Shown here: piece by piece, positions 1 through 64,000 of the stretch
Layout of the letters: each line of letters opens with the position of its first letter
Position numbering within the stretch: position 1 is the first letter of the stretch
From: a virus
Virus record (IMG/VR): IMGVR_UViG_3300032236_000771
Span: 21,558 to 85,557 of that record
Reading direction: 5' to 3' (one strand)
DNA length: 64,000 nt
Position numbers and translations under genes: made by a program
The notes under the pieces: generated by a model
Told to the model about the DNA's origin: nothing
The model's database searches: none
The model's input: the letters and a program-made list of their open reading frames with translations, nothing else

Positions 1-93
1 GGCATTGCTTCGACGAATCTGACGCATGCCCTCAATGTACGCAGTGTTCTGAATCTTGCCAGGCTTGGCTGGCTTAATCTTCTTCTGGGTCAT
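1..93 (-). CDS. 5' part of a small basic protein, cut by the window edge
   Basis: Only the first 31 codons are visible (beginning MTQKKIKPAKPGKIQ), and the gene continues beyond the left edge. The visible part is rich in Lys and Arg. Its ATG overlaps the stop of the next gene in a TAATG junction, so the two are probably translationally coupled. I do not recognise a family. Confidence 0.6.
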   Translation of the reverse strand, partial: MTQKKIKPAKPGKIQNTAYIEGMRQIRRSNA

Positions 94-278
94 TACTTTG
101 CCTTTACGCGACTGCTCTTCTTAGCGTTTAGTGTTCCAGCGTTGTGCTTCTGGTGGACCTTTTCGACAGCCACATCATTCTTGTTGTGCTTAATCAATCC
201 CGTGTGGTAGGCCTTTACGACCTTCTTTCCCTTACCGTTGCCACGGACTTCTTGCTTCTTTACTTCGATTTTTGCCAT
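93..278 (-). CDS. Small lysine-rich protein, unknown function
   Basis: The product is 61 residues, of which 15 are Lys, with no hydrophobic segment and no cysteines. It could bind nucleic acid or be a minor virion component, but that is only inference from charge. It lies in the fibre/connector end of the virion gene block and overlaps its downstream neighbour by one base. I do not recognise a family. Confidence 0.6.
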   Translation of the reverse strand: MAKIEVKKQEVRGNGKGKKVVKAYHTGLIKHNKNDVAVEKVHQKHNAGTLNAKKSSRVKAK

Positions 279-850
279 TAGACACTCCTTGGGTCGGGAC
301 GGGCAGGCAATGCATATCGCTGGAATTGCGGGTCATTGACCAACTCTTCTGGGTTTATCTGGTTGCAATCCACAGTGATTGTGGTCCAGTTGTAAGACAG
401 GGAACCGCGAGGTAGTACTCGAGTAGGCACGAAGACTTCGCCACGATAAAGGATGCGGTCTTTGATGTGGTTGTTTGAATCAGTGACCAAGCTAGGAAGT
501 AGACGCTGAACATCGCCAATGTTCATTACAAGACGAAGGGTGTCAGTTACGTAGAAACCACGCTCGTTCATTACGTTGGTACCACGAACAAACTGTGCCA
601 TCAAGGTAGGCATCTTGAACGGGAGCATCCAACGGCGACCATGGCCAGCAACGCTCGAGGAAACATCGTAGATGTCATCAACAATTGTGTTGAAGTTATC
701 TTCTAGGTAGTAGTCTTGCCAACGGAACCAGTCAACTTCCTGACCAACAGTTCCGCCAATTTCTTCGGCAAGGCCTTCATAGATAGACTGAATCTCGTAG
801 TCCAAATCAAACTTGGAGTTACGGTCAGTGCTTTCGTTTCCACCACGCAT
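278..850 (-). CDS. Probable virion connector or minor structural protein
   Basis: This 190-residue acidic-to-neutral protein has no signal peptide or membrane segment. Its middle (residues about 70-140) is a mixed alpha/beta stretch with MLPFKMPTLMAQFVRGTN and later RGEVFVPTRVLPRGSL. It sits directly next to the fibre genes and overlaps its neighbour at 850 by one base. The position and compact fold-like composition suggest a neck, connector or baseplate component. I cannot name the family, so the role is inferred from context. Confidence 0.5.
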   Translation of the reverse strand: MRGGNESTDRNSKFDLDYEIQSIYEGLAEEIGGTVGQEVDWFRWQDYYLEDNFNTIVDDIYDVSSSVAGHGRRWMLPFKMPTLMAQFVRGTNVMNERGFYVTDTLRLVMNIGDVQRLLPSLVTDSNNHIKDRILYRGEVFVPTRVLPRGSLSYNWTTITVDCNQINPEELVNDPQFQRYALPARPDPRSV

Positions 851-1491
851 TAACTACTCGCCCCCCAATTAGAGCCATTCCAAACATAAACAGGCTTAGT
901 AACCCATGCTGAGCCATTCCAAACCTGTACCGCTTTGGACGCCCATGAAGTTCCGTTCCAGACCTTTACTCCGCCACCAATAGTCCAAGAAAATGACTGA
1001 CTAACAGAGCCGTCACCATTAGAGGCAGTAATAGTAAACGAGTATGAGCCAGATACTGTGGGGGTTCCAGTGACGGCTCCAGAAGAAGAGTTCAACGAAA
1101 TACCCGAAGGCAAGGAGCCAGAACTAACCGAGTAACTTGGTGAATTAGTTGCGGATACGGAGTCGGAGTAGGCAACGCCAGCAATGGGTGTCGCTAGAGC
1201 ATTGTCCGACCACGAAGGCGGATAAGTCGGTGGGGGAGCACAGGCTGGAGAGGTTCCTCCTACATCATAAAAGTCCGTGTAGGTAGTTCCAGATAACTTA
1301 TAGCTAATGATGTAGGTTTGAGCCGCGTAAGTGCCACAGGCAACATGCGTTGCACCAGATTCAACTACAGATGGGCCACTACGGTTTGTAGAGCCAGAAG
1401 GGAACACGTAGCCAGGAGCAGTGTAGGAAACGTTATACCCACCTGAACCATCAGATGAGAAACTTATAGCCCCAGGCGTCCAACCCGACAT
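850..1491 (-). CDS. Virion surface protein with putative Ig (He_PIG) domain and WNG repeats
   Basis: Residues about 95-170 match the putative-Ig (He_PIG) pattern: an Ala/Ser-rich strand region, then the hallmark LPSGISLNSSSGAVTGTP and SYSFTITASNGDGS. The C terminus carries three tandem WNG(S/T)xW units (VKVWNGTSWASK, VQVWNGSAWVTK, VYVWNGSNWGAS). Such modules occur on phage fibres and head decorations, where they bind glycans or other fibres. There is no signal peptide. It is followed by a collagen-like fibre gene and belongs to the fibre cluster. The exact attachment site on the virion is unknown. Confidence 0.6.
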   Translation of the reverse strand: MSGWTPGAISFSSDGSGGYNVSYTAPGYVFPSGSTNRSGPSVVESGATHVACGTYAAQTYIISYKLSGTTYTDFYDVGGTSPACAPPPTYPPSWSDNALATPIAGVAYSDSVSATNSPSYSVSSGSLPSGISLNSSSGAVTGTPTVSGSYSFTITASNGDGSVSQSFSWTIGGGVKVWNGTSWASKAVQVWNGSAWVTKPVYVWNGSNWGASS

Positions 1492-1494
1492 TGG

Positions 1495-2055
<561 letters not shown>

Positions 2056-2089
2056 GTTTACCTCTCTAAAGTAAAGGGCTCGAAGTCAA

Positions 2090-3133
2090 TTATGCCTTGT
2101 AGAACTCCATGTTTCGGGCTAAACGGTCGTCTTCCGGGTTGAAGCCTAGGGCTATACCGCCATAGCGATAGGCCGTTTCCTTATTGCCAAGATTGTAGGC
2201 GGATATTGCCGCTAGGTCGTATGGAAGTCCGCCCCAAGCAAACTCCTCGCAAAGGTAGTCCAAAGGCTTTTCCTCAATGTCGATGGCCTGCAATACCGTC
2301 TCTAGGCAGTTAGCCCAATCCTGTTTGGTGTAGTGGTATTGAGCCATCTCAACTAGGGCCTCACGGCGACCCGGAGCCTCGTTGATTGCCTGCTCCAAAT
2401 AAAGGTGAGCAAGGTCTGGCAAGCATTTCGCCAGGTATCGACAAGAAGCAGCCCTCTCTGGACCCCAAGTGGCTTTAGGGTTTTGCAGGTGACGCTTAAA
2501 CATGTCTGCCGCTTTATCTAACATTCCATGGAAGAAGTACTCGCGAGCTAGATAGTACTGGTTACGGTCATCGGTCGGGTCTTCTTCAACTGCCAGTTCT
2601 AGCAGTGGGAAATACTGGCCACGGCTCTTAGACTCGTCTGGGTGATGGTGAATCTCAAGAGCAATCCACTCCTGCACCTCTTGGATGCGGTCTGTAGTTA
2701 GCGTCTCGTGTACGGGGTGTTTCCATCGGTATCCGTGGCGTTTGTGAATCTTGTCCCCGCCGTATTGAAGCCCTGGTTGGTTGTCATCAATCCAAGACCA
2801 GGTGTATTGGTATCTAGGTCTTGTGGTGTCTGGAGAAACCTTTTCCAACGCTTCACGCCAGCCAGGAACAAGGACCTCATCCATGTCCAAAGCAATGCAA
2901 AAATCGATATCATCAGGAAGCAAAGCGAGGCTAGTATTCCTAGCGTCGTCGAAACGCCAAGGATTAATAGAAGCAGAAAAAACCTCAACACCGCACTCGT
3001 AAGCCCTATCAATAGTGCTATCGGTAGAACCAGTATCGAGAATAAGGCGGTAGTCTGCCTCTTTGCAAGACTCTGCCCATCTTGCCACATGTTGTTCTTC
3101 ATTTTTCGCAATTGCATAAACCGCTACTTTCAT
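2090..3133 (-). CDS. Family 2 glycosyltransferase with TPR-like tail
   Basis: The 347-residue protein starts MKVAVYAIAKNEEQ, the usual beginning of this GT-A group. It has the nucleotide-sugar motif LDTGSTDST (residues 32-40) and a DxD-type ALDMDEVL (81-88). Residues about 190-340 are helical TPR-like repeats. I chose the ATG at 3133 because it gives an ATGA overlap with the upstream gene and fits the family start; a longer start at 3190 lies inside that gene. It likely moves a sugar onto a phage or host acceptor in the cytoplasm. With the second transferase at 3372-4334 and nearby fibre genes, virion glycosylation is a reasonable inference. Confidence 0.8.
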   Translation of the reverse strand: MKVAVYAIAKNEEQHVARWAESCKEADYRLILDTGSTDSTIDRAYECGVEVFSASINPWRFDDARNTSLALLPDDIDFCIALDMDEVLVPGWREALEKVSPDTTRPRYQYTWSWIDDNQPGLQYGGDKIHKRHGYRWKHPVHETLTTDRIQEVQEWIALEIHHHPDESKSRGQYFPLLELAVEEDPTDDRNQYYLAREYFFHGMLDKAADMFKRHLQNPKATWGPERAASCRYLAKCLPDLAHLYLEQAINEAPGRREALVEMAQYHYTKQDWANCLETVLQAIDIEEKPLDYLCEEFAWGGLPYDLAAISAYNLGNKETAYRYGGIALGFNPEDDRLARNMEFYKA

Positions 3134-3375
3134 TCTTCGGTGAAACCTACTCCTGAAGTATCTACTGCATCCCACTTGTGCACAGGGCAAAAGGCGTGAG
3201 GAAGTCCAGTCTTAGCGGGCATAATGCAACCGCATTTAGTGCACTGCTGAGTTAGCGAGATGAAGAACTCGCACTCACGGCAGATAGCCATACGAGATTC
3301 TTTGACTGATTCGCCTACTCGGCCAATGTTGCGGTTGAAGAGGTCCCAAGGCCTGGCTGGTTTAGGGTCATTCAT
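3130..3375 (-). CDS. Small cysteine-rich zinc-binding protein
   Basis: The 81-residue product has a CxxC pair (CRECEFF), then CTKCGCIM, then HAFCPVHKW. This spacing, with the closing CP-x-x-KW, recurs in small phage proteins next to glycosyltransferases. It very likely binds one or two zinc ions. It lies between two glycosyltransferase genes with ATGA overlaps on both sides, so it probably works with them. The function is unknown. Confidence 0.65.
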   Translation of the reverse strand: MNDPKPARPWDLFNRNIGRVGESVKESRMAICRECEFFISLTQQCTKCGCIMPAKTGLPHAFCPVHKWDAVDTSGVGFTEE

Positions 3376-4334
3376 CGGTAGTCCTTCGGCATGTAGAACG
3401 GGGAGATAGCCCCAAAGCGTACGTTAGTTCTAGTGTAAACCTCGTAGGCATGAATTGCGTCAGCATTTTCTGGGTCATTGATGAACTTTGTGTAATGAGC
3501 CTGAAGTCGGGATGTAATCTGGTCGTTCAACTCAGGAGTTACGTAGTCAGTAAAGAACATACGCTTGCCTCCGTACTCATTGATGTCGTCCGCATTTAGG
3601 TGGGTAATAGGGAACACGTCGCAGTTCGGATAAACAAACGAGAAGCCACGACCAAATAGGCTAATAGAGTAGATGAGGTCTTCATCATAAAACGTGGCAT
3701 CTGGGTCCACGCCAGTATCCTTGGCCCACTCACGGTCGCCAAAAGCACAGGCAGGATTGAACTTTACGTTAGGGTAATACTTATTTGGGTATTTACCTGG
3801 CCAGAGCTCATTGAGCGGAAAGTCGCCCCATCGAGGCACTGCGTACAGCCATAACTCATTTGGAAGGTAGAACGGGTAAGCGTTTCGTTCCTTGCCCTCA
3901 CGAGGCTTGCGTTCCGGGTGGTACTTAAACAGGCCCACATAGGTAGTCATAATGGTTTTAGGATTGCCCGACGCTTCCTTGGCCCCCTTATAGAGGTCAA
4001 TCATGTCCACGTCCCAGCCCTGAGCTAGGTGGGTGTGGCAGTCAATCTGAAGCATGTAGTCCTCGTCCTCATACAGACGAGCGGCTCTCCAGCGGCCCTT
4101 ACCAACGCCCAATGGCTCTAAGTCGTTCCGCTGAATCTCCTCGTAGGTAATACGGAGCCTAGGGTCGTCTCCGTAGAACTCCTTGAGTTCGTTGTAAATA
4201 GACGGCTCTAGGGCGGCTAGGCCAACTCCCACAACAACACGCTCTGGGTGAGTTGCTGCGTCAAAACAGTTCTTGACCGTAGGTACGACTTCGCTGTCGT
4301 CCATAGCGGCAATTGAAACAAAGATAGTTTCCAT
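3372..4334 (-). CDS. Glycosyltransferase of the GlcNAc-transferase (PF11397) type
   Basis: The 320-residue product begins METIFVSIAAMDDSEVV, with the family's VPTVKNCFDAATHPERV (18-34) and metal/sugar motif QIDCHTHLAQGWD (96-108), equivalent to the DSHMRF-type motif of the group. Family members transfer N-acetylglucosamine to protein hydroxyls. Here the acceptor could be a fibre or capsid protein. The start at 4334 forms a TAATG junction with the gene upstream; an earlier ATG at 4361 would overlap that gene by 28 bases and is less likely. Assignment rests on motifs seen by eye. Confidence 0.7.
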   Translation of the reverse strand: METIFVSIAAMDDSEVVPTVKNCFDAATHPERVVVGVGLAALEPSIYNELKEFYGDDPRLRITYEEIQRNDLEPLGVGKGRWRAARLYEDEDYMLQIDCHTHLAQGWDVDMIDLYKGAKEASGNPKTIMTTYVGLFKYHPERKPREGKERNAYPFYLPNELWLYAVPRWGDFPLNELWPGKYPNKYYPNVKFNPACAFGDREWAKDTGVDPDATFYDEDLIYSISLFGRGFSFVYPNCDVFPITHLNADDINEYGGKRMFFTDYVTPELNDQITSRLQAHYTKFINDPENADAIHAYEVYTRTNVRFGAISPFYMPKDYR

Positions 4335-4990
4335 TATGAGTACCGCTTCCTGCTCCACCATTTACGTTTGTACCACGCATACGGAGGCATTTCAACCTCG
4401 TACGACTTCGGGTAGAAGTGGGTGTGGTCCTCGTCAATTACAGACTCCCAGTCGTCTCGCTTAAATGGGATTATCTGAATAAGCGGAGTACCTGCTGGGA
4501 TTACACCCTTAAAGTCTCGCTTGAGAATAAAAGGGAAGTTGATTACTACTGGGTGCTTATCGGTGTCTACTACACCGCTAAACGAATAAAACGGCAAGTT
4601 AGGGCTGTTGAGCGGGTGGATAAACAAGCAACTGTACCCCTTAGGGGTCTTAATGTGCCACTGGTTAATCCACTTGTGAGGAATAGCGGAAAAGCCCTCA
4701 GGGACTTCCATGCCGTCAGTCTGCGAGGTGTGGTGCCGAGACACTACTTCAATCTCAGAGTGCGTTGGCTTAAACGTAACCCAGTCTGGGTCCCACTCCA
4801 CGTCTACTGGAAGTGTAATGATGTAGCCGCTAGTTAGAGCGTCTAGGAATGGCACACACTTCTTTACAGAGTGAATTTTCTCTTGGGTGCCGTCCATCTT
4901 TCGATACCAGTCAGGAACAGCCCTACTGGCCGGGATTGGTTTGGGGATGTTTACAGCCGCATTAGTTGTTTGAAACTTTATTTTCTTCAT
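4334..4990 (-). CDS. Conserved phage protein of unknown function, copy 1 of a paralogous pair
   Basis: The 218-residue protein has an N-terminal PIPASRAVPDWYRKM segment, KKCVPFLDALTSGYIITLP, a central His-containing PHKWINQWHIKTPKGYS, and IPAGTPLIQIIPFKRDDW near the end. The gene at 5369-6058 has the same blocks in the same order. I know similar proteins only as uncharacterised phage products. The pair flanks a histidine-rich gene and sits beside two glycosyltransferases, so sugar or metal handling is possible but unproven. Confidence 0.6.
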   Translation of the reverse strand: MKKIKFQTTNAAVNIPKPIPASRAVPDWYRKMDGTQEKIHSVKKCVPFLDALTSGYIITLPVDVEWDPDWVTFKPTHSEIEVVSRHHTSQTDGMEVPEGFSAIPHKWINQWHIKTPKGYSCLFIHPLNSPNLPFYSFSGVVDTDKHPVVINFPFILKRDFKGVIPAGTPLIQIIPFKRDDWESVIDEDHTHFYPKSYEVEMPPYAWYKRKWWSRKRYS

Positions 4991-5369
4991 CTGGGTCCTT
5001 GAATCCTTCGTCGTTGTAAATCCAATTTAGTGTCGGTTTCTTGTCGGTATCCTTTACCAAAACAAACTGCGGATGGCTTAGGAGCAAGGCAGCCATGCGG
5101 TTCTCTGCCCTAATTACCTCCTGCACAACGCCATCCAGAACTATGGCAATCGTGTTTATTTGGCCGTGGCTAGGCATAGCTGGCGTTGCGGCAGCGTGAG
5201 TATGTGACGGTGCTCGCTTTGAGGTTACGCCAAGCTTCTTCTGCAACCAGTTGCGGAGAAGCTCACGAGTGGTAATTACTATCGGGTCATGGTCGTGGCT
5301 GTGCTCTCCGCCGCCGTGGTCGTGCCCGTGGTCATGGTCGTGTGAGTGGTCGTGGTCGTGGTCAGTCAT
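4962..5369 (-). CDS. Histidine/aspartate-rich protein, possible metal binder
   Basis: The first 28 residues of this 135-residue protein are almost only His, Asp, Gly and Glu (HDHDHSHDHDHGHDHG and more). A helical stretch (RELLRNWLQKKLGV) and a compact C-terminal part follow. Such runs bind Ni, Zn or Co in other proteins. Its last 29 bases overlap the start of the downstream gene, and it begins with a TAATG junction. It lies between two paralogous unknown genes. Function unknown; metal binding is inferred from composition. Confidence 0.6.
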   Translation of the reverse strand: MTDHDHDHSHDHDHGHDHGGGEHSHDHDPIVITTRELLRNWLQKKLGVTSKRAPSHTHAAATPAMPSHGQINTIAIVLDGVVQEVIRAENRMAALLLSHPQFVLVKDTDKKPTLNWIYNDEGFKDPDEENKVSNN

Positions 5370-6058
5370 TATTTAAACTCTTTTCTTTGCCACAGGGCAC
5401 TCTTGTACGAGCGTCCCTTACGTCTAACATTCCAGCCCTGAGACATAATCTTGTCAATTAGGGATTGGTCGATAATCCTTGCCCACTTCTCCCGCTTGTA
5501 CGGGATTATCTGGATGTATGGCGTTCCCGCTGGAATTACGCCAGTAAAATCTTCACGAATAAAGAACGGCACATTGCCAGGAGCGGCGAACTTATCGGCG
5601 TCAATGATGCCTGCCAAGGTGGTAAACGGAAGGTCTTGGCGGTTTAGCGGGTGGCACATAATCGCACTGTAACCACGAGGAAGTTTAAACCCCCATGCCG
5701 AGGACCAGACCAAGTGGTTGTGAGAATGCCCAGCAGGTCTAGGCATCTTCTCCCCAAGTGCCATGGGACGTTCACCAATAAAGCTGGCGTACTCTGGGGG
5801 GCCGTCCCACTTAAGGTCCAGCGTCCCGTCTTTCTTTTTAGATACGTAAATATCAAACGGGGTAACCAGAGTATAGCCCGCAACAAGGGCATCTAGATAC
5901 GGAGCACATTTCTTCAGGCCAGCCGATTCTTGACCGTGCTCATTTAGGTAAGTGCTCTCAGAAAGGCGATACCATTCGGGCATGGTTTCTTTGATTGCCC
6001 TTGGCTGCCCTAAATCAGAGAAGTTCAACTTATCGGTGACGAATTTAATGAGCCGCAT
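5369..6058 (-). CDS. Conserved phage protein of unknown function, copy 2 of the pair
   Basis: The 229-residue product shares blocks with the protein at 4334-4990: MPEWYRLSE, LKKCAPYLDALVAGYTLVTP, HNHLVWSSAWGFKLPRGYS and IPAGTPYIQIIPYKREKW. It differs by an insert around residues 75-105. The two genes bracket the histidine-rich gene, which suggests the three are one functional unit. No catalytic motif is recognised. Confidence 0.6.
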   Translation of the reverse strand: MRLIKFVTDKLNFSDLGQPRAIKETMPEWYRLSESTYLNEHGQESAGLKKCAPYLDALVAGYTLVTPFDIYVSKKKDGTLDLKWDGPPEYASFIGERPMALGEKMPRPAGHSHNHLVWSSAWGFKLPRGYSAIMCHPLNRQDLPFTTLAGIIDADKFAAPGNVPFFIREDFTGVIPAGTPYIQIIPYKREKWARIIDQSLIDKIMSQGWNVRRKGRSYKSALWQRKEFK

Positions 6059-6069
6059 TAGAGTCCTAA

Positions 6070-7131
6070 TTAACTGATGGTGATATCCCCAATTGTACTG
6101 CCTTGGTTGTAATTAGTAGGGGTAACTACAATTCCGTATTTAGGAGTAAGGGCAACGCCAGTCGGGGTGTAGACCCAGTCAGAGTCAATCTGAGTTACCT
6201 GGTTGGTATCTGAGTAAGCCTTGGTAGTAATCTGCGAACCGCTAGTGGTGATGCGAAGTGACTGAGCTACAGCCGAAATAGCCTGGCTTGCAATTTGGGT
6301 TACAGTGTTAGCCACTGACTGGTACAAGCGAATGTACGCAGGGTAAGTAGTCACAGGGTTGCAGGCGTAGGTGTAGGCGAAATAAGCGTTGCAGTTTGAG
6401 CCTGAAAAGTTAGTGTACGCATTGCAGTTGCTCGTTCCGCCGCTGCAGTTGTAGTACAAATAGCCACCTGAATTACAGACTGCGTTATAGCTATACGCAA
6501 CACAGGTTGCCGCATTCCAAGACGAGCAATACGTGGCATACCAAGAAGAGCAGTATGTCGCATACCAAGATTTACAAGTCTTACCAGAGTTATATGCAGA
6601 ACATCCACCGCCCGAGTATCCTGAGCAGCCTCCACCAGCATAGGTGGCACAGTTAGAGGTATTAAATGTGTTGCAGGACGCTACGTAGTATACGTTGCCT
6701 AGGGTGCAGGCTGCAGTGTAGGTGTTGCACGTAAAGCTATACGCGTTGCAGTTAGAGCCAGAATAGTTGGTATAGGCATTGCAGTTAGAGGCGTTGCAAG
6801 TGCTGTACGTAGTCAGCGTTTCCTGGTCAACTGCAATAGCCCACCAGTTACCTGAGTCAGTTACCCAGAGGCCCGCACCAGTTCCATTAGCCGTGCTAAG
6901 CAGGTCAATCTGCACGTTCTGCTTAGGCATGCCCACCGTGGCCAATGGGTACGACGATGGCGAAGTAGAGCTAGAAGCGGCGTTGCCAGAGATGCCCCAA
7001 GTACCACGAAGAACATCCCAAGTAGAGCCGTCGCTGGCGGTGCCTAGAACGCTGGCATTATCCGCACGGTTAAAGGTGTCCTTAAACTTCTTGCGAACGC
7101 CAGACGCAATCGAGCCAATATTAATTCTCAT
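6070..7131 (-). CDS. Cysteine-rich repeat virion protein
   Basis: The 353-residue protein starts [11 protein letters not shown] at a TAATG junction; an earlier start would lie in the fibre gene. Residues about 17-110 (KDTFNRADN, GTWGISGNAASS, GLWVTDSGNWWAIAVD) and 265-353 look like the two halves of a beta-sandwich of the concanavalin/LamG kind. Between them (about 115-265) is an insert with 18 cysteines in short units such as SNCNAY, GGGCSGY and WYATYCSSW, rich in Asn, Tyr, Ser and Gly. The insert may form a disulfide or metal-braced solenoid. It sits in the fibre cluster, so I infer a virion surface role. Confidence 0.6.
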   Translation of the reverse strand: MRINIGSIASGVRKKFKDTFNRADNASVLGTASDGSTWDVLRGTWGISGNAASSSTSPSSYPLATVGMPKQNVQIDLLSTANGTGAGLWVTDSGNWWAIAVDQETLTTYSTCNASNCNAYTNYSGSNCNAYSFTCNTYTAACTLGNVYYVASCNTFNTSNCATYAGGGCSGYSGGGCSAYNSGKTCKSWYATYCSSWYATYCSSWNAATCVAYSYNAVCNSGGYLYYNCSGGTSNCNAYTNFSGSNCNAYFAYTYACNPVTTYPAYIRLYQSVANTVTQIASQAISAVAQSLRITTSGSQITTKAYSDTNQVTQIDSDWVYTPTGVALTPKYGIVVTPTNYNQGSTIGDITIS

Positions 7132-10100
7132 TATGCAGTCAGGTCTCCCGATACTACCCAAGTGTCAGTAGCAATCTTTACCAGCGATACTAGAGACCAC
7201 TGAGCACGAAGCTTTAGGCCCGGTGTGCCATTTACAGTTACGCCAGAGCCAGCCACAATCGTGGTCTGTCCAGCACCATACTGAAGCACGGTCAAAGTAG
7301 TGCCGATGGCAAATGCCACTGAGGAGTTTGGTGGCACGGTTAGGTTGTTTGCCGAAGCAACGTTCATCTGAACCAGCACGTTCTTGTCGCTTAGCACCAA
7401 GGTGTACGACGAGGTCTGAGCGTTGATGCTAGTGACAGTGGGGGCATCTGCACCAGTTGGACCTGTGGGTCCCGTAGGTCCAGTTACCGCAGGCCCTGTA
7501 GGGCCAGTAGGACCAGTTACGGTAGATGCCGCACCAGTCGGTCCAGTAGGACCAGTTCCAGTGGTCATCAAGGCAGCCGAGAAGTATGTTCCCTGACTGC
7601 TGCTACCGCCATACTGAAGCGTTTGCGAAGTCGGGTTACCTGTGTAAGCGGTGAAGTCTACGTAGTCGGTTGAGCCGTTTAGGTAAACCAACTTGGTGAC
7701 GTTTTGCGAGTAAGCATTACCAGACAAGGTCTGAGTCTGGTCAATGGCGAACGTGCTGCCATTCTTACGCAACTGGATGTTGTTCTGGTTGTTAGTGACC
7801 GAAGCAACCGCCCACCATGCTTGGAGGGTAACCTCGTAGTAGCCAGCGTAAAGCGGAGTGAACTTCTTAGTCGAAGCGTTCCACCAAGAGTTAGGGTCAA
7901 AGTCAGCCACAAATGGGATGACCAAGTCTGAGCCATTAGTAACCGTCTGGTCACCAGTCAACTTACCCTGAGTAACGGTGTTAGTTGCAGAGATGTTAGC
8001 ACTTGGACCAGTAGGGCCTGTTGGTCCAGTCGGACCCGTAGCCCCAGTAGGACCAGTTCCACCGTTGTTTCCTGGAACACCTTGAGGACCAGTTGGACCT
8101 GTTGGACCTGTCGGACCAGTAGCACCAGTAAGGCCAGTGGCACCAGTAGGCCCAGTTACCGTAGAGGCGGCTCCCGTAGCACCAGTAGGGCCAGTCGGGC
8201 CAGTTGGGCCAGTTGGGCCAGTAGCTCCTGTTGGGCCAGTGGCACCGTTATTTCCAGCGGTTCCTTGGATACCCTGAGAACCCTGAGCACCCTGCGGCCC
8301 TGTCGGTCCAGTAGGTCCCTGAGCCCCTGTAGGGCCCGTAGGGCCAGTTACAGTCGAAGCGGCACCAGTGGCACCAGTTGGACCAGTAGGCCCTGTAGGA
8401 CCCTGTGAGCCCGTGCTACCAGTAGGACCAGTGGCACCAGTTGGTCCAAGTTGGGTGTACATAACCTGAGTAGCGGTTACGATAACACCAGGGGTTGCTG
8501 GGGTAGTTGGAGTAGTTCCAGCGGCAATAGTCTCAATAGATAAAGAAGTAGACTCTGCCTGCCACCAGAACTCAATGTAGTCATTAGCCGCAACGGTAAA
8601 GACAAAGTTCACGGTCTCAAGCATCTGACCGTTAATTCCACCGTGGGAGTTAGGGACAGTCAACTGGCTGCCTGAATAAGGCATGTCTGTGCCGTTCTTA
8701 CGCAGCCACAAGTTGGCGTTGGCAATTGACGATGAAGTGTTGACCAACTGAACCGAGATGGTGACGCTATAGGTTCCAGCGTGTTGGAAAGTTAGGCGAC
8801 CAGCAGCGTCGTTCGCTACACCATTGGCCTCGTAGGTGTTGTTGATGTCTACGAGGTAGGCAGTGGTGGTGCTTGAGATGTTCTGGGTGGTGGTGTTGTA
8901 GAACGAGCCGTAGTAACCCAGGGCACCGCCAGCACCAGTGGCACCAGTAGGACCGACAATCTGGCCTACGTTGTTCCAAGTAGAGCCGTTCCAGACATAA
9001 AGGTCGCTGTTCGACTGAACGATGTAAGCATCGTTAACCGAGTTGCCAGAGCCTGGCAAGTTAACTGGGGCTGCTACTGAGCCCTTCAAGTTGATTGAGG
9101 TACCCTGCGGACCCGTTGGTCCAGTTGGGCCCTGCGGACCCGTTACGTTAGACGCAGCACCAGTTGGGCCAGTTGCTCCCGTTGCACCTGTAGGTCCCTG
9201 AGGGCCTGTGGCTCCAGTTGCTCCAGTAGCACCAGTTGGGCCAGTAGCACCCGTCGCTCCCGCATTGCCCTGAGTACCCTGCGGACCCTGTGGGCCTGTG
9301 TCTCCTTGTGGGCCAGTTGGGCCTGTGTTTCCACGAGGGCCAGTGGCACCAGCTGGACCAGTGGCACCTGTCGCACCAGTAGGTCCAGTTGCTCCGTTAG
9401 AACCAGCAGGTCCAGTTGCTCCAGTAGGGCCAGTAGGGCCTGAGCCAGCAGGGACGTTGACCCACGCCTGAAGTCCCGCATCAAACGCAATAACATCGCC
9501 ATCGGCAAGAGTTAGTGGGTCTACAAGGAGGTCACGAAGTTCCTCAAGAGTAGGGAGGAACTTAGGGTAAACAAATACCTGACCAGCGGTGGCATCCTGG
9601 AAAAGGCACACGCCGATTGGGGTACCGAAGTAAACGCCCGTAGGGTAGTCGGTAGTAAGTTGGCCGTCATCGTAGGTGAAGACAACTTGCCCTTCAACTA
9701 GGGACGAGGTGTCTAGGCCGTGGACAACGCCGTAGGTGGTTACGTAGCCTAGTTCACCCGCAAGGATGTCCTGAGTAAGAATGCCCAAGAAGCGTTCGGC
9801 AGAGCCGTCATTGGTATCGGTAACGTGGTCAACAACAAGGTTATCGTTGTCTGAGCCTGTTACATAAACGGCACGACCGTTAAGAAGAGTGTGGCCCGCA
9901 CCATTCTTTACAAGCTGGTTTAGTTCTTGGCCAATTTGCAAGTTAGCGTTGCCGTTAAGCATCTGGAACTCAAGAGTTCCAACCTGGGCATTCCAAGCCA
10001 ACTGACCCGGCTGCTGTGAACGGTAGTCACTGTCTACAGCCATAGATAGACGTGTAAAGGCATCAGTGCCGTCTAGAAGGGCAGAAGTATTGGCATCGCT

Positions 10101-10754
10101 TCCAGAAGGACCAGTGTCGCCCTGAGGCCCCGTAGGACCCAAATCTCCTTGAGGACCAGTAGGTCCAGTATCGCCTTGTGGTCCAGTAGGACCGAGGTCT
10201 CCCTGAGGGCCCGTAGGTCCTTGAGAGCCCGCTTCACCAGCAGGCCCCGTAGGTCCTTCCGAACCGTTCTCGCCAGCAGGACCAGTCGGTCCTGTAGGCC
10301 CAGTGTCGCCTTGAGGACCAAGGCTTCCTTGAGGTCCAGTAGGTCCCTGGTCTCCTCGCTCACCAGCAGGTCCAGTTGGGCCAGTTGGGCCCGCAGGTCC
10401 AGTTGGACCAGTAGGACCAGTCGCACCAGTAGGTAGCGGGATAGTGTTCTGTACCCAACCACCGTCTGCATACGTGTAGATGTAGACGATGGTCGGGTCA
10501 GTAGAGAGAACAAATGCCCACTGCTGTGGCTGAAGTCCGCTAGGGAATCCTGACTCTAGGTCAGACAGCGATGGGTAGGTGCCAGCGAACTGGGCAGGGT
10601 GTCCCTCTGCACCAGTTCGTGGCGACCAGGTAGAGCCATCGTAAACATACACAACTTCGTCATTAGTATTGAAAAAGAGGTCGCCAGTGTGGCCCACCGA
10701 CGGCAGCGTACTGCCAGTCGGTAGACCTACTGGGGTGAGAAATTTTCTAGACAA
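7131..10754 (-). CDS. Giant collagen-like tail fibre with jelly-roll domains
   Basis: The 1207-residue protein starts [14 protein letters not shown] with a fibre N-terminal domain including [19 protein letters not shown]. Four or five Gly-x-y collagen blocks follow, rich in GPTGPTG and GPQG triplets, separated by globular parts: a beta domain at about 216-410, a C1q/BclA-like jelly roll at about 605-765 ([26 protein letters not shown]) and another at about 920-1060 ([25 protein letters not shown]). A C-terminal beta domain ends the protein. This is almost certainly a long trimeric receptor-binding or decoration fibre. The repetitive DNA invites copy-number change. Confidence 0.8.
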
Positions 10755-10774
10755 AGCTGTGTTCCTTTAGGTTA

Positions 10775-12547
10775 TTAGCCTACGATTACGACTCGGTAAG
10801 TGTTGGAAGATACGTTGCTTGATGCCCAAGTAATGGTAACAGTATTTACGTCAGTCATCACTACATCGGCCTCAACAAGAGCACCACTGCTAACTTCACG
10901 CATCTGGACAGTAACGTCCTGGGTGCCGAAGTTGTGGGTAACAGTCCAGGTAACCTGGCCACCCGATGCAGTCAGTAAGCCGTTAGCAGCAGCATACTTG
11001 CGAACGCCGTAGCCGTTGGTGGTGTCTAGAGCAACGCCACCGCTTCCTACGGTAATACCAGTTCCACCAATAACGTAGATTCCGCCATCGGTGTCAAGAC
11101 CACCAGTAGAGCTGAGGTTGGCTTTTAGACCAGAGCCCGATACTGAAAGGCTGTCGCCATCAAGGTCAACCGAGATGGTGTTACCAGTGATGTCGATTCC
11201 GTTGCCAGAAGAGTACTCACCAGCAGCCGAGAACTGAGTCCAGACGACACCTCCAGGTGGAAACATTGTAGTAATGTTAGTAACAATAAAGCCTCGAGCA
11301 GCGTTAGTGCCTTGCTCTACGAATACATAGTCGCCCTTTTCTGGGGTCAACTGGTCCGCAGCACGGGACAGGGTGGTGGTGGCTAGGTCGTAGACATAGA
11401 TACCGTTCTGAGTTATGTCAGCCTGGTCCTTAAGCAGAACACGGGCACCATCCTCAAGAGTTCCTAAGTCCACAGTGGTGACGTTAGTAAGGTCTGGAAC
11501 ATCTGCAGTAGAGGCAACAACTACAGACTCCTTGACGTTCAGTCCAGAAGCAACTGAGTCAACGTATGCCTTGGTAGCAGCGTCCTGTGCACTTGATGGG
11601 TCAAGGAGGTTGACGATGCGGTGTGCAGACTGAGCATCAAGGTCATCGCCAAGAGCGGTGTTGGTCAGAGTCTTGCTGTCGAAGGTCTGGCTAGTACCAA
11701 CAGTTGCAATCTCACGCTCTGGGTGAGCCGAGGTTGCGTCGTTACCCCAGTGGATGTATGCCTTACCAGTGTGGCCACCGCCAGCGTCGTTACCTGGGTA
11801 AAGAACGATGTCGTTAGTTGCACGTAGCGATAGGTCATCTGCAGCAATAAGGTGAGCGGTACCAATACCCGAAACATCGATGGTAAGGCCCTCGAAGGTA
11901 CCGTTACGGAACGAGGTGGTTCCAGTTACGATTGCACCGTCGATGGTCTTGTTGCTGAGGGTCTGGGTAGCGTCGGTAATAACAACGTTCTCACCGAGGT
12001 CTAGTTCGCCAGTAGTAACACTGAGGTTTGAACCAACCGAAGTGATGTAGTTAGGTGCTAGACCAGAGATTGCAGACGAGATTCGGTCTGAAACAGTGTT
12101 GCCAGCGGTGCCGTCTACGGTGCTGTCACCAATCAGGCTGTTGACGAAGGTCTCGGTAGCGTAGCCAGAAAGGGCGGCAGAAGTGATGTAGCCCTGGCCA
12201 GTAACGAAGGTCTCGGTTGCGTAACCTGAAAGAGCGGTTGAAATGTCGCCAGTAGTAGCAAAACCATCACCAGTAAGGGTCGACTCAATAGTGCTGTAGT
12301 TAAGCGACAGTTCGCCAGTAGAGACGTTAAAGTCGCTAGTGGTCGAAGTGATGTAGCCACCGCCAGCCTCAGAGGTGATGTAGTCGAGCCACTGAGTGCC
12401 GCTCCACTGACGGAGGTTGCCTGCGTTAGTGTCAAAGTAAATCTGACCAGTAACAGGTGAAGATGGGGCAGTTGACAAACTCTGAATGGCTGCGTTAAGC
12501 AGTTCATTCTTATTTAGGTCAATGCCTGTTAGAAATTGTCTTGACAT
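10775..12547 (-). CDS. Tail fibre/baseplate-attached structural protein
   Basis: The 590-residue product starts MSRQFLTGIDLNKNELLNA, sharing the MSR(K/Q)FLT opening with the giant fibre downstream. This suggests a common attachment peptide. It has FDTNAGNLRQWSGTQW, repeated YATETFV-type units at about 105-135, and the fibre block GLNVKESVVVASTADVPDL followed by GARVLLKDQADITQNGIYVY. It ends with a small beta domain (WTVTHNFGTQDVTVQMRE). This is a typical non-enzymatic fibre architecture. It probably links other fibres to the tail or head. Confidence 0.7.
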   Translation of the reverse strand: MSRQFLTGIDLNKNELLNAAIQSLSTAPSSPVTGQIYFDTNAGNLRQWSGTQWLDYITSEAGGGYITSTTSDFNVSTGELSLNYSTIESTLTGDGFATTGDISTALSGYATETFVTGQGYITSAALSGYATETFVNSLIGDSTVDGTAGNTVSDRISSAISGLAPNYITSVGSNLSVTTGELDLGENVVITDATQTLSNKTIDGAIVTGTTSFRNGTFEGLTIDVSGIGTAHLIAADDLSLRATNDIVLYPGNDAGGGHTGKAYIHWGNDATSAHPEREIATVGTSQTFDSKTLTNTALGDDLDAQSAHRIVNLLDPSSAQDAATKAYVDSVASGLNVKESVVVASTADVPDLTNVTTVDLGTLEDGARVLLKDQADITQNGIYVYDLATTTLSRAADQLTPEKGDYVFVEQGTNAARGFIVTNITTMFPPGGVVWTQFSAAGEYSSGNGIDITGNTISVDLDGDSLSVSGSGLKANLSSTGGLDTDGGIYVIGGTGITVGSGGVALDTTNGYGVRKYAAANGLLTASGGQVTWTVTHNFGTQDVTVQMREVSSGALVEADVVMTDVNTVTITWASSNVSSNTYRVVIVG

Positions 12548-12555
12548 TTATTTCC

Positions 12556-13002
12556 TTAAGAAAGAATTGCAGTTCCAGAGATTGCCGCTGAAAATGCGAT
12601 GGTTAAAGTGGTGTTGTCGGTGTGTGTTATCGTGCCCTCAACCATGCGGTTTGAACTATCAAACGCCGTAACGTTCGGATAGAACCGTAGGTTGTGGGTA
12701 ATGACCCAGTTATTGGAAGTTGCTGATTGCGTATGTCTGTACGCAACTTTGGTTGGCAGCAAAGGGTCTGCCGACGCTCCTGGACCCGTAGGACCAGTAA
12801 CTCCTTGAGGTCCTGTAGGACCAGTTGGTCCCGCAGGACCAGTAGGGCCAGTCGCCCCTCGTGCACCCCTTTGACCAGGAACACCGGGCAGTAGAGTGGT
12901 GTCAATTGCTGGATAGCCTGGGCTATTGGGAACAAATGTTCCAGCATCTAGTAACGCCACATCTACTGGCGGCATTTTCGGAGCAGTAGGGTTAATTGGC
13001 AT
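12556..13002 (-). CDS. Short collagen-like fibre protein with C-terminal beta domain
   Basis: The 148-residue protein has a Pro-rich N terminus (about 1-45), a single collagen block (about 45-78, GPTG triplets), and a C-terminal domain with NNWVITHNLRFYPNVTAFDS that also occurs at the ends of other phage fibres. The start overlaps the upstream stop by one base. It is probably a short trimeric fibre or spike. Confidence 0.65.
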   Translation of the reverse strand: MPINPTAPKMPPVDVALLDAGTFVPNSPGYPAIDTTLLPGVPGQRGARGATGPTGPAGPTGPTGPQGVTGPTGPGASADPLLPTKVAYRHTQSATSNNWVITHNLRFYPNVTAFDSSNRMVEGTITHTDNTTLTIAFSAAISGTAILS

Positions 13003-14318
13003 TACAAGACCACACTGCTGACTGGGTCTGTAAAGAAGTTGCCACCTTGTACTTCGTCTGGAAGAATAGTTCCGCTATTAGGGTCAGTGTGATTAGGGTC
13101 AACCAACTGTAGCGACCAGTAAGTCCGACTTGGCAGACGCAAGGTCTGGTCCGCAGTCAAGGACAGCGTGGCGGTGTAGGTTCTGTCTGCGTTGAGCAGA
13201 GCAGTTGCGGTTAGCCCAGTCAATGCCAATGGCGTTGTGTGGGTAGTGGTTACAGTGAAGTTATTGGCGTCTACGACTGCGGTTACAACCCATGTTTGAT
13301 TTAATTCAGTGTTTACGCCAATAACGTTTATGGAATCACCCACGGCAAAAGTATTGCCCGCAGCGGTGATTTGAGCAGTAGTGCTTCCAGATGCCCTAGT
13401 GACGGCAGTGACTGCAAAGCTATTTAGGTCAACTACTTCTAGCCCGAACTCTTGCACTATCAGTACGCTTCCACGCTGAGGCAGCACATTAGCCACAAAT
13501 GAGCATGAAAGGTCATACTGACCAGTAAAAGTAAGGGTAGTGCTGAAAGCACGGCCTTGATACGCCGTTAGCTCACCAGCATCGGTAGGCCATACGGCAG
13601 GCTTGTCGCCGTAGGTAGGCAACTCGTCGCGAACACGCTGTGGGTATGAGCGGTCATCGACTTCTTGAGGCTTGTACACAGGAACGTAACGGTTGGTAGC
13701 CTTCGATACTCGACGCAACGTAAACACGTCAATCTTGTACATACCTAGGCCAAGTTGAACACAAAGTTCCTTATACTGAGCCTGACGCTCAGCAATTTGC
13801 TGGTTCAACTGGCGGTAACGCTCAGATCGCGGAATGCTGACGCCATCTGGTGCGGCAATGTCGATGTCAAAGGCAGCATCGGTTGCTAGGGTATACAAAG
13901 CCAAAGTAGTGGCATAAATAGCCACTGGGTATTCCTCAATAGGAGGCAATGTTGCTACGGTCACTTTACGGCCCAGAGAGTCTACGTGATTAGCAGTGTG
14001 CTGAAGAACAGCGTCAGTTACAAGCGACGATAGCTCAGCGGCGGTGAAGTAGCGGTAGTAGTTGCCACTTACAGTAACCTCAACACCGTCGTCTAAGACG
14101 GTGTCAGTTACGAGAATGCCCGTAGATTCCTCAACGGAGGACTGAGAGGTAATGTCGGTGCCGTCAGCAAAGACGTAAACGCTTGAAGCGTCTAGGGGAG
14201 AGTAGTGGAGTTGGAAACGGTTTGTCGTTCCATCGGCAACGAACTGGGTAACAAAAGACTTGCCGAGGTCACCAAGTTCCAGACGAACCCGGTCAACAAG
14301 ACTAGAGATGGTTGCCAA
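13002..14318 (-). CDS. Head-to-tail adaptor-like structural protein with Ig-like insert
   Basis: The 438-residue protein begins MATISSLVDRVRLELGDLGK, the helical start seen in phage adaptor or connector proteins next to capsid genes, then a beta segment (FVADGTTNRFQLHYSPLD). Residues about 295-355 hold an inserted beta module (FAVGDSINVIGVNTELNQTW, VVDANNFTVTTTH) that recurs in the protein at 23085-23759. It is the first gene after the strong terminator that follows the capsid group, so it may have its own promoter. A connector role is inferred from position and N-terminal similarity. Confidence 0.55.
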   Translation of the reverse strand: MATISSLVDRVRLELGDLGKSFVTQFVADGTTNRFQLHYSPLDASSVYVFADGTDITSQSSVEESTGILVTDTVLDDGVEVTVSGNYYRYFTAAELSSLVTDAVLQHTANHVDSLGRKVTVATLPPIEEYPVAIYATTLALYTLATDAAFDIDIAAPDGVSIPRSERYRQLNQQIAERQAQYKELCVQLGLGMYKIDVFTLRRVSKATNRYVPVYKPQEVDDRSYPQRVRDELPTYGDKPAVWPTDAGELTAYQGRAFSTTLTFTGQYDLSCSFVANVLPQRGSVLIVQEFGLEVVDLNSFAVTAVTRASGSTTAQITAAGNTFAVGDSINVIGVNTELNQTWVVTAVVDANNFTVTTTHTTPLALTGLTATALLNADRTYTATLSLTADQTLRLPSRTYWSLQLVDPNHTDPNSGTILPDEVQGGNFFTDPVSSVVL

Positions 14319-14376
14319 TTTTCCTCCGAAAATCTTCTGTATTTATGTTCCCCTAAACAGGGCAAAAATACTGCGT

Positions 14377-14425
14377 AAAAAAAGTCCACCCTGCTGGGAG
14401 GAGGGCGGGTACCAGCAGGGTGGAC
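14377..14425 (-). terminator. Strong intrinsic terminator after the capsid group
   Basis: A perfect 14-bp stem (14384-14397 with 14412-14425) encloses a 14-nt loop. On the minus strand it is followed by seven T residues. It lies just past the gene at 14440-14811 and would end or attenuate transcription of the head genes before the adaptor and fibre genes. Confidence 0.85.
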
Positions 14426-14439
14426 AGTTTAAGAGGCTA

Positions 14440-14811
14440 CTAACCTACTGAGGAAATGTAACCAAGCTGGTCGAGATACACGGCAAGCGAACGAGGAACT
14501 CGGTACTTGACGCCCATCTTGAATGTGTAGTGATTGCCTACACCAAAAGTCATGTCTTCGATGTCGTGTGAAGTTCGGATAATGACAGTGTCGTTATTTA
14601 CCGAAACTCCGACTGATTCAACCTCGTCGATAAGCAGTGGCTCATCTGGCTTCTTTGGGTCGAAAACATCGTTCTGAAGACTCTCTGCTTCAGCCTGACG
14701 GCTGAGAGAAATCTCGTCTGCACGGTCCTGAAGGGCCTTTGCATTTGCCTTAGCAGCCTGTTCTGCTGCACGGCCTGTTGCGTCCATTGGACTAGTTGAG
14801 GATTTTACCAC
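14440..14811 (-). CDS. Hypothetical protein downstream of the major capsid protein
   Basis: The product is 123 residues if translation starts at the GTG at 14811, which has AGGAG ten bases upstream (14822-14826). Longer starts run back into the capsid gene and cross a hairpin, so I rejected them. Residues about 10-45 are an Ala/Gln/Arg-rich helix; the rest is beta-rich (VSVNNDTVIIRTSHD, YTFKMGVKYRVPRSLAVYL). Its position suggests a head-associated protein such as a decoration or completion factor. No family recognised. Confidence 0.6.
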   Translation of the reverse strand: MVKSSTSPMDATGRAAEQAAKANAKALQDRADEISLSRQAEAESLQNDVFDPKKPDEPLLIDEVESVGVSVNNDTVIIRTSHDIEDMTFGVGNHYTFKMGVKYRVPRSLAVYLDQLGYISSVG

Positions 14812-14852
14812 GTTGATTATTCTCCTAATGTGATTTGGTTTTAGTGTAAGGG

Positions 14853-14870
14853 ACGGGGCCGAAGCCCCGC
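14853..14870 (-). other. UUCG-capped stem-loop after the capsid gene
   Basis: Between the capsid stop and the next gene the minus strand reads CGGGGC-TTCG-GCCCCG, a six-pair GC stem with a UUCG tetraloop and extra G/C flanks. There is no T run after it. It probably stabilises the capsid message or partly terminates, which would favour capsid over downstream expression. Confidence 0.5.
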
Positions 14871-14890
14871 CCCCTGCACAAAGGTGGCTA

Positions 14891-16018
14891 CTAGTTGGTG
14901 TAAACCTTGTTGATAGCCTGGTCGGTGATGATACCGAGACCCCAGATTGAGTACCATGCGAGTGCGTGTTCACGACCGAAGTCCAGAACACCACCGTCAC
15001 GGAGCTCAACAGGGAGCGAGATTGCGTGACCAAATGCGTTGTCACCAATCATGATTGACTCGTAAACGTCAGCTGCGTTACCAGTTGCGTTGGTCAAGTA
15101 ACCCGAAGCCTCTGAAGGGTTTTCTGGGTTACCACCCTGACCGCGGCCAGTGTTAGCAAGTACTGGCACAGAAGTCTGTGAACCAGGAGTGCCTACCAGC
15201 GACGAGGTGGTGTAGCCCGACTGCGATGCAGCAAGCTTCTTAACCTGAGTGGTCTCGATGAAGACGACGTCGTAAAGACGACCAATCTCACCAAGCATGA
15301 AGTTACCTGGAGCAGCGTACTTGGTGACTTCGATGAACTCTGGGTTCGAGCGAAGGTCACGGCTCTGCTTAGGGTGGATGAACTGGACGTAGGTCTCACC
15401 AATGCGAGGGATGTTCTTGCCAGCAAGAACCAGTGCCGAGTCCTTGATTGCACCGGTGGTCAACTTGTAGTTACCATCGAGGTCAGCAATCGCGGTACCA
15501 ACGGTACCCTCGTCATAGTTGGTGAAGGCACCACCCGAGATGCCCGAACGGTCGTAACCGAACGAAGCCGAGGTAGCAGCCGAGAGGGTGTCACGAGCCT
15601 GTACGTCGAGGTACTGGGCCATGTGACGACCGAGCAGACGCGAAGCCGATGCCATGATGTCATCGAACGATGCGTTGAGGAGCAACTCCGACACAGCAAC
15701 TGCGTAACCGTGCTCAGCAACGGTGATAGCAATCTGCTCTGCAGTAAGTGCGTTGGTGGTCATACGGACACCTTCGGTCAGTGGAGTTGGGTCCACTGCG
15801 AAGTTCTTGTAACGCAGGAAGTTCACACGGAGACCTGGTGCAACACCAAGCTCAGTCTTCTTTACTGCGAACTGCTCAAAGCGAAGAATAGGCATCGCCT
15901 GGAACAGGATTTCCTTCGACCAGATGGTCTGGATTGCTTGCGATAGCTGGCTGTTTGAACCAGAGTACGCAGTAGGAGCCGAGGCAAGCTGGCTCGAACC
16001 AGTAATAGCAGAAGCCAT
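14891..16018 (-). CDS. Major capsid protein, N4-gp56 family (HK97 fold)
   Basis: The 375-residue protein has the family layout: an N-terminal arm, FAVKKTELGVAPGLRVNFLR, PLTEGVRMTTNALTAEQIAI with the following EHGYAVAVSELLLNASFDD, then a spine-like region (LGRHMAQYLDVQARDTLSA) and a C-terminal part with VQFIHPKQSRDLRSNPEF and GRLYDVVFIETT. It would assemble the icosahedral shell around the scaffold encoded just upstream. The length is normal for the family. Codon use is strongly biased to common codons (repeated GGT, AAC, TAC), as expected for an abundant protein. Confidence 0.9.
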   Translation of the reverse strand: MASAITGSSQLASAPTAYSGSNSQLSQAIQTIWSKEILFQAMPILRFEQFAVKKTELGVAPGLRVNFLRYKNFAVDPTPLTEGVRMTTNALTAEQIAITVAEHGYAVAVSELLLNASFDDIMASASRLLGRHMAQYLDVQARDTLSAATSASFGYDRSGISGGAFTNYDEGTVGTAIADLDGNYKLTTGAIKDSALVLAGKNIPRIGETYVQFIHPKQSRDLRSNPEFIEVTKYAAPGNFMLGEIGRLYDVVFIETTQVKKLAASQSGYTTSSLVGTPGSQTSVPVLANTGRGQGGNPENPSEASGYLTNATGNAADVYESIMIGDNAFGHAISLPVELRDGGVLDFGREHALAWYSIWGLGIITDQAINKVYTN

Positions 16019-16051
16019 TATAGGGTTCCTTTCAATTGATTATTTACGGGG

Positions 16052-16822
16052 TTATCCAAAGAGACCCTGACCTCTGTTGTTTCCTGAGCCATTCAAAAGC
16101 TTGGCTCGATTCTTCGCATAGTCTGCCATGGACATATTTGCAATATTGTCCGGGGTGTACGATAGTGAGTCCGAATTGTTGTCGAGGGGTCCGCTGGCTG
16201 GCATGGTGATACTTGCACCACGTCCAACCACTTCTTTACGAGTCTGTTGCGATACTGCTGCAACCGAATCGAAAATCTTTTGTGAACGGGTCTTAAGGTC
16301 AGCGATGCTGGCCTCAATCTCGTCCTTACTGTTACCAGAAATCAGGTCAATTAGTTCTGGCACAATGTTGTCTCGCTCAGACTCAAGACGAGCCTGACGA
16401 TACTGCTGGAGTTCCTGGAATTCACGCTCACGCTCAAGAAGAGCAAATGCCTTCTCGCGTTCCGCACGTTCCGAGGCTAGCTGAGCCTGGAACTCCTCTT
16501 CCTTGGTCTTGAGAAGCTTCTTGAAACCCATCTCCTCTTCGGCCTTGGCCTTTTTCTCAGCCTCACGCTCAGCCTCACGGGCTGCTCGTTTCTGAGAACG
16601 CTCGGCTTCTCGAGCCTCACGCTCTTCGCGTTCCTTGCGGAGTGCGGATACCTCTTCACGCAACTTCTCTACCTGTGGGTAAAGTTTTGCTTTCTCCTGA
16701 GCACGGGCCTTGGCGATGTCCTCTGCTGTAAATCCAGCAGCGGCATTAGCCTCTGACGCAAATGCTTCAGCAGGAGTTGGTACGGTTTCGGTAGATTCTA
16801 CTACCTCTGCATTATCTGCCAT
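16052..16822 (-). CDS. Capsid scaffolding protein
   Basis: The protein is 256 residues from the ATG at 16822 (MADNAEVVES), preceded by an AAAGAG-like ribosome site; an ATG six codons earlier at 16840 is also possible. Residues about 45-165 are one long charged coiled coil (runs of Glu, Arg, Ala and Lys). The C terminus has a Met/Asn-rich segment (PDNIANMSMADYAKNRAKL). Acidic coiled-coil proteins immediately upstream of the capsid gene are the usual phage scaffolds, which guide shell assembly and are then lost. Confidence 0.8.
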   Translation of the reverse strand: MADNAEVVESTETVPTPAEAFASEANAAAGFTAEDIAKARAQEKAKLYPQVEKLREEVSALRKEREEREAREAERSQKRAAREAEREAEKKAKAEEEMGFKKLLKTKEEEFQAQLASERAEREKAFALLEREREFQELQQYRQARLESERDNIVPELIDLISGNSKDEIEASIADLKTRSQKIFDSVAAVSQQTRKEVVGRGASITMPASGPLDNNSDSLSYTPDNIANMSMADYAKNRAKLLNGSGNNRGQGLFG

Positions 16823-16938
16823 AGTATTTTCTCTTTTCATTCTCGAGGGTCGTTATCCGAATTAATGCCACATGACCTTGTCACTTGTACAAAATAAGTT
16901 CACCTTATTTGTCCAAACTTGTGTTGCTAAAAGCAAGA

Positions 16939-16967
16939 TAGTTAGTAAATTAACTAGTCTTTGTCAA
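16939..16967 (-). promoter_or_regulatory. Weak promoter candidate before scaffold and capsid genes
   Basis: At the 3' end of the portal gene the minus strand has an exact TTGACA (16962-16967) followed after 17 bases by TAACTA. The -35 element is consensus but the -10 element is poor. It would serve the scaffold-capsid transcript from the roughly 110-base intergenic gap. I hold this loosely. Confidence 0.25.
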
Positions 16968-18477
16968 CGGTACGTCGTGATGGAAGTTTGGTCCCATAAG
17001 CCTCAGTTACGAGTTCATTACGGATTGCCATTTCGTCCTGGTCCTCTGCACCCTGACCGTTGGCCTCTTCGTTCTTGGCGTCTGGCCCAATTACGCCATC
17101 GCCTAGAACAGAGCCATCGCCCATCATCATTGGGTCCATTGGAGTAGCGGTGCCATCAGGGCCTGCCATCATGCCAGTGAGGTCCATAATGGACTTCTGG
17201 ATTTGAACCTTGACTAGGTTGAGAGCACCATCAGACTTAGCGTCTTCAATAAGTTCTGAACGAATCTCAAGCAACTTCTCTGCTGGGAACTCTTCGCCAA
17301 GGGCACGGAGAGCACCTTCCTTGGACTCGAGGCCCATAGACATCTTCTGCTGGAGCTCGTTGAGCAGAATCAACTTGTCTAGTGGCAGTGGCTCTGGGAA
17401 ATGAGCGTAAGTAACGTAAGTCAGCGGGTCATTAGGGTCCAACTGAGCAAGTTGGCCTTCGTTGATTGGGCCGTCTTCGTCTGGATTGTAGGAGAGAGTC
17501 TCAGGCTCTTTGACGGCCAAGTTCAGGATAACCAGTTCGTTGATACGCTCTAGTCCACTTCCATACTGAGAAATTTTCTGTGACCAACGGTTCATCAATG
17601 GCTGGTACTGAATCGAAAGTGCTACACCTGAGGTGTTAGAGATGGGCTGAACCTGACCAAGAGCGGTCTCAGGAACACCCATCATCTCATGCATTGAACG
17701 CTTAAGGGTTTCAAGGTAAGTCATAGCACCGTTGAGTCCAGCAGAACCGCCCTCAAGGTTGAATACCTGAGCGTCCTTAGGAAGACCTCCCCAAACCTTC
17801 TTAGCACCCTTTTCAAGGTTAGAAGACTTGGCACCAACGATTACTGTCACAGGGGCAGCGTGGTAGTTGATGATGTCCGCAACGTCAGTAGCGATTTCGT
17901 TGTAAGAACGGTTAATGGTGATGATGTCTTGGGCATCCGACAGTCCCCAAGGCGAACCAGACACTGGGATATTAGGGATGTGGACAACTGGGATAACGCC
18001 CAGTGGATTTGGTCGAGAATCAATCAACTCGTCGTTTACGTATTCTTCGATAATGTCATCGGTAAGAATTTCGGTGTAGGTAAAGACCTGACGAGTTCCC
18101 TCTAGCGAGGTTCCCCAAAAGCGGTACTTCTGCTTGAAACGAAGCAGGCGAGTACGGTCGTGTGGGTGGAACTCGGGGAAGCAAAAGGCTGAGTTCAACG
18201 GAAGGATGCGGACACGTCCCGGGTGGAAACGGCCAATACTGTCCTCCCACGCCTCTTCATAAGCAACCTTTACGAAGCAGTCGCCAGTGATGCCGCCGAG
18301 CTGTGCCATCTCAAGTAGAACGTGCTGCTTGTCGTTATCGATTTCCCAGACTCGCTCAAGACGTGCAGGGACGATAGCCTCGGTTGCCTTAGGAGAACGG
18401 AAGTGGACACCCTTGCCAAAAGTAAAGCGGGCAATGTAGTCAAGGAAGGCACGGTAGTAGTTGACCGAAATCTGCAT
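16954..18477 (-). CDS. Portal protein, main part (reading frame broken near its start)
   Basis: This frame encodes 507 residues from the first ATG, but it is open back to 18519 and the natural N terminus lies in another frame at 18509-18679. Recognisable portal features are FTFGKGVHFRSPKATEAIV, GGITGDCFVKVAYE, IPVVHIPN and the wing/stem region MMGVPETALGQVQPISNTSG, all of the SPP1-gp6/HK97-like portal class. The acidic C terminus (GDGSVLGDGVIGPDAKNEE) is flexible. The portal forms the dodecameric DNA gate and binds terminase. See the frameshift finding: as written the full protein could not be made from one frame. Confidence 0.85.
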   Translation of the reverse strand: MQISVNYYRAFLDYIARFTFGKGVHFRSPKATEAIVPARLERVWEIDNDKQHVLLEMAQLGGITGDCFVKVAYEEAWEDSIGRFHPGRVRILPLNSAFCFPEFHPHDRTRLLRFKQKYRFWGTSLEGTRQVFTYTEILTDDIIEEYVNDELIDSRPNPLGVIPVVHIPNIPVSGSPWGLSDAQDIITINRSYNEIATDVADIINYHAAPVTVIVGAKSSNLEKGAKKVWGGLPKDAQVFNLEGGSAGLNGAMTYLETLKRSMHEMMGVPETALGQVQPISNTSGVALSIQYQPLMNRWSQKISQYGSGLERINELVILNLAVKEPETLSYNPDEDGPINEGQLAQLDPNDPLTYVTYAHFPEPLPLDKLILLNELQQKMSMGLESKEGALRALGEEFPAEKLLEIRSELIEDAKSDGALNLVKVQIQKSIMDLTGMMAGPDGTATPMDPMMMGDGSVLGDGVIGPDAKNEEANGQGAEDQDEMAIRNELVTEAYGTKLPSRRTVDKD

Positions 18478-18508
18478 CTCGCCTGACTCACGCTTGTAGC
18501 CCCAATGC

Positions 18509-18679
18509 TCAATGGTGCCCTAAGTACATAGCCCAGTTCAAACTATAACGGTTTAAACGTGGTCCGTGTACTTCGAACTCCTCATCGGCTAGTTCTACTA
18601 GACCCAGTGGAGAAATAGAGATAGTTAAATCGCTACTCGCTGCACGGTACGATGGTGGGGAGAAATCGAGGAAGGACAT
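18509..18679 (-). CDS. N-terminal portion of the portal gene in a shifted frame
   Basis: An ATG at 18679 has a near-perfect ribosome site (AGGAGG, nine bases away) and opens a 56-codon frame beginning MSFLDFSPPSYRA and ending FNRYSLNWAMYLGHH, then TGA (18509-18511). Portals of this type continue with W-x-Y-(K/R)-R-E-x-G-E, and exactly that (HWGYKRESGEMQISV) follows in the neighbouring frame. So these codons are the start of the portal gene. Restoring the frame needs removal of one base or of a seven-base unit between two CATTG copies. Confidence 0.7.
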   Translation of the reverse strand: MSFLDFSPPSYRAASSDLTISISPLGLVELADEEFEVHGPRLNRYSLNWAMYLGHH

Positions 18680-18735
18680 CAGGCATCACCTCCTAGAGTT
18701 TCGGCGGAATTCCGCATTGGCATGTAAACCTTGCC
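18677..18735 (-). other. Possible gene-tail remnant between HNH and portal genes
   Basis: Directly after the HNH stop, and in the same frame, 18 sense codons read GKVYMPMRNSAETLGGDA and end in a TGA that overlaps the portal ATG (TGATG). The stop context and coupling look like the end of a real gene that once preceded the portal. A 14-codon mini-gene starting at the ATG at 18723 is the alternative. There is no ribosome site for it. Confidence 0.3.
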
Positions 18736-19311
18736 CTACTTGTAATGTTCTTCTAAAATGGTAGCAATAAGTTGCTCCGTACTAATGCCTAACCTAAGAG
18801 AATCTTCTTGCAATTTTGACGCCGTGTCTGTGCTAACTAAAGTTTTTGCACGAATAATGCTCTCTTTAGTCCCAAGCCATCGGCAGTTTTCAGGAGAGTA
18901 AGGCCCATCAGGATTGATTCGGTCAAGTTGTTTCTCCGGGCTAAATCCGTTATTTAATGCCCATTCCTTAAACGTAAAGAAGTCATTTAGCCATTCGTCA
19001 CAGACCGTAACTCCGAGTGCTCCATAAAAACGATAATTACCAGCGTTTTTGTTATAGCAACGTTCTTTAATCTTTAGCCAACGCCTATAGATAGGGGTTC
19101 TTGACTCGCCATGGTTTTTGACCCTAGTGAAGGTCTGAACTTTGCCATCCCGCAAACGAGTCACTTCTTGCCTAGGATTGGTGTCCCATTTTTCTACCCT
19201 CTTGATGTGGCGACAATTCTTGCACTGGGACTGTAGTCCGTCAGCAGTGGTTTTGTTTTTATGGAAATCATCAATGGATTTCACTAGACGACACTTTGAG
19301 CAAGGTTTCAT
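18736..19311 (-). CDS. HNH homing-type endonuclease
   Basis: The 191-residue protein starts with a zinc knuckle (KPCSKCRLVKSIDDF, QCKNCRHIKR). It then has the homing-endonuclease block IYRRWLKIKERCYN, CDEWLNDFFTFKEWALNNGF, KQLDRINPDGPYSPENCRW, an HNH variant with D-R-I-N in place of a classical His pair. The last about 35 residues resemble a small DNA-binding helix pair. Genes of this type are selfish and insert between or into virion genes. Here it separates the terminase-side genes from the portal, beside the broken portal frame. Confidence 0.8.
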   Translation of the reverse strand: MKPCSKCRLVKSIDDFHKNKTTADGLQSQCKNCRHIKRVEKWDTNPRQEVTRLRDGKVQTFTRVKNHGESRTPIYRRWLKIKERCYNKNAGNYRFYGALGVTVCDEWLNDFFTFKEWALNNGFSPEKQLDRINPDGPYSPENCRWLGTKESIIRAKTLVSTDTASKLQEDSLRLGISTEQLIATILEEHYK

Positions 19312-19347
19312 CCACTAAGTATAGCGGTGAACAGCAGGTGGGAATGT

Positions 19348-19632
19348 CTACTTCTTGTCGCCCTTTTTTCCCTTAGCTGACTTATCAGCCTTGTCCTTGT
19401 CCTTGAGTTTCTTGCTCTTGGCGAGGTGCTCTTTACGACGAGCCTCCATCTGCTGAGCCATAATCTTCTTACGGCGAGTAGTTTCGGAGGTGTCTTCAAA
19501 CTTTCCGCCCAGTTCCACATAACGCTTGTGCACCCAGTGCGAAGCACCTGGGGATGGGTAGGTAGCGTACTTGGCCTTAGCCTGTGTGACAACCATGTGC
19601 CACAAAGTAGAATTAGTAGGTACCTGTGCCAT
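19348..19632 (-). CDS. Small conserved phage protein with lysine-rich tail
   Basis: This 94-residue protein has an N-terminal motif NSTLWHMVVTQAKAKYATYPSPGASHWVHKRYVELGGKF that I associate with small conserved phage proteins near the head genes (shown here in two parts: NSTLWHMVVTQAKAKY and YPSPGASHWVHKRYVELG). The last 35 residues are almost all Lys, Asp, Ala and Gly and probably unstructured. AGAGGAG lies four bases before the ATG. Function unknown; nucleic-acid binding is possible. Confidence 0.65.
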   Translation of the reverse strand: MAQVPTNSTLWHMVVTQAKAKYATYPSPGASHWVHKRYVELGGKFEDTSETTRRKKIMAQQMEARRKEHLAKSKKLKDKDKADKSAKGKKGDKK

Positions 19633-19651
19633 AGAACTCCTCTATGTCTAA

Positions 19652-19676
19652 GCACCCCGCCCTAAGGCGGGGCACT
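19652..19676 (-). other. GC-rich intergenic stem-loop
   Basis: Between two genes the sequence has a CCCCGCC stem (19655-19661) pairing with GGCGGGG (19666-19672) around a four-base loop. No T run follows on either strand, so it is more likely a message-stability or partial-termination element than a full terminator. Confidence 0.45.
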
Positions 19677-19686
19677 CCGACACTAA

Positions 19687-20082
19687 TTAGTCGTTGACTA
19701 CGGTAGGGTTCAGACGCTGAGTGCGTCCACCCGATACAACGGTAGTCTCGAACTTCTGCTCTGCGTAGTCGCTGAACGAGCCGTGAGCAAACTCCGACAG
19801 GAAGGTCGGGGCTTCAATCCAAGCAGCCGAGCCAACGTGTGCTCGTTCTGACAGGGTCTCAGCAGCAGGCTTCTGCCATACTGGTGCATTGCGGTTTGGG
19901 CGACCAGGGGCAGCAGCGAAACCGCTCATTACGCCCTTCTGGAAGTCGGTTGGAACGTCAGTGTCAGTAGCAACGCCTTCTTCAAAACGAAGTGGGCCAC
20001 GACGCTCAAGGTTGCCAGCAAGCTTACGCTCGTAGACCTGAGGTGAACGCTCTGGGAAGTTAGGGGTTGGACTGATGCCCAT
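19687..20082 (-). CDS. Hypothetical protein in the packaging/head module
   Basis: The 131-residue protein is rich in Pro, Arg, Ala and Glu with little predicted regular structure (MGISPTPNFPERSPQVYERK at the start, GGRTQRLNPTVVND at the end). There is no membrane segment or cysteine. It lies between terminase and portal genes and may be a minor head component. No family recognised. Confidence 0.55.
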   Translation of the reverse strand: MGISPTPNFPERSPQVYERKLAGNLERRGPLRFEEGVATDTDVPTDFQKGVMSGFAAAPGRPNRNAPVWQKPAAETLSERAHVGSAAWIEAPTFLSEFAHGSFSDYAEQKFETTVVSGGRTQRLNPTVVND

Positions 20083-20175
20083 GATAAACTCCTTAGTGAT
20101 GGATAGGAAACTGCAGTATTTCCAATCTCTAGTTTGGAGTGTTTCGGGCCTTTTTGTCGGGCTAACTCAAACTTT

Positions 20176-21768
20176 TTACGCAAAGAATGGCGACATGCTG
20201 ACCTCTACCTCAGGCATTGTAAGTTCCTTGGTTAGAGAGCAGGCAATGGCTAGGGAGTCAACAAAGTCATCGTGTGCATGGGCTTCGTTAGGGGCTGCTA
20301 CTGTGAATATGTTTCCCTTGTACTGGATTTCGGCATCAGTCATTTGCTGGTAGAAACGCTTCCAAACGCGAAGACGGCGGGTCTTAGCGTGGGCTGGGTA
20401 ACTGATTGCCCGTCGCTGAATCAGAGCCTGTAGGTGCTTGAATCGGCCAGACTGCTCTTGCTGGCTTGACGTTAGTCCAATAACCTCGGCCCTTGGCAAT
20501 AGCAGACGAAGACGCTGGGCTACTACGTCACCAACACCGTTGGCGTCAATGCCCACGGCCAGTACGTCGTAGTTAGATAGGAAGTTGACGATTTGGAAGT
20601 ACTGTTCTTCCCAGTCATCTCCCTGCAGTTCTAGCCAGTTCAGTACCCGGTGGTCGTAATAGCCAAACTCATCTGGCCTATCCCAGTCCACGAAGACCAC
20701 GGTCACAATAGTGGAGTCCATCTTACGGGCGGGGTCAATTCCTACGACTACTGGAGTCTGGTGCCAGACCTTGACTAGCTCTTGAGAGGTGTCTCCTAGT
20801 TCATCCATGACAGAGGATGACACAAACATTCCTCGCTCAAGGAGCCACTTGCACATGTAAGACATCTGGAACTCATCAGAGTCCTCGCCAATGCGGAGCA
20901 TCTCCTGCTTGATGAACTTCTCGTAGTTAGGGTTGACCTTGGCTACTTCTCGCCAATCCCATTGGAAGTGGTTCTGTCTAGCCCCACGCTCAGTCTGCTT
21001 ACGTTTGTTCAACTGGATGGACTGATAAAAGTTATTCTTCGAGGTCGTTGGGGTTCCAGTCTTTACCATGGTTCCCGCATAGTATGCCATCATCGGAGAG
21101 ATTGACTTGTTGACGATAAAGTCGTCCGCTTCCTGACACTCATCGATAATGACGAGGTGGAATGACTTTGACTCAATCTTTGCACGAGGGTTGGCCGTCA
21201 TCATCATTACGGTAGAGCCGAGTCGCTTTAGGCGAATCTGTCGGACTACTCCACCCACACGCTCGGTGCTGTCGTCAATTTCTGGGTCGTCTAGAATCTC
21301 CACAGCTCGCTCTGAAGTCAGGCGGCTAACGGTACGGCCAAACAGTGTTTCAGCCTGACCTTCAGTAGGTGCAAATAGACCAACCCACAGCCCATCTTTG
21401 AACTTACCTAGAAGGTCTGGATACAACTTGGCAAGGCTAGGTAGTAGAACCATAAGGGTGGCTACTGTGTCAGCAACGGTCTCAGACTTTCCTGACTGAC
21501 GAGAGGCTAGGGCAGTGATTGCCTTACCGTCACCAATAATGACTGACTCCATAATGCGTCTAGCCAAAGGCTTCTGGTATGGGTGCAAGTCGTGGCCAAC
21601 AAGGTGCTTTAGGAATTGCATCATCTTGTCGATAAGGCGGTCAACGAACTGCTGAGACAACTCATCGAGTTGCTCCTCATCGTCTACAACGGAATCGGAA
21701 CCATCCTCCTGATAATACTCAGGATTGATTTCCTCAAACTGTTCTAGGTCTGGCTGGGTATCGTTCAT
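20176..21768 (-). CDS. terL: Terminase large subunit
   Basis: The 530-residue packaging motor has an N-terminal ATPase with Walker A ASRQSGKSE (88-96) and Walker B HLVIIDE (204-210). Its C-terminal RNase H-like nuclease has acidic motifs GIDPARKMDST (343-353), VGIDANGVGD (405-414) and AHDDFVDSL (498-506). An acidic 40-residue N terminus precedes the ATPase. It cuts concatemeric DNA and pumps it through the portal. The length is normal. It overlaps the upstream small gene by four bases (ATGA). Confidence 0.95.
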   Translation of the reverse strand: MNDTQPDLEQFEEINPEYYQEDGSDSVVDDEEQLDELSQQFVDRLIDKMMQFLKHLVGHDLHPYQKPLARRIMESVIIGDGKAITALASRQSGKSETVADTVATLMVLLPSLAKLYPDLLGKFKDGLWVGLFAPTEGQAETLFGRTVSRLTSERAVEILDDPEIDDSTERVGGVVRQIRLKRLGSTVMMMTANPRAKIESKSFHLVIIDECQEADDFIVNKSISPMMAYYAGTMVKTGTPTTSKNNFYQSIQLNKRKQTERGARQNHFQWDWREVAKVNPNYEKFIKQEMLRIGEDSDEFQMSYMCKWLLERGMFVSSSVMDELGDTSQELVKVWHQTPVVVGIDPARKMDSTIVTVVFVDWDRPDEFGYYDHRVLNWLELQGDDWEEQYFQIVNFLSNYDVLAVGIDANGVGDVVAQRLRLLLPRAEVIGLTSSQQEQSGRFKHLQALIQRRAISYPAHAKTRRLRVWKRFYQQMTDAEIQYKGNIFTVAAPNEAHAHDDFVDSLAIACSLTKELTMPEVEVSMSPFFA

Positions 21769-21992
21769 AAGGCACGTTTCTTGAGTTCTCGGATAATGGC
21801 CGTCAATGCCTCAGCGTTGGCTTCTGCGTCAATCAATACCTCGACGCCATCACGCTGGTGGTGGACTACTGCCCTACCAATCGCTGGGAGCAGACTCTCC
21901 GTCCACATAATCAAGTCCATAGTCGAAAGACTCTGTGCCCGCTTCTCTGCCTTGGTAGGCTGGCGGTTCCCATCCTTCTTCAAAATCTTCAT
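21765..21992 (-). CDS. Small helical protein upstream of terminase
   Basis: The 75-residue protein has a basic start (MKILKKDGNRQPTKAEKR) and then MDLIMWTESLLPAIGRAV and a C-terminal helix. It overlaps terL by four bases, and its first 119 bases overlap the 3' end of the upstream gene in another frame. A shorter start at the internal ATG at 21920 would reduce this overlap to 47 bases. By position it could be a terminase partner, but I see no helix-turn-helix and the role is unknown. Confidence 0.5.
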   Translation of the reverse strand: MKILKKDGNRQPTKAEKRAQSLSTMDLIMWTESLLPAIGRAVVHHQRDGVEVLIDAEANAEALTAIIRELKKRAL

Positions 21993-22233
21993 CAGTTAGT
22001 ACTCGCTCCTGAATGGCCTTTCGCAAGGCTTGTTCTTCATCTAGTTGACCTGACCACTTACCAACGACTAGGGTGCGGTAAAACGGCAATCTAATCATAA
22101 AAGGACGAGAGGTCCTAAAGGGCTCTGAAATCTCTTGGGTTTCACCACGGACAACAAACTTCTTGCCCCAGTCTGCTGGTAGTCGAAAGTATTGTACGAA
22201 GTGATTTTTTCCGATGTTGTGTACCTTGGGCAT
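21874..22233 (-). CDS. Hypothetical protein overlapping the pre-terminase gene
   Basis: The product is 119 residues from the ATG at 22233 (MPKVHNIGKNHFVQYFRLP), four bases after the upstream stop. A longer frame exists to 22419 but lies inside the previous gene. The N-terminal half is basic and beta-rich (WGKKFVVRGETQEISEPF), and the C-terminal half is acidic (LTDEDFEEGWEPP, GLDYVDGESAPSDW). Function unknown. Confidence 0.5.
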   Translation of the reverse strand: MPKVHNIGKNHFVQYFRLPADWGKKFVVRGETQEISEPFRTSRPFMIRLPFYRTLVVGKWSGQLDEEQALRKAIQERVLTDEDFEEGWEPPAYQGREAGTESFDYGLDYVDGESAPSDW

Positions 22234-22237
22234 GGGC

Positions 22238-23014
22238 CTAACTTGCTCTGCGTTGTCTTGGTGGGGTTGCTCTTGCTGGATTCTTTCCTGGCGACTTCTT
22301 GGCTCTGTTCCCGTAAGTCTGGTTAGGCTCTCGAACAGTCCTAACTTTTCTAGACTCAGTCCATACTTTAGTGGCTGAGTGAGTAGTCTTGCCTGGCTGG
22401 ATGTATCGCTTGTGGACAATCTGCTGGGTACGGGCTACTCGGTAAAGTTGCTCACGAATGCTTGCATCAATGGTCGATACATCGGCAGGGCCTCGGTCTT
22501 TGGCGATAAATAGGCCATCAACAGCCTGAGCACCGGGCTTTGGGTCTTCGGCTGCCTTATTTAGCCAAGGGCGTCCTTTAGAGTAAGATGCACGGAATGC
22601 TTCCCATTCAGACTGGGTAACCCCGTAGTAGTTGTAGAACGTGCCGTCCCGGAACACGACCGTCATGGTCTGACGACCAGCATCATAACCAGCGGCTACA
22701 GTGCGAGGACGGCTGTAGTTGGTGGACGATGTCGGGATGTCTGACTCGGTAAAGGCGACTACGTTACCGCTCTTTGCAGACTCCTCGTGCTTGTCCTCAT
22801 CTTGGTCATAGTAAAAACCAGCACCTGCGTACTCTTCACCGCGAACAAGGATTGACTCTTCATCACTAGCAAAAATTTCAGCGGCAGTTTTACCTGTGCG
22901 GGTACGCATGTCATAGGTAAGGCCGTAAGTATCGCCCTGAACAATTGGGCCCAAGCTAGACTGGGCCTGACGACGGTTAGGTAGTTGATTTGGGGGAAGA
23001 CTGTTCCTAGCCAT
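22238..23014 (-). CDS. KTSC-domain protein
   Basis: Residues about 105-155 of this 258-residue protein match the KTSC domain: VAAGYDAGRQTMTVVFRDGT, FYNYYGVTQSEWEAFRAS and YSKGRPWLN. The N terminus is Gln/Pro-rich and the C terminus is strongly basic (RAKKSPGKNPARATPPRQRR), suggesting nucleic-acid contact. KTSC domains are small and of unclear function, found in phage and bacterial proteins and sometimes fused to RNA-processing domains. It is the first gene after a terminator and precedes the packaging genes. Confidence 0.65.
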   Translation of the reverse strand: MARNSLPPNQLPNRRQAQSSLGPIVQGDTYGLTYDMRTRTGKTAAEIFASDEESILVRGEEYAGAGFYYDQDEDKHEESAKSGNVVAFTESDIPTSSTNYSRPRTVAAGYDAGRQTMTVVFRDGTFYNYYGVTQSEWEAFRASYSKGRPWLNKAAEDPKPGAQAVDGLFIAKDRGPADVSTIDASIREQLYRVARTQQIVHKRYIQPGKTTHSATKVWTESRKVRTVREPNQTYGNRAKKSPGKNPARATPPRQRRAS

Positions 23015-23033
23015 TACAACTCCTTAAATAAAG

Positions 23034-23069
23034 AAAACCGCCCTACCAGTTTAGAGGTAGGACGGTTTC
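23034..23069 (-). terminator. Intrinsic terminator
   Basis: The minus strand reads AAACCGTCCTACC, an eight-base loop, then GGTAGGGCGGTTTTC and T-rich sequence. The stem is 13 pairs with one G-T wobble. It ends transcription of the gene at 23085-23759 and insulates the packaging operon. Confidence 0.8.
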
Positions 23070-23084
23070 TTTACTTGCTAAGTA

Positions 23085-23759
23085 TTACGAAGCGAAGTAC
23101 GGGGTGATGGTGATTGCGGTACCAACTGCGATGTCCGAAGCACCTGCAGCAACCGACTGGGCCTTGATACGTCCAGCCTTTGCAGCAACCTTAGCGGTAA
23201 CGCCAGTGAGACCTGAGTGAGGGGTGATGTTACCGTGAGTCTGTGCCCAAGCAAAGTTATTAGCGTCAGTTACGATGGTAATGGTGTGGGTGCCGTTTAG
23301 GTCCGCATCTGCTGAAGCCGAGCCTGAACCGTTAACGAATCCAGCAACAGTAACAACGTCACCAACAGCGTAGCCGTGACCAGTTGAAGTTACCGAAGCG
23401 ACGTTAGAGGTTAGCGAAACACCTGTGATTGCAGGGGTTACTGCACCAGCAGTGGTGATGGTGCCGAACTCTGCATCAGTCAAGGTGTCAACTGCGTCTG
23501 CAGTCAACTGACCGATTACGTTAGGAACAGTGATGTAGGCAACGCCTGCATCAACTGAGCCAACAGTGTTTGGTACGTACAGTGGGTAGCCGTTCCAGCC
23601 AGCCTCAGCAATTACGTGGTTGTCCTTGGTGTAGTCAAGGTTAGTGCCACCATTGTCACGGCGAACGTCGTTTGGCTGTAGAGGGAAGTTTCCCCATACA
23701 AAGTCAATAGCGACGTTACCCTTGTCGTCGAGCAAGTGCCCGTCTTGATTGGTTGTCAT
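23085..23759 (-). CDS. PASTA-like / Ig-like virion or surface protein
   Basis: The 224-residue protein has an N-terminal segment with FVWGNFPLQPNDVRRDNGG. It then has a PASTA-like unit VPNVIGQLTADAVDTLTDAEFG (given in two parts: VPNVIGQLTADAV, DTLTDAEFG) and a beta module with GHGYAVGDVVTVAGF, LNGTHTITIVTDANNF and WAQTHGNIT. The same beta module occurs in the adaptor-like protein at 13002-14318. There is no signal peptide. High expression is suggested by its own terminator and biased codons, so a decoration or minor capsid protein is plausible. Confidence 0.55.
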   Translation of the reverse strand: MTTNQDGHLLDDKGNVAIDFVWGNFPLQPNDVRRDNGGTNLDYTKDNHVIAEAGWNGYPLYVPNTVGSVDAGVAYITVPNVIGQLTADAVDTLTDAEFGTITTAGAVTPAITGVSLTSNVASVTSTGHGYAVGDVVTVAGFVNGSGSASADADLNGTHTITIVTDANNFAWAQTHGNITPHSGLTGVTAKVAAKAGRIKAQSVAAGASDIAVGTAITITPYFAS

Positions 23760-23789
23760 GTTTTTCTTTCTCTAGAGTGATTTGTTGCA

Positions 23790-23808
23790 TTCCCCGTGCA
23801 CGGGGGAA
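23790..23808 (-). other. Intergenic stem-loop
   Basis: TTCCCC and GGGGAA pair around the self-complementary GTGCAC, with one bulged base, just 5' of the gene at 23085-23759. There is no T run. It could be an RNA processing or stability element. Confidence 0.35.
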
Positions 23809-23812
23809 ACCT

Positions 23813-24049
23813 TTAGTCTTCTAATTCACAGTCGTGAATCGCCAGTTCGTGTTCGGAGACTATCTCGGTGCACTTCTTGCAACGAAACATTCTTACGTCG
23901 TCTAGGGCTATGTGTAGAGAGTCCCCGTATTGTTCCTCGGCCTGAATCCTTGGCTGATAGAACAGCTCAGGAGGAAATGGGCCTCTTGCTGGTGAAAAAC
24001 CATGAGGGACTGCATGTCCCTGCACAGCGAATTTACGAATTATTGGCAT
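23813..24049 (-). CDS. Small zinc-finger-like protein
   Basis: The 78-residue product ends with FRCKKCTEIVSEHELAIHDC, a CxxC...HxxxHxC arrangement that would bind one zinc. The front part is Pro/Gly-rich. It overlaps the upstream gene by 17 bases. Function unknown. Confidence 0.6.
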   Translation of the reverse strand: MPIIRKFAVQGHAVPHGFSPARGPFPPELFYQPRIQAEEQYGDSLHIALDDVRMFRCKKCTEIVSEHELAIHDCELED

Positions 24050-24272
24050 CTTCTGCTGGGGCTTCCTCAGCAGGAGTGTCAGTAACTACTGGGTCCGTTT
24101 TCTTTTTACTTGGTGTTGGCACGACTGGTGCTGGTACGTCAATCTTTAGAAGTCCCGCAGCCTTCTGGCTTAGCAGGAACTTAGGCAGGTGCTTTTCGCA
24201 ATAGTGGATGACAAAATCAGCGGTGACCTTGTAACCGTATAGGGCGTCTGATGCACAGTTTGAACACTTCAT
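24033..24272 (-). CDS. Small zinc-ribbon protein with disordered tail
   Basis: The 79-residue product has CSNCASDALYGY and IHYCEKHLPKFLL near the start, a plausible C2-C/H zinc site, and then an Ala/Pro/Glu/Thr-rich tail. It begins with a TAATG-type junction to the upstream gene. Function unknown. Confidence 0.6.
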   Translation of the reverse strand: MKCSNCASDALYGYKVTADFVIHYCEKHLPKFLLSQKAAGLLKIDVPAPVVPTPSKKKTDPVVTDTPAEEAPAEDANNS

Positions 24273-24751
24273 TAGTCCTCCTCAGGCTGACGTGGGGTTT
24301 CTGGGGTTGTAAAGTTCACTTCGTGGTTAGGGCCCTTGAAAGTAACAGGGCTACCTGGCTGCACGTGTTGGGCAAACTCAGTAGACAAGAACAGGTGGTG
24401 GAAAGATGCGTCCTTGGCAAGTTCGGCATCTGACTGGGCTTTTTCCAAAGACTGCTGGTGACCGAGTGTCTTCATGGCCACTTCGTGCTTATTGGCCAAA
24501 CGGTTCTGGGCCATAGTGCGAAGGTGAGCACCCTTATCTAGTTTTTCCGAGGCTTCAGTAACCTTGTCGATGAGTTCGAGTTTCTCGGCCTGAGTCATAC
24601 CTGCACCCACTCCTGCTTTAGTGGCCTTCGACTTAGCTCGAGCCTTGATGGCCTTCTGAGCTAGGGTAGCCGCTCCGCCAGCAAGATTGCCAACGACCTC
24701 TAGGCCAGTGTTGCCAACAACTGGCTTAATTCCGCCTGGATTTAGTTCCAT
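24272..24751 (-). CDS. Helical hypothetical protein in the lysis region
   Basis: The product is 159 residues from the ATG at 24751 (MELNPGGIKPVVGN). An ATG six codons earlier is also possible. A Gly/Ala-rich front (NLAGGAATLAQKAIKARAKS) is followed by a long amphipathic helix (about 60-125) and an acidic Pro-rich end. It overlaps the membrane-protein gene upstream by 26 bases. It could be a lysis accessory protein by position only. Confidence 0.5.
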   Translation of the reverse strand: MELNPGGIKPVVGNTGLEVVGNLAGGAATLAQKAIKARAKSKATKAGVGAGMTQAEKLELIDKVTEASEKLDKGAHLRTMAQNRLANKHEVAMKTLGHQQSLEKAQSDAELAKDASFHHLFLSTEFAQHVQPGSPVTFKGPNHEVNFTTPETPRQPEED

Positions 24752-25091
24752 TAGCAATCCTGTTCTCAATGTCCTCGAAGCGTTTATTGCCCTCTTCTAG
24801 TCTGCCATCTATTTGGTTTATTTTCTCTTCAACTCGCTTCAAAGAATCTTTCATCGAAGAACCGCCATTATGGCTCAATTCGTTCTCCAAACGCTGAAGT
24901 CGCTCTAGAACACCCGGAACAGCTTTGTGGCCACGAGATGCTGGTTCACCAAACCAGTCGCGAGTAAACCTATCTAGAGCCTCGAGCAATTTACGAGTTT
25001 TCTTGACAATAGGATTCAGCAATTTCCACACCACACCAACAGCACCACCAATTGCGATGATGGTGGTGCAAACCATTACTAACGTATTCAT
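24726..25091 (-). CDS. DUF2746-like membrane protein, candidate holin or lysis accessory
   Basis: One hydrophobic helix spans residues about 3-23 (LVMVCTTIIAIGGAVGVVW). It is followed by a basic stretch, the actinophage DUF2746-like signature (RDWFGEPASR, PGVLERLQRLE, HNGGSSMKDSLKRVEE) and a C-terminal coiled coil. The topology (short N-out, long cytoplasmic tail) and its place beside the holin and endolysin genes suggest a lysis role. Family members are usually of unproven function. Confidence 0.65.
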   Translation of the reverse strand: MNTLVMVCTTIIAIGGAVGVVWKLLNPIVKKTRKLLEALDRFTRDWFGEPASRGHKAVPGVLERLQRLENELSHNGGSSMKDSLKRVEEKINQIDGRLEEGNKRFEDIENRIANGTKSRRN

Positions 25092-25285
25092 TTTTGGATT
25101 AGACGTCCTCCGCCAAATCCCTCCGAGTTTTGCCTGCCCGGTCGTAGGTAATGGAAAATTACGCTACGCTCGTTGGACTTGACCTTGCCAGAAGGAATGG
25201 CCTCTGACTCCAGGGACGCTAGGAAGGCGGAACGGTTACGTCCGCCTAGCCTATTGTTTGGAGCCAGAGGCTTTCTTGGAATCAT
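25088..25285 (-). CDS. Small basic protein in the lysis region
   Basis: The 65-residue protein is rich in Arg, Ser and Gly (MIPRKPLAPNNRLGGRNRS). It overlaps the downstream membrane-protein gene by four bases (ATGA) and the upstream holin stop by one base. The tight overlaps support that it is translated. No family recognised. Confidence 0.45.
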   Translation of the reverse strand: MIPRKPLAPNNRLGGRNRSAFLASLESEAIPSGKVKSNERSVIFHYLRPGRQNSEGFGGGRLIQK

Positions 25286-25695
25286 TAGCCAAATGGGTCT
25301 GGTGCAAGCCCAGTTGCTGGGGCTTCAACCACAGGTGTGGCTGGAGCAGCAGGAGTAGTCAAGGTGAAGTCCTTGGCTTCTACGGCAGGGGCAGCAGGAG
25401 TCTCGGTGGCACCCTCAGTAAGTTCGAGAGCAGCCTTAACATCCTTGTCGCCTTCGGCCTGCTTAGCAACAGCAGCACGGAAGCCCTTTTCGATGTCCTC
25501 GTGCGAGACGCTTGCGTCCCAAGCCAACTGGATACCAAAGTAGATGATGATGCTTGAGAACACGGTTGCAACACCGTTAAGTCCACCAAGCACTGGGCCA
25601 ATGCCAGTTGCGGCACCTGATGCCATACCTGGGATAAATGCGAAGAGAATCACACCGACAGAGCGGGTGATAATATCCTTGAGTTTCTGCAACAT
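25285..25695 (-). CDS. Holin
   Basis: In this 136-residue protein, two hydrophobic segments (about 13-34 VGVILFAFIPGMASGAATG; about 38-60 with VATVFSSIIIYFGIQLAW) are joined by a short Gly-rich turn. A charged helix and an Ala/Pro-rich tail follow. Two-helix holins with cytoplasmic tails are common in phages of Gram-positive hosts. It lies directly downstream of the CHAP endolysin, so it would open the membrane for that enzyme. Confidence 0.75.
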   Translation of the reverse strand: MLQKLKDIITRSVGVILFAFIPGMASGAATGIGPVLGGLNGVATVFSSIIIYFGIQLAWDASVSHEDIEKGFRAAVAKQAEGDKDVKAALELTEGATETPAAPAVEAKDFTLTTPAAPATPVVEAPATGLAPDPFG

Positions 25696-25705
25696 AATTC
25701 TTTCC

Positions 25706-26287
25706 TTAGATTGCTACTGGAGCCTCAGGACCCGCTGGGGTGTCGTGAGGGGGAACGACTGGGGCAGGGGCATTGTGCTGGTCCTGCTGGTCAGGGTGTG
25801 GTGCTGGGATGACAGTCGGAGTCTCAAGGAACTTGACTGGACGACCAAAGCCTGCAATCCACAGGGTTCCAATGGTGTTGATGGTTACTAGACCAGGGGT
25901 TGGGTTAGTCGAGTCAGCCGATACGTAAGTAACGGTCTGCTTCTTGAGGTCAACCGAGATAACCATGCCGACGTGGTCGGTGTTGGTGTTCTTGCCGAGA
26001 CCCTTCTTCGACTCCCAGTCAAAGATTACACAGTCACCAGGCTGAACCTCGGTGAGGTCAGTGGTCCAGGTCTTGTTGTGGATGCAGAAGTCGCGGAGGA
26101 CGTGGCACGATACGATTACTGGACGGAGACCCGAGAAGTACGAGTAACCCAGTGCACAGTCGTAGAAGCCGTGAACACGGTTAGGGAAGCCCTTAGTGGT
26201 GCCGTTGAGCCATGGAAGCTCAGTACGAGGCTTGCCTACAAAGGTCTTAAAGTTGTGGATTGCATCGTGAGCAGTAATTGCCACCAT
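25706..26287 (-). CDS. CHAP-domain endolysin
   Basis: This 193-residue enzyme has a CHAP fold spanning about 10-155. The catalytic Cys is in FYDCALGYSYF (Cys44), the His in NTDHVGMVISVD (His105), and GDCVIFDW is the strand between them. The C-terminal 40 residues are Pro/Ala/His-rich and may bind the wall or act as a linker end. CHAP enzymes are amidases or endopeptidases that cut peptidoglycan cross-bridges. There is no signal peptide, so release needs the adjacent holin. Confidence 0.85.
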   Translation of the reverse strand: MVAITAHDAIHNFKTFVGKPRTELPWLNGTTKGFPNRVHGFYDCALGYSYFSGLRPVIVSCHVLRDFCIHNKTWTTDLTEVQPGDCVIFDWESKKGLGKNTNTDHVGMVISVDLKKQTVTYVSADSTNPTPGLVTINTIGTLWIAGFGRPVKFLETPTVIPAPHPDQQDQHNAPAPVVPPHDTPAGPEAPVAI

Positions 26288-26426
26288 GTTGTTTCCTTCT
26301 TCCTTGCCAATCAGGCGTAGAGAATTTGATAGGTATGGTTTGGTGAGCTCAGATAGTGTGACGAATAGAAGGCGTCAAAGAGTTGTACGAGTATTATTGT
26401 CGAACATTACTCCAGAATAAACACGC

Positions 26427-26570
26427 CTAACTCTCAGGGTCTTCCTGAATTTTGGCTTTACTTTGGGCCGCTCGTCGTGTTATCGACATCTTTTGTTGAC
26501 TAGCGAGAAGATTTCGGGGCCTAGTCACACGTTGCGGTTTCTTTTTACTCTGATGAGATTGTCTGACCAA
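26427..26570 (-). CDS. Possible very small basic protein (TTG start)
   Basis: In the otherwise non-coding 26288-26670 stretch, a 47-codon frame with Lys/Arg/Gln-rich sequence (HQSKKKPQRVTRPRN, SITRRAAQSKAKIQ) follows AGGAG by five bases, using a TTG at 26570; a GTG two codons earlier overlaps the ribosome site. It lies downstream of a hairpin and upstream of the endolysin gene. The composition resembles other small basic phage proteins, but the start is non-standard, so I hold it loosely. Nothing else is seen in the rest of that gap. Confidence 0.3.
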   Translation of the reverse strand: MVRQSHQSKKKPQRVTRPRNLLASQQKMSITRRAAQSKAKIQEDPES

Positions 26571-26587
26571 AAACACTCCTGATAGAG

Positions 26588-26622
26588 CAAGGGGCACTAG
26601 TCACCTCTGCTAGTGCCCCTTG
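26588..26622. terminator. Perfect 13-bp hairpin, probable terminator
   Basis: CAAGGGGCACTAG (26588-26600) pairs exactly with CTAGTGCCCCTTG (26610-26622) around a nine-base loop. No long T run follows on either strand, so it may act as a terminator with help, or as an RNA-stability element. It separates the gene group 26671-28269 from the lysis genes. Confidence 0.6.
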
Positions 26623-26670
26623 TCTCACTATTCCTGTCGGGATTTGTTCCTACCATTGCACGTGGCAGGT

Positions 26671-26991
26671 CTAGTAAGCAGCCGTGCCCCCATAGTCAGG
26701 CACTTGAGCCTGAATAGGACCGCCGCCAACCTTGCCCTCATCTGGAACCTCAGGGGTTCCCACTGGAACACCAGTATCGGTGCTCACTTGCCCAAAGTCT
26801 GAAAGGCCACCAATTAGGCCAGGCATTACATTCCAAGCGTAGCCGGGAGTTCCGTCATATCCCATGGCTGGGTCGCCAACGCCCTGCACGACGTATGAAC
26901 CGCGAGGGGCGATAACCTGCTTCTGGCCACCAAACATCCCAGAGGCTAGGGCACGGGAAGAGTTCTGTGCTAGAGATAGTGGGGCAGTCAT
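26671..26991 (-). CDS. Hypothetical Gly/Pro-rich protein
   Basis: The 106-residue product is rich in Gly, Pro, Val and Tyr with a low-complexity look (GVGDPAMGYDGTPGYAWNVM, PVGTPEVPDEGKVGGG). There is no membrane segment. It starts at a TAATG junction. It resembles in style the disordered products of 54567-56263 and could be a minor virion protein. Function unknown. Confidence 0.5.
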   Translation of the reverse strand: MTAPLSLAQNSSRALASGMFGGQKQVIAPRGSYVVQGVGDPAMGYDGTPGYAWNVMPGLIGGLSDFGQVSTDTGVPVGTPEVPDEGKVGGGPIQAQVPDYGGTAAY

Positions 26992-27206
26992 TAACTACCA
27001 AATCCTTGTTCGCCAATTTGAGTGTTCTTGGCTGGAGTGCTCTTGGTCTGCTCGAACTTTTCGTCCTGACCGTTAGGCAGGCCCTCTTCAGAGGCTGAGC
27101 CACTCTCACTCTGTGCACCGTTATCGTCGGTGTAAGGCTTAGAGTTGAGGTTATCTTCAGAAGTGTTGTAAACACCCTGGGTAGAGCTACGGCAATCTGA
27201 GCACAT
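26991..27206 (-). CDS. Small acidic hypothetical protein
   Basis: The 71-residue protein starts MCSDCRSSTQG, a CxxC pair, and is otherwise Ser/Asn/Glu/Gly-rich and probably disordered. It is bounded by TAATG junctions on both sides, so it is co-translated with the phosphatase upstream. Function unknown. Confidence 0.5.
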   Translation of the reverse strand: MCSDCRSSTQGVYNTSEDNLNSKPYTDDNGAQSESGSASEEGLPNGQDEKFEQTKSTPAKNTQIGEQGFGS

Positions 27207-27682
27207 TAGTTAACTCCCTTGGCATCTACGCCTAATTTTTCAAACATTTTTCTGTTCTTTTTTTTGTCATCGTAAGCAGTCTTGACATCGAACTTTGGCA
27301 GGATGTCTTCCTCAAGTAGGTCACGCTTGACCTTCTTGTCCTTGTCTTGGTTGTCGGTAGGACGCATAACTAAGGCGTCGTACTCAATGCCGTTCTTAGC
27401 AAGCCACTTCTTAGTCTCATCACGGTAGTGAGCGGAACGAGCGGTAAGGATTACGATGTTGTCGCCATCCTGCTTGGCTTCCTGAAGTTTCTCGACAATC
27501 TTCTTGTTAGTGCCCACCTCGAGAGCCTCAGCCGCGAAGTTGGCGTTCTTGCCGTTCTTAGCCTTGTGGTGCTTCTCCCAAGTCATGTTGTCTGCGAGAG
27601 TGCCGTCCAAATCGAACACAACGGTGTTTCCACGCTTGTGGAGTGGCTTCTGTAGCTCAAACTCGTTGTTATGACTAGACAT
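27206..27682 (-). CDS. HAD-family phosphatase (polynucleotide 3'-phosphatase-like)
   Basis: The 158-residue protein carries all HAD motifs: FDLDGTLAD (Asp24 and Asp26), ILTARS (Thr80), a basic residue in the KKWLAKNG region, and AYDDKKKN (138-143). The layout matches the phosphatase half of T4-type polynucleotide kinase, which removes 3' phosphates from broken DNA or tRNA ends. No kinase or ligase partner is in the window. Substrate is inferred only. Confidence 0.7.
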   Translation of the reverse strand: MSSHNNEFELQKPLHKRGNTVVFDLDGTLADNMTWEKHHKAKNGKNANFAAEALEVGTNKKIVEKLQEAKQDGDNIVILTARSAHYRDETKKWLAKNGIEYDALVMRPTDNQDKDKKVKRDLLEEDILPKFDVKTAYDDKKKNRKMFEKLGVDAKGVN

Positions 27683-27696
27683 ACCCCAAGAATAGC

Positions 27697-27722
27697 AAAA
27701 GGGGCCCCTTTCGGGACCCCTT
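27697..27722 (-). terminator. Intrinsic terminator with GAAA loop
   Basis: On the minus strand AAGGGGTCCC-GAAA-GGGGCCCCTT is followed by TTTTGC. It lies five bases past the NlpC/P60 gene stop and ends that transcript. Confidence 0.75.
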
Positions 27723-27726
27723 AAGA

Positions 27727-28269
27727 CTAGAGGGTTTGTATCAACCGAATGAACTTCGGCGTACTGCCTTTGAAGTTCATACTACTCAGACTGATAATCT
27801 GCGTAGTAGTTCCCTTATAGAAACCAGAGTGAATTACTTTTCCGTTACCAATGTAGATAGCGGCGTGGTAGTAAGACGTGGACTTACCATAAGCCCATAC
27901 CACGATGTCCCCAGGACGAGGGTCTTTTACACCCTTGTTGAGGTGTCCCAACTTATTTGCTGAGTGTGGGACATTGATTCCTAATTGTTGGTATGCCCAC
28001 ATGACGAGACCTGAACAGTCCCACCCTGCGGGGGTGTCGCCTGAGAATACGTACCAAGTCTTTCCGATACGACTCTCCAAGCGGCGGATTACAGTCTGAA
28101 CTCGCTGACCTTCAGCCATAAGGCTGACTTTCTTTACGAGATTCACCTGTGCAGGTTCCACAACCTGCTTGACGGCTACTGCACTAGCCTGATTAGTTGC
28201 TCCAATACTTGCGGAGCACCCTGCCATTACCAGTGCGATAGCACTTGCTGCAATGAACTTCTTTACCAT
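27727..28269 (-). CDS. NlpC/P60 peptidoglycan hydrolase with lipoprotein signal
   Basis: In this 180-residue protein, residues 1-18 are a signal peptide (basic MVKK, hydrophobic FIAASAIALVM) with a lipobox-like MAGC, acylated at Cys18. Residues about 55-180 are an NlpC/P60 domain with GWDCSG (Cys85), His135 in YYHAAIYIG and His147. It would cut the peptide stem of the cell wall from outside while anchored to the membrane. It has its own terminators on both sides, so it may be expressed separately from the endolysin. A secreted second hydrolase could aid entry control, superinfection exclusion or lysis. Confidence 0.8.
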   Translation of the reverse strand: MVKKFIAASAIALVMAGCSASIGATNQASAVAVKQVVEPAQVNLVKKVSLMAEGQRVQTVIRRLESRIGKTWYVFSGDTPAGWDCSGLVMWAYQQLGINVPHSANKLGHLNKGVKDPRPGDIVVWAYGKSTSYYHAAIYIGNGKVIHSGFYKGTTTQIISLSSMNFKGSTPKFIRLIQTL

Positions 28270-28339
28270 GGCGACCTACCTTTCATTTCTTTAGTACTCG
28301 GTCGTTACTCTATTTAAGTGTTGCCAATATTCAGTTAGA

Positions 28340-28370
28340 GAAAAACCCTAGCACAGAAGTACTAGGGTCT
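28340..28370 (-). terminator. Intrinsic terminator
   Basis: ACCCTAG and CTAGGGT pair around a ten-base loop, followed on the minus strand by TTTTTC. It stops transcription coming from the group 28388-29657. Confidence 0.8.
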
Positions 28371-28387
28371 CAAATTGTTAACTGCCG

Positions 28388-28558
28388 TTAATCTTTAGAT
28401 GCCCAACCGCCACCTTTGAAACTCACAGGAGGGGCTGAAAACGCCTTTACAAGGGCTACATGGCAGTTCTCACAGGTTTCCTCGTTATTGTCGTGAATGG
28501 ACTTTACAACCGATTTTGAGGCGTTACAGAGGGGGCAGGAGTAGTCGTAGGTAGGCAC
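28388..28558 (-). CDS. FmdB-type zinc-ribbon protein (GTG start)
   Basis: The 56-residue product starts VPTYDYSCPLC at a GTG whose G overlaps the upstream stop (TAGTG). Cys8, Cys11, Cys29 and Cys32 form one zinc ribbon, followed by the family-typical C terminus FSAPPVSFKGGGWASKD. FmdB-like proteins are small putative regulators common in actinobacteria and their phages. The gene is complete and short. Confidence 0.8.
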   Translation of the reverse strand: MPTYDYSCPLCNASKSVVKSIHDNNEETCENCHVALVKAFSAPPVSFKGGGWASKD

Positions 28559-28851
28559 TAGAGCAATTCCCCGGTCTCAGGGTCAATGCGAGGGTCGCCA
28601 AGTTCCTTGAGCTTTGCAACATACTTGTCACGGGACTTCAGCAGGAAGTTTTCGATTTCCTTCTTCTGCTCTTCAAACTTAGCAGTGACATCTGCGTACT
28701 GACCATCAGTCAGTTCGTCTCGATACTGCTCAACCGTAGCAATTGCCTTAGTGAGCTGTTCAGCAGCAGTAGCCGCCTGTAGTTGCTCTTCTTGGAACTT
28801 CTTATCGGCATTAGCCAAATACTTGAGTTCCTTCTTGCTGAAATTAGGCAT
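28558..28851 (-). CDS. Coiled-coil hypothetical protein
   Basis: The 97-residue protein is almost entirely helical and charged (KKFQEEQLQAATAAEQLTKA, EQKKEIENFLLKSRDKYVAK), ending DPRIDPETGELL. It is bounded by one-base overlaps on both sides, so it is co-translated with the metallopeptidase-like and FmdB-like genes. Function unknown. Confidence 0.6.
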   Translation of the reverse strand: MPNFSKKELKYLANADKKFQEEQLQAATAAEQLTKAIATVEQYRDELTDGQYADVTAKFEEQKKEIENFLLKSRDKYVAKLKELGDPRIDPETGELL

Positions 28852-29198
28852 TATTCTCCTACCAAGAAACTAACTAATCCTGGGTTATCCCTAAGGACCA
28901 TCACTAAAGGCTCTTGCACAAGGTAGATGAACCAGTGCTCAAGATTTTCATTGGTATCGGTTCGCTCGTCTTTATCGGCCTTATCGTTCTGGCCAAAAAT
29001 AAAAATGACTGCATGAAGGATTTCATGCATCAAATAGCGACGCTGTAATTGTGGGGTCAGGTCTTTGTTGACAACGATAAAGTTGCCGTTAGTGTAGGTA
29101 TACGCATGGGCGTCGTTTAGCCCCGCATCCTCGCTTATTGCCCGCTCGTAAATTGCGTACGTCTGAGAACCGATTTTTATCTTTTTGGGCAATGCCAT
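28851..29198 (-). CDS. Zinc metallopeptidase-like protein (HExxH)
   Basis: The 115-residue protein has a single HEILH motif (58-62) within RRYLMHEILHAVIFIFG, and Glu residues near 83-88 (TNENLEHWF) that could supply the third metal ligand. The small beta N terminus plus HExxH helix is the layout of phage ImmA/IrrE-like or anti-repressor peptidases. It may cleave a host regulator, but no target is visible. Confidence 0.55.
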   Translation of the reverse strand: MALPKKIKIGSQTYAIYERAISEDAGLNDAHAYTYTNGNFIVVNKDLTPQLQRRYLMHEILHAVIFIFGQNDKADKDERTDTNENLEHWFIYLVQEPLVMVLRDNPGLVSFLVGE

Positions 29199-29207
29199 TT
29201 TTGCTCC

Positions 29208-29657
29208 TTATTCTGACCGAAATTCGATTTTATCAATCTCAGAATGCCCTGAACGCCTAAACGTCCTCTCTCGGTGGCAGTTAGAACAGACTAGGTCGCA
29301 CTTGTAGATTTCCTCGATAATCTTGGCCTCTGAATTGCCATTGGAAATCATGTAGGAGATAGGGGCCACTTTTTCGCCATTTACGTGGTCAAAGTCCATG
29401 ACATACCAAGGGAACTTGTTACCACAGTCAAAACAAGGGGTTTCGGACTTGAAGTTGCGGACCCAAGACTTGATGCTGTCCATACGGGTTTTGCGGTTGA
29501 TTTTGACGTGCAACTTGTGCAGGTCTCGGTCTCGGTGGTACCGCTCCCTAGAGGCGATGTTGGTGCATTCCTTACACCACGCCTGAAGACGAGTAGCCCC
29601 CTTCTTATTGAACTGGCCCAGAGGCTTGTCCGTGTCGCATTTATTGCAGTGCTTCAT
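29208..29657 (-). CDS. HNH endonuclease with zinc fingers
   Basis: The product is 149 residues from the ATG at 29657 (MKHCNKCDTDKPLGQFNKK). A longer frame would run through the terminator and tRNA and is rejected. An N-terminal CxxC...CxxC knuckle, PCFDCGNKFPWYVMDFDHVNG and CDLVCSNCHRERT make a complete HNH/zinc fold. It lies right after the tRNA, a frequent landing place for selfish nucleases. Confidence 0.75.
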   Translation of the reverse strand: MKHCNKCDTDKPLGQFNKKGATRLQAWCKECTNIASRERYHRDRDLHKLHVKINRKTRMDSIKSWVRNFKSETPCFDCGNKFPWYVMDFDHVNGEKVAPISYMISNGNSEAKIIEEIYKCDLVCSNCHRERTFRRSGHSEIDKIEFRSE

Positions 29658-29673
29658 AGCCCCCAAGATAGCA

Positions 29674-29700
29674 CAAAACCCCCTGTGTTTCCACAAGGGG
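29674..29700 (-). terminator. Intrinsic terminator after tRNA-Asn
   Basis: CCCCTTGTG-GAAA-CACAGGGGG gives nine pairs, then TTTTG on the minus strand. It lies seven bases past the tRNA 3' end. Confidence 0.75.
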
Positions 29701-29707
29701 TCTGAGC

Positions 29708-29777
29708 TGGTCCACCTGGAATCGAACCAAGAATCACGAGTTAACAGCTCGTCGTTATGCCTTTTAACTATGGACCA
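29708..29777 (-). tRNA. tRNA-Asn (GUU)
   Basis: The minus strand folds as a full cloverleaf of 70 nt. The acceptor stem TGGTCCA/TGGACCA has seven pairs, the D arm is GTTA/TAAC, and the anticodon stem ACGAG/CTCGT has loop CTGTTAA (anticodon GTT). The T arm is CTTGG/CCAGG with loop TTCGATT. The base after the acceptor is G, the expected Asn discriminator, and CCA is not encoded. It is the only tRNA I found and may supplement AAC/AAT decoding. Confidence 0.9.
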
Positions 29778-29781
29778 ATGC

Positions 29782-29806
29782 GGGGGCCCGTGTACTTTGG
29801 GCCCCC
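29782..29806 (-). other. GC-rich hairpin 5' of the tRNA
   Basis: GGGGGCCC (29782-29789) pairs with GGGCCCCC (29799-29806) around a nine-base loop, four bases before the tRNA in the direction of transcription. It could be a processing signal or terminator for upstream RNA. It does not fold as a second tRNA. Confidence 0.5.
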
Positions 29807-29876
29807 TAAGGACTTGCACCCTTGTCCAAAACTCCCTATAGCGGATTTTGGTCAGTAGAACAGTTAACCAGAAAAA

Positions 29877-30398
29877 CTACTTAATGTCAATAGTCTTTGG
29901 CTTCTTTTCTTCAGGCAATTCCTTCTGGAAGGTCACGGTTAGTAGTCCGTTGTTGAGAGCCGCTCCGTTTACACGCCAATACTCGGCAATCGCCAGTTTC
30001 AGCGTGAAGTCACGAGCTGCGATGCCCTGGTATAGGACTTCGCCTTCGGCTTTGTTCTTCTTGCTCTTTTTGCCCGTGATTACGAGAGTTCCGTCCTCAA
30101 CTGTGACTGAGAGTTCCTGCTTGAAGAACCCGGCTACTGCCACGTTCAACAGGTTGGTCTCGTCATCAATCTTGACGATGTCGTAAGGAGGGTAAGCAGG
30201 CTTCTCAGCAGAAATCTGCTTGAGCTGCTCGAGAATTGGTGACCAGCCAATAGATAGGCGTCCCAAATGTGGGAACAGGTCTGCGATGGTGAGAGGCTTT
30301 ACCTTCTCAGGTTTCTTCCAGCCGTCCGACTCGTGGGGATTCCAAGGTTCGTTTGGACGGGGAGTGTATGGTTTGTAATCAGGATATTGATGTGACAT
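29877..30398 (-). CDS. Small heat-shock protein, Hsp20/alpha-crystallin family
   Basis: In this 173-residue protein, residues about 70-165 are an alpha-crystallin domain: YDIVKIDDETNLLNVAVAGF, LSVTVEDGTLVITGKKSKKN, YQGIAARDFTLKLAIAEYW and VNGAALNNGLLTVTF, then LPEEKKPKTIDI. The Pro/Asn-rich N terminus is the usual variable arm. Hsp20 holds unfolding proteins, and phage copies probably protect or assist virion assembly. AAAGAGAT precedes the start. Confidence 0.85.
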   Translation of the reverse strand: MSHQYPDYKPYTPRPNEPWNPHESDGWKKPEKVKPLTIADLFPHLGRLSIGWSPILEQLKQISAEKPAYPPYDIVKIDDETNLLNVAVAGFFKQELSVTVEDGTLVITGKKSKKNKAEGEVLYQGIAARDFTLKLAIAEYWRVNGAALNNGLLTVTFQKELPEEKKPKTIDIK

Positions 30399-30495
30399 GC
30401 TATCTCTTTCGACGATAACTGTGCTACAAGCATCCCTGCCCGAAGCACAGGTTGTTTATGACACCCAATTGGCGTGTCCGTCTAGGAGTATAGCA

Positions 30496-30867
30496 CTACT
30501 TTGATGATTTACGTGGTTTTTTCCACTCTTCCAAAGGAACCTTACCCACAACTTTAAATCCCGCCTTAGACTGGATTTCCATCCCATCAAAAGTATCTTT
30601 TAGGTCGTTTTCGTCTATTGGTGTAACTTTATAGACATTTGGGGTTCCACCAAGTTTTTCCGCTGCACGTCGTGCGTAATAAGTTGCAGCAGGAGCGTAT
30701 TTAGAGGCAAAGGCAACCCCCTCATGCTCATTGAATGGGGGCAGCCCCTCCCCGTATTCCGCTTCCGTAGGACGAGAAGCACCCGTCACACTTGCAGGAA
30801 GGACTAGGTCGCCTTCTGAAAACTCTTTATTGGTTCCATGAAAAAAGTCTGCGTTATTACGTCCCAT
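30496..30867 (-). CDS. ADP-ribosyltransferase-like protein (Arr-like fold), copy 1
   Basis: The 123-residue protein has FFHGTNKEFSEGDLVLP, FASKYAPAATYYARRAAEK and NVYKVTPIDE, the H-G-T, Y and closing-strand pattern of small Arr-type ADP-ribosyltransferases. It opens MGRNNADF, the same eight residues as the gene at 31547-31888. If active it would modify a host or phage protein or a drug-like small molecule. Assignment is by motif only. Confidence 0.45.
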   Translation of the reverse strand: MGRNNADFFHGTNKEFSEGDLVLPASVTGASRPTEAEYGEGLPPFNEHEGVAFASKYAPAATYYARRAAEKLGGTPNVYKVTPIDENDLKDTFDGMEIQSKAGFKVVGKVPLEEWKKPRKSSK

Positions 30868-30880
30868 TAGCCCAGAATAG

Positions 30881-30912
30881 CAAAAACCCCGCCAAATAGC
30901 GGGGTTTTTGCT
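30881..30912. terminator. Bidirectional terminator
   Basis: AAAAACCCCGC and GCGGGGTTTTT form an 11-pair stem around a small loop, with A and T runs on either side, so it can act on both strands. It separates the genes at 30496-30867 and 30922-31347. Confidence 0.85.
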
Positions 30913-30921
30913 AGATTTTGA

Positions 30922-31347
30922 CTAGAACTCGTCGTCCTCGTCGTCATCCGAGTCATCGAAATCGATGTCATCCGACTCTGGGTCATCGTCAAAGTCGATG
31001 TCCTCACCGTCAAACTCGTCATCCGAGTCATCGGTTGAATCAGTAATCTGGTCGTCAGTTGCGACTACTGGAGCAACAGTTGCGTCTACAACAGGAGCGG
31101 CTGGTGCCTCAACTGGAGCAGCAACAGGTGCGTCTACAACAGGTGCTGCATCTGCAACAACTGGAGCAGCGTCAACTGCAGGAGCAGCGTCAGCAACTGG
31201 AGCGGTGGTGTCAACAACAGGTGCGGTAGCATCTGCTGCTGGGGCTACGGTTGCGTCTACCACTGGGGCGGCAACAGGAGCGTCGGTAGCAACTGGAGTA
31301 GCGTCTACTACTGGAGTTGCGTCTGGGGTTACAGTCTCGTCAGACAT
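30922..31347 (-). CDS. Ala/Pro/Val repeat protein with acidic tail
   Basis: The product is 141 residues from the ATG at 31347, with AGGA six bases upstream. Residues about 10-98 are a degenerate repeat of PVVDA/APVAD units, and the last 45 residues are nearly all Asp, Glu, Ser and Phe (DIDFDDDPESDD and similar). There is no cysteine or membrane segment. It is probably extended and disordered. It could be a virion-internal or DNA-mimic-like protein, but only composition supports that. Confidence 0.55.
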   Translation of the reverse strand: MSDETVTPDATPVVDATPVATDAPVAAPVVDATVAPAADATAPVVDTTAPVADAAPAVDAAPVVADAAPVVDAPVAAPVEAPAAPVVDATVAPVVATDDQITDSTDDSDDEFDGEDIDFDDDPESDDIDFDDSDDDEDDEF

Positions 31348-31546
31348 GTTTTTCCTAACGTTAGGGGTGGATGTTAAAACGATAACAGACGAGGAGCCTA
31401 AAGTGAAGACATAACGCATGAATAAAATGCAAACACTCAAGATTCCCCGTCTGCTACGTCAAACGAAAGAATTCGATATTAAGTTATATTTCTCTGCGTC
31501 TCAGAGGGCTACATTCAAACACACTTATTGACCAAAGTCAAATCGG

Positions 31547-31888
31547 CTATTCGCCCCATACATTTGGGGCATCTGGATTGTGGATGCCGTTATTATCTGG
31601 GACATAGTCGCCAGTAGAAGCTGCCCAAGCATCGCCATCCTTGGTTCGGCTATCTGAGTGCTCTGGGTTGAAGCCTTGTGCCTTAGCGTAATTCCACATA
31701 CCCGTGGCCACACCTTTGCGACGAAAAGGCTCCCCAACCCTAATGTCCTTGACTTCTCGGTATTTACTGAGTCTCATCGAGCCCAAGAACCCAAGCTCTG
31801 GGTGGCTGGCTTCAATCGTTATTTCGCCGTATGGCTGCTCTTTGTGAGTAAAGACTAGGCCATGGAAGTCTGCGTTATTACGGCCCAT
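31547..31888 (-). CDS. GNAT-type acetyltransferase-like protein
   Basis: This 113-residue protein has a beta strand KDIRVGEPF followed by the acetyl-CoA loop RRKGVATGMW and helix NYAKAQGF, as in motif A of GNAT enzymes. The domain is short (normal about 140), so it may be a minimal or divergent copy. It opens MGRNNADF like the gene at 30496-30867. It overlaps the ADP-ribosyltransferase-like gene upstream by one base, which hints at a shared role in protein modification. Confidence 0.5.
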   Translation of the reverse strand: MGRNNADFHGLVFTHKEQPYGEITIEASHPELGFLGSMRLSKYREVKDIRVGEPFRRKGVATGMWNYAKAQGFNPEHSDSRTKDGDAWAASTGDYVPDNNGIHNPDAPNVWGE

Positions 31889-32202
31889 TAGTCTTCCACT
31901 TCCTTGATAACCCTGAAGCCCTGCTTATCGTTCACTTCTTTTCCGCCAAATTTGCCATGAGTGGCTGTGCTTACAGGTTCAACCTGAAATACTCGAGGCT
32001 TGTAGCCCTTCGCAACTAGATGTGGGAGAGGAAGAAAACGGCTCTGAGCATATCCTCTAGCCATGTCTTTATCTGGCGTGGCTGATGCACCTAGTTTAGG
32101 GTTTCTAGGGCGAATGATGTCACCAGGCTTAAATGGGTGAGGAGAGCCGTGGTATAGAGTGCCCCCCTGAAACATCGGCCCTAAGTTATTCTCTGCACCC
32201 AT
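31888..32202 (-). CDS. ADP-ribosyltransferase-like protein (Arr-like fold), copy 2
   Basis: The 104-residue protein has LYHGSPHPFKPGDIIRPRNP, ASATPDKDMARGYAQSR and PRVFQVEPVS, matching Arr-like proteins (Y-H-G-S/T, ...GD-I, ...V-x-P). It differs from copy 1 in the N terminus (MGAENNLGPMFQGG). It has one-base overlaps with both neighbours. Activity is untested and a key glutamate is not evident. Confidence 0.45.
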   Translation of the reverse strand: MGAENNLGPMFQGGTLYHGSPHPFKPGDIIRPRNPKLGASATPDKDMARGYAQSRFLPLPHLVAKGYKPRVFQVEPVSTATHGKFGGKEVNDKQGFRVIKEVED

Positions 32203-32483
32203 TAGTCTTTATCCCTAGTGATGATGTCGTTAATAGGATTGCCCTGGATACGAGAGACATTGCGGTTTATTTTTGGCTTAGGTTCTTCATTCAAGAAACT
32301 AGGTGGCAACTTGAAGCCCAAGTGATTCTCAGTTGCTTTACGCCAAGCAGTATGTGCCTTCTTAGAGCTCCAACTAATCTGACGAGCCACCTTCATGCAG
32401 CCATAGTGCATCACATCTAGGTGTTCATCAATAGCCTTCTGAAGCTCAGGATTGATTTCCTTGCCTTCAAGCCAATCAGCCAT
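32202..32483 (-). CDS. Hypothetical helical protein
   Basis: The 93-residue protein has an N-terminal helical part (ELQKAIDEHLDVMHYGCMKV), a basic middle and a disordered end. It lies within the run of one-base-overlapping genes from 31547 to 32695. No family recognised. Confidence 0.5.
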   Translation of the reverse strand: MADWLEGKEINPELQKAIDEHLDVMHYGCMKVARQISWSSKKAHTAWRKATENHLGFKLPPSFLNEEPKPKINRNVSRIQGNPINDIITRDKD

Positions 32484-32695
32484 TAGTCGCCCTCAATCTC
32501 CTTGCCCTGTAGGCGGAGGTTATCTTCTGGAGTAACGCCGTCCTTAGGGGTTGGACGACCACAATACGGATTCTTCATTGCGTGAACCCAAACGCCACCT
32601 GCGATGTCTCGCTTAGTTATGGGGCCGTTAAAACGGAAACGAGGGCTGAACTTAATCCAGTCACCACAGTACTTACAGTCATGCGTGGTTGGCAT
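32483..32695 (-). CDS. Small zinc-binding protein
   Basis: The 70-residue protein has HDCKYCGDWIKF near the start and NPYCGRPTPKDG later, giving a plausible C-C-H-C zinc site. It starts four bases after the stop of the gene at 32699-33040. Function unknown. Confidence 0.5.
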   Translation of the reverse strand: MPTTHDCKYCGDWIKFSPRFRFNGPITKRDIAGGVWVHAMKNPYCGRPTPKDGVTPEDNLRLQGKEIEGD

Positions 32696-32698
32696 GAG

Positions 32699-33040
32699 TT
32701 ACTTACCGAGTTTTCCAAACTGCTCTTTACGCAGTGCATTGTGTGCCTTGATTGCAAGACCGCCCAAAACTAGGGCACCAACAGTTGCACCAACACCGTG
32801 GCCAATCTGAGACGCCTGAGCAACCTGGTCAGCATTAGTAGCGACCATGTGAGGCACGTGGTCAATTACAGCCTTGGTGACAGGATTGGTGATAGGGTCG
32901 TAGCCATCCTGCTTAGTCTGCAGTGGCACAATAGTGGTTGCAACGTCTCGACCAATCGATGAGCCAGCCTTGGCACCGAAGCCAGAGGCAAGAGCGGCTA
33001 CACCCGCACGGTTGATTGCGTTTCTGATTCTACCAGCCAT
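32699..33040 (-). CDS. Small protein with Gly/Ala hydrophobic segments
   Basis: The 113-residue protein has a basic start and Ala/Gly-rich helix (RAGVAALASGFGAKAGSS) and a second one near residues 80-98 (GHGVGATVGALVLGGLAI). These could be membrane-associated or pack into an oligomer. It is not near the lysis genes. Function unknown. Confidence 0.45.
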   Translation of the reverse strand: MAGRIRNAINRAGVAALASGFGAKAGSSIGRDVATTIVPLQTKQDGYDPITNPVTKAVIDHVPHMVATNADQVAQASQIGHGVGATVGALVLGGLAIKAHNALRKEQFGKLGK

Positions 33041-33079
33041 GATACTTCTTTCAACCCGCCCAGTAGGTTAGTTCCAATA

Positions 33080-33505
33080 CTACCAGTATCGGAAGTCGGT
33101 GTCTTTATGTTCTTCTTCAGCATCCTTTGCATGTTGCAAGAACTCTTCTGGAGCTAGTGTAGGCAACTCTCCCTTGCGATTGCTGACGTTAGTCATGTCT
33201 ACAACGCCATGCTTTGGGTGACTGTGTTCGATGTACTCTCCACCATGCCAGGTGTGCTTCCAACCGCTAGGCGAAGTGTAAGAAACGTGGCGACCATCTT
33301 CGTCAATGCTCATCATGTGCTCTGGGAAGAGAGCCATACGCTGATTGGCCTCGTGCTCAACGGCACCGCGATAAGAGCCGAAAATGCCTTCCATGTCGCT
33401 CCAAGCCTTAGCACCAACTGCATCGCCAACCATTTTCTTTTGGTCATTGGCAGTAAAGTTTCGACCCATAATCTCGTCGAACTGTTTGCTATCTTCTGGA
33501 TTCAT
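33080..33505 (-). CDS. Histidine-rich hypothetical protein
   Basis: The 141-residue protein has many His in a beta-rich centre (RHVSYTSPSGWKHTWHGGEY, IEHSHPKHGVVDM). It overlaps the ParB-like gene upstream by four bases (ATGA), so the two are co-translated. It might be a small metal-dependent enzyme, but no motif is conclusive. Confidence 0.5.
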   Translation of the reverse strand: MNPEDSKQFDEIMGRNFTANDQKKMVGDAVGAKAWSDMEGIFGSYRGAVEHEANQRMALFPEHMMSIDEDGRHVSYTSPSGWKHTWHGGEYIEHSHPKHGVVDMTNVSNRKGELPTLAPEEFLQHAKDAEEEHKDTDFRYW

Positions 33506-34095
33506 CGTGCACCCTCGAACTCTTGGAAATTACCGGGGTGAATCATGTTTGACCAATACCCATCATTCCTTTTAGAGACACCGTCGCCCTCAACTAGGCG
33601 AGTATCCATGTGCAGCGGTGCTCCCCTAAAAAGAGACTTCCGCTTCTCAAAACGTTCAGGGTAAACACTTCCGATTACACGCACAGGAATGTGAGTTAGA
33701 CCTGCTCGTTTCGCTGCTTCTAGGCGGTGATGTCCTTCACCTAGATACGCATAATTCGTTTCGTGGTTGTAGTCCAAATAAACAGGTTCACGCATAGCGT
33801 TGACTCCGCCTTTGCGTAGGTCATCTGCAATGCTGTTGATGATTTGCTCACTGTCTGGATGAGCCTGAGCACCAGTTCGGTCGTACTCACGATAGCGGTT
33901 TAGTTTAGAAACAGGTACTAGAGCGACATCTCTTCCCCAGCGGGCACCCGGTTCGCCTTTAATCTCATCAGGCTTTCGCTCTGACAATGCGTACTTGTTC
34001 CACCTAAATGCACGTCCAAATCCTGCTAAACCTGGTCCTGAATACACAGGTCTGGCGTACTGGAGCTGCTGTCCAATGTTTTCTTCGCTGACCAT
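33502..34095 (-). CDS. ParB-nuclease-like (ParB/sulfiredoxin fold) protein, copy 1
   Basis: The product is 197 residues from the ATG at 34095 (TAATG junction). Residues about 58-142 have the ParB N-domain order: VALVPVSKLNRYREYD, IINSIADDLRKGG, then YLGEGHHRLEAAKRAG (117-132). The G-x-G-H-H-R motif is the nucleotide-binding box of this fold. There is no helix-turn-helix, so it is not a centromere-binding ParB. Phage versions act as nucleases, NTPases or protein kinases, and the activity here is unknown. Confidence 0.65.
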   Translation of the reverse strand: MVSEENIGQQLQYARPVYSGPGLAGFGRAFRWNKYALSERKPDEIKGEPGARWGRDVALVPVSKLNRYREYDRTGAQAHPDSEQIINSIADDLRKGGVNAMREPVYLDYNHETNYAYLGEGHHRLEAAKRAGLTHIPVRVIGSVYPERFEKRKSLFRGAPLHMDTRLVEGDGVSKRNDGYWSNMIHPGNFQEFEGAR

Positions 34096-34562
34096 TACTC
34101 GCCCTTCCAATCTGGGTGACTCTCTCGAACTACATCGCCAATTGTACGGAACTGCTGACCAACAGACAGGTTATTCTGCTGAGGCTCTACGACGTTGTTC
34201 TTATAGTGGCGAACTAGGTTATTAGCATCAACAAGTCCGCTAAAGTAAACGTGAGTCAATGGGTGGTTCTTACCCATAACAGAACTGGTGTTATCAAGCA
34301 TCTTTTCTAGAGTGTCTGCGTGGTTCTGCAAGTGGCCCAATGCCTGGCCATAGGAGCCCTCATCGTGAGCAGCGTGAGCTAGAATCTCGTGGTCTTCTGC
34401 CTGAGCATGCAAAGCGTCATTGGTATTGAATAGTTTGACTACCTTTGGGGTCTGCTTGATACTGCCCAAGACAGAATTAGCCTTACCAATCAAATTGTCG
34501 TAATTGGCCGCTTGACGTCTCATAACGTCTATACCAATGCCGTGGATGTTTCCTATTGCCAT
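34095..34562 (-). CDS. Helical His/Asn-rich hypothetical protein
   Basis: The 155-residue protein is helical (EDHEILAHAAHDEGSYGQAL, LQNHADTLEKMLDNTSSV). It resembles in style the products of 34950-35372 and 35375-35764, all with many His/Asn and helix-forming residues. It alternates with ParB-like genes, suggesting related modules. No family recognised. Confidence 0.5.
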   Translation of the reverse strand: MAIGNIHGIGIDVMRRQAANYDNLIGKANSVLGSIKQTPKVVKLFNTNDALHAQAEDHEILAHAAHDEGSYGQALGHLQNHADTLEKMLDNTSSVMGKNHPLTHVYFSGLVDANNLVRHYKNNVVEPQQNNLSVGQQFRTIGDVVRESHPDWKGE

Positions 34563-34608
34563 TAGTTAGTTGGCCCTTTCCGCCGAGGCACTACTTTTTC
34601 GCATCACT

Positions 34609-34950
34609 TTAGCCCTTCCACCAGTGAATAGGAATAGGCGTGTTTGGGCGATGCTTCAACATAACTGCCAAACGGTGGTGCCCTTGAGTCAACGTCTTGT
34701 CCCCGTACCTGTCTACGTGAATCTCAATAGGCGACTGGATGCCATTCTCTAGGATGTCGTCCTTTAGCCCATTGGCAACAGCGTTCTTGTACTTGTAGTT
34801 GAGCAGTTTCCTGTCATCGCCACCAGCAAAGTCAAAACGGCCTCGAAGGTCCTCGTGGTCTTCTAGTGCTACATGGCCAAAGAGTTCATTGGCGGACATG
34901 TGTGAAGGCAAGCCCTCGATGCCACCTTCAAACTCATCGCTTCTAGCCAT
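34609..34950 (-). CDS. ParB-nuclease-like protein, copy 2 (short)
   Basis: The 113-residue protein has KDDILENGIQSPIEIHVD followed by TLTQGHHRLAVMLKHRPNTP (87-106), the ParB-fold box G-H-H-R and preceding strand/helix. The N-terminal 40 residues are acidic and unrelated to copy 1. It starts with a TAATG junction. It is a minimal version of the fold. Confidence 0.6.
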   Translation of the reverse strand: MARSDEFEGGIEGLPSHMSANELFGHVALEDHEDLRGRFDFAGGDDRKLLNYKYKNAVANGLKDDILENGIQSPIEIHVDRYGDKTLTQGHHRLAVMLKHRPNTPIPIHWWKG

Positions 34951-35372
34951 TAGGACAACTCTTCCATAACTAGACGGTGAACAGAATTGATTTTGCCCAA
35001 TGCATCGGTCATGTGATTGACTATGGCACCTTTATCTGCATCGGTGATGTGTGGAGACTCTGTAGCAGCTTTGACTGCCTCTACAAGGTGCTTTCCGCCT
35101 TGAGCAGTGCTATTCAATACGCCCATAGTGTCGCCATTGGTTGATGCGTCCTGTGCATACGTCATGTGGTGCTTTGCATGATACAAGTTGTTATCTGCCT
35201 GGACAGATGGGTGGTCTAGCATTTCCCGGTCAGATAGGTCTTGACCAAATACCTGCCCTGCTGCTGGGGCAGTAATTTTTTTGATAGCGTCAAGATGGTC
35301 ATGGATGCCATCTAGCAACATTTGACGGGCTATCGGCCTGAATTGGCCACCTACGTTATCTGGTTCTGCCAT
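34950..35372 (-). CDS. Helical hypothetical protein
   Basis: The product is 140 residues from MAEPDNVGGQF at 35372, three bases after the upstream stop; an ATG at 35390 is also possible. It is mostly amphipathic helices (ARQMLLDGIHDHLDAIKKIT, VLNSTAQGGKHLVEAVKAAT). Similar in style to 34095-34562. Function unknown. Confidence 0.5.
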   Translation of the reverse strand: MAEPDNVGGQFRPIARQMLLDGIHDHLDAIKKITAPAAGQVFGQDLSDREMLDHPSVQADNNLYHAKHHMTYAQDASTNGDTMGVLNSTAQGGKHLVEAVKAATESPHITDADKGAIVNHMTDALGKINSVHRLVMEELS

Positions 35373-35374
35373 GA

Positions 35375-35764
35375 TTAGCGGGCAAGCCACCGCATGTTGA
35401 AGTCTGGGGTTTCGACATCATTGTCGTGGGTGATGCCTTCAGCAGCCTTGTCTAGTGACGCTACGTGACCTTCAGTGGCATCGTTCTCTCCACCATCGCC
35501 ACAGTAAGCCCTGTGCTCTGCAGATAGGTTCAAGACGCCACCAGCAACCTCGTTTAGCAAGTTACTTGGCACACTGCCGTTCTTCTGATACTCCGCACCT
35601 AGTTGGTGTAGACCCTTGTGAATTGAGTCAGTGTAGGCACTGTAGTCATCAAGGCGGTCTTTAGGAGCATTACGCACGAGCTGAGCGTGTAGACGCGATA
35701 CGTGACCAATGTTGTCGTTGATTGCCCTCAACATTGCTGGGTACTGGGAAAAGTCGTAGGTCAT
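35375..35764 (-). CDS. Helical hypothetical protein
   Basis: The 129-residue protein is helical at both ends (AMLRAINDNIGHVSRLHAQL; HVASLDKAAEGITHDND) with a Cys in HRAYCGDGGEND. Together with 34095-34562 and 34950-35372 it forms a set of similar-looking small proteins. No family recognised. Confidence 0.5.
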   Translation of the reverse strand: MTYDFSQYPAMLRAINDNIGHVSRLHAQLVRNAPKDRLDDYSAYTDSIHKGLHQLGAEYQKNGSVPSNLLNEVAGGVLNLSAEHRAYCGDGGENDATEGHVASLDKAAEGITHDNDVETPDFNMRWLAR

Positions 35765-35845
35765 ACGAAAAACTTTACCTTAGAACGCCCCTGCTATCTT
35801 GACTAACGTGGCTACTGTGTGCTATGTGCTGAGTAAAAACTTATC

Positions 35846-35870
35846 GGGGCGTTTTATCCCTAAATTTGAC
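35846..35870 (+). repeat. Copy 1 of a 25-base dispersed repeat
   Basis: GGGGC followed by a T-rich TTTATnCCTAAATTT core. Further copies are at 36238-36264 and 36356-36381. This copy overlaps the stop codon of the gene at 35860-36216. It may be a promoter or protein-binding element for the divergent region. Confidence 0.5.
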
Positions 35871-36216
35871 GAGTAATTAGGTGGCCACCAGCAGTAGGCT
35901 CAACGGTAAATCCGTGGCTAGATAGTTGGCTCAAAATCTTAGGCAATTCCTCATCGTGTTTAGCCATAGCAGGAGCCTTAGTGCTCGACCAGGTGCTTCC
36001 GTCTCGATAACTCATCAAAACAGCTTCGGCTGGGGTGTGGACTCGGCCACCAGAAGACAACGCCTTGTTGCCTTTACGGTCTACAGAGGTCAGTTTCCAG
36101 CCACGAGTGTCATACCCGCCCTTCGTGGACTTCCCGGCTGACTTAGATAGGTCCACGCCGAGCATTTTTAGGTGGGAAAGGACTTGTGAAGGTCTAATAG
36201 GGGTAATCTCACTCAT
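35860..36216 (-). CDS. Hypothetical protein at the head of the left arm
   Basis: The 118-residue protein has SAGKSTKGGYDTRGWKLTS and a C-terminal FTVEPTAGGHLITRQI, giving a small alpha/beta look. It is the first minus-strand gene left of the divergent intergenic region, with AAGG before the ATG. No family recognised. Confidence 0.5.
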   Translation of the reverse strand: MSEITPIRPSQVLSHLKMLGVDLSKSAGKSTKGGYDTRGWKLTSVDRKGNKALSSGGRVHTPAEAVLMSYRDGSTWSSTKAPAMAKHDEELPKILSQLSSHGFTVEPTAGGHLITRQI

Positions 36217-36237
36217 GCGACAACCTTACAGGAACAG

Positions 36238-36264
36238 CAGGGGCCGTTTATACCTAAATTTTGA
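36238..36264 (+). repeat. Copy 2 of the 25-base dispersed repeat
   Basis: CAGGGGC, then TTTATACCTAAATTTTGA. It directly abuts the parS site at 36265-36280. Confidence 0.5.
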
Positions 36265-36280
36265 TGTTTCACGTGAAACG
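36265..36280. promoter_or_regulatory. parS-like centromere site
   Basis: The 16 bases TGTTTCACGTGAAACG contain the perfect 14-bp palindrome GTTTCACGTGAAAC, which is the bacterial parS core and the form found in actinobacteria. Only the last base departs from the general parS consensus. Host ParB would be expected to load here. No full-length ParB or ParA is encoded in the window. Confidence 0.8.
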
Positions 36281-36355
36281 GTCAATGGCAGGGTGTTTGT
36301 TCCTTGGGCAAAACCGACACTTTGGCCCGTACTTTAGCCACTTTGGCCTATCTAG

Positions 36356-36381
36356 CAGGGGCGATTTATGCCTAAATTTGG
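36356..36381 (+). repeat. Copy 3 of the 25-base dispersed repeat
   Basis: CAGGGGC, then TTTATGCCTAAATTTGG, 120 bases from copy 2 in the same orientation. Confidence 0.5.
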
Positions 36382-36480
36382 CTACTGTGTCCAATTTGGG
36401 GGTGTTAGGTGCGGCTGTCACCTGGCCGCCCCAGCCAGCTATCTTAGTCTAACCCTGCCCCCTAGTCAATTCGACACGCC

Positions 36481-36506
36481 GATAACCTCGATAACGATTA
36501 GATAAC
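36481..36506 (+). repeat. Three GATAAC units in tandem
   Basis: GATAAC starts at 36481, 36490 and 36501, and the last two are within GATAACGATTA repeats. Spacing is 9 and 11 bases. They may be protein-binding iterons. Confidence 0.45.
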
Positions 36507-36731
36507 GATTAGCCGGGAGCATTCCTGTGAATTTGGCTACTTTGGCCACTTTGGCAGGGGTCGCTGTGGATACGACCAGCTCTACACACCAGGTCTGGCT
36601 TGGTATCAGGTATGAGATTGGCTTCTAACGCCTTTTCAGGCGGTGGGTGGGGTGATTACCTATTTAGGGGGGGTCGTGGCTTCTACGGGCATTCTGGGGC
36701 TGTTTAGGCCATACGCGATCTAAACCCTATT

Positions 36732-36901
36732 CTGTGAGTATCCTGTGAGTTCTAGGTTTTACTTGACTTTGAGCTGCATCTGTGATTCTTCCGTTTTGCT
36801 GTGAATGTCCTGTGAGCTCTTGTTATCTCTCTCTTCTTTGTGTATCCTTCTCCATCTGGATGCTGTGAGTTTGCTTGGTGTTCCCTGGTCGTTCCCTGTG
36901 A
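36732..36901 (+). repeat. Cluster of seven CTGTGA words
   Basis: CTGTGA occurs at 36732, 36743, 36780, 36799, 36810, 36863 and 36896, all in the same orientation, most as CTGTGAG or CTGTGAA; an eighth lies at 36525. Two pairs are 11 bases apart. Chance would give far less than one in this span, so these are candidate iterons. Confidence 0.5.
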
Positions 36902-37071
36902 AGGGGGCAAGCCCCCTTTGACCCCCGAGGGCAGGGGCGTTTCATACCTTGTATATATGGCGATAGGGGGCTGGCAATTCGCGATCTCAGCTTGCTGGCA
37001 ACTTGCTGGGAATTACGATTTTTTAGGTGTCGGTGTTTGCTTTTGTCGGTGGGTTGTGCTTGGATTGGTCT

Positions 37072-37090
37072 TGTCGGGTAATTACCGACA
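37072..37090. promoter_or_regulatory. Inverted repeat before the rightward arm
   Basis: TGTCG(G)-GTAATTAC-CGACA: five-base arms around a self-complementary eight-base core, with one extra G. It lies 70 bases before the first plus-strand gene and resembles elements before later transcription units (39295, 40632). Candidate operator. Confidence 0.4.
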
Positions 37091-37159
37091 CCGAGAGCGG
37101 GGGCAACCCCCTGGCCCCCGCTCTCATCAAACCAACAGGGGGGACAGGGGCACCACCAA

Positions 37160-37378
37160 ATGGACATCCGTCTTCACCTTCACGACCAAAGCGTTCGTAT
37201 CTTCTGGGGGACAGAGCTCAAACCAATGACCTTTGACCAACCAATTGCGAATGACGACACCCTTCGGTGTGTCTTCTGCTCAAACGAAACCGAGCCAATG
37301 TTGTGGTGGCAATGGAGCAACCACCTAGCCAACCACCACAACTTCACCATTCTGGGCAACACCAAGGCAGGCAACTAA
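37160..37378 (+). CDS. Small zinc-finger-like protein, first gene of the rightward arm
   Basis: The 72-residue product has TLRCVFCSNETEPMLWWQW and SNHLANHHNF, a CxxC plus His pair that could bind zinc. It is separated from the next gene by a TAATG junction. Function unknown. Confidence 0.55.
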   Translation: MDIRLHLHDQSVRIFWGTELKPMTFDQPIANDDTLRCVFCSNETEPMLWWQWSNHLANHHNFTILGNTKAGN

Positions 37379-37662
37379 TGAGCAACTTAGCGAAACTGGC
37401 CACCCGCCTGGGCGGTCTTGGAATCACCGCCGAATATGACGGCAACTACTGGGCGGGGGGAATCGAAGGCGTTTATGTGCCACTCCGTGAAGGTGTTGGA
37501 ATCGGTATCGGTGAAACTTGGGATGAACCAACCAAGACCTTCACCATTTGGCTCAATGCCGAACCAACCGAAGGGCAGGAGCAACTGACCTACACCAACC
37601 GACCAACCGAGCTCATTGCCAACTTGGTGGCAATGTTCCAGCAGAAGGGAATCACCAACTAA
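37378..37662 (+). CDS. Hypothetical protein
   Basis: The 94-residue product starts MSNLAKLATRLGGLGI at a TAATG junction. It is beta-rich with GGIEGVYVPLREGVGIGIGE and a closing helix TELIANLVAMFQQKG. No family recognised. Confidence 0.55.
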   Translation: MSNLAKLATRLGGLGITAEYDGNYWAGGIEGVYVPLREGVGIGIGETWDEPTKTFTIWLNAEPTEGQEQLTYTNRPTELIANLVAMFQQKGITN

Positions 37663-37898
37663 TGGCACTTTACGACACCAGCCTGAAACAAGTCCCCGCA
37701 ATCACGCCTGACCCGGCCCAGCCCTTGACCCGTGCTGAGATTCACGCCATCTCGGTGGCCTTGATTGTGCTTCGTGATAGGCACATTGCTGCCCACTACC
37801 GAGCCAAAGACCCAAGCAACGAAACCCACAACCGACAGGCGGGCGACTACCTAGACCAGCTCCGCCGCAAGGTCGAACTAATGAAGGAGAGCAACTAA
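37662..37898 (+). CDS. Hypothetical helical protein
   Basis: The 78-residue product starts MALYDTSLKQVPAITP at a TAATG junction, with helix RAEIHAISVALIVLRDRHIA and a C-terminal MKESN. The last codons form the ribosome site (AAGGAGAGC) for the next gene. Function unknown. Confidence 0.55.
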   Translation: MALYDTSLKQVPAITPDPAQPLTRAEIHAISVALIVLRDRHIAAHYRAKDPSNETHNRQAGDYLDQLRRKVELMKESN

Positions 37899-38092
37899 TG
37901 AAGAAGACCGAAGTTGAGCGTTGCGAGCGTTGCGACCGCCCGGCCACCGCAGAAGTGTGGTGTGCGACCCATTATCGCCAATGGTTGAGCGAGTGGGCTT
38001 GTGAGTGTGGCGAAGTCAATGGGGGCGGCATAAACCGATTCACCAAGCGTTGCGGATTCTGTGGCAAGGCCAACGAAGAAGGGGGCAAGTGA
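37898..38092 (+). CDS. Double zinc-ribbon mini-protein
   Basis: The 64-residue product has eight Cys: CERCDRPATAEVWCATHY, ACECGEV and KRCGFCGK, consistent with two zinc sites. Function unknown; likely a protein or nucleic-acid adaptor. Confidence 0.6.
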   Translation: MKKTEVERCERCDRPATAEVWCATHYRQWLSEWACECGEVNGGGINRFTKRCGFCGKANEEGGK

Positions 38093-38346
38093 TGAGCAAC
38101 ATTTGGACAGCAGACCGAGCCACCAAGGCCACAACCGAAGACCTGACCAAAGCCTGGGCGATATTCCACCAAGCCCACGGGTGGCTAATGGCCAGCCCTT
38201 GGGACAGCACCCGCCACGCCGATGACCTGCTCCACGATTGGCAGGTTATCGAAGACGAGCTCGTGAAGCGGGGGGTTCTTGACCCCGAAGAAGAAGACCA
38301 CACCTACACCTTGGCGGATGTTCTGCCGAGTGAGTTCATCTACTAG
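38092..38346 (+). CDS. Hypothetical protein
   Basis: The 84-residue product starts MSNIWTADRATKATTED at a TGATG junction and contains FHQAHGWLMASPWDS and an acidic end. Helical overall. No family recognised. Confidence 0.5.
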   Translation: MSNIWTADRATKATTEDLTKAWAIFHQAHGWLMASPWDSTRHADDLLHDWQVIEDELVKRGVLDPEEEDHTYTLADVLPSEFIY

Positions 38347-38355
38347 AAGGGAAGA

Positions 38356-38724
38356 ATGAAGATGAGCAAAGCAACATTGACCGAGCAGGAGAAGGCCGAC
38401 ATTGCCCAGCGAGTAGCCAAGGGGCTAGGAGCGGGTGGCAAGTTGGTTGTCGCAATCCACCGCACGAGCCAAAGTAATCTGTCGTATTCGTATTCCATTC
38501 GCTTGGTGTATCCAACTGACCAAGGCCTTAGCGACCTATGGCTGAACTATTGGTTCGCCGCCGAGTATGGCGAGAGCCTGACCAAGCAAGATTGGCTCAA
38601 AGGCCAAGGTGTTGGGACTGACCGCTACTTCTTGGCGGGCTATGAGCTCGGCGGTCTGTTGGTCAAGCGTGGCCTAATCGAAGACCGCTACATTCCCGCC
38701 CGTCAAGTCTTGGCGATTGCTTAG
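38356..38724 (+). CDS. Hypothetical protein
   Basis: The 122-residue product starts MKMSKATLTEQEKADIA with GAAGGGAAG just upstream; the ATG two codons on is also possible. It has a beta segment SYSYSIRLVYPTDQGL and LAGYELGGLLVKRGLIEDRY. Function unknown. Confidence 0.5.
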   Translation: MKMSKATLTEQEKADIAQRVAKGLGAGGKLVVAIHRTSQSNLSYSYSIRLVYPTDQGLSDLWLNYWFAAEYGESLTKQDWLKGQGVGTDRYFLAGYELGGLLVKRGLIEDRYIPARQVLAIA

Positions 38725-38735
38725 GGGGCCGGGGA

Positions 38736-39005
38736 ATGAGCGAGTTGGTCAAGATTGAGCAGGAGAGCTTCGTGGCTCGTATCTATCCGCACGGGGAAGG
38801 CTTCGTGCTGGTGTGGAATGATTATGCCGTGAATGAATGGGTGGAGAGATTCACCACGCTCCCGCAGGCCATAGCCCGCTTGGCTCTGTTGGTCCAGGCT
38901 GTGGAGAGCGACAGGGGCTTTACCAAGTGGGCTGGCGAGTTCGCAAGCGACGCGGAAGCGTGGTTCGATAGCCAACTGAATCAAGAGAATGGGAAGGTGG
39001 CCTAA
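38736..39005 (+). CDS. Hypothetical protein
   Basis: The 89-residue product has a small alpha/beta look (FVARIYPHGEGFVLVWNDYA, LPQAIARLALLVQAVES). It ends at a TAATG junction. Function unknown. Confidence 0.5.
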   Translation: MSELVKIEQESFVARIYPHGEGFVLVWNDYAVNEWVERFTTLPQAIARLALLVQAVESDRGFTKWAGEFASDAEAWFDSQLNQENGKVA

Positions 39006-39223
39006 TGCTGGTTGTGATTGCGAAGGGTGTCGAAGTGCTTGCTGTATCCACTAAGCGAGATTATGAGCAGGCAGGCATTGCCGAGCTCTGGTGGCAAGAG
39101 CAGGCGGTGGAAGCCCCCGCCAACTTGGTGGCTGCCTATCAGCAAGCCCTTGCCCAAGTCCTAGACCTAGGCCACGCCTTGGAGCAAGTCCAGGCACGAG
39201 CCGGGCAGGGGCAGGCCGAGTGA
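39005..39223 (+). CDS. Hypothetical protein ending the first transcription unit
   Basis: The 72-residue product starts MLVVIAKGVEVLAVSTKRDY, with a helical Ala/Gln-rich second half. It is followed immediately by a TTGTTTGTGTTGG element and a 120-base gap. Function unknown. Confidence 0.5.
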   Translation: MLVVIAKGVEVLAVSTKRDYEQAGIAELWWQEQAVEAPANLVAAYQQALAQVLDLGHALEQVQARAGQGQAE

Positions 39224-39236
39224 TTGTTTGTGTTGG
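39224..39236 (+). repeat. TTGTTTGTGTTGG element, copy 1
   Basis: This 13-base word recurs exactly at 40598, 43597 and 48314, each at the end of a gene or in a gap. The present copy begins one base after the stop of the preceding gene. Confidence 0.5.
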
Positions 39237-39288
39237 CTGGCAGTTTGCTGTGAAGTTCAGTTTTTTGTGTGTCGCTATTGTTATGTCC

Positions 39289-39311
39289 CAAAGTGTAGGA
39301 TAAACTCCTAC
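39289..39311 (+). promoter_or_regulatory. Promoter/operator-like element before 39343
   Basis: CAAAGTGTAGGATAA contains a -10-like word and is repeated almost exactly at 40627-40641 and, with one extra base, at 42379-42394. It overlaps the inverted repeat GTAGGA-TAAAC-TCCTAC (39295-39311). Candidate start and control site for the second unit. Confidence 0.4.
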
Positions 39312-39342
39312 TTATCAAACGCTCAATGAAGGAGAGCAGAGA

Positions 39343-39900
39343 ATGAAGAAGACCGAGTTAGTTGTAGGCCGAGAGTATGCCTACTCAACCAAGAGCAACC
39401 CGACCTGGGTTGAGCGGGTCAAGGTGCTAGACCTGAACCCAAAGCTTCTATGGCGAGATGCCAAGGGCAGTATCGAAGTGGAGTTCATCCGCACGGATCG
39501 CGAAACGGGCGAAGACAAAGCAGGTTCGCCAACCAAAGTTCTAGGCCGATACCTGATTGGCGAATACCGAGAAGCAGTCGCAAACATTGAGATTGCCAAG
39601 CGGGATAAAGAGATTGCCTATCTCCGCCGACAGGCAAACGAGAGAGAGCAGCGGGACTTCTTGGAAGGCCGGGTAAAGCCACTTCTCAAAGAAGTCTTAG
39701 AAGGCCAGTCGTATTCGATTCGCTTCGATTCATCGCGAACCTATCAGCCATTCACTTTGGAGCTATCTCGTGAAGGTCTGCGAGTGCTTGTCGAAGACTT
39801 GCGAATCGGCAAGCACAACGCTGCCCGCTTGGAGAATGTCCTGCTGGAATTGGAGCGGGTTCGTGCCGAGCAGGCCAAGACCGAGAGCGTGGTGGCCTAA
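39343..39900 (+). CDS. Hypothetical protein with coiled-coil centre
   Basis: The 185-residue product starts MKKTELVVGREYAYSTKSN, which is a small beta domain. A charged helix (EIAKRDKEIAYLRRQANE) follows, and then a region with YQPFTLELSREGLRVLVEDL. AAGGAG sits before the start. It is the first gene of its unit. No family recognised. Confidence 0.55.
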   Translation: MKKTELVVGREYAYSTKSNPTWVERVKVLDLNPKLLWRDAKGSIEVEFIRTDRETGEDKAGSPTKVLGRYLIGEYREAVANIEIAKRDKEIAYLRRQANEREQRDFLEGRVKPLLKEVLEGQSYSIRFDSSRTYQPFTLELSREGLRVLVEDLRIGKHNAARLENVLLELERVRAEQAKTESVVA

Positions 39901-40220
39901 TGGAGAAGCAGTTGTTTGCCCGGTGTAAAGCCCGTGCCGAGTTTGAGATTCTAGACGACATTAGTCGGGGCTATGTCCCGCTGTCGGTCAAAGCGTTTGA
40001 CGAGATTCACGCGTTTATGGACGCGAATTGCTATGGCGGTGTAGCCGATTCTGCGGGTGTCTTTTCGCGATCAGCATTCCCGACCACGGAAGACTGGCTG
40101 GCCTTCGTGGGAGAGCTTCACGCTCACCTAGACGGGTGGATAAAGTCGGGGTCAATGGCTCACGACTTCGGGCAGTTCTATGGCGAAGTCCTGACCTGGG
40201 GCAAGGTGGGCGAGAAGTGA
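39900..40220 (+). CDS. Hypothetical protein
   Basis: The 106-residue helical product (AFDEIHAFMDANCYGGVADS, DWLAFVGELHAHLDGWIK) has a TAATG junction with the gene before and a GTGA overlap with the gene after. Function unknown. Confidence 0.55.
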   Translation: MEKQLFARCKARAEFEILDDISRGYVPLSVKAFDEIHAFMDANCYGGVADSAGVFSRSAFPTTEDWLAFVGELHAHLDGWIKSGSMAHDFGQFYGEVLTWGKVGEK

Positions 40221-40576
40221 TTACCCAAGTCCTGCCTATGGTCAATACGGATGAGCCTGATGTGGCCTATCGAATCGTTGGGAAGATAGACACCGACCAA
40301 GAGTTCTTCGCCTATGCGGAAGAGTTCTTGGAAGGTGAGTGGCAACCCGTTGAGAGCATTCAGTATCAGCGTGATTCGGTCAGCGTTCCAAACTTGGAGT
40401 ATGACCCTGATGTGCTTCACTTCTTCGCAATGACTTGTAATCTCACCAAGCCGGGCGATTCATTCGATTGGCAGGCCAGTCGCAAGCTGGTGGATAGCCA
40501 TACCTTGGTCTTCTTCGTGAATGGAGAATACCTAAGCCAAAGCGGTTCGCGATTCGTAAGCGTTATCGAATCGTAA
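40217..40576 (+). CDS. Hypothetical protein (GTG start)
   Basis: The product is 119 residues from the GTG at 40217 (GTGA overlap); the ATG seven codons later is an alternative. It is mixed alpha/beta with VAYRIVGKIDTDQEFFAYAE and LVDSHTLVFFVNGEYL. It ends its unit. Function unknown. Confidence 0.5.
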   Translation: MITQVLPMVNTDEPDVAYRIVGKIDTDQEFFAYAEEFLEGEWQPVESIQYQRDSVSVPNLEYDPDVLHFFAMTCNLTKPGDSFDWQASRKLVDSHTLVFFVNGEYLSQSGSRFVSVIES

Positions 40577-40597
40577 TCAAACAAAGCCTGTCGCCTG

Positions 40598-40610
40598 TTG
40601 TTTGTGTTGG
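40598..40610 (+). repeat. TTGTTTGTGTTGG element, copy 2
   Basis: Exact copy, 21 bases after a gene end and 29 bases before the promoter-like GGATAA at 40636. Confidence 0.5.
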
Positions 40611-40626
40611 GCAAGTGCGGCAGAAT

Positions 40627-40646
40627 CAAAGTGTCGGATAACGACA
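40627..40646 (+). promoter_or_regulatory. Promoter/operator-like element before 40670
   Basis: CAAAGTGTCGGATAA (40627-40641) overlaps the inverted repeat TGTCG-GATAA-CGACA (40632-40646). Similar to the elements at 37072 and 39289. Candidate start and control site. Confidence 0.4.
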
Positions 40647-40669
40647 GACAGAGAATGAAGGAGCGGTAA

Positions 40670-41254
40670 ATGGAATTAGCAAACATCAAAGCGGCCTTCG
40701 GCGTGATCGCGAAGAAGGGTATCACGACCAGGCTGAATGTAATGTCGTGCTGTCGCAGTTGTGCGGTTGCCGAGTTCCCGTATGCGGATGATGTGCCAAT
40801 GATTTGGACATTCGGCGGTCAGGGCAACCGAATCACTAGGACAGACAGCCCCGAAGAAGTGTGGGTCTATCACGGGAATCTCTCCAAAGACGGAGAGCTC
40901 ACGCCGAGCGGCCGGGTGGTCGTGGCAGCGTTTGAGCAGGCGGGCTTCGCCATTGACTGGGAAGGTCAGAGCGAGCATAAGGCCATTCGCCTTACCGACG
41001 CGAAGCCAGTCGAAGATGAGTTTGGCGATTGCGATAAGTGCGGTGGCAAGTATGAGCTTGGATCGCGAGAAGGTCGCTGTGGCGATTGCGGTAATTGCTC
41101 CAAGTGCTGCGACCACAACGGAGCTTGGGTCTGCCCTACTTGCCACTACGAATGCCACCAAGACATTGCCAAGGGCGAGTGCGGGTCTTGTGCGGACTGC
41201 CACGCCTATCACCACGGGAATTGCCAGGTCTATCACGAGAAGGAGATTGTCTAA
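40670..41254 (+). CDS. DUF6891-like protein with cysteine-rich tail
   Basis: In the first half of this 194-residue protein, GITTRLNVMSCCRSCAVAEF and the following strand region are typical of the DUF6891-like group. The last about 70 residues contain a dense CxxC array (DCDKCGG, CGDCGNCSKCC, CPTCHYECHQ, CGSCADC), likely three zinc sites. The ribosome site GAAGGAG lies inside a four-codon frame MKER just upstream. Function unknown; a nucleic-acid or protein adaptor is plausible. Confidence 0.55.
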   Translation: MELANIKAAFGVIAKKGITTRLNVMSCCRSCAVAEFPYADDVPMIWTFGGQGNRITRTDSPEEVWVYHGNLSKDGELTPSGRVVVAAFEQAGFAIDWEGQSEHKAIRLTDAKPVEDEFGDCDKCGGKYELGSREGRCGDCGNCSKCCDHNGAWVCPTCHYECHQDIAKGECGSCADCHAYHHGNCQVYHEKEIV

Positions 41255-41490
41255 TGACCACCAAAGCAGAGCTCATTGAGTTCATTCAGAAGCGTTATTC
41301 AGATGACGAGCAGTTGGTCTGGCAGATTGTGAGCCGGGATGACTTGGTTGATGTCGTCAGCGACCTAAACACTTGGGAGCGATTCGTGGCCTATGCCGAG
41401 CAGTATTCGACCTTGGCAACACCATTCAGCGATTCTGCTGTTGAGCAGTATCAGGACTTCGCAGAGAAGTGTGGAGAAGAGAATGACTGA
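41254..41490 (+). CDS. Hypothetical acidic helical protein
   Basis: The 78-residue product starts MTTKAELIEFIQKRYSDDEQ at a TAATG junction and is acidic and helical throughout. Its end overlaps the next start by eight bases. Function unknown. Confidence 0.5.
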   Translation: MTTKAELIEFIQKRYSDDEQLVWQIVSRDDLVDVVSDLNTWERFVAYAEQYSTLATPFSDSAVEQYQDFAEKCGEEND

Positions 41491-41779
41491 CCACGAAGCG
41501 GTCTATGTTTTCGACTGCCCAAGTTGCGGTGGCTTCTATGGCGAGAATGCTCTCACCAGCGACAACCGCCTGCTTTGCCCTAAGTGCTATGCGGAGCAGA
41601 GCATTCCAAGCCCGTATGTGGAGCGTATGCTCACGAGCTACGAGGTCGAACCATTCACCGACCACTTGCGGGACTGCTCCCACGAATGGTTGGTCGAAGC
41701 CCGGCTGACCTGGTGCGAGTATTGCGGAGCAAGCGAAACAGAAGTTCAGAATTACCTAGCCAAAGGAGAAGGCGAATGA
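41483..41779 (+). CDS. Zinc-ribbon protein
   Basis: The 98-residue product has DCPSCGGFYGE, LLCPKCYAE, a His/Cys pair DCSHEW, and TWCEYCGASE, giving two probable zinc ribbons. It overlaps the next gene by four bases (ATGA). Function unknown. Confidence 0.55.
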   Translation: MTDHEAVYVFDCPSCGGFYGENALTSDNRLLCPKCYAEQSIPSPYVERMLTSYEVEPFTDHLRDCSHEWLVEARLTWCEYCGASETEVQNYLAKGEGE

Positions 41780-42348
41780 GCAGCAACGAAGAATTGGTAG
41801 AAGTCTTGGAGAATGGTCAAGGCCACCGAGTAGCCATTTACTACGACAACGAAGCGGAATGCCCATTGCTCTGGTGGGACAACCTTGGTTGCCAACTCAT
41901 CAGCTCTGGTCGCAACATCAGCGACTTCGGCACGACCGAAGAGGATGACTGGCACAGCGACTTGGTTCGGGACTTGATTCGCGATCACAAAGACACCTAT
42001 GTCCAAGAAGAATTGGAGCAGCGTATCCGTGAGTATTTTGACGGGTATGGCGAAGGCGAGTATGCGGTTTCATTCCGAACGCTTCGTGGTGCTACCCAGG
42101 GCGAGTGGGCAAAGGTTGTCTTCTATGGCGAGAGCAGCGAAGACCTAGACCGAGCGGCGAGATACACCGAAGCGTGGTTCGCTGGTGAAGTCTTCTTTTT
42201 GGCTCACGAAGTCGAAGTCATCTACACCTCACCGAATGGCAACACCAAGAAGTTTTGGGAGCTTGCGGATGACGAAGCCCTATCGGGCAACTATCTTGAC
42301 CCATTGCCAAAGACTTACGAAGAGGCATTGGCAATTATCACAGGTTGA
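41776..42348 (+). CDS. Hypothetical acidic protein
   Basis: The 190-residue product starts MSSNEELVEVLENGQGH and is rich in Glu, Asp, Trp and Tyr (LLWWDNLGCQLISSGR, EQRIREYFDGYGEGE). An acidic, compact protein like this could mimic DNA or bind a host enzyme, but there is no motif. It is the last gene before a 78-base gap. Confidence 0.5.
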   Translation: MSSNEELVEVLENGQGHRVAIYYDNEAECPLLWWDNLGCQLISSGRNISDFGTTEEDDWHSDLVRDLIRDHKDTYVQEELEQRIREYFDGYGEGEYAVSFRTLRGATQGEWAKVVFYGESSEDLDRAARYTEAWFAGEVFFLAHEVEVIYTSPNGNTKKFWELADDEALSGNYLDPLPKTYEEALAIITG

Positions 42349-42378
42349 TAACGAATCAACCAAAGGCCTATGCCTGAC

Positions 42379-42394
42379 CAAGAGTGTCGGATAA
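42379..42394 (+). promoter_or_regulatory. GGATAA promoter-like element before 42427
   Basis: CAAGAGTGTCGGATAA is a near copy of the 39289 and 40627 elements, 33 bases before the next start. The inverted repeat is degenerate here. Candidate promoter. Confidence 0.35.
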
Positions 42395-42426
42395 GGTCGA
42401 ACCAACTAAACCAAAGAAGGAGAGCA

Positions 42427-42546
42427 ATGCGAACTCTAACCTGCGACCGCTGTGGGTCTAGCTTTACGGGTGAAACCAAAGACATTCACCTAGCCTTTAT
42501 GCTTCACGAGTGCGACCTTGGCGAAGACCAAGACGAAGACGAGTAA
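42427..42546 (+). CDS. 39-residue zinc-finger mini-protein
   Basis: The frame is MRTLTCDRCGSSFTGE... with CxxC, then IHLAFMLHEC and an acidic tail, a plausible C2HC zinc finger. AAGGAGAGC sits three bases before the ATG and stands alone after a promoter-like element, so I take it as a real gene despite its length. Confidence 0.6.
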   Translation: MRTLTCDRCGSSFTGETKDIHLAFMLHECDLGEDQDEDE

Positions 42547-42566
42547 GTCAAACTAACTAAATACTT

Positions 42567-42615
42567 CTAGGTGGCCGGGTATCCCTTCATCTCCCTTCAT
42601 TCCCCGGCCACCTAG
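42567..42615. other. 13-bp perfect stem with 23-base loop
   Basis: CTAGGTGGCCGGG (42567-42579) pairs exactly with CCCGGCCACCTAG (42603-42615) between the mini-zinc-finger gene and the clamp-like gene. No T run follows. It may be an attenuator or a processing site. Confidence 0.5.
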
Positions 42616-42636
42616 ATTCCAACTAAGGAGAAAAAA

Positions 42637-43212
42637 TTGGAACTAAGTAATCACGCGGCCCAAGCCCTGGCTTCTATGGCAGAGCTGACCGATAAGAAGG
42701 ACACCAACCTATCGCTGGTCTATCTGCGATACGACAGCGAAGCCAAGACCCTGCGGGCAGTAGCCACCGATAAATACATTGGCGGCGTAATGACCATTCA
42801 GGACTTCGTGAGTGCCGAAGACGAATCGTTTGAGGCCACGCTCAATGCGGATGCTGTGAAGTTCATCAAGCAGAGCAAGGCGACCATTCGTCTTACTGCC
42901 ACCGAGGTGGCCACCGCCACTAGCTCATTGGCTCTGTCTGCTTCGGATATGATCGCGAATTACTGGAAGGGCTTGACTGAAAAGATGGTCGGAATGGTTG
43001 CCGAGTTGGTCCAGGCAGAGAAGAGCGAGAGCGTGGCTGTGCTAGACCTAGCAATGACCACCAAGATTGCGAAGGTGCTATCCCCTAGCCCGACTGCTAG
43101 AAGCAAGACCTTCACAATGAGCCTGCCCGCAAAGAAGTCGGGTAAGCCAACCCCTGTGCTATTCCAGGCCGAGGGCATTGACTTGGTTCAGCAGCCAAGA
43201 ATGGAGCGATAA
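42637..43212 (+). CDS. Short DnaN-like sliding-clamp protein (TTG start)
   Basis: The 191-residue protein starts at a TTG with AAGGAG six bases upstream. LVYLRYDSEAKTLRAVATD and KYIGG at residues about 27-50 and the closing KPTPVLFQAEGIDLVQQPRM resemble domain signatures of bacterial beta clamps (A-T-D-x-Y; K-P-x-x-F...M-P-x-R/M). The middle is repeated beta/helix (SKATIRLTATEVATATSSLA). It is half the length of a full three-domain clamp, so it may oligomerise differently or bind host polymerase. Identification is tentative. Confidence 0.45.
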   Translation: MELSNHAAQALASMAELTDKKDTNLSLVYLRYDSEAKTLRAVATDKYIGGVMTIQDFVSAEDESFEATLNADAVKFIKQSKATIRLTATEVATATSSLALSASDMIANYWKGLTEKMVGMVAELVQAEKSESVAVLDLAMTTKIAKVLSPSPTARSKTFTMSLPAKKSGKPTPVLFQAEGIDLVQQPRMER

Positions 43213-43214
43213 CA

Positions 43215-43454
43215 ATGATTAGCCAAGAGCAAGCCCAAGAAGCGGTTGAGATGCTTCGTAATATGACCGACCTGGTTCAGAAGTATCAGGAGCAGATTAC
43301 CCGTGGCACAGAAGTCATCAGGCTATCCACCGAAGCCCTCAAAGGACAGCAGGAGCGTATTCAGAAGCAAGTCCGAGAGATTGAGTGGCTCTATCGCAAG
43401 GTGTCCGAGCTGGAATCTATCCTCAATTCGTATCAGGCGGCCAGCAATGATTAG
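43215..43454 (+). CDS. Coiled-coil protein
   Basis: The 79-residue product is one continuous charged helix (EQAQEAVEMLRNMTDLVQKY, QERIQKQVREIEWLYRKVSE). It starts two bases after the clamp-like gene, so it may be its partner. Function unknown. Confidence 0.6.
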   Translation: MISQEQAQEAVEMLRNMTDLVQKYQEQITRGTEVIRLSTEALKGQQERIQKQVREIEWLYRKVSELESILNSYQAASND

Positions 43455-43596
43455 GGTCTGGGTAGCCTGTTGGGACTGCGGTCAGCAACACTTGGTCGAA
43501 GAGCGTGAGCAATACACCGCTCACCAAGTATGCGAAGCCTGTATCGAAGAGCGTCGCGAACGCTGGTCAGCCCTCGTGGCTGGCAAGGGAGCGTGA
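43447..43596 (+). CDS. Small zinc-finger protein
   Basis: The 49-residue product has VWVACWDCGQQHLVEE and HQVCEACIEERRERW, a classic two-CxxC ribbon. It overlaps the previous gene by eight bases. Function unknown. Confidence 0.6.
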   Translation: MIRVWVACWDCGQQHLVEEREQYTAHQVCEACIEERRERWSALVAGKGA

Positions 43597-43609
43597 TTGT
43601 TTGTGTTGG
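43597..43609 (+). repeat. TTGTTTGTGTTGG element, copy 3
   Basis: Exact copy starting right at the end of the preceding gene. The GTG inside it (43603) can serve as the start of the next small gene. Confidence 0.5.
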
Positions 43610-43743
43610 GCAGCAAGAGCGATAAGCCACGATTGTTTGGCTGGTGTATGACCGGGCATCACAAAGAATGTCGGTCGGAGTATCTACTCTGGGAGAAACT
43701 CAATAAGTGCGAGTGCGAGTGCCACGGGAGCAGCAATGAGTAA
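43603..43743 (+). CDS. 46-residue cysteine/histidine mini-protein
   Basis: The frame from the GTG at 43603 (or the ATG at 43648) reads GWCMTGHHKECRSEY and ends KCECECHGSSNE, a compact C/H zinc-site pattern. It overlaps the next gene by eight bases in an ATGAGTAA junction. The coupling supports translation. The start is uncertain. Confidence 0.5.
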   Translation: MLGSKSDKPRLFGWCMTGHHKECRSEYLLWEKLNKCECECHGSSNE

Positions 43744-43963
43744 GGCAGACTTCCGAGCATTGGCAGCCAAACACCACGGAGTGGTGGAGATACCTGACCT
43801 ATCTGTCTGGGTAGCAGACAGCGGGGAATGGGGCGTTGGTGAGCTGGTAGTCGTAGATGCGACTAAGTGGCTAGACACCGACTTCATAGATTTATCACAG
43901 ACCCACCACAGCGAGGTCTGGGGTAAGGCAGTAGCAATAACAAAACTAAGGAGCAACAAATGA
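43736..43963 (+). CDS. Hypothetical protein
   Basis: The 75-residue product has a small beta-rich centre (GVVEIPDLSVWVADSGEWGV). ATGAGTAA and ATGA overlaps link it to both neighbours. Function unknown. Confidence 0.5.
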   Translation: MSKADFRALAAKHHGVVEIPDLSVWVADSGEWGVGELVVVDATKWLDTDFIDLSQTHHSEVWGKAVAITKLRSNK

Positions 43964-44166
43964 GCAAGAGGGTCTATTTTGTTGTCGCAGTTGATTTGAC
44001 TGACGAGCAGATTTACCTAGATGACGAGGCCTTTATGGCTCGTTTCGACAAAGACCAGCAGGTCTGGGACACCGAAGCTGAGGCTTGGGAAGGCTTCTCG
44101 GATGAAGCCTATGGCCAGGCGTTGGCAATTCTAAACAGCAAGACCATAGCGAAGGATGGCAACTAA
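43960..44166 (+). CDS. Small acidic beta-alpha protein
   Basis: The 68-residue product starts MSKRVYFVVAVDLTDEQIYL and has a trailing helix DEAYGQALAILNS. It resembles the other small strand-strand-helix products at 44166, 46025, 46195 and 46367. Function unknown. Confidence 0.5.
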   Translation: MSKRVYFVVAVDLTDEQIYLDDEAFMARFDKDQQVWDTEAEAWEGFSDEAYGQALAILNSKTIAKDGN

Positions 44167-44357
44167 TGGCAACTTACACCATTCCGTTTGAAGAGAATCT
44201 GCGGGGCTGGTTTGAGATTGAGGCAGACTCAATTGAAGAAGCAAAGACGATTCTAGAAGAAGGTAGTGCCGAGGTTGATTATGCCCGGTTCTACAAAGAC
44301 GGCACAACTAACTGGGATGAAGCCGACATCCAACTAGCAACCAAGGAGAGCAACTAA
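44166..44357 (+). CDS. DpnD/PcfM-like mini-protein
   Basis: The 63-residue product has MATYTIPFEENLRGWFEIEA followed by DSIEEAKTILEEG, i.e. strand, strand with V/F-x-I-x-A, and helix. This is the pattern of the small DpnD/PcfM-like family, and the same pattern recurs at 46025 and 46195. TAATG junctions on both sides. Function unknown. Confidence 0.5.
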   Translation: MATYTIPFEENLRGWFEIEADSIEEAKTILEEGSAEVDYARFYKDGTTNWDEADIQLATKESN

Positions 44358-44746
44358 TGGCTAATTACTACGGAGTAGGTCGCACCAACTTCTTCCAGGT
44401 CAAAGACCCGAATGCGTTTGAGGCCGAGATGAAGAAGTATGGCCTACGGGTCAAACTGGATGACGACTTCGCAATGCTCATCAGCGAGAATGAGGGCGGG
44501 TTTGAGTGGTCGTATCAGGATGACGAAACCGACCTAGACATTGACTACTCGGATGTATTCCGCCGCCACTTGGTGGATGGAGCAGTCGCAGTCATTATGG
44601 AAGTGGGCAACGAGAAGCTCAACTACCTCGGGGGCTATGCGGTTGCCTACAACAACAAAGGTGAGAGCCGAGAGGTTAGCATCAGCGACATCTTCACCCT
44701 TGCCAAAGAGTTGGGCAACAACATCATCTCGTTCAGCAGTTTCTAA
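44357..44746 (+). CDS. Hypothetical acidic protein
   Basis: The 129-residue product starts MANYYGVGRTNFFQVKD at a TAATG junction and has GFEWSYQDDETDLDIDYSD and AVAVIMEVGNEKLNYLGGYA. It is acidic, with a small alpha/beta look; phage proteins with this opening are uncharacterised. It ends its unit. Confidence 0.5.
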   Translation: MANYYGVGRTNFFQVKDPNAFEAEMKKYGLRVKLDDDFAMLISENEGGFEWSYQDDETDLDIDYSDVFRRHLVDGAVAVIMEVGNEKLNYLGGYAVAYNNKGESREVSISDIFTLAKELGNNIISFSSF

Positions 44747-44757
44747 AAATGTCGGAC

Positions 44758-44796
44758 TTGACACTACACTAAGACTTGTAGTAATAATTACTACAA
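44758..44796 (+). promoter_or_regulatory. Promoter with overlapping 21-bp palindromic operator
   Basis: TTGACA at 44758 is followed after 18 bases by TAATAA. The -10 region lies inside a perfect inverted repeat, TTGTAGTAAT-A-ATTACTACAA (44776-44796). This is the textbook layout for a repressor-controlled start, 26 bases before the gene at 44822. Confidence 0.55.
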
Positions 44797-44821
44797 CCAA
44801 ACAAATGGAAGGCAACAACTT

Positions 44822-45328
44822 ATGGGAACTCGTAATCTCACTAAGGTAATTGATCGCGAAGGCAACCTTCGTGTAGCTCAATACGGGCAGTTTGACGGAT
44901 ACCCTTCGGGGCAGGGTGTCAAGATGCTCAACTTCATCAGCAGCGAATACCGCATCCTGGACACCATTGAGGAGTCGTTGGCTAAGGCCTACTTCGCTAG
45001 TGATGAAGAGATTGACCGCCTCTATGGCGAGTTTGAAACCACCGGGGATGGCTGGATGACCCTTGACGAGGGCAAGAAGCTCTCTCTTCGTTATCCAAAC
45101 CTTGCCCGTGAAACCGCCACGGACATTCTCAAAGTCATCACCTACTCAATTGGCCGAGTGCCGCTGGTGAATCAGGCTTCGTTTGAGCAGGATGAATCTT
45201 ACTGCGAAGGCGTATTCACCCTTGACTTCAAAGAAGGCAAGTTCATCACCAAATACAACGGAGATGTCGTTGAGTGCGACCTCAACGACCTTCCAACCGC
45301 AGAGGAGTATCTAGCCAAATGGAAGTAA
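44822..45328 (+). CDS. Conserved MGTRNLT-type phage protein
   Basis: The 168-residue product starts MGTRNLTKVIDREGNLRVAQ, then YGQFDGYPSGQG, a very conserved opening in many phage and bacterial proteins of unknown function. The rest is mixed, with VVECDLNDLPTAEEYLAKWK at the end. It is the first gene after a palindromic operator, so it is likely regulated. Its last ten bases overlap the next gene. Confidence 0.65.
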   Translation: MGTRNLTKVIDREGNLRVAQYGQFDGYPSGQGVKMLNFISSEYRILDTIEESLAKAYFASDEEIDRLYGEFETTGDGWMTLDEGKKLSLRYPNLARETATDILKVITYSIGRVPLVNQASFEQDESYCEGVFTLDFKEGKFITKYNGDVVECDLNDLPTAEEYLAKWK

Positions 45329-45567
45329 GCACCTACATCAAAGACCTGTGCGAACGGCAGGCATTGGCCTTCATCCTGTCCGAGTGGGACACCAAGCTCA
45401 CCTACGACCAGGTGATTGAGATTCTTGAGCAGGATGACTGGGAGAGCAACGGGGATGTAATGGTCTGGGAGCAGTTTGAGGACTGCTCGGACATTCCAGA
45501 GCAGATTGAGAGCCTTCGTCAGATGTTTGAAGAAGTAGCCGAAGCAGCATTGGAGCAGACCAAATGA
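45319..45567 (+). CDS. Acidic helical protein
   Basis: The 82-residue product starts MEVSTYIKDLCERQALAF and is acidic and helical (EILEQDDWESNGDVMVWEQF). It overlaps both neighbours by a few bases. Function unknown. Confidence 0.5.
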   Translation: MEVSTYIKDLCERQALAFILSEWDTKLTYDQVIEILEQDDWESNGDVMVWEQFEDCSDIPEQIESLRQMFEEVAEAALEQTK

Positions 45568-45863
45568 CCACTATGGAACTAACCCCGGTTCAAGAAGACA
45601 CCCTACGAGGATACCTTGGCCGCCTGTTGGATGAGAAGACCCAGTTGGATGGCCAGTCCATTCCCGACCGAGATTCACTCATCCTTGAAACTATCTATGT
45701 GGGGCTGGACTACGAAGCCCCTATCCAATTGAGCGACACCCATTGGCTGCTCCGCATCCAGGAGTTGCTATCCGAAGGCCGAGTTCGCAAGGCTGCGGAT
45801 GAGCTGAATGAGTTTATCGTTCAGCGTGGGTATGACGAGAGCAAGGAGAGCGTAAATGCTTAG
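45564..45863 (+). CDS. Hypothetical helical protein
   Basis: The 99-residue product has EDTLRGYLGRLLDEKTQLDG and a C-terminal helix KAADELNEFIVQRGYDES. It has an ATGA overlap with the gene before and its last bases give AAGGAGAGC for the next. Function unknown. Confidence 0.5.
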   Translation: MTTMELTPVQEDTLRGYLGRLLDEKTQLDGQSIPDRDSLILETIYVGLDYEAPIQLSDTHWLLRIQELLSEGRVRKAADELNEFIVQRGYDESKESVNA

Positions 45864-46032
45864 TCAGCAGGAGCAGTCCTTCTGGGACTTCTGGGGCAAG
45901 ATAGAGGCCTACTCTGTCGAAACCGATACACCAATTCACCAAGTGGTGAATGTCCGCCAGGCGTTTGACGAGGGCTATCAAGCAGCCCTACGGGACACCG
46001 CAAACAACACCAAGGAGACAACCAATGCCTAA
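45856..46032 (+). CDS. Small hypothetical protein
   Basis: The 58-residue product starts MLSQQEQSFWDFWGKIEA with AAGGAGAGC upstream, then VVNVRQAFDEGYQAALRD. The gene overlaps both neighbours by eight bases, which supports translation. Function unknown. Confidence 0.55.
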   Translation: MLSQQEQSFWDFWGKIEAYSVETDTPIHQVVNVRQAFDEGYQAALRDTANNTKETTNA

Positions 46033-46195
46033 GTTCTTAGTGCTAGTCAATGAAGAGGTCTATCACCGAGTTGAGGTCGAAGCGATAGACAAAAACACCG
46101 CAGTTGAGATGGCCTATGAGATTCTCAACACCGACAACGGGTTCAACACCTATGCCAATGGCTACACAGGCCACGAGGTTGAGGAGTTATCGTAA
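46025..46195 (+). CDS. DpnD/PcfM-like mini-protein
   Basis: The 56-residue product starts MPKFLVLVNEEVYHRVEVEA, then DKNTAVEMAYEIL and a short tail. It has the same strand-strand-helix layout as 44166-44357 and 46195-46374. It starts in an overlap (ATGCCTAA) and ends at a TAATG junction. Confidence 0.55.
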   Translation: MPKFLVLVNEEVYHRVEVEAIDKNTAVEMAYEILNTDNGFNTYANGYTGHEVEELS

Positions 46196-46374
46196 TGCCT
46201 AAATACAACATCTTCTGGACAGAAGAGATTTACTACCGCACCGAGATAGAGGCGGACAGCAAGGATGCCGCTCTCACAGAGTTCTACGAGAGCGGAATGA
46301 GCTACGATTCCCGTGAAACTGGGCGGGAGTTCCAGGACAGCGTGGTCGTCAAAGAAGAGGGCGAAGATGAATAA
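46195..46374 (+). CDS. DpnD/PcfM-like mini-protein
   Basis: The 59-residue product starts MPKYNIFWTEEIYYRTEIEA, then DSKDAALTEFYESG and an acidic end. It is a paralogue of 46025-46195 by its MPK(F/Y) start and (V/I)EA motif. Confidence 0.55.
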   Translation: MPKYNIFWTEEIYYRTEIEADSKDAALTEFYESGMSYDSRETGREFQDSVVVKEEGEDE

Positions 46375-46522
46375 CACCTATTGGGTGGATGTCATCCGCA
46401 CCTATGTCGTTAGCTCCGATAGCGAACTCACCCAGGAGCAGGCACAGACCCTCGTAGAGAATGGCCTAGGCTCTCTCAAAGTCGTTGAATGGCGATTTGA
46501 CGATTCATTGGAACAAAACTAA
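46367..46522 (+). CDS. DpnD/PcfM-like mini-protein
   Basis: The 51-residue product starts MNNTYWVDVIRTYVVSSDSE, then LTQEQAQTLVENG and a closing VVEWRFDD. It has the same strand-strand-helix layout as the two genes before it, with an eight-base overlap. It is the last of the tandem set. Confidence 0.5.
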   Translation: MNNTYWVDVIRTYVVSSDSELTQEQAQTLVENGLGSLKVVEWRFDDSLEQN

Positions 46523-46561
46523 GGAGCAGTATGCTGCTATCACTTTTGAAGGACAAACTAA

Positions 46562-46759
46562 ATGGAACTAAGAGATTTACTCACAGGCAAAGAAGTCGCA
46601 GAATCCGCAGGATTGCGATACAAAACTCTTTGGACATACAAAAAGCGGAACACCCTTCCAGAGCCAGACATCTACATAGGGAACAAGCCCCTGTGGAAGC
46701 GGGAAACTATCGCAGAGTGGTTATCCACAAGACGAACCAGAGCAACTAGGGATAACTAA
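46562..46759 (+). CDS. AlpA/excisionase-like DNA-binding protein
   Basis: The 65-residue winged helix-turn-helix protein has LLTGKEVAESAGLRYKTLWT, then YKKRNTLPEPDIYIGNKPLW and ETIAEWLSTRR, the standard small MerR/AlpA-like layout with the P-x-P-D wing. It could regulate the rightward arm, for example at the palindrome at 44776. AAGGA precedes the start. There is no integrase to go with an excisionase role. Confidence 0.75.
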   Translation: MELRDLLTGKEVAESAGLRYKTLWTYKKRNTLPEPDIYIGNKPLWKRETIAEWLSTRRTRATRDN

Positions 46760-46923
46760 TGGTTGAGCTCGAACTAAGCAAGCAAGAAGTCGAACTGCTG
46801 TTGGCGGCATTGAAGGTGGCCGAATCCTCTTACACGGACCGGGGAAACTTCAAGGCTTGCCAGAGAGTATCTAAGCTCCACTCACTAGTGTGGAAGCAAA
46901 CCTTTACCTATGGACAGGTGTAG
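46759..46923 (+). CDS. Small helical protein
   Basis: The 54-residue product starts MVELELSKQEVELLLAALK at a TAATG junction after the AlpA-like gene and is helical and charged. It may be a partner of the regulator. Function unknown. Confidence 0.55.
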   Translation: MVELELSKQEVELLLAALKVAESSYTDRGNFKACQRVSKLHSLVWKQTFTYGQV

Positions 46924-46926
46924 AAG

Positions 46927-47130
46927 ATGGAAGACAACAAGATTGTAGTTCATACCCACGACATTGCTAAGATTGTGGCCAAGGCCAGAGCAGATGTCCT
47001 TGCCGAATTAGAAGAGATGATTTGTTCGGAGTGTGCCGAAACTAGGCACGAGAACCCCAGTAGGTTTATTCACAAAGCCTGCTTCACCATTCAAGAGGCA
47101 TTGGAACAACTAGGAGAATCAAATGGATGA
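46927..47130 (+). CDS. Small Cys/His protein
   Basis: The 67-residue product has an N-terminal helix and then MICSECAETRHENPSRFIHK, a CxxC with two His, a possible zinc site. It overlaps the next start by eight bases. Function unknown. Confidence 0.5.
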   Translation: MEDNKIVVHTHDIAKIVAKARADVLAELEEMICSECAETRHENPSRFIHKACFTIQEALEQLGESNG

Positions 47131-47392
47131 GCTTTACTATTGGCAGCGTGATGCCAAGGAGTTCGTAGAAGAGTTCGTAGCCGAAGGCGACCCAGGGGAA
47201 ACCCGTGAGGAGTGCTACACCGCAATGAAGGACTCCATCATTGAGGGCTTGCGATACAGGAAGGGTCAGATTGACGACCTGCTGTGGGATGAGAAGATAG
47301 ACGACGCGGAAGGCGACCGCCTCAAAGAGAAGGCTAAGGCCGAAACAGATGTCTATCTAGCCGCTATCGAAGCGTGGTATGCCAATGAGTAA
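47123..47392 (+). CDS. Acidic helical protein
   Basis: The 89-residue product (DAKEFVEEFVAEGDPGETRE, EKAKAETDVYLAAIEAWYAN) is strongly acidic and helical. It ends in an ATGAGTAA overlap with the next gene. Function unknown. Confidence 0.5.
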   Translation: MDELYYWQRDAKEFVEEFVAEGDPGETREECYTAMKDSIIEGLRYRKGQIDDLLWDEKIDDAEGDRLKEKAKAETDVYLAAIEAWYANE

Positions 47393-47585
47393 TCTCTCCG
47401 AGCTATGCGAAAAGGTCTATGTCGTTGGTGGCCAGTATGCTGTCTATGACTTTATCCAGAAGATGTATCCCAAGCAGCCTTGGGCGTGGTGTGCCGCCTG
47501 CGAACACAACAGCCCTCGCGATCTAGATTACTCTTGCTTAGTCTGTGGCTCTCCTACTGAGCCTTACTGGGGGCAAGATGTGTAA
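47385..47585 (+). CDS. Zinc-ribbon protein
   Basis: The product is 66 residues from the ATG at 47385 (MSNLSELCEKVYVVGGQYAV); an ATG two codons earlier also exists. WAWCAACEHNSP and YSCLVCGSPTEP give a two-CxxC ribbon. Function unknown. Confidence 0.55.
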   Translation: MSNLSELCEKVYVVGGQYAVYDFIQKMYPKQPWAWCAACEHNSPRDLDYSCLVCGSPTEPYWGQDV

Positions 47586-47862
47586 TCACTCAGTCATTAC
47601 CGACCACGACAAAGCCCTTGGAGTATGTAGCCATTGTGGCCTAGACTTTGCCCTATGGCCAACAGCAGACCAAGACACATTCTCTGGTGGGGCATACCTC
47701 ACGGGCTGGAACGAAGGCAAGGCCTTTGGAGCAGCCAAGAAGCACGAGGAGATTGTGGCCTTCATCAAGGGATACCTCAACACCTGGTCCCGACCAACAG
47801 CCTTGAATTTTAGGCGTGAGTTGGAGAATCTCATCCAGCACATTGAGAGCGACATCAAGTAA
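47578..47862 (+). CDS. Zinc-finger protein, last gene of the rightward arm
   Basis: The product is 94 residues from the ATG at 47578 (MCNHSVITDHDKALGVCSHC), with Cys/His near the start that could form one zinc site, then a helical C-terminal half. An ATGTGTAA overlap ties it to the gene before. A terminator follows four bases after its stop. Confidence 0.55.
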   Translation: MCNHSVITDHDKALGVCSHCGLDFALWPTADQDTFSGGAYLTGWNEGKAFGAAKKHEEIVAFIKGYLNTWSRPTALNFRRELENLIQHIESDIK

Positions 47863-47865
47863 AGC

Positions 47866-47896
47866 AAAAGACCCCAGCATCTAGCCGGGGTCTTTT
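47866..47896. terminator. Bidirectional terminator between converging arms
   Basis: AAAAGACCCC pairs with GGGGTCTTTT over ten pairs around an 11-base loop, with A and T runs at the ends, between the last plus-strand gene and the NrdH gene. It can stop both arms. Confidence 0.85.
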
Positions 47897-47910
47897 CGCA
47901 AAGCCGAAGA

Positions 47911-48132
47911 CTAAGCAGCCAAAGCCTGTAGCTTATCTAGACGGAAGCCAGCCCACTTGTCAGCATCAGTAATCACAACAGGAGCGGCCTTGAAGCCGAG
48001 GTCTTGAACCATAGCCAAAGCCTCAGAGTCCTTCGACAAATCCACCACGTCGTAGTCCAAGTTGTTCTTGTCGAGCCAGCGTTTAGTCTGGTCGCAAGCC
48101 ACACAATTAGGGTTGGTATAGACGATAGTCAT
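47911..48132 (-). CDS. nrdH: NrdH-type glutaredoxin
   Basis: The product is 73 residues from MTIVYTNPNCVACDQTK at 48132; a longer frame to 48174 lacks a ribosome site. The redox site is CVAC (Cys10-Cys13), followed by DKNNLDYDVVDLSKD, KAAPVVITDADKWAGF and a closing helix, all typical. NrdH supplies electrons to class Ib ribonucleotide reductase. No reductase gene is in the window, so it may serve a host enzyme or one outside it. Confidence 0.85.
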   Translation of the reverse strand: MTIVYTNPNCVACDQTKRWLDKNNLDYDVVDLSKDSEALAMVQDLGFKAAPVVITDADKWAGFRLDKLQALAA

Positions 48133-48403
48133 TGTTCGTTCCTTACTTCCCAAGCCGATAGGCAAGAGAGACAAAATGGTGGTTCGGGGGAATCCTCAAG
48201 AAGCAAAGTCGTAAGCCGATGTCCAAGCAAGCAAGTCCAAGTTTTAGCGATAGCCAAAGCCGAAGTCCGTTCAGAAGCAAAGCCATACCACAAAGACATA
48301 TCAGAAAGCCGATTTGTTTGTGTTGGGCGAGGATGCCCACCGATTTGATGGGACTACCATTGTCTTATGGCGAAGCCAAAGACCCTTCTGCTAACTACGG
48401 AAA
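48133..48403. other. Repetitive intergenic region
   Basis: These 271 bases hold no convincing gene. The words AAGCCGA and AAGCCAAAG recur (48154, 48210, about 48255, 48308, 48373), with TTGTTTGTGTTGG at 48314. A weak hydrophobic frame on the minus strand and a 62-codon plus frame lack ribosome sites. The pattern suggests a decayed or regulatory repeat region. Confidence 0.45.
48314..48326 (+). repeat. TTGTTTGTGTTGG element, copy 4
   Basis: Exact copy in the intergenic region right of NrdH, in the same orientation as the other three although the neighbouring genes here run leftward. Confidence 0.5.
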
Positions 48404-48898
48404 CTAAGAAGCCAAAGCAGGTTCTTCAAGAAGCTCGGCCAAGTTAGAGTGCATCCTAGTGCGGTCCATCACATAGCGGTTAGTCCCAGAGAAGCTGCGA
48501 ACCTCAGAGTATTTGTTCCATTCGGCCTTCGAGAACCAGCCCACGATGTCAATGGAGTTAGGTGACGCCTTGCGACACAGGATGCCAAAATCAGCACGTA
48601 GGAATCTGGTGGTCTGGATAAACAACGTGGCATTGGCGTCTTCACGTGTCTTGACCTGGATTGAACCGACATCGGTCTTGAAGTCCCGGCCATCATCTCG
48701 GTTGGTGAACATCATGGTTGAGACAGCCCACTCAAAGTGCTTGGATACCGCAGCTTCGCCCATCGCCCCTAGTCGGTCAATGTCTAGTGCTGTGCCAGAG
48801 TGATACTTAGGTGGGACTGCGATGCCTGCCGAGTGGTGTCGAATGAGAGCCAAACGCTCAATCTGTTCCATCTCTTCTGGGGTGAATTCAATTATCAT
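48404..48898 (-). CDS. PD-(D/E)xK-type nuclease-like protein
   Basis: The product is 164 residues from MIIEFTPEEMEQIERLALIR at 48898. Residues about 45-100 have LGAMGEAAVSKHFEW, DGRDFKTDVGSIQVKT and LFIQTTRFLRADFGI. The D...V-x-x-I-Q-V-K-T strand corresponds to a nuclease core with Q-x-K replacing E-x-K, as in some restriction and VRR-type enzymes. It could be a DNA-end or restriction-type nuclease. Assignment is by motif only. Confidence 0.5.
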   Translation of the reverse strand: MIIEFTPEEMEQIERLALIRHHSAGIAVPPKYHSGTALDIDRLGAMGEAAVSKHFEWAVSTMMFTNRDDGRDFKTDVGSIQVKTREDANATLFIQTTRFLRADFGILCRKASPNSIDIVGWFSKAEWNKYSEVRSFSGTNRYVMDRTRMHSNLAELLEEPALAS

Positions 48899-48977
48899 TT
48901 TTGCCGTAAATACCTGAAATAGCCGGGACACGCTGTTCCATGGTATTGCCCTCTCTGTTATCTGATATAACTTTTTG

Positions 48978-50480
48978 CTAGTCCTCGATGGCACTCTTAA
49001 TAATCATAGTGGTTTGAGCCTCTGGAATTGGCTGCTCCATCTCCTTCAAAACCTGTGCTTTGTCACCAAAAATTGCACTCAAAACTCCACCGCTAGACTG
49101 ACGCTCTGCGGTGATTGTAATGCGTTCTTTGTTCTGCTCCAACTCGTTCACAGTCTTCACAAGTTTGAACAAACGGTCTACTTCTTGCGACACGTTTGGG
49201 TCTGCGTATCCACCGTTCAATTCCTCTGCATACCGCATGAATGCTACTCTCTGGCCTTGCATCTCAATGATTGAGGTCAGCAATGACTTGAGCTGGTCAC
49301 GGCTCTTTACTTCGATTGGAAGGTTGAATGCACACGTGGTATCAGGCTTGAATGCGGGGCAATTTGCCGCTACAAAACAGGTGTTGCACTGTCGCAAACT
49401 GCCGTATTGGCTCTGCACCACTGGGACATCTTTGAGGACATCTTTACCGTCTTCGGTCTCGACAATTGTCTTCATTTGATACCCAAAAACAGGCATCGAA
49501 ACGACCTCATTTGGGTCTCTTTCGACTAGTTCTGTGCGTTCCACTTTCCGCATTTCAGAACCACTGTTATCAGAAGGACCTATGCCTAATTCCATCAAAC
49601 TGGTGTATAGGGTGTCCTCACTGTTATCAGATATCTCAGGCTGTTTTCCGCCTTGGATGACTCGTAGGTCTGGCTTTTCTTTATCCATTTTCGCTTCTAA
49701 CTGGAGGTATGACCATACAGTTATCTGTGCGGTCTCTTCATTGTCGTCTTCTAGGAACTTCTGGAAATCGAATCCAGCCTTCTCTACGATGCCCTTGTAT
49801 CGTGGTCTGGCTTGGTCTCGGTTTGCCTTTGGGTATCTGACTAGTTTACTGCCATCCCAAATGATTGTCTCGCCTCGTCGCATTGGCGACAACCAGGCTA
49901 GTGTGCTGGTGGTGTCGAATGGGATTTGGCGTAGGTTGTCTGGCTTGGCTACCGCTAGGCCATGGAACTTGACTGGGTGCTGTGCCTTTAGGCCACGGGT
50001 GATGCCCGCTAGGGATGGGGTGGATTCGATGGCACTGCCGGGGATGGCGATGTTCTGATACTCTCGTGCCCAATCCCTCAGCAACAACTGGTTGTAGTTC
50101 TCGTGCCAAACCACAATCATCTTTGGGTCGTTCTCAAATGCCAGTCGCTGGTTGAGTATCCATGGCAACCCCATGACCTGTGAATCGAACTCCACCCAGC
50201 CTTCAATGCGGTCGTAGTTGAGGGCTACAAAATCCTCGTAATCAGCGGCAAAATCTTCCAACTCAGCTCGTGAGAGGTTGGCCTTGTCTGCTTGGGATGC
50301 CCCTGAATCTACCCATACCTTCATGTTTGGCAGGAAGTGTTCGCCAATTAGGTATGGCTTGGTCTTGGGTAGGCCACGCTTCTTGAGGCCCCAGAAATTC
50401 AACTGAACGTGCTGTACGCCTGCTCGTTCCAATGTGGTGCGGTTGGATGGAATCTCAGTACCGCCAAATAGAATTGTCAC
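48978..50480 (-). CDS. DpdA-like (tRNA-guanine-transglycosylase-type) protein with helical tail
   Basis: The 500-residue product starts with a GTG that overlaps the upstream stop (GTGA). Residues about 50-260 show a TIM-barrel-like run with VWVDSGASQADKANLS, WVEFDSQVMGLPWI, IAIPGSAIESTPS, KFHGLAVAKPDNLRQIPF and STLAWLSPMRRG, patterns shared with phage DpdA/TGT-type proteins that place 7-deazaguanine bases in DNA. A Cys cluster (QCNTCFVAANCPAFKPDTTC) and a helical C-terminal part (LKSLLTSIIEMQGQRVAFMR) follow. It is likely a base-exchange enzyme with a fused DNA- or protein-binding part. Identification is tentative. Confidence 0.45.
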   Translation of the reverse strand: MTILFGGTEIPSNRTTLERAGVQHVQLNFWGLKKRGLPKTKPYLIGEHFLPNMKVWVDSGASQADKANLSRAELEDFAADYEDFVALNYDRIEGWVEFDSQVMGLPWILNQRLAFENDPKMIVVWHENYNQLLLRDWAREYQNIAIPGSAIESTPSLAGITRGLKAQHPVKFHGLAVAKPDNLRQIPFDTTSTLAWLSPMRRGETIIWDGSKLVRYPKANRDQARPRYKGIVEKAGFDFQKFLEDDNEETAQITVWSYLQLEAKMDKEKPDLRVIQGGKQPEISDNSEDTLYTSLMELGIGPSDNSGSEMRKVERTELVERDPNEVVSMPVFGYQMKTIVETEDGKDVLKDVPVVQSQYGSLRQCNTCFVAANCPAFKPDTTCAFNLPIEVKSRDQLKSLLTSIIEMQGQRVAFMRYAEELNGGYADPNVSQEVDRLFKLVKTVNELEQNKERITITAERQSSGGVLSAIFGDKAQVLKEMEQPIPEAQTTMIIKSAIED

Positions 50481-50965
50481 TCGAAGTTCAGGCTCTCTGT
50501 GCGGAGTAGTCGGGCATCTTTGGTGCGGACTTGGTTCTGTGTCTTGACCGCTTCCTCAATCTCATCCCACGTGCGAATCTTCTTCGGGGCATCTGGGCGG
50601 AACTCTAGGCGAGTGTATGCTGGCACGGCAAACAGAACGCTTGGGATGCCTTGGTCAAATGCGAATACCCAGTGCTTTGGGTTATTGGTGATGAACAACT
50701 CGATTGGGCCACGGGCACGAGCGTACTTGATTTGTCGCTCTGCTAGGTCTTCGCCCTCGAGGCCAACTGATGAATCAATCAGTAGGTCGTAATCAACTAC
50801 CTTGTTGATGTCGAACCAATACTCTGCCTCATCCTTGGTCATCTCGGTCATGTATTGGATGCGGTTCCAGGATGATAGGGCACCGACCATAACGACGCCC
50901 TCACGAATAGGCTCATCATTACGGGGACCGCGTAATACACCTTCTAGTTCAACGAGTATTTGAAT
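50477..50965 (-). CDS. HAD-like protein, apparently with an ATT start
   Basis: The clear frame extends upstream of the first ATG (50890) to an ATT at 50965 that has AGGAG six bases before it and is preceded by the upstream stop codon. The extension reads QILVELEGVLRGPRNDEPIR, i.e. the HAD motif I position with E-L-E-G in place of D-x-D-G. DLLIDSSVGLEGEDLAERQI and PIELFITNNPKHWVFAF follow, then IPSVLFAVPAYTRLEFRPDA. The total is 162 residues. It may be a nucleotidase-like or inactive HAD. It overlaps the DpdA-like gene by four bases, so the two are a pair. Confidence 0.55.
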   Translation of the reverse strand: MQILVELEGVLRGPRNDEPIREGVVMVGALSSWNRIQYMTEMTKDEAEYWFDINKVVDYDLLIDSSVGLEGEDLAERQIKYARARGPIELFITNNPKHWVFAFDQGIPSVLFAVPAYTRLEFRPDAPKKIRTWDEIEEAVKTQNQVRTKDARLLRTESLNFE

Positions 50966-50974
50966 TTTGTGCTC

Positions 50975-51844
50975 CTATGCGTAGTACGTGGCGGCTCTCC
51001 GAATTAGTGTCGATGCGTCTGGCATTTCAGGGGCAACGCTACCACCATACCCCTTTATCTTACGTAGTAAATCGATGGCTCCTGAACGCTTACCTGCTTG
51101 CCAGCGGTAATTGTAGAAATCTGCGTATCCCTCGCCTGATGGGGAAAACGCCTGACTACGACCGAGGTGAATCTCATCGTAAAGGGCACTACCTTGGCTC
51201 ACGGCGTTCATCATACGGGCTTCGGCATTGCGACGGTTAGCATCGTTGTGCGAAACCTGTGCGTCATTCAGAGCTGCGGTTAGACGGGTGCTAATCTGTT
51301 GGGCACGGTTGTAGTCTGCCAATGCCACGTTGTCCCACGCCTTGTTGTGTGGTGGCTGTGCTGATGGGTCTGGGTAAACGGTCCACTCGTCATACTGCAG
51401 GTCGTATGCTGCGTATGGCTTGATGGCACGAATGTCGGTGGCACCGGGATTGGTGAAAAACGTCAGTTCGTAACCGTTCCAGTTCTCGGTCTGTGGCTGT
51501 AGGTCATTGCGGTAATCGTCATTGAGTTGGTTGCTAATCTCTTTGTCTGACAATCCACGAAACTCTGGGTTGGCCTTACGGAACTGCTCGTAATTGACTC
51601 CTACGAGGCAGTCTAGGTCGCCTGGCTGACGAGCTGCTGACCATTGGTATGACACGCCAGAACCCGCCAACCACGGATGTGCCCACATCTCGGCGTGTCG
51701 ATACTTTTGGTTGAGGAATCCATACAGGAGCGAGGTGATGCCCTGACGAACCCATGAACGCAATCCACGACCCTCAAATAGGGTGGGGTCCAGCGTTGGA
51801 GCGGGTGTGCTGAAATAAGAGGTTGGGTTCGGCACACTAGTCAT
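50975..51844 (-). CDS. Nucleotidyltransferase-like protein
   Basis: The 289-residue protein has WLAGSGVSYQWSAARQPGDL, continuing as DCLVGVNYEQF: a G-S...D-x-D nucleotidyltransferase-like core. YELTFFTNPGATDIRAIKPY comes later, and then an Ala/Asn-rich helix. It starts MTSVPNPTSYFST. It lies just upstream of the HAD-like and DpdA-like genes and may be part of the same modification system. Substrate unknown. Confidence 0.5.
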   Translation of the reverse strand: MTSVPNPTSYFSTPAPTLDPTLFEGRGLRSWVRQGITSLLYGFLNQKYRHAEMWAHPWLAGSGVSYQWSAARQPGDLDCLVGVNYEQFRKANPEFRGLSDKEISNQLNDDYRNDLQPQTENWNGYELTFFTNPGATDIRAIKPYAAYDLQYDEWTVYPDPSAQPPHNKAWDNVALADYNRAQQISTRLTAALNDAQVSHNDANRRNAEARMMNAVSQGSALYDEIHLGRSQAFSPSGEGYADFYNYRWQAGKRSGAIDLLRKIKGYGGSVAPEMPDASTLIRRAATYYA

Positions 51845-51853
51845 GTAACTAGT

Positions 51854-52144
51854 TTATTCGCTGGCTGGCTGGCTTTCTGGCTGAATGCCACGCTCTTTTA
51901 GGGCGTCTGCCACTCGGTCCGCTGGTGTTGGCTGAACTGGGCTCAGAATCTTTGCTAGGCGAGTGGCGATGCGGTCTACCATGATTGAGGATTCCATCTC
52001 CTGGACAATCTCCCGCATTGCGGTGAACATCTCGTAAGTGGTTGCCTTGTGACCAGCCTCTAGGTCTTTTGGAACCTCAGGGTAGGTGCTGAACGTGCCA
52101 TCCGAATTTGCGGTGACTAGAAAATAAAAATTGACGTCTGCCAT
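51854..52144 (-). CDS. Hypothetical protein
   Basis: The 96-residue product has MADVNFYFLVTANSDGTFST and a helix AMREIVQEMESSIMVDRIAT, with AAGGAG before the ATG. It looks like a small alpha/beta protein. Function unknown. Confidence 0.55.
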   Translation of the reverse strand: MADVNFYFLVTANSDGTFSTYPEVPKDLEAGHKATTYEMFTAMREIVQEMESSIMVDRIATRLAKILSPVQPTPADRVADALKERGIQPESQPASE

Positions 52145-52153
52145 GTGTTCTCC

Positions 52154-52720
52154 TTAGTACATCCCCATAATCTTACGCTTACGCTGGACAACTTCTCCGT
52201 GGTAAGGGCAGAAATTACAGGTGAAAATTTTAGGGCCATCTAGGTGTTCTGGCTTTGGCAGATTCAGGTCTGCACGTTCCTTGGCGGTGTCTGGCAGTAG
52301 TCGCTTGGAATCCGACTGATAGTCTCCGCAGTCATCCTTTGGGCGATTGTGGCGTTGCCAGCAATCCATGGCGTCCTGTGCAAACTGCATCTTGGTGTCG
52401 TAGAACGACTTCTCTGGGTCTAGTTCGTCTAGACCTGCTGAACCGCCCTTACCGAGCTGGTCCAATACGGCCTTACGTTGCTCAGGATTCATCCAGGTTT
52501 TTACTGGAACCTTGAACAACTTACCCACGTGCGGGTCGCCTGAAGGGAACTTGTGATTCTGCAGAGAAATCTCTAGCAGATAATCCCGGTCCGATGGACC
52601 TTCGTAGTCTGGGAGTTCTTCCCACGTCTCGCATACCAAACAACGTAGTAGGCGAATGACTGGGCCGTCAATTGGTTTAGAACCGATTAGTGGCTTGCCG
52701 CTGGCGTCTAGTAGACCCAT
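52154..52720 (-). CDS. Zinc-finger protein
   Basis: The 188-residue product has LLRCLVCETWEELPDYEG near the start and IFTCNFCPYHGEVVQRKRK at the end, giving two C/H zinc sites. The middle is acidic and helical (DAMDCWQRHNRPKDDCGDYQ). AAGGAG precedes the start. Function unknown; a DNA-binding or adaptor role is possible. Confidence 0.55.
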   Translation of the reverse strand: MGLLDASGKPLIGSKPIDGPVIRLLRCLVCETWEELPDYEGPSDRDYLLEISLQNHKFPSGDPHVGKLFKVPVKTWMNPEQRKAVLDQLGKGGSAGLDELDPEKSFYDTKMQFAQDAMDCWQRHNRPKDDCGDYQSDSKRLLPDTAKERADLNLPKPEHLDGPKIFTCNFCPYHGEVVQRKRKIMGMY

Positions 52721-52755
52721 TTGTGCTCCTTATTAGTTTCCGAATTATGGCTTAG

Positions 52756-52971
52756 TTATTCGCCGCGAGCTCCATCGTGGCCCTTTGAGAACTCTTCGTT
52801 CTTGGTGTTTGCTTTACGCATGTATTCGTATGACAAATCGATGGCTTCATCTGGACCACCAACGTTGTTGAGACGGTTCATGAACTCATCGCTCTCGTTG
52901 TGCATCTTCGCCTTCTTGAGGGCTTCCAATGCTTTTGCGATGTGGAATCGTGGGTCAGTTCCGTATGACAT
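52756..52971 (-). CDS. Small helical protein
   Basis: The 71-residue product is helical and charged (RFHIAKALEALKKAKMHNES, EAIDLSYEYMRKANTKNEEF). Function unknown. Confidence 0.5.
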   Translation of the reverse strand: MSYGTDPRFHIAKALEALKKAKMHNESDEFMNRLNNVGGPDEAIDLSYEYMRKANTKNEEFSKGHDGARGE

Positions 52972-52984
52972 GATTACGTCCCTA

Positions 52985-53263
52985 CTAGTTTCCGTGCTTT
53001 GGCGAGGTCAACCAGTGGTCCTCTAGTTCATCTCGACTACTGGCTGAGAATCCACAGTGCTTGCCACGGATAGTTTCGTTATTGCACTCGTAACCGCTGC
53101 CTCCATCTCCGTACCACTTATCGAAGCAGTCGTTGCACTCATCGTCCATTCCAGCTTCGCTTACTGGGGTTGGCTTACCGCAACTAATGCAGTTAAAAGT
53201 ATCGGGAGTTGCCTTTGCCTTTTCGTAAAGGTCCTGACGAACTTCGTGATTACGGTTATCCAT
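52985..53263 (-). CDS. Zinc-finger protein with two CxxC sites
   Basis: The 92-residue product has FNCISCGKPTPVSEAG, ECNDCFDKWYG and GYECNNETIRGKHCGF, a pattern of three Cys pairs plus His near the end (DHWLTSPKH). Function unknown. Confidence 0.55.
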   Translation of the reverse strand: MDNRNHEVRQDLYEKAKATPDTFNCISCGKPTPVSEAGMDDECNDCFDKWYGDGGSGYECNNETIRGKHCGFSASSRDELEDHWLTSPKHGN

Positions 53264-53265
53264 GA

Positions 53266-53478
53266 TTACTTTCCTGGGTTGACTTTAGCGTCGTCTGGGA
53301 ACTCGCTGGTCAAGAAACCGTATCCGTAGAATGGGTTTAGTGACTGGCGGTTGTCTAGGGTCTTCTCGTGACCGTCTAGGTCTAGAACCTCAGTGTCTGG
53401 GCGTACCTTGCGATACTTGCCGTCAGTTGCACCCTTTGCGAGGCTTTCGTTCATCGAACGGGAAGTGTTAACTGCCAT
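53266..53478 (-). CDS. Small hypothetical protein
   Basis: The product is 70 residues from MAVNTSRSMNESLAKG at 53478, with AGGAAAG upstream; a longer frame overlaps the next gene and is rejected. It contains EVLDLDGHEKTLDNRQSLNP and YGYGFLTSEF. It is probably disordered. Function unknown. Confidence 0.5.
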   Translation of the reverse strand: MAVNTSRSMNESLAKGATDGKYRKVRPDTEVLDLDGHEKTLDNRQSLNPFYGYGFLTSEFPDDAKVNPGK

Positions 53479-53480
53479 GA

Positions 53481-53738
53481 TTACTTCTTTCCTGTGTGCT
53501 TTACTCGTGCTCGAAGAACAGGTCCTTCGGCGTCCAATGAGGTGTGTCCTGGGCCACCCTCTTCCCAAGGGTGAAGGTAGGTGTCAAATCCTGGGTGGTT
53601 TTCGTACGTTGTATACCCTAGTTCAGGATTTACTTCTGCACTCGACCAATTCTTAGGGGCTTGGGCCATGTCGATGGACCCGTATAGGGGTAGACGACGG
53701 GCGGGGTCACCTGCACGGTTTGGGACGGCTTCGGCCAT
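53481..53738 (-). CDS. Hypothetical Pro/Gly-rich protein
   Basis: The 85-residue product starts MAEAVPNRAGDPARRLPLYG at a TAATG junction and is rich in Pro, Gly and Glu. Like its neighbours to 56263 it looks largely unstructured. These may be virion-internal or ejected proteins, but that is a guess. Confidence 0.5.
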   Translation of the reverse strand: MAEAVPNRAGDPARRLPLYGSIDMAQAPKNWSSAEVNPELGYTTYENHPGFDTYLHPWEEGGPGHTSLDAEGPVLRARVKHTGKK

Positions 53739-53971
53739 TAGGACCACTTACCTTTCAATCGTTCACCCTTGCGTCGAGCTGCACAGTTTAGGCACAATCC
53801 CTTGTAACTGCTGAGTGCTTGAACAGGGTCCATAATTATGTTGCAACCTGGACATGGGGCTGACCCACGGTACAGGGTTGTGCCCTTCTCGTCTTTATAG
53901 TTTAGAGTAGCATTTTTTGCGATTTGATACGCCTGCAACTCTAGGGTTTCGCTACCGTCTCCGTCAAACAT
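53738..53971 (-). CDS. Small zinc-ribbon protein
   Basis: The 77-residue product has APCPGCNIIMDPVQALSS and GLCLNCAARRKGERL, a two-CxxC ribbon. TAATG junctions on both sides tie it to its neighbours. Function unknown. Confidence 0.55.
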   Translation of the reverse strand: MFDGDGSETLELQAYQIAKNATLNYKDEKGTTLYRGSAPCPGCNIIMDPVQALSSYKGLCLNCAARRKGERLKGKWS

Positions 53972-54567
53972 TACTTGCCACCAACCTTGCCTCGTTCGGC
54001 TTCCTGTGGTGGGAAGGTCTCGTTGATAATGCTGGTGTTTCGGCCCTTGGCGGCCTTGCGGTAACTGGCTCGAGCGTCCATGGTGCGGTTCCAGTGGTGC
54101 TGGAATGCACTCATCGACTGTGCGTAGGCTCGTTTGTCGCCACCGTGCATGTCTTGGGCAATACCCTGCCAGTGCGAAATTTGATTGCGGATGCGGTCTA
54201 CATCTACACCCTCTGGGCTACCGTGAACTCCCTGAATGATGTCTGCCAAACGGCTCTGTGGGCGGTTCTTCTTGACCGCCTGCTCCATGGTCAGACCACC
54301 TTTTATCGACTGGTCAATCTCACCTGGGTATGGGTTGAACAGCTCTGGGTTGGTGCTACGGTACTTGTTTAGACGTAGGTGGAGCTGCATCATCTGGCTA
54401 ACTGCATTGTCACGTGCACGGACTCGTGGGTCTTCTGAAGTTGAGTTACCCATGATGTCCCAACGGTCACCCTCCTGCGAGGCTGGTGAAGTTAGAGCGG
54501 CATAACGCTTTAGGGCCTCTGGGTCAGAGGCGGTGTACTCGACTGGTTGGTAGACTCTCTTAGGCAT
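53971..54567 (-). CDS. Helical hypothetical protein
   Basis: The 198-residue product is rich in Arg, Ser and Gln with helical parts (NAVSQMMQLHLRLNKYRSTN, AFQHHWNRTMDARASYRKAA). No domain recognised. It is in a run of overlapping genes that may encode minor virion or DNA-associated proteins. Confidence 0.5.
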   Translation of the reverse strand: MPKRVYQPVEYTASDPEALKRYAALTSPASQEGDRWDIMGNSTSEDPRVRARDNAVSQMMQLHLRLNKYRSTNPELFNPYPGEIDQSIKGGLTMEQAVKKNRPQSRLADIIQGVHGSPEGVDVDRIRNQISHWQGIAQDMHGGDKRAYAQSMSAFQHHWNRTMDARASYRKAAKGRNTSIINETFPPQEAERGKVGGK

Positions 54568-55019
54568 TAGTCGCTTCCTAAACTATTTCGTGATGAACCT
54601 GAGTATCCAGCAGGGCTTCCAGAATACCACGAAACACGTGGCTCCATGTAGACACGGTCCAACGAAATAACGTCGTAAATGTCTGGCTGGGTACGGTCGC
54701 CAAAACCTTCACGGTCTGGGAACAGGCGGATTTGTGGCAGTGGTGGGCGAACAACTGCTTGCAACTGGGCACCGGGCAACGATGATGCCATCAGTGCCTG
54801 CTGGGTCAAACGCTCCATGTTCGATGCCCATGGACCGTTGTATGACCATGCTGGTGGGGCGTCAAAAACGTCGTTCTGTGGGTTTAGTGCTTGGTCTGGG
54901 GCAAACCTAGGTTGCTGGGATAGGATGCTCTCTGCTCCACCAATGCCAAATGCTGGGCTCTCGCCTGGCTGGCGGACCCATGGCTTGCGGTAATACCAAC
55001 CGTCAAAAGGAGCGGGCAT
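54567..55019 (-). CDS. Pro/Gln-rich hypothetical protein
   Basis: The product is 150 residues from MPAPFDGWYYRKPWVRQPG at 55019 (TAATG junction). It is rich in Pro, Gln, Ser and Trp with little regular structure and has Tyr/Arg-rich segments (IYDVISLDRVYMEPRVSWYS). It may be structural. Function unknown. Confidence 0.5.
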   Translation of the reverse strand: MPAPFDGWYYRKPWVRQPGESPAFGIGGAESILSQQPRFAPDQALNPQNDVFDAPPAWSYNGPWASNMERLTQQALMASSLPGAQLQAVVRPPLPQIRLFPDREGFGDRTQPDIYDVISLDRVYMEPRVSWYSGSPAGYSGSSRNSLGSD

Positions 55020-55546
55020 TATGACCACACTGGCTTTAGGTAGGCGAGGGCGTTTGCTCTCATAACGTTTATCTGGCCAGGCATGTTGGCCACAGTGTTT
55101 GCCTTGCCATCATTGACTAGGTGTGGGGCTGGGGTCAGCATTACGTTAGGGGCTGAACGTGGCATCATCCACATCTGGGATTGTGGGTCATACTTGGCCC
55201 GTGCCTCACGCTTGAGGCCCATCTGGTCGTTGAACTCTGCTGGCCAGAAATAGGCAGAAGGCTCAATACGCTCACCCTTGTGAACACCACGCTGGTAGGA
55301 CTTCTGTCCTACACGAGACTTGATGCTGTCGAGGAGGCGGTCATCGCGACGTGAGCGAATCGTTCCGAGGTAGCCGTCAGGGTATTCTGCTGACGGAACA
55401 CTACCAGTACCAATGCGAATGGCGTCCAGTTCGCCACGAGCTACTGGAACGCCTTGGCCACCTTGGTTGTTGTAACCGTAGAAACCGCCATTACCTAGCG
55501 ACTGCCAGTTCTGGTTTGGTGAGTAGTTGTTTACTGGACCTGCCAT
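55019..55546 (-). CDS. Asn/Gly-rich hypothetical protein
   Basis: The 175-residue product has a Gly/Asn/Gln-rich start (NQNWQSLGNGGFYGYNNQGG), then a basic helical centre (RDDRLLDSIKSRVGQKSYQR) and a Met-rich stretch (QMWMMPRSAPNVML). It starts with ATGGCAGG. Function unknown. Confidence 0.5.
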   Translation of the reverse strand: MAGPVNNYSPNQNWQSLGNGGFYGYNNQGGQGVPVARGELDAIRIGTGSVPSAEYPDGYLGTIRSRRDDRLLDSIKSRVGQKSYQRGVHKGERIEPSAYFWPAEFNDQMGLKREARAKYDPQSQMWMMPRSAPNVMLTPAPHLVNDGKANTVANMPGQINVMRANALAYLKPVWS

Positions 55547-55548
55547 GA

Positions 55549-55836
55549 CTAGCCTGCTGTCATTGGCTGTGGCATTTGTGCAGGGCCAGAGTTGTCGTCA
55601 AACTTCATAAACGTGCCTTGACCAGCCAGTGGGTTGTGCCAAGTGGTCATCTTGCCCTTAGTGCTTTGGTTCTCAGCAGTCATTGGGTCAACGTGAACTA
55701 GGCGAGGTTCAGCGGCTGGGGCTCCAGTATCCTGAAAGGACGTGTCTGTGGGTGCCATTGAGGCTACGGCGGATGCAGCAGAACCACCATTGAACAACTT
55801 GCTCAATGGTTGAACGGATGCAGCGGGTGCCAGCAT
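55549..55836 (-). CDS. Ala/Pro-rich hypothetical protein
   Basis: The 95-residue product has AGGAG six bases before the ATG (MLAPAASVQPLSKLFNGG). Low complexity, no cysteine. Function unknown. Confidence 0.5.
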   Translation of the reverse strand: MLAPAASVQPLSKLFNGGSAASAVASMAPTDTSFQDTGAPAAEPRLVHVDPMTAENQSTKGKMTTWHNPLAGQGTFMKFDDNSGPAQMPQPMTAG

Positions 55837-55846
55837 CGGCTACTCC

Positions 55847-56263
55847 TTAGAGGTAAGCGTCCTGTTCGCCACCCTGGAAGTTAGGCACAGCACGACCTGC
55901 TACCGATGGAACAATCTTGGCGTTTGCCATGGTTGGACCTGCGGCTGGGTCGAGCTGAACATAAGTGCTGGCTGGCTGAACACGGTAGGTTGCACCGATA
56001 CGCTCGATGTTGGCACGGTTTGCCTTGCTACCTGGGTTGACTGGGTCTCCAGCCTGAACGTTCTTCTTTGGGACGAGAGTTCCCTGAAGTGCTGGGGCGG
56101 CACTGATAGGAATACGGAAACTTCCTACGCCTGCTGCTGCCTGAGTTGCTTCATCTGCGGTCTGGTGACTACGAGCCATTGACTTACCTGCTGCTTCTAG
56201 TGGGTTTGATGGGATGCCTGAACGACGACGCATGCCGTGTCCAACGCTGTATGGAGTTGCCAT
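55847..56263 (-). CDS. Basic, Pro/Ala-rich hypothetical protein
   Basis: The product is 138 residues from MATPYSVGHGMRRRSGI at 56263, with AAGGAGCC just upstream; an earlier start would overlap the SpoVS gene. It is Arg/Ala/Pro-rich with a beta segment near the middle. It may be a virion or nucleoid-associated protein. Function unknown. Confidence 0.5.
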   Translation of the reverse strand: MATPYSVGHGMRRRSGIPSNPLEAAGKSMARSHQTADEATQAAAGVGSFRIPISAAPALQGTLVPKKNVQAGDPVNPGSKANRANIERIGATYRVQPASTYVQLDPAAGPTMANAKIVPSVAGRAVPNFQGGEQDAYL

Positions 56264-56297
56264 TTCGGCTCCTTCTCTCTCTAAAAGAGTAATCCTT

Positions 56298-56591
56298 TTA
56301 GTTCGCAAAAATAGCGAATACTACAGCCGAAATTTCGCCATCACGTGACTGGATGGTGGTGAATCCCGGTGTGCAATAAAGGTTTAGTCCTCGTGGGGCT
56401 ACATAGCCTCGTGCGATGATGGTGGCCTTTACCGCTTGGTTTACCGCACCTGCACCTACTGCACGGAGTTTGACCTCACGCTTTTCGTAGATTGCGTGTG
56501 CGATTGCGGATGCAACGGATTGTGGATTAGAGTTTCCCGATACTTTGAGAAAAGGCTCTTCGGTCTGTGGGACGGGAGTAATGTCGGTCAT
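56298..56591 (-). CDS. SpoVS-family (Alba-like) protein
   Basis: Residues about 13-97 of this 97-residue protein follow the SpoVS pattern: FLKVSGNSNPQSVASAIAHA, KLRAVGAGAVNQAVKATIIA, RGYVAPRGLNLYCTPGFTT and a closing beta strand. SpoVS is a small dimeric nucleic-acid-binding protein that tunes sporulation and division genes in bacteria. A phage copy may steer host gene expression. Nothing here says which target. Confidence 0.8.
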   Translation of the reverse strand: MTDITPVPQTEEPFLKVSGNSNPQSVASAIAHAIYEKREVKLRAVGAGAVNQAVKATIIARGYVAPRGLNLYCTPGFTTIQSRDGEISAVVFAIFAN

Positions 56592-56653
56592 TGTGGTCCT
56601 TTGATTACGTGTTGTGTGCCCGACCTCAACGTCTAGAATAAGGGAAATACGGC

Positions 56654-57439
56654 CTATTGTATGGCTATTTGGTCACGATATTTGGCGTCTTTTATCTGCT
56701 CTACAACCTGAGATTCAATGGCCCCTAGGACCGAACCAGCGGCTAATCTGGCCAATGCGTATGAGTCAGCTGCGTTGTCGTCATTGATTTTGTTGTGTTT
56801 TTTCATGTTGCATTCCGCATGGCTAGGCCGCACATTGTCTAGGGCATCTGCCCCATTTTTACTTATAGGCATTAGATGGTCTATGTGTAGCCCTTTTTCC
56901 CAGCCATCGGTGCCTGGTTTTCTCGGTGCATCCAAATCTATTGGTTCTTGGCACAAGTGGCAATTTACTCCGTATAGGGCTAAGACTTGAGACTCTTTAT
57001 ACGGCTCTATTCCGTTTTCTCGTTTACGGGCTTTACGCCTACGTTGGCTACTACGTTTGCTTTCCCTAACTTTGTCTAGGTTATTTTCTACCCAGCGTCT
57101 GTTATTTTCCCGCACCTTTTCTGGGTGCCTAGTGGAGTAGGTTTTGCTCCATATGGCACGTTTCTCAGGGTGTGCTTTTTGATACTCCCTAGTTGCTTTG
57201 ACAATCTCTTCTTTATTAGCCTCGTAGTACTCTGTCCGGTATTTTTTGACGTGCTCTAGGTTGTTTTCGTACCATCTACGCTGTTGTTCGTAAATGGCCT
57301 CTTTGCGACTTACAGAGCGTTTGCGGTTGTACTCACGGTTAGCCTCTTTACAGGGTTCGCACGGAGTTTCCCCAACCTTGTGATGCCTAAAATATTGGCT
57401 TCTAGTTCCACATTTATAGTTGCTTAGAGTGTCATCCAT
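56654..57439 (-). CDS. HNH endonuclease fused to a RuvC C-terminal segment
   Basis: The 261-residue product has an N-terminal zinc knuckle (CEPCKEANREYNRKR), a long basic helix with tandem R/K-rich repeats (about 50-140), and an HNH domain: CHLCQEPIDLDAPR (Cys160, Cys163), GLHIDHLMPISKNGADALDN (His185/His188) and HAECNMKKHNK (Cys210). From residue 219 the sequence NDDNAADSYALARLAA and KYRDQ match the end of the RuvC encoded next door. This is a homing-type nuclease carrying a copy of its neighbour's tail. Confidence 0.8.
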   Translation of the reverse strand: MDDTLSNYKCGTRSQYFRHHKVGETPCEPCKEANREYNRKRSVSRKEAIYEQQRRWYENNLEHVKKYRTEYYEANKEEIVKATREYQKAHPEKRAIWSKTYSTRHPEKVRENNRRWVENNLDKVRESKRSSQRRRKARKRENGIEPYKESQVLALYGVNCHLCQEPIDLDAPRKPGTDGWEKGLHIDHLMPISKNGADALDNVRPSHAECNMKKHNKINDDNAADSYALARLAAGSVLGAIESQVVEQIKDAKYRDQIAIQ

Positions 57440-57447
57440 AAAATCTA

Positions 57448-58035
57448 TTATGACAAATAATCACGATACTTTGGGTCTGAATGGACTTTATCTACTATTT
57501 CTTTGTCCGTAGCATTTAGGTGAATACTTGCAGCCAGACGTGCTAGAGCATAAGAATCCGCAGCATTATCGTCATTGAACTCGATGTTGAAACGCTTGTA
57601 AATCTGCATCAGCATCTCTTGCTTCTTGGCATTCCCCTTGCCTGCAGCGTACTTCTTTAGGGTCATTGGCGGGATTTGGAGTGGGGTTTTCAGGTGGTCT
57701 TGATGGTCATACGCCTCAAAGTAGCCCCATAGGGTCAGTTTGACTAGGGCGGCTAGTTCTCCCAGTTTGAGTGCCGAGGCACTGGCTAGGACGGTGCCCT
57801 CCATGGCTATGTCTTGGATGTACTGGTCTTTGACCGTGTCTAGTTTGCCTGTCAGCCATTTGCCAATGTCGTCTAGTCTTTGGACCCCAGAATAAGGGGA
57901 CTTGTATACCCATGAAACGTAGTTGTCTGGGCTATCAACGTTCAGGATGGTTAGGGCAAATCCAGTCAATGATTGGTCAATACCAATGGCAACTGGGCCG
58001 GGCTTGAGGGTGTCGCCAAACTTCTTTTCGCTCAA
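57448..58035 (-). CDS. ruvC: RuvC-like Holliday-junction resolvase
   Basis: The 195-residue protein has an RNase H-like fold with GIDQSLTGFALTIL (Asp20), a Glu in IAMEGTVLAS (Glu79), a Lys/Gly-rich KKYAAGKGNAKKQEML loop, and the closing acidic pair in NDDNAADSYALARLAA (154-169). It cuts four-way junctions in replication and packaging intermediates. It has an ATGA overlap with the methyltransferase gene. Length is normal for phage and bacterial RuvC. Confidence 0.9.
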   Translation of the reverse strand: MSEKKFGDTLKPGPVAIGIDQSLTGFALTILNVDSPDNYVSWVYKSPYSGVQRLDDIGKWLTGKLDTVKDQYIQDIAMEGTVLASASALKLGELAALVKLTLWGYFEAYDHQDHLKTPLQIPPMTLKKYAAGKGNAKKQEMLMQIYKRFNIEFNDDNAADSYALARLAASIHLNATDKEIVDKVHSDPKYRDYLS

Positions 58036-58526
58036 TTATTATCCAGGTCGATGTAGTATCCGTCTACCGAACAGTTGCGGAGGAACTCACGTTCTCGTTC
58101 TCCGTAGGCAATCAGAACAGATGGTGACCCAGCCGTTCTAGCTTGCTCTCCTGTTGGTAGGTGAAACTTCAGTCTACCTTTGATGAATAGGATTGCGGAT
58201 GCTTTATACCAGACCTCTGAGAAAAATGCCTTGGTTTCAGTTCTGGCGAAGATTAGGGCTAGGCCACCATCTTGGTGGGACGCTAACTTATTCAACCACC
58301 TATCCATACCCGGCCCGTATGGTGGGTTCATCCACACTCTGCCCGACCATGGTTGGGATAGGCCATCGTCTTCGATGGTGTAGTGCTTCTTGGCAATATC
58401 CCATGGCCTGTTGAGTGGAGCACATGGGTCTAAATCAAACTCGCCTAACTGGGCCAATAGGTCTGGCGGTGTCAGCCAAACATTGGTGCCAGCCACCGAC
58501 GCTTCATTACCAAAGTTTGGGCTCAA
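58032..58526 (-). CDS. Dam-type DNA N6-adenine methyltransferase (TTG start)
   Basis: The 164-residue protein starts at a TTG that overlaps the upstream stop (TTGA). VWLTPPDLLAQLG, FDLDPCA and WSGRVWMNPPYGPGMDRWL (catalytic NPPY, 67-70) match the phage Dam family, with FIKGRLKFHLPTG later. It would methylate adenine in DNA; whether its target is GATC cannot be read from sequence. This is relevant to the genome's lack of GATC (see findings). Confidence 0.8.
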   Translation of the reverse strand: MSPNFGNEASVAGTNVWLTPPDLLAQLGEFDLDPCAPLNRPWDIAKKHYTIEDDGLSQPWSGRVWMNPPYGPGMDRWLNKLASHQDGGLALIFARTETKAFFSEVWYKASAILFIKGRLKFHLPTGEQARTAGSPSVLIAYGEREREFLRNCSVDGYYIDLDNN

Positions 58527-58678
58527 TTGAAACTCATGCCTTTATTGTGCTTAGGCATGTTGTCGGTACCGCATTTAGTGCAGGACAATAACTGGATGCC
58601 AGTTACAGGGCAGGTTTCTCCCTTTACGACTTCGTGGCCTCTAAGGGAACACCATTTGGCCTTGAGCCAACTTTTCAT
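58523..58678 (-). CDS. Small zinc-binding protein before the methyltransferase
   Basis: The 51-residue product starts MKSWLKAKWCSLRGHEVV with an ATGA overlap, then ETCPVTGIQLLSCTKCG, giving a C-H-C-C-C pattern that fits one zinc site. Its end overlaps the methyltransferase start by four bases. It is likely a small adaptor. Function unknown. Confidence 0.6.
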   Translation of the reverse strand: MKSWLKAKWCSLRGHEVVKGETCPVTGIQLLSCTKCGTDNMPKHNKGMSFN

Positions 58679-58995
58679 TGCCATTCTTTCGGGGTGTCAT
58701 TGCAGGTGTAGCAACGATAGAGATTAGTTCCATAAGGTCTCATGTAAGTTTCTTCGCCACAATTAGGGCACTCAATAATCTGCTTAGATTCTTTACGCTT
58801 AAGGTATAACTTGTAGGCACTTGCTCCACGAGACAGAAGTCCTAGACGCTTTCGGTAATACTTTTTCCAGTTAATCAGGGGGATAATGATTCGGTCCCGA
58901 AATGGACGGTGCGGTTTATTCAGGTTATTTAGGTACCTTATTCCGTCCAACCACTCTGCGTAGTAATACCTCAATGCGTTTAGCCAGGTTCTCAT
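58675..58995 (-). CDS. Basic zinc-ribbon protein
   Basis: The 106-residue product is very basic at the front (MRTWLNALRYYYAEWLDG, KKYYRKRLGLLSRGASAYK) and has IIECPNCGEETYMRPYG and YRCYTCNDTPKEW at the end, a classical two-CxxC ribbon. It may be a DNA-binding protein. No family name. Confidence 0.55.
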   Translation of the reverse strand: MRTWLNALRYYYAEWLDGIRYLNNLNKPHRPFRDRIIIPLINWKKYYRKRLGLLSRGASAYKLYLKRKESKQIIECPNCGEETYMRPYGTNLYRCYTCNDTPKEWQ

Positions 58996-59277
58996 TTATT
59001 TTCCTTCGTATTGCCACATGACAGCGTTGCAGTAAGAATGTACTGCACCCTCGGTCATGCCTGTGTCGTGATTATGCTGCAGATGTACTGGATACTTCAA
59101 GAAGTTTGGCGGAAACAGTTTCCAATTGACCTGCTTGGTAGTAATGCGGGCAGGCGGCTCTTGCTCCAGCGACTCTTCGCAGTAATAGCAGTTGCCTTCT
59201 TGCTCTTTTACATACAACTCACGCACAGCACGGCGTTCTGCTGGCGTCAGAGCGGTGTAATCCACGGGAAGGCTCAC
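58996..59277 (-). CDS. HNH / endonuclease VII-like protein (GTG start)
   Basis: The 93-residue product starts with a GTG overlapping the upstream stop (GTGA). GNCYYCEESLEQEP and HLQHNHDTGMTEGAVHSYCN resemble the Endonuclease VII/HNH core. The gap between Cys pairs is longer than usual. It may resolve branched DNA with the RuvC-like enzyme or be a selfish nuclease. Confidence 0.55.
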   Translation of the reverse strand: MSLPVDYTALTPAERRAVRELYVKEQEGNCYYCEESLEQEPPARITTKQVNWKLFPPNFLKYPVHLQHNHDTGMTEGAVHSYCNAVMWQYEGK

Positions 59278-59423
59278 TTGTTGTCTCCCTTAAGCACACG
59301 AAAATTGTGTTCGTGGATTTGTGCAACCTCTGCCAGTGTTCTTAGCATTTTTCGGTGTTCACGCAGGGTCAGCGTAATAGTGATAATTGAGCCTGCTAGA
59401 AGCCCAAACCATAACCAGTTCAC
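59274..59423 (-). CDS. 49-residue membrane mini-protein
   Basis: The frame from the GTG at 59423 has a hydrophobic segment WFGLLAGSIITITLTL then a charged helix ending HNFRVLKGDNK. Ribosome sequence AAGGGAGAGAA lies in the gene before. The C-terminal KG(D/E)NK plus GTGA is one of a series of coupling cassettes here. Function unknown. Confidence 0.5.
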   Translation of the reverse strand: MNWLWFGLLAGSIITITLTLREHRKMLRTLAEVAQIHEHNFRVLKGDNK

Positions 59424-59545
59424 TTGTTCTCTCCCTTGATAAGGTCACGATAAGCGGCGACGATAATCATTGGCGTAATCGCAAGCAACATAATACCCGT
59501 AGGAACAAAGACTGCTAACAGCACTATGTTCATCACAACGTTCAC
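59420..59545 (-). CDS. 41-residue membrane mini-protein
   Basis: The frame from the GTG at 59545 is mostly hydrophobic (VVMNIVLLAVFVPTGIMLLA, then MIIVAAYRDLIKGENK), a single or bent membrane helix. It is coupled to both neighbours through GTGA junctions. Function unknown. Confidence 0.5.
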   Translation of the reverse strand: MNVVMNIVLLAVFVPTGIMLLAITPMIIVAAYRDLIKGENK

Positions 59546-59802
59546 TTGTTCTCTCCCTTGATAAGAGCGATAAGCCCTGCCGTGTCATAAGTTTCATCCC
59601 AGCAGTTCATAAACTCGCTGGCATTGGCTTCTAGCAGTTTGATAATGCGTTCACGCTCGGCCTGTTCACCCAACTCGAAGTCGCTAGGCTCAGGAACATA
59701 AGGTGGCGGTGGGTCGCAACGATTACACTCCGCTGGTTCAAAAGTTACACGCCCGAAACCATAAGGCTGTCCGCAAGTTTTGCAGTCGTAATAAATATCC
59801 AT
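59542..59802 (-). CDS. Small zinc-finger protein
   Basis: The 86-residue product has YDCKTCGQPYGFGRV and AECNRCDPPPPY, a two-CxxC ribbon, then an acidic helix ending LIKGENK. It overlaps the following GTG by four bases. Function unknown. Confidence 0.55.
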   Translation of the reverse strand: MDIYYDCKTCGQPYGFGRVTFEPAECNRCDPPPPYVPEPSDFELGEQAERERIIKLLEANASEFMNCWDETYDTAGLIALIKGENK

Positions 59803-59996
59803 TACTTCTCTCCCTTGATAAAGGCCAAAAGTGACTCGGAGGTGAAGTGGTCACGGTAAATGACTTCTCCAGGCTCAAACTCGATGCCAGAGCGGTTCTC
59901 TTCAATCCATGAGGTAATGCGTGCACGCTCGGCTAGGGTAGCCTCACGCTCAATTTGCTCAATACGACGAATGTAATCGTCAAACCCTGTTGTCAC
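59802..59996 (-). CDS. Small helical protein (GTG start)
   Basis: A GTG at 59996 has AGGAGG six bases upstream and gives a 64-residue helical product (VTTGFDDYIRRIEQIE, ERARITSWIEENRSG) ending FIKGEK. I preferred it to an ATG at 60044 that would overlap the gene before by 65 bases. Function unknown. Confidence 0.5.
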   Translation of the reverse strand: MTTGFDDYIRRIEQIEREATLAERARITSWIEENRSGIEFEPGEVIYRDHFTSESLLAFIKGEK

Positions 59997-60321
59997 TCTG
60001 AACCTCCTGAGATAGTTTCTTTTGCTGAGCTCGGTATCTAGCATAGTGCTTTGAGCAGAATCCTAGTGAATCACTAGGGTCCTTGCACATTGAGCATTTA
60101 GAACCTGTTGGGGCACCGTAGTCTGGGCGGCCTGATGGCTTCAGGCGGTACTTAGGCAGGTCAGCGTTGATGTACTTGTAAAAGTACGAGTAGTGGTGCT
60201 TGCACAGGCCCCTAGATGCGGAGGGCTTCTCGCACTGTGGGTACTGGCAAGCTTTGGGCAAATCCTCGAATGGGGTCAAGGCAATTTCCCGGATGATAGA
60301 TAGCCTGATTGGTTTGCCCAC
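59980..60321 (-). CDS. Double zinc-site protein (GTG start)
   Basis: The product is 113 residues from a GTG at 60321 whose G overlaps the upstream stop (TAGTG). Two units, ACQYPQCEKPSASRGLCKHH and KCSMCKDPSDSLGFCSKHY, each look like C-x-x-C...C-x-x-H zinc knuckles separated by a Lys/Pro-rich link. An ATG at 60360 is an alternative but lies in the previous gene. Function unknown. Confidence 0.55.
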   Translation of the reverse strand: MGKPIRLSIIREIALTPFEDLPKACQYPQCEKPSASRGLCKHHYSYFYKYINADLPKYRLKPSGRPDYGAPTGSKCSMCKDPSDSLGFCSKHYARYRAQQKKLSQEVQSDNRV

Positions 60322-60473
60322 TAGAACTTCCCCAGTTCCTCTTTCAAAATGGCTAGGCATAGCGATACGGCACTGGCTTCAGAGAACTTGTGCTGACGCA
60401 TTAGTTGGTCCCTGAACTCCTCAAGACGGGTTAGGGCTAGTTCGACTCGTTCTGGTCGGTCTACGCTAATCAT
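60321..60473 (-). CDS. Small helical protein
   Basis: The product is 50 residues from the ATG at 60473 (MISVDRPERVELALTRLEEF), in an ATGATTAG overlap with the gene before. It is helical. Function unknown. Confidence 0.55.
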   Translation of the reverse strand: MISVDRPERVELALTRLEEFRDQLMRQHKFSEASAVSLCLAILKEELGKF

Positions 60474-60882
60474 TAGGCCACTCTCCGTCCAGAACCAACA
60501 TTGCAATGATGGCGTAGTTGGCTAGGTCTAGGAACGAATCCTTGAGGCTCTCGTTCTGTGGTGTGGCTCCTGAATCAAGCAGGTTGTTGATGCGGGCCAT
60601 CTTGTCCCACATACGTACCCGTAGGCCGTTGAGAGGCCCACCAGGGCTCTGTGAGATGTTCTTTGGTCCATAGTCCTTGTGCTTCTGCAGTAGGACGCTC
60701 TTGGCATGCTGGAACTTCTGCTGGACGGATTCCTCAAATGTCCCTCTGTCCGTCTGGCGAAGTACGTCCTTGATGTTCTCAGGAATGTTGTCGAACTCAC
60801 CGAGAACCATAATCTTATCGACCAGTTCAGGCTCAATACCTTGCTCGACTAGCTCAGTGTAGATTTCTTTCATTTTGCCCAT
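60466..60882 (-). CDS. Nmad1-type nucleotide-modification-associated protein
   Basis: The 138-residue protein has LLQKHKDYGPKNISQSPGGP, LNGLRVRMWDKMARINNLLD and SLKDSFLDLANYAIIAMLVL, the all-helical core of the Nmad1/DUF1599 group, related to MazG-like pyrophosphatases (K-D-Y-G, D...E/K). Such proteins occur in phages with modified DNA bases. It overlaps its upstream neighbour by one base. Confidence 0.7.
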   Translation of the reverse strand: MGKMKEIYTELVEQGIEPELVDKIMVLGEFDNIPENIKDVLRQTDRGTFEESVQQKFQHAKSVLLQKHKDYGPKNISQSPGGPLNGLRVRMWDKMARINNLLDSGATPQNESLKDSFLDLANYAIIAMLVLDGEWPND

Positions 60883-61328
60883 TAGACGTAATCCCTCCGA
60901 TTGCTGTTTCGTCTTGTAATTTCACGGCTAACCAACTGCAGGTCACGCTCGTGGTTGGTTAGCAGCATCTCTACTAACTTGCGGTAAGCATACTTCTCTT
61001 CGTAGTCATTGTCTAATTTGACAATGTCTGGATTGATAGATACCTCTGCTTTGATTGCGGTAATGCGTTCTCCCTTGGCCTGAGAGCCCATGCGACGAAT
61101 CAACATTGAGTTCTCCGCAAAGTCTTTTGCCTTTAGAGCGGCACGTTCTTCTAACTGGGCTAGGGTCATCTGCGAGTTGATGTAGTCAGTCCATGCGGTT
61201 AGGCGAGTAAAAATCTCTCCCAGTGCCTCTGAGCTGACTGTGGTGATGTCTGCTGGCAACGAGACCTGCTCATCGCTGGGCTTATTGAAAGTAAGCCCCC
61301 AGTCCTTGAACTTCTCTAGGGCGGACAT
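60882..61328 (-). CDS. Helical protein before the RecB/Cas4-like exonuclease
   Basis: The product is 148 residues from MSALEKFKDWGLTFNKPSD at 61328 (TAATG junction); an ATG eight codons earlier is less likely. It has a charged helical core (AQLEERAALKAKDFAENSML, ERITAIKAEVSINPDIVKLD). Its position between the exonuclease and Nmad1 genes suggests DNA end processing or annealing. No motif seen. Confidence 0.5.
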   Translation of the reverse strand: MSALEKFKDWGLTFNKPSDEQVSLPADITTVSSEALGEIFTRLTAWTDYINSQMTLAQLEERAALKAKDFAENSMLIRRMGSQAKGERITAIKAEVSINPDIVKLDNDYEEKYAYRKLVEMLLTNHERDLQLVSREITRRNSNRRDYV

Positions 61329-62182
61329 TAGTCCTCCTTGTATGGAGCACACTGCTTGCAGGTGCTACCCGGCTCATTGGTGCAGTCTGGTGCCACCTTG
61401 GCGTTTACTGCATCAATTACCTTTTGAGCCTTCTCGAAGATGTGACGGACCAACTCAAAGTCTGGGCTAACCGAGAACTCCTTATAGGACTGGTCAGCCT
61501 TGAGTTCGTAGAGGAACACAATCTCACCTACTGGATTGCCCATACGCTTCATCAGTTCTAGGTACATCTGTCCCTGAAGGATGTGGCTGACGAATGGGCG
61601 GCGGATGTTGCCCCATGCCTTCATCAGGTCGTTGTCCGCATCACGGAACAACTGTGGCGACTCTGAACGAATAGTGCCAGCACCAATTGATTTGATTTCG
61701 ATAAGGGTGTCGTCTCCGATTCCCTTAATCCAACCATCGGTGTGCCCAGCGATACGGAGGTCCTCATCGACCAAAGTAACCTCGGCATACTCCAGCTTTG
61801 ACGCTGGAGCCTGGCAAGTCTCGCACTCGCTAGGGCTGGTGCCCCAGGTGATGTGGTCGCAAACTACGCACTTGAACTTGCCGTGCAGAACGCCCATCTC
61901 TTGGAACCAGTTCTGCCACTTGGCGTGGATGGCGTGGCCCTCGTCGAAGATGCTCTGCAGACGAAGGTTCGGCTTCTCGGCAATCTTGGTGTGACCGCTC
62001 ATTAGGAAGTAAGAACCGCGAAGACAGAAGTCTCGCTTGATAATCTCCGATGGGTGTAGCACGTCAGTTCGGCGGTCGCCAACTGGACGGGCCAGCAGGT
62101 GACGCTCGATGCTTCCGATGAGACGAGTCTCATTCTTCTTTGCATCAAGAAACTTCTGCAAGTTCGATTTAGTGATTGCCAT
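61328..62182 (-). CDS. RecB/Cas4-like PD-(D/E)xK exonuclease
   Basis: The 284-residue protein has RDFCLRGSYFLMSG, KCVVCDHITWGTSPSECETC, DLRIAGHTDGWI and TLIEIKSIGAG, with the D...E-x-K core, and a closing Cys cluster (EPGSTCKQCAPYKED). This layout matches Cas4-like nucleases with a C-terminal Fe-S or zinc cluster. It is likely a DNA-end exonuclease for recombination. It overlaps the WhiB-like gene by 14 bases. Confidence 0.75.
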   Translation of the reverse strand: MAITKSNLQKFLDAKKNETRLIGSIERHLLARPVGDRRTDVLHPSEIIKRDFCLRGSYFLMSGHTKIAEKPNLRLQSIFDEGHAIHAKWQNWFQEMGVLHGKFKCVVCDHITWGTSPSECETCQAPASKLEYAEVTLVDEDLRIAGHTDGWIKGIGDDTLIEIKSIGAGTIRSESPQLFRDADNDLMKAWGNIRRPFVSHILQGQMYLELMKRMGNPVGEIVFLYELKADQSYKEFSVSPDFELVRHIFEKAQKVIDAVNAKVAPDCTNEPGSTCKQCAPYKED

Positions 62183-62540
62183 TGTAAGTGTCCCTCTTAT
62201 CTATTGTTCTTACGTATTCCTCTAATGACATCTTAGCCTTAGAAGTTCTATTCCATTTACGCACTAGGGCGTTTCGCTCACGGTGTGACATTCCGCCCCA
62301 GATACCGTGATTGTAGTCGTTGCGAATGGCTTCCCACAAGCACTCTCCACGGACCGGGCAAGGAGACTTACCAGTTGGGCCAAAGCAGTATGCCTTAGCT
62401 TCATTGGCTATCTCTCGATACTTGGTCTTGTCTCGAGGTGGGAAGAAAATGTTTACGTCAACTAGAAACTCTTTGTCGTCATTGACCTGGTAACATCTGG
62501 CGTCTAGTAGCCAGTCGTCGTCTCTTGCGTAATCAGCCAC
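62169..62540 (-). CDS. WhiB-like transcription factor
   Basis: The 123-residue protein has four Cys (16, 52, 61 and 67; CFGPTGKSPCPVRGEC) for a 4Fe-4S cluster, then NDYNHGIWGGMSHRERNALV (GIWGG, 79-83) and a basic tail. WhiB proteins are confined to Actinobacteria and their phages and act on the host sigma factor. This is the best indicator of the host phylum. It overlaps the next gene by eight bases. Confidence 0.9.
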   Translation of the reverse strand: MADYARDDDWLLDARCYQVNDDKEFLVDVNIFFPPRDKTKYREIANEAKAYCFGPTGKSPCPVRGECLWEAIRNDYNHGIWGGMSHRERNALVRKWNRTSKAKMSLEEYVRTIDKRDTYNGNH

Positions 62541-62847
62541 GAGTCTTATTCCACATTTCTAGAAAGTCGTGCTCTAGAAGAATCACGTAGTCTTCCCCAT
62601 CTAGATGGATGCCGAATACTGGTAGACGGCCATCCATGATTGCTTCGTTAGTTATCTTTTTGAGTTCAGCAGACTGAACGGTCTTGGACTTTTTACCTGT
62701 CCACTTGTGTTCAATGAGAAGGGAGTCGTTCCTGACGTCTCCTTTTCTACTCCAGAACGCACCACTAGCGGCTGTAGTTTGGCCACCGATGGCTTTGGCA
62801 ATTCGTTTTTCATGTTTCTGGGACTGCTTCTGTCCTTCGGACTTCAT
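62533..62847 (-). CDS. Hjc-like resolvase / PD-(D/E)xK endonuclease
   Basis: The 104-residue protein has KHEKRIAKAIGGQTTAASGA, FWSRKGDVRNDSLLIEHKWT and YVILLEHDFLEMW. The G-A-F-W-S-R-K-G-D...L-L-I-E-H-K core is the phage Hjc/PDDExK small resolvase-type pattern. It could resolve junctions along with RuvC. It overlaps the WhiB-like gene by eight bases. Confidence 0.65.
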   Translation of the reverse strand: MKSEGQKQSQKHEKRIAKAIGGQTTAASGAFWSRKGDVRNDSLLIEHKWTGKKSKTVQSAELKKITNEAIMDGRLPVFGIHLDGEDYVILLEHDFLEMWNKTRG

Positions 62848-63065
62848 TAGATGGAAGCTCGCTCCGTGACGATGATTGCTGCCATTAGGGCCATCTTCTC
62901 TGGCTCGGTCCAGGCTTTGCTAACCAGTGCCTTGAGTTCTCGAGTAATGTCTTGGCGAAGTTCTTCAGCACCTTCTTTACGAAGTTCCTGTTTCTCGAAC
63001 TCGATGTGGCTGTCGATGTCTGCTTCGTGACGCTGTTCTTCCCACAGCTCTTTCATCTTACTCAT
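62847..63065 (-). CDS. Coiled-coil hypothetical protein
   Basis: The 72-residue product is helical and charged (MSKMKELWEEQRHEADIDSH, EGAEELRQDITRELKALVSK). It overlaps recA by eight bases at its start and the next gene by one base. It may be a partner of the recombination genes. Function unknown. Confidence 0.55.
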   Translation of the reverse strand: MSKMKELWEEQRHEADIDSHIEFEKQELRKEGAEELRQDITRELKALVSKAWTEPEKMALMAAIIVTERASI

Positions 63066-64000
63066 CTGAGTCTGCCTCTCCTAGTAGTGGAAGTTCGGTG
63101 GCTGCTAGAACCTTGTCTCGCAACTCCTCAAAAAAGTCTACCTCTTCACGGATAGAATTCACAAGTGCCTCTTGGCCCTGCCACTTACGGTCACCGTAGT
63201 AAATCCAACCACCCTTGCGGTCAACAATACCCTTGACTATCGACATTGCCGCAACTTCCTTGGCCGTGTCGTAGTCACCAGCCGAATAGATGCTGAAGTC
63301 TTGGAAGTAGAAGTCTACGTAGGCAATCTGCTGTGGTGGGGCAGTCTTGTTCTTGGTGATACGAATCTTTAGTCGCTGGCCTACACGGACCTTATTGTTG
63401 CCCGAACCAGACTCAATCCATTCGTCACGCTTTACCTCTGAGCGGGTGAAGTAGGCGTAGTCCTTGCCAACTCCACCTGGGGTGGTGCGTGGGTCGCCGT
63501 GCATGACGCCAATCTTCATACGCCACTGGTTGATGATGATGCCTAGAATAGGTCGCTCGTTCTCAATTAGGCTACGCTTCATCGCAGCTCCAGCCTTGCG
63601 GAAGAACTTGTTGGTGAGCAGTGCTCCACGACCAACGGTCATCTCGTCCATGTTCTTCTCGCCCTCTGGGCCGGGAACAAGGGCTGGGAGCGAGTCGATG
63701 ACAATTGCATCTACCGACTTAGATTCAGCAAATGAGATTACAGCATCGTATGCATCTTCCATGATGTTGGTCTCAACAACTAGGACACGGCTGGCATCTA
63801 CTCCACACATCTGTGCATACTCTGGAACCCATTGCTCAGCGGCTACCCATACGGTAGTGAAATCTGGGTTTATGGCCTGGTTGGCGGCAATTGTCTTGAG
63901 AGCAATCGCTGTCTTACCATGCGACGGCTCCCCGATAAGTTCGTTCCATTGGTTAGCAGGAAAACCGCCACCCAAGACATAATCGAAAGTAGTTGAGCCA
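63058..64000 (-). CDS. recA: RecA recombinase, 5' end cut by the window
   Basis: The frame runs to the right edge, so the start lies beyond it. The visible part begins with GSTTFDYVLGGGFPANQW, then the Walker A GEPSHGKTA, Walker B VDAIVIDSLPALVPGPEG, the loop region ILGIIINQWRMKIGVMHGD with RTTPGGVGKDYA, and a C-terminal helix that ends LPLLGEADSDE. It catalyses strand exchange in recombination and repair. Some 314 residues are visible. Confidence 0.9.
   Translation of the reverse strand, partial: GSTTFDYVLGGGFPANQWNELIGEPSHGKTAIALKTIAANQAINPDFTTVWVAAEQWVPEYAQMCGVDASRVLVVETNIMEDAYDAVISFAESKSVDAIVIDSLPALVPGPEGEKNMDEMTVGRGALLTNKFFRKAGAAMKRSLIENERPILGIIINQWRMKIGVMHGDPRTTPGGVGKDYAYFTRSEVKRDEWIESGSGNNKVRVGQRLKIRITKNKTAPPQQIAYVDFYFQDFSIYSAGDYDTAKEVAAMSIVKGIVDRKGGWIYYGDRKWQGQEALVNSIREEVDFFEELRDKVLAATELPLLGEADSDE

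Follow-up and report, generated by a model that had tools for sequence, protein, structure and literature searches.

The avoidance of restriction sites is, as a rule, measured over whole genomes. In the parts considered here, a survey of double-stranded DNA phages reports that Type II palindromes are lost, GATC being commonly avoided, and that elimination concerns a small minority of phage-site pairs; these parts describe no position dependence (Rusinov et al., 2018; PMC6286503). In the siphophage T5, the terminal 8-9% of the genome is the first part to enter the cell and has been linked to insensitivity to restriction (PMC9345386, PMC13250531). This first-step-transfer DNA, a terminal segment of about 10 kb carrying pre-early genes, has no EcoRI site, versus six elsewhere, and the T5 repeat is mildly palindrome-poor (0.83 vs. 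0.95 in the rest). Streptomyces phage GiJojo (PP725410) is linear with exact terminal repeats of 197 bp. After its DpdA gene (99.1-100.6 kb) come an ArdA-like antirestriction gene and an opposite-strand operon lying inward from the right end. Palindromes are not scarce in this terminal operon (0.94 against 0.86); the words missing from the GiJojo end are AGAAG, AGGAG and similar ones. Finally, some phages encode Dam-type methyltransferases (PF05869), and those bearing such homologues mostly keep ordinary GATC.

The phage described here is contractile-tailed, with sheath, gp19-type tube and baseplate J proteins. It is represented by an 85,557-bp viral contig (85.6 kb), positions 21558-85557 of which form the window, the whole stretch of 64,000 nucleotides that was analysed and in whose numbering positions are given below. 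Its other genes include a terminase, an SPP1-like portal, DnaB, RecA, RuvC, a Cas4-type exonuclease, WhiB, SpoVS and a DpdA-like transglycosylase. The phage is one of many uncultured relatives, as a search with its terminase returned at least 80 loci at 78-84% identity. The isolates nearest by DpdA are Streptomyces phages, at about 32% identity, and no preQ0 synthesis gene adjoining DpdA was recognized in the proteins scanned. To judge from the sequence, the host is likely actinobacterial; a host search with TerL in genome contigs found no relative.

Like the surveyed phages, this one avoids GATC. GATC and GCGC are Type II recognition sites, and both have an observed/expected ratio below 0.1 in the contig: 11 copies of GATC are present where a dinucleotide-conditioned model expects 261, and GCGC is wholly absent where 192 copies are expected. 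CCGG and CGCG are reduced. The losses beyond GATC, like the 12-kb block with missing words of its own described below, had not been noticed in the preliminary description. An exact string count returned the 11 GATC that it had listed and none in the 21.6 kb outside the window; as it had claimed, every copy lies within GATCGCG or its complement CGCGATC, nine of them as GATCGCGA (Table 1). The base trailing GATCGCG is A nine times, G once and T once. Ahead of ATCGC followed by A, C or T, the preceding base is A 26 times, C 48, G 0 and T 43 times; ahead of ATCGCG it is A twice, C twice, G 11 times and T twice. Judged by the sequences flanking [ACT]ATC, one GATC would have CGC or GCG on either side with a chance of about 0.6%, and therefore the 11/11 association (P ~1e-25) is not due to chance. 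In the GATC-free relatives, ATCGCG is never preceded by G (A 13, C 9, T 16), and GATCGCGA does not occur as a dispersed word in any of the relatives (16 plus 11 records).

The 11 sites are not scattered at random. Ten of them fall within 11.7 kb, at 36.3-48.05 kb (P = 2e-8), as expected from the earlier assignment of ten copies to the divergent region and rightward arm. They are uniformly spread there, in both orientations, and those in genes use all three reading frames. A role for GATCGCG as a promoter or gene-start element was considered and ruled out, as the site positions do not fit: neither gene starts nor the promoter-like repeat lie at a constant distance from the sites.

Table 1. Position and strand of the features discussed (window numbering; a trailing A is given in brackets).
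Feature	Position	Strand	Basis or context
GATCGCGG, sole GATC outside the block	13825..13831	+	Within conserved structural-region gene 13002-14318
CATG gap	36214..48713		Gap scan; 223 copies in contig
Region of ~1 kb without confident gene, block left edge; predicted genome terminus or early promoter region	36220..37310		Sequence; synteny with GiJojo right end
parS-like palindrome TGTTTCACGTGAAACG, block left edge	36266..36281		Core shared with G003 and G021, where it also marks this edge
ACGT gap	36271..48047		Gap scan; 271 copies in contig
GTAC gap	36329..50414		Gap scan; 172 copies in contig
Block with its own restriction-word loss, 10 of 11 GATC	36330..48050	+	Gap scan, codon-shuffle counts, map position in relatives
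GATCGCG (GATCGCGT; GATC at 36717)	36714..36720	-	Non-coding
TGCA gap	36775..48450		Gap scan; 305 copies in contig
GATCGCG(A)	36980..36986	-	Non-coding
GATCGCG(A)	39496..39502	+	ORF 39343-39900, codons GAT CGC GAA
GATCGCG(A)	40066..40072	-	ORF 39900-40220, codons TCG CGA TCA
GATCGCG(A)	40705..40711	+	ORF 40670-41254, codons GTG ATC GCG
GATCGCG(A)	41061..41067	+	ORF 40670-41254, codons GGA TCG CGA
GATCGCG(A)	41980..41986	-	ORF ending 42348, codons CGC GAT CAC
GATCGCG(A)	42951..42957	+	ORF ending 43212, codons ATG ATC GCG
GATCGCG(A)	44852..44858	+	ORF 44822-45328, codons GAT CGC GAA
GATCGCG(A)	47517..47523	-	ORF 47379-47585, codons CGC GAT CTA
13-bp stem and T run, terminator-like, right end of operon	47866..47896		Sequence
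DpdA-like guanine transglycosylase (phrog_887)	48978..50480	-	Conserved next to the block in relatives
Dam-type adenine methyltransferase (PF05869)	58032..58526	-	In this phage only, among 15 compared

The block of about 12 kb that holds these sites is the sole rightward operon of the phage. Six palindromes, TGCA, CATG, ACGT, GTAC, TTAA and TATA, are lost in the block alone, with sharp edges, as are five-base words such as GTAAC and GTCAC. Like T5 first-step-transfer DNA, the block is thus poorer in restriction sites than the remaining genome. Scans of a subset of the block proteins against Pfam and PHROGs gave weak or unrelated matches only and recognized no antirestriction gene. Among viral contigs, close relatives of block genes were found for none of four queries out of five, and the fifth had homologues at 33% only, located elsewhere.

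Comparison with the relatives shows that the GATC pattern is part of a larger, compartmented loss of restriction words in this phage family. In each relative a given four-base palindrome is either near normal or gone, up to 7 of the 16 being lost together, and the set is specific to the phage. G018, G021 and G025 have lost GATC alone genome-wide and G024 CGCG alone; G001 keeps GATC (310/364) and has lost AGCT, CCGG and CGCG; G003 is without, or nearly without, AATT, AGCT, ATAT, CCGG, CGCG, GATC and GGCC at once. Such all-or-none loss, with targets that shift from one close relative to the next, is the trace expected of Type II restriction when hosts change. Restriction is thus the likely cause of the word loss, and the earlier suggestion that restriction pressure lies behind the scarcity of GATC is well supported.

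The relatives also carry an equivalent rightward block at the same map position, immediately left of DpdA, which is clearest in G001, G009, G011, G012, G017, G024 and G027. In G012, AGCT is absent from the block (0/60) and close to expectation in the rest of the genome (564/609). The block additionally loses TGCA, GTAC and ACGT in G001, AATT, TTAA, ATAT and CATG in G024, and AGCT in G017; depletion is only partial in G021 and G025, and the block of G003 shows little loss beyond its genome-wide set. Among the phage-palindrome pairs of 13 phages, 29 are missing from the block and the rest alike, 34 from the block only and a single one from the rest only. The block therefore shares 29 of the 30 genome-wide losses, and the lone exception to an otherwise perfect nesting is GATC in the present phage, retained as GATCGCG. 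Compared with the survey (PMC6286503), in the parts considered here, what differs is that so many palindromes are lost together and that the extra losses are confined to an operon-sized block; a partial literature search found no paper describing block-limited avoidance in phages.

Within the block, GATCGCG is in excess. The block genes contain 8 copies versus 1.8 after codon shuffling, a count of 8 being reached in 0 of 1000 shuffles. A constrained sampler, in which the lost words were forbidden, GATC was permitted only as GATCGCG and single CGCG was penalized, gave about 4 copies (P ~0.02). Outside the block, a similar model predicts about 10 copies if the word is tolerated, and 1 is seen. 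Over-representation in the block, rarity elsewhere and absence from the relatives suggest a context that is spared by the GATC nuclease. The preliminary description had proposed that these sites are protected or functional. This may hold for the block, where they are enriched and tolerated; in the rest of the genome and in the relatives they are not, so that a long-acting, genome-wide chemical protection is unlikely: immunity of GATCGCG is not an old genome-wide property, and a protection that is specific to the block or recently acquired fits better.

We propose that restriction sites were purged in two tiers, that the block is the first DNA to enter the cell and that GATCGCG is, in the block, the one GATC context left uncut; we give this reading a probability of about 0.6. 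In the first tier, host restriction enzymes would have cleared the whole genome of GATC and GCGC, and the relatives would have lost other palindromes, depending on the hosts encountered. In the second, the block, read as an early rightward operon for host takeover at a predicted genome end, would have lost six or more additional palindromes. Since it would enter first and unprotected, and would have to be expressed ahead of any antirestriction, selection against sites would be strongest there; its products would then shield the remaining DNA or hasten its entry, and the rest could keep the sites that these products neutralize. GATCGCG sites lying in the most exposed DNA would have to be immune there, most likely by modification of the overlapping CGCG(A), otherwise by a bound protein. 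What the sequences show directly is the loss of words, where it stops, its place on the map and its nesting; cleavage as the cause, the order of entry, early shielding and the protection of GATCGCG are inferred.

First entry of the block is at present the best explanation for the second tier. GiJojo and relatives such as BRock have in common with this phage the gene order from terminase to DpdA, and the end operon of GiJojo, like the block, lies on the opposite strand after DpdA, with the ArdA-like gene beside it. By synteny, the right end of GiJojo corresponds to the left block edge at about 36.2 kb, which makes the block a candidate for terminal, early DNA. A search for ArdA gave no match in the phage family, nor in the control genomes, and contig breaks lie near the block edge in some relatives only. 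The likeness to GiJojo has its limits, as the DpdA proteins are distant and the GiJojo operon, unlike the block, shows no palindrome loss. T5 is an unrelated siphophage in which two-step entry has been seen, whereas the block is known from its sequence. Since the GiJojo end is not palindrome-poor and the T5 repeat only mildly so, the argument for entry order draws mainly on the family comparison and on synteny.

Two readings of the GATCGCG exception remain: modification of CGCG(A), which would be recent or have come in when the block was replaced, and a site that is functional or covered by a protein. In its genome-wide form, the first supposes a recently gained methyltransferase, the host's or the phage's Dam-type enzyme, that acts on the overlapping CGCG or CGCGA everywhere; the block would come from a long-protected lineage and the rest would have yet to regain GATCGCG. 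This is a serious possibility, if somewhat short of an even chance. All 11 sites, including the sole one outside the block, have precisely CGCGATC in common, which is the smallest overlap with CGCG, and the block differs from those of the relatives in gene content; however, tolerance across the whole genome does not agree with the single copy in the rest, and relatives that have CGCG and lack GATC contain no GATCGCG. The Dam-type methyltransferase reported in the preliminary description is a real gene, found in this phage only among the 15 compared: its product scores 47.8 bits against PF05869, above the curated cut-off of 28.1, and 44.7 against the NCBIfam equivalog phage_N6A_met, below the cut-off of 97.05. 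As the agent of protection it is a candidate only, because its homologues occur in phages with mostly ordinary GATC and without the GATCGCG pattern. The homologue family as a whole was also considered as the source of GATCGCG and rejected, no exclusivity of this word being found in 80 loci.

Alternatively, GATCGCG could be a functional binding site of the early region, for a regulator or a DNA-entry or segregation protein, kept despite restriction, with binding shielding GATC. The over-representation in the block alone (10 in 11.7 kb), the even spread in both orientations and all frames and the near absence from the rest would suit such a site. Yet there is little constraint past GATCGCG, the sites are not tied to gene starts, and the excess over the tolerance model is modest. 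Moreover, the words enriched in the relatives' blocks resemble ribosome-binding or intergenic repeats, none seen there being scattered through coding sequence in a manner comparable to GATCGCG. We therefore consider this reading rather doubtful.

Less probable still is that the block was acquired horizontally from a phage of another host and carries the avoidance signature of that host, entry order being irrelevant. Gene content does turn over strongly: the block is largely unlike those of the relatives, with only a few small genes in common, and it lacks the AAA-type, CobT-like and WhiB-like genes (named by eye from sequence) that are frequent in their blocks, which together favour a replaced block. 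Part of its word-loss signature may thus have been imported. Against wholesale acquisition, however, stand the sharing of the genome-wide losses by the block, its recurrence at one map position and in one orientation with some genes in common, and the coincidence of its edges with one operon. Codon or amino-acid usage can practically be dismissed as the source of the GATC pattern: the block does have a skewed codon choice, but the shuffles give 34 GATC versus 8 observed, contradicting codon use alone, and the palindromes lost in the block, and GCGC, are each expected 18-33 times in its genes versus 0 seen, so that codon use is not the source of these losses either.

Avoidance in this family is compartmented, all-or-none and nested, the block losing everything that is lost genome-wide and more, with GATCGCG as the exception. 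Tentatively, genomes of the family may end in an operon that enters first and from which nearly all the restriction words readable by their hosts have been purged; there, a dedicated shield of this phage on GATCGCG, by modification or bound protein, would let it keep GATC in that segment alone. As an exception, GATCGCG hints at one specific kind of protection, which is directly testable. If the entry-order reading is true, the first-entering end, the onset of antirestriction and the restriction enzymes of uncultured hosts would become readable from sequence.

Word loss in the relatives, uncultured viral contigs, extends beyond the words depleted in the present phage. In one of them, G003 (IMGVR_UViG_3300032216_000646, 95.7 kb), seven of the 16 four-base palindromes are simultaneously gone or almost gone, and TTAA is also strongly reduced. 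This relative carries an N6/N4 methyltransferase (PF01555) that was found in no other relative compared. The non-palindromic, MboII-type word GAAGA is absent across 12.3 kb of the block of G001 (81.7-94.2 kb) and across 7 kb of that of G009 (70.6-84.1 kb), the block being the rightward segment beside the DpdA-like guanine transglycosylase gene, and is frequent elsewhere in both. In contrast, GAAGA is in excess in the present phage's block. In the Streptomyces phage GiJojo (L246, 101.4-115.2 kb), CTTCTC and AGAAGC are missing from the terminal 14 kb, where AGAAG, AGGAG, and ACTTC show long gaps.

Further features (window positions)
Feature	Position	Remark
ParB-like gene	33502-34110	accompanies parS-like palindrome
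parS-like palindrome TGTTTCACGTGAAACG	36266-36281	left edge of block
repeat TGTTTGTGTTGG	~39224, 40598, 43597, 48314	intergenic or at gene ends
DpdA-like gene	48978-50480	
HNH nuclease and Dam-type methyltransferase	56654-57439 and 58032-58995	one on each side of conserved RuvC gene

The core of the parS-like palindrome (Table) is common to G003 and G021, there too at the block edge. The repeat, possibly a shared promoter or processing element, also recurs within the G012 block and those of several other relatives, where it is mostly on the opposite strand. The HNH nuclease and the Dam-type methyltransferase, which may form a mobile pair, occur in the present phage only, among the relatives compared.

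Every relative whose contig spans the region has the DpdA-like gene, and no accompanying preQ0 synthesis genes were recognisable in the proteins scanned. Its carriers make up a singleton DpdA group, and these phages are likely actinobacterial.
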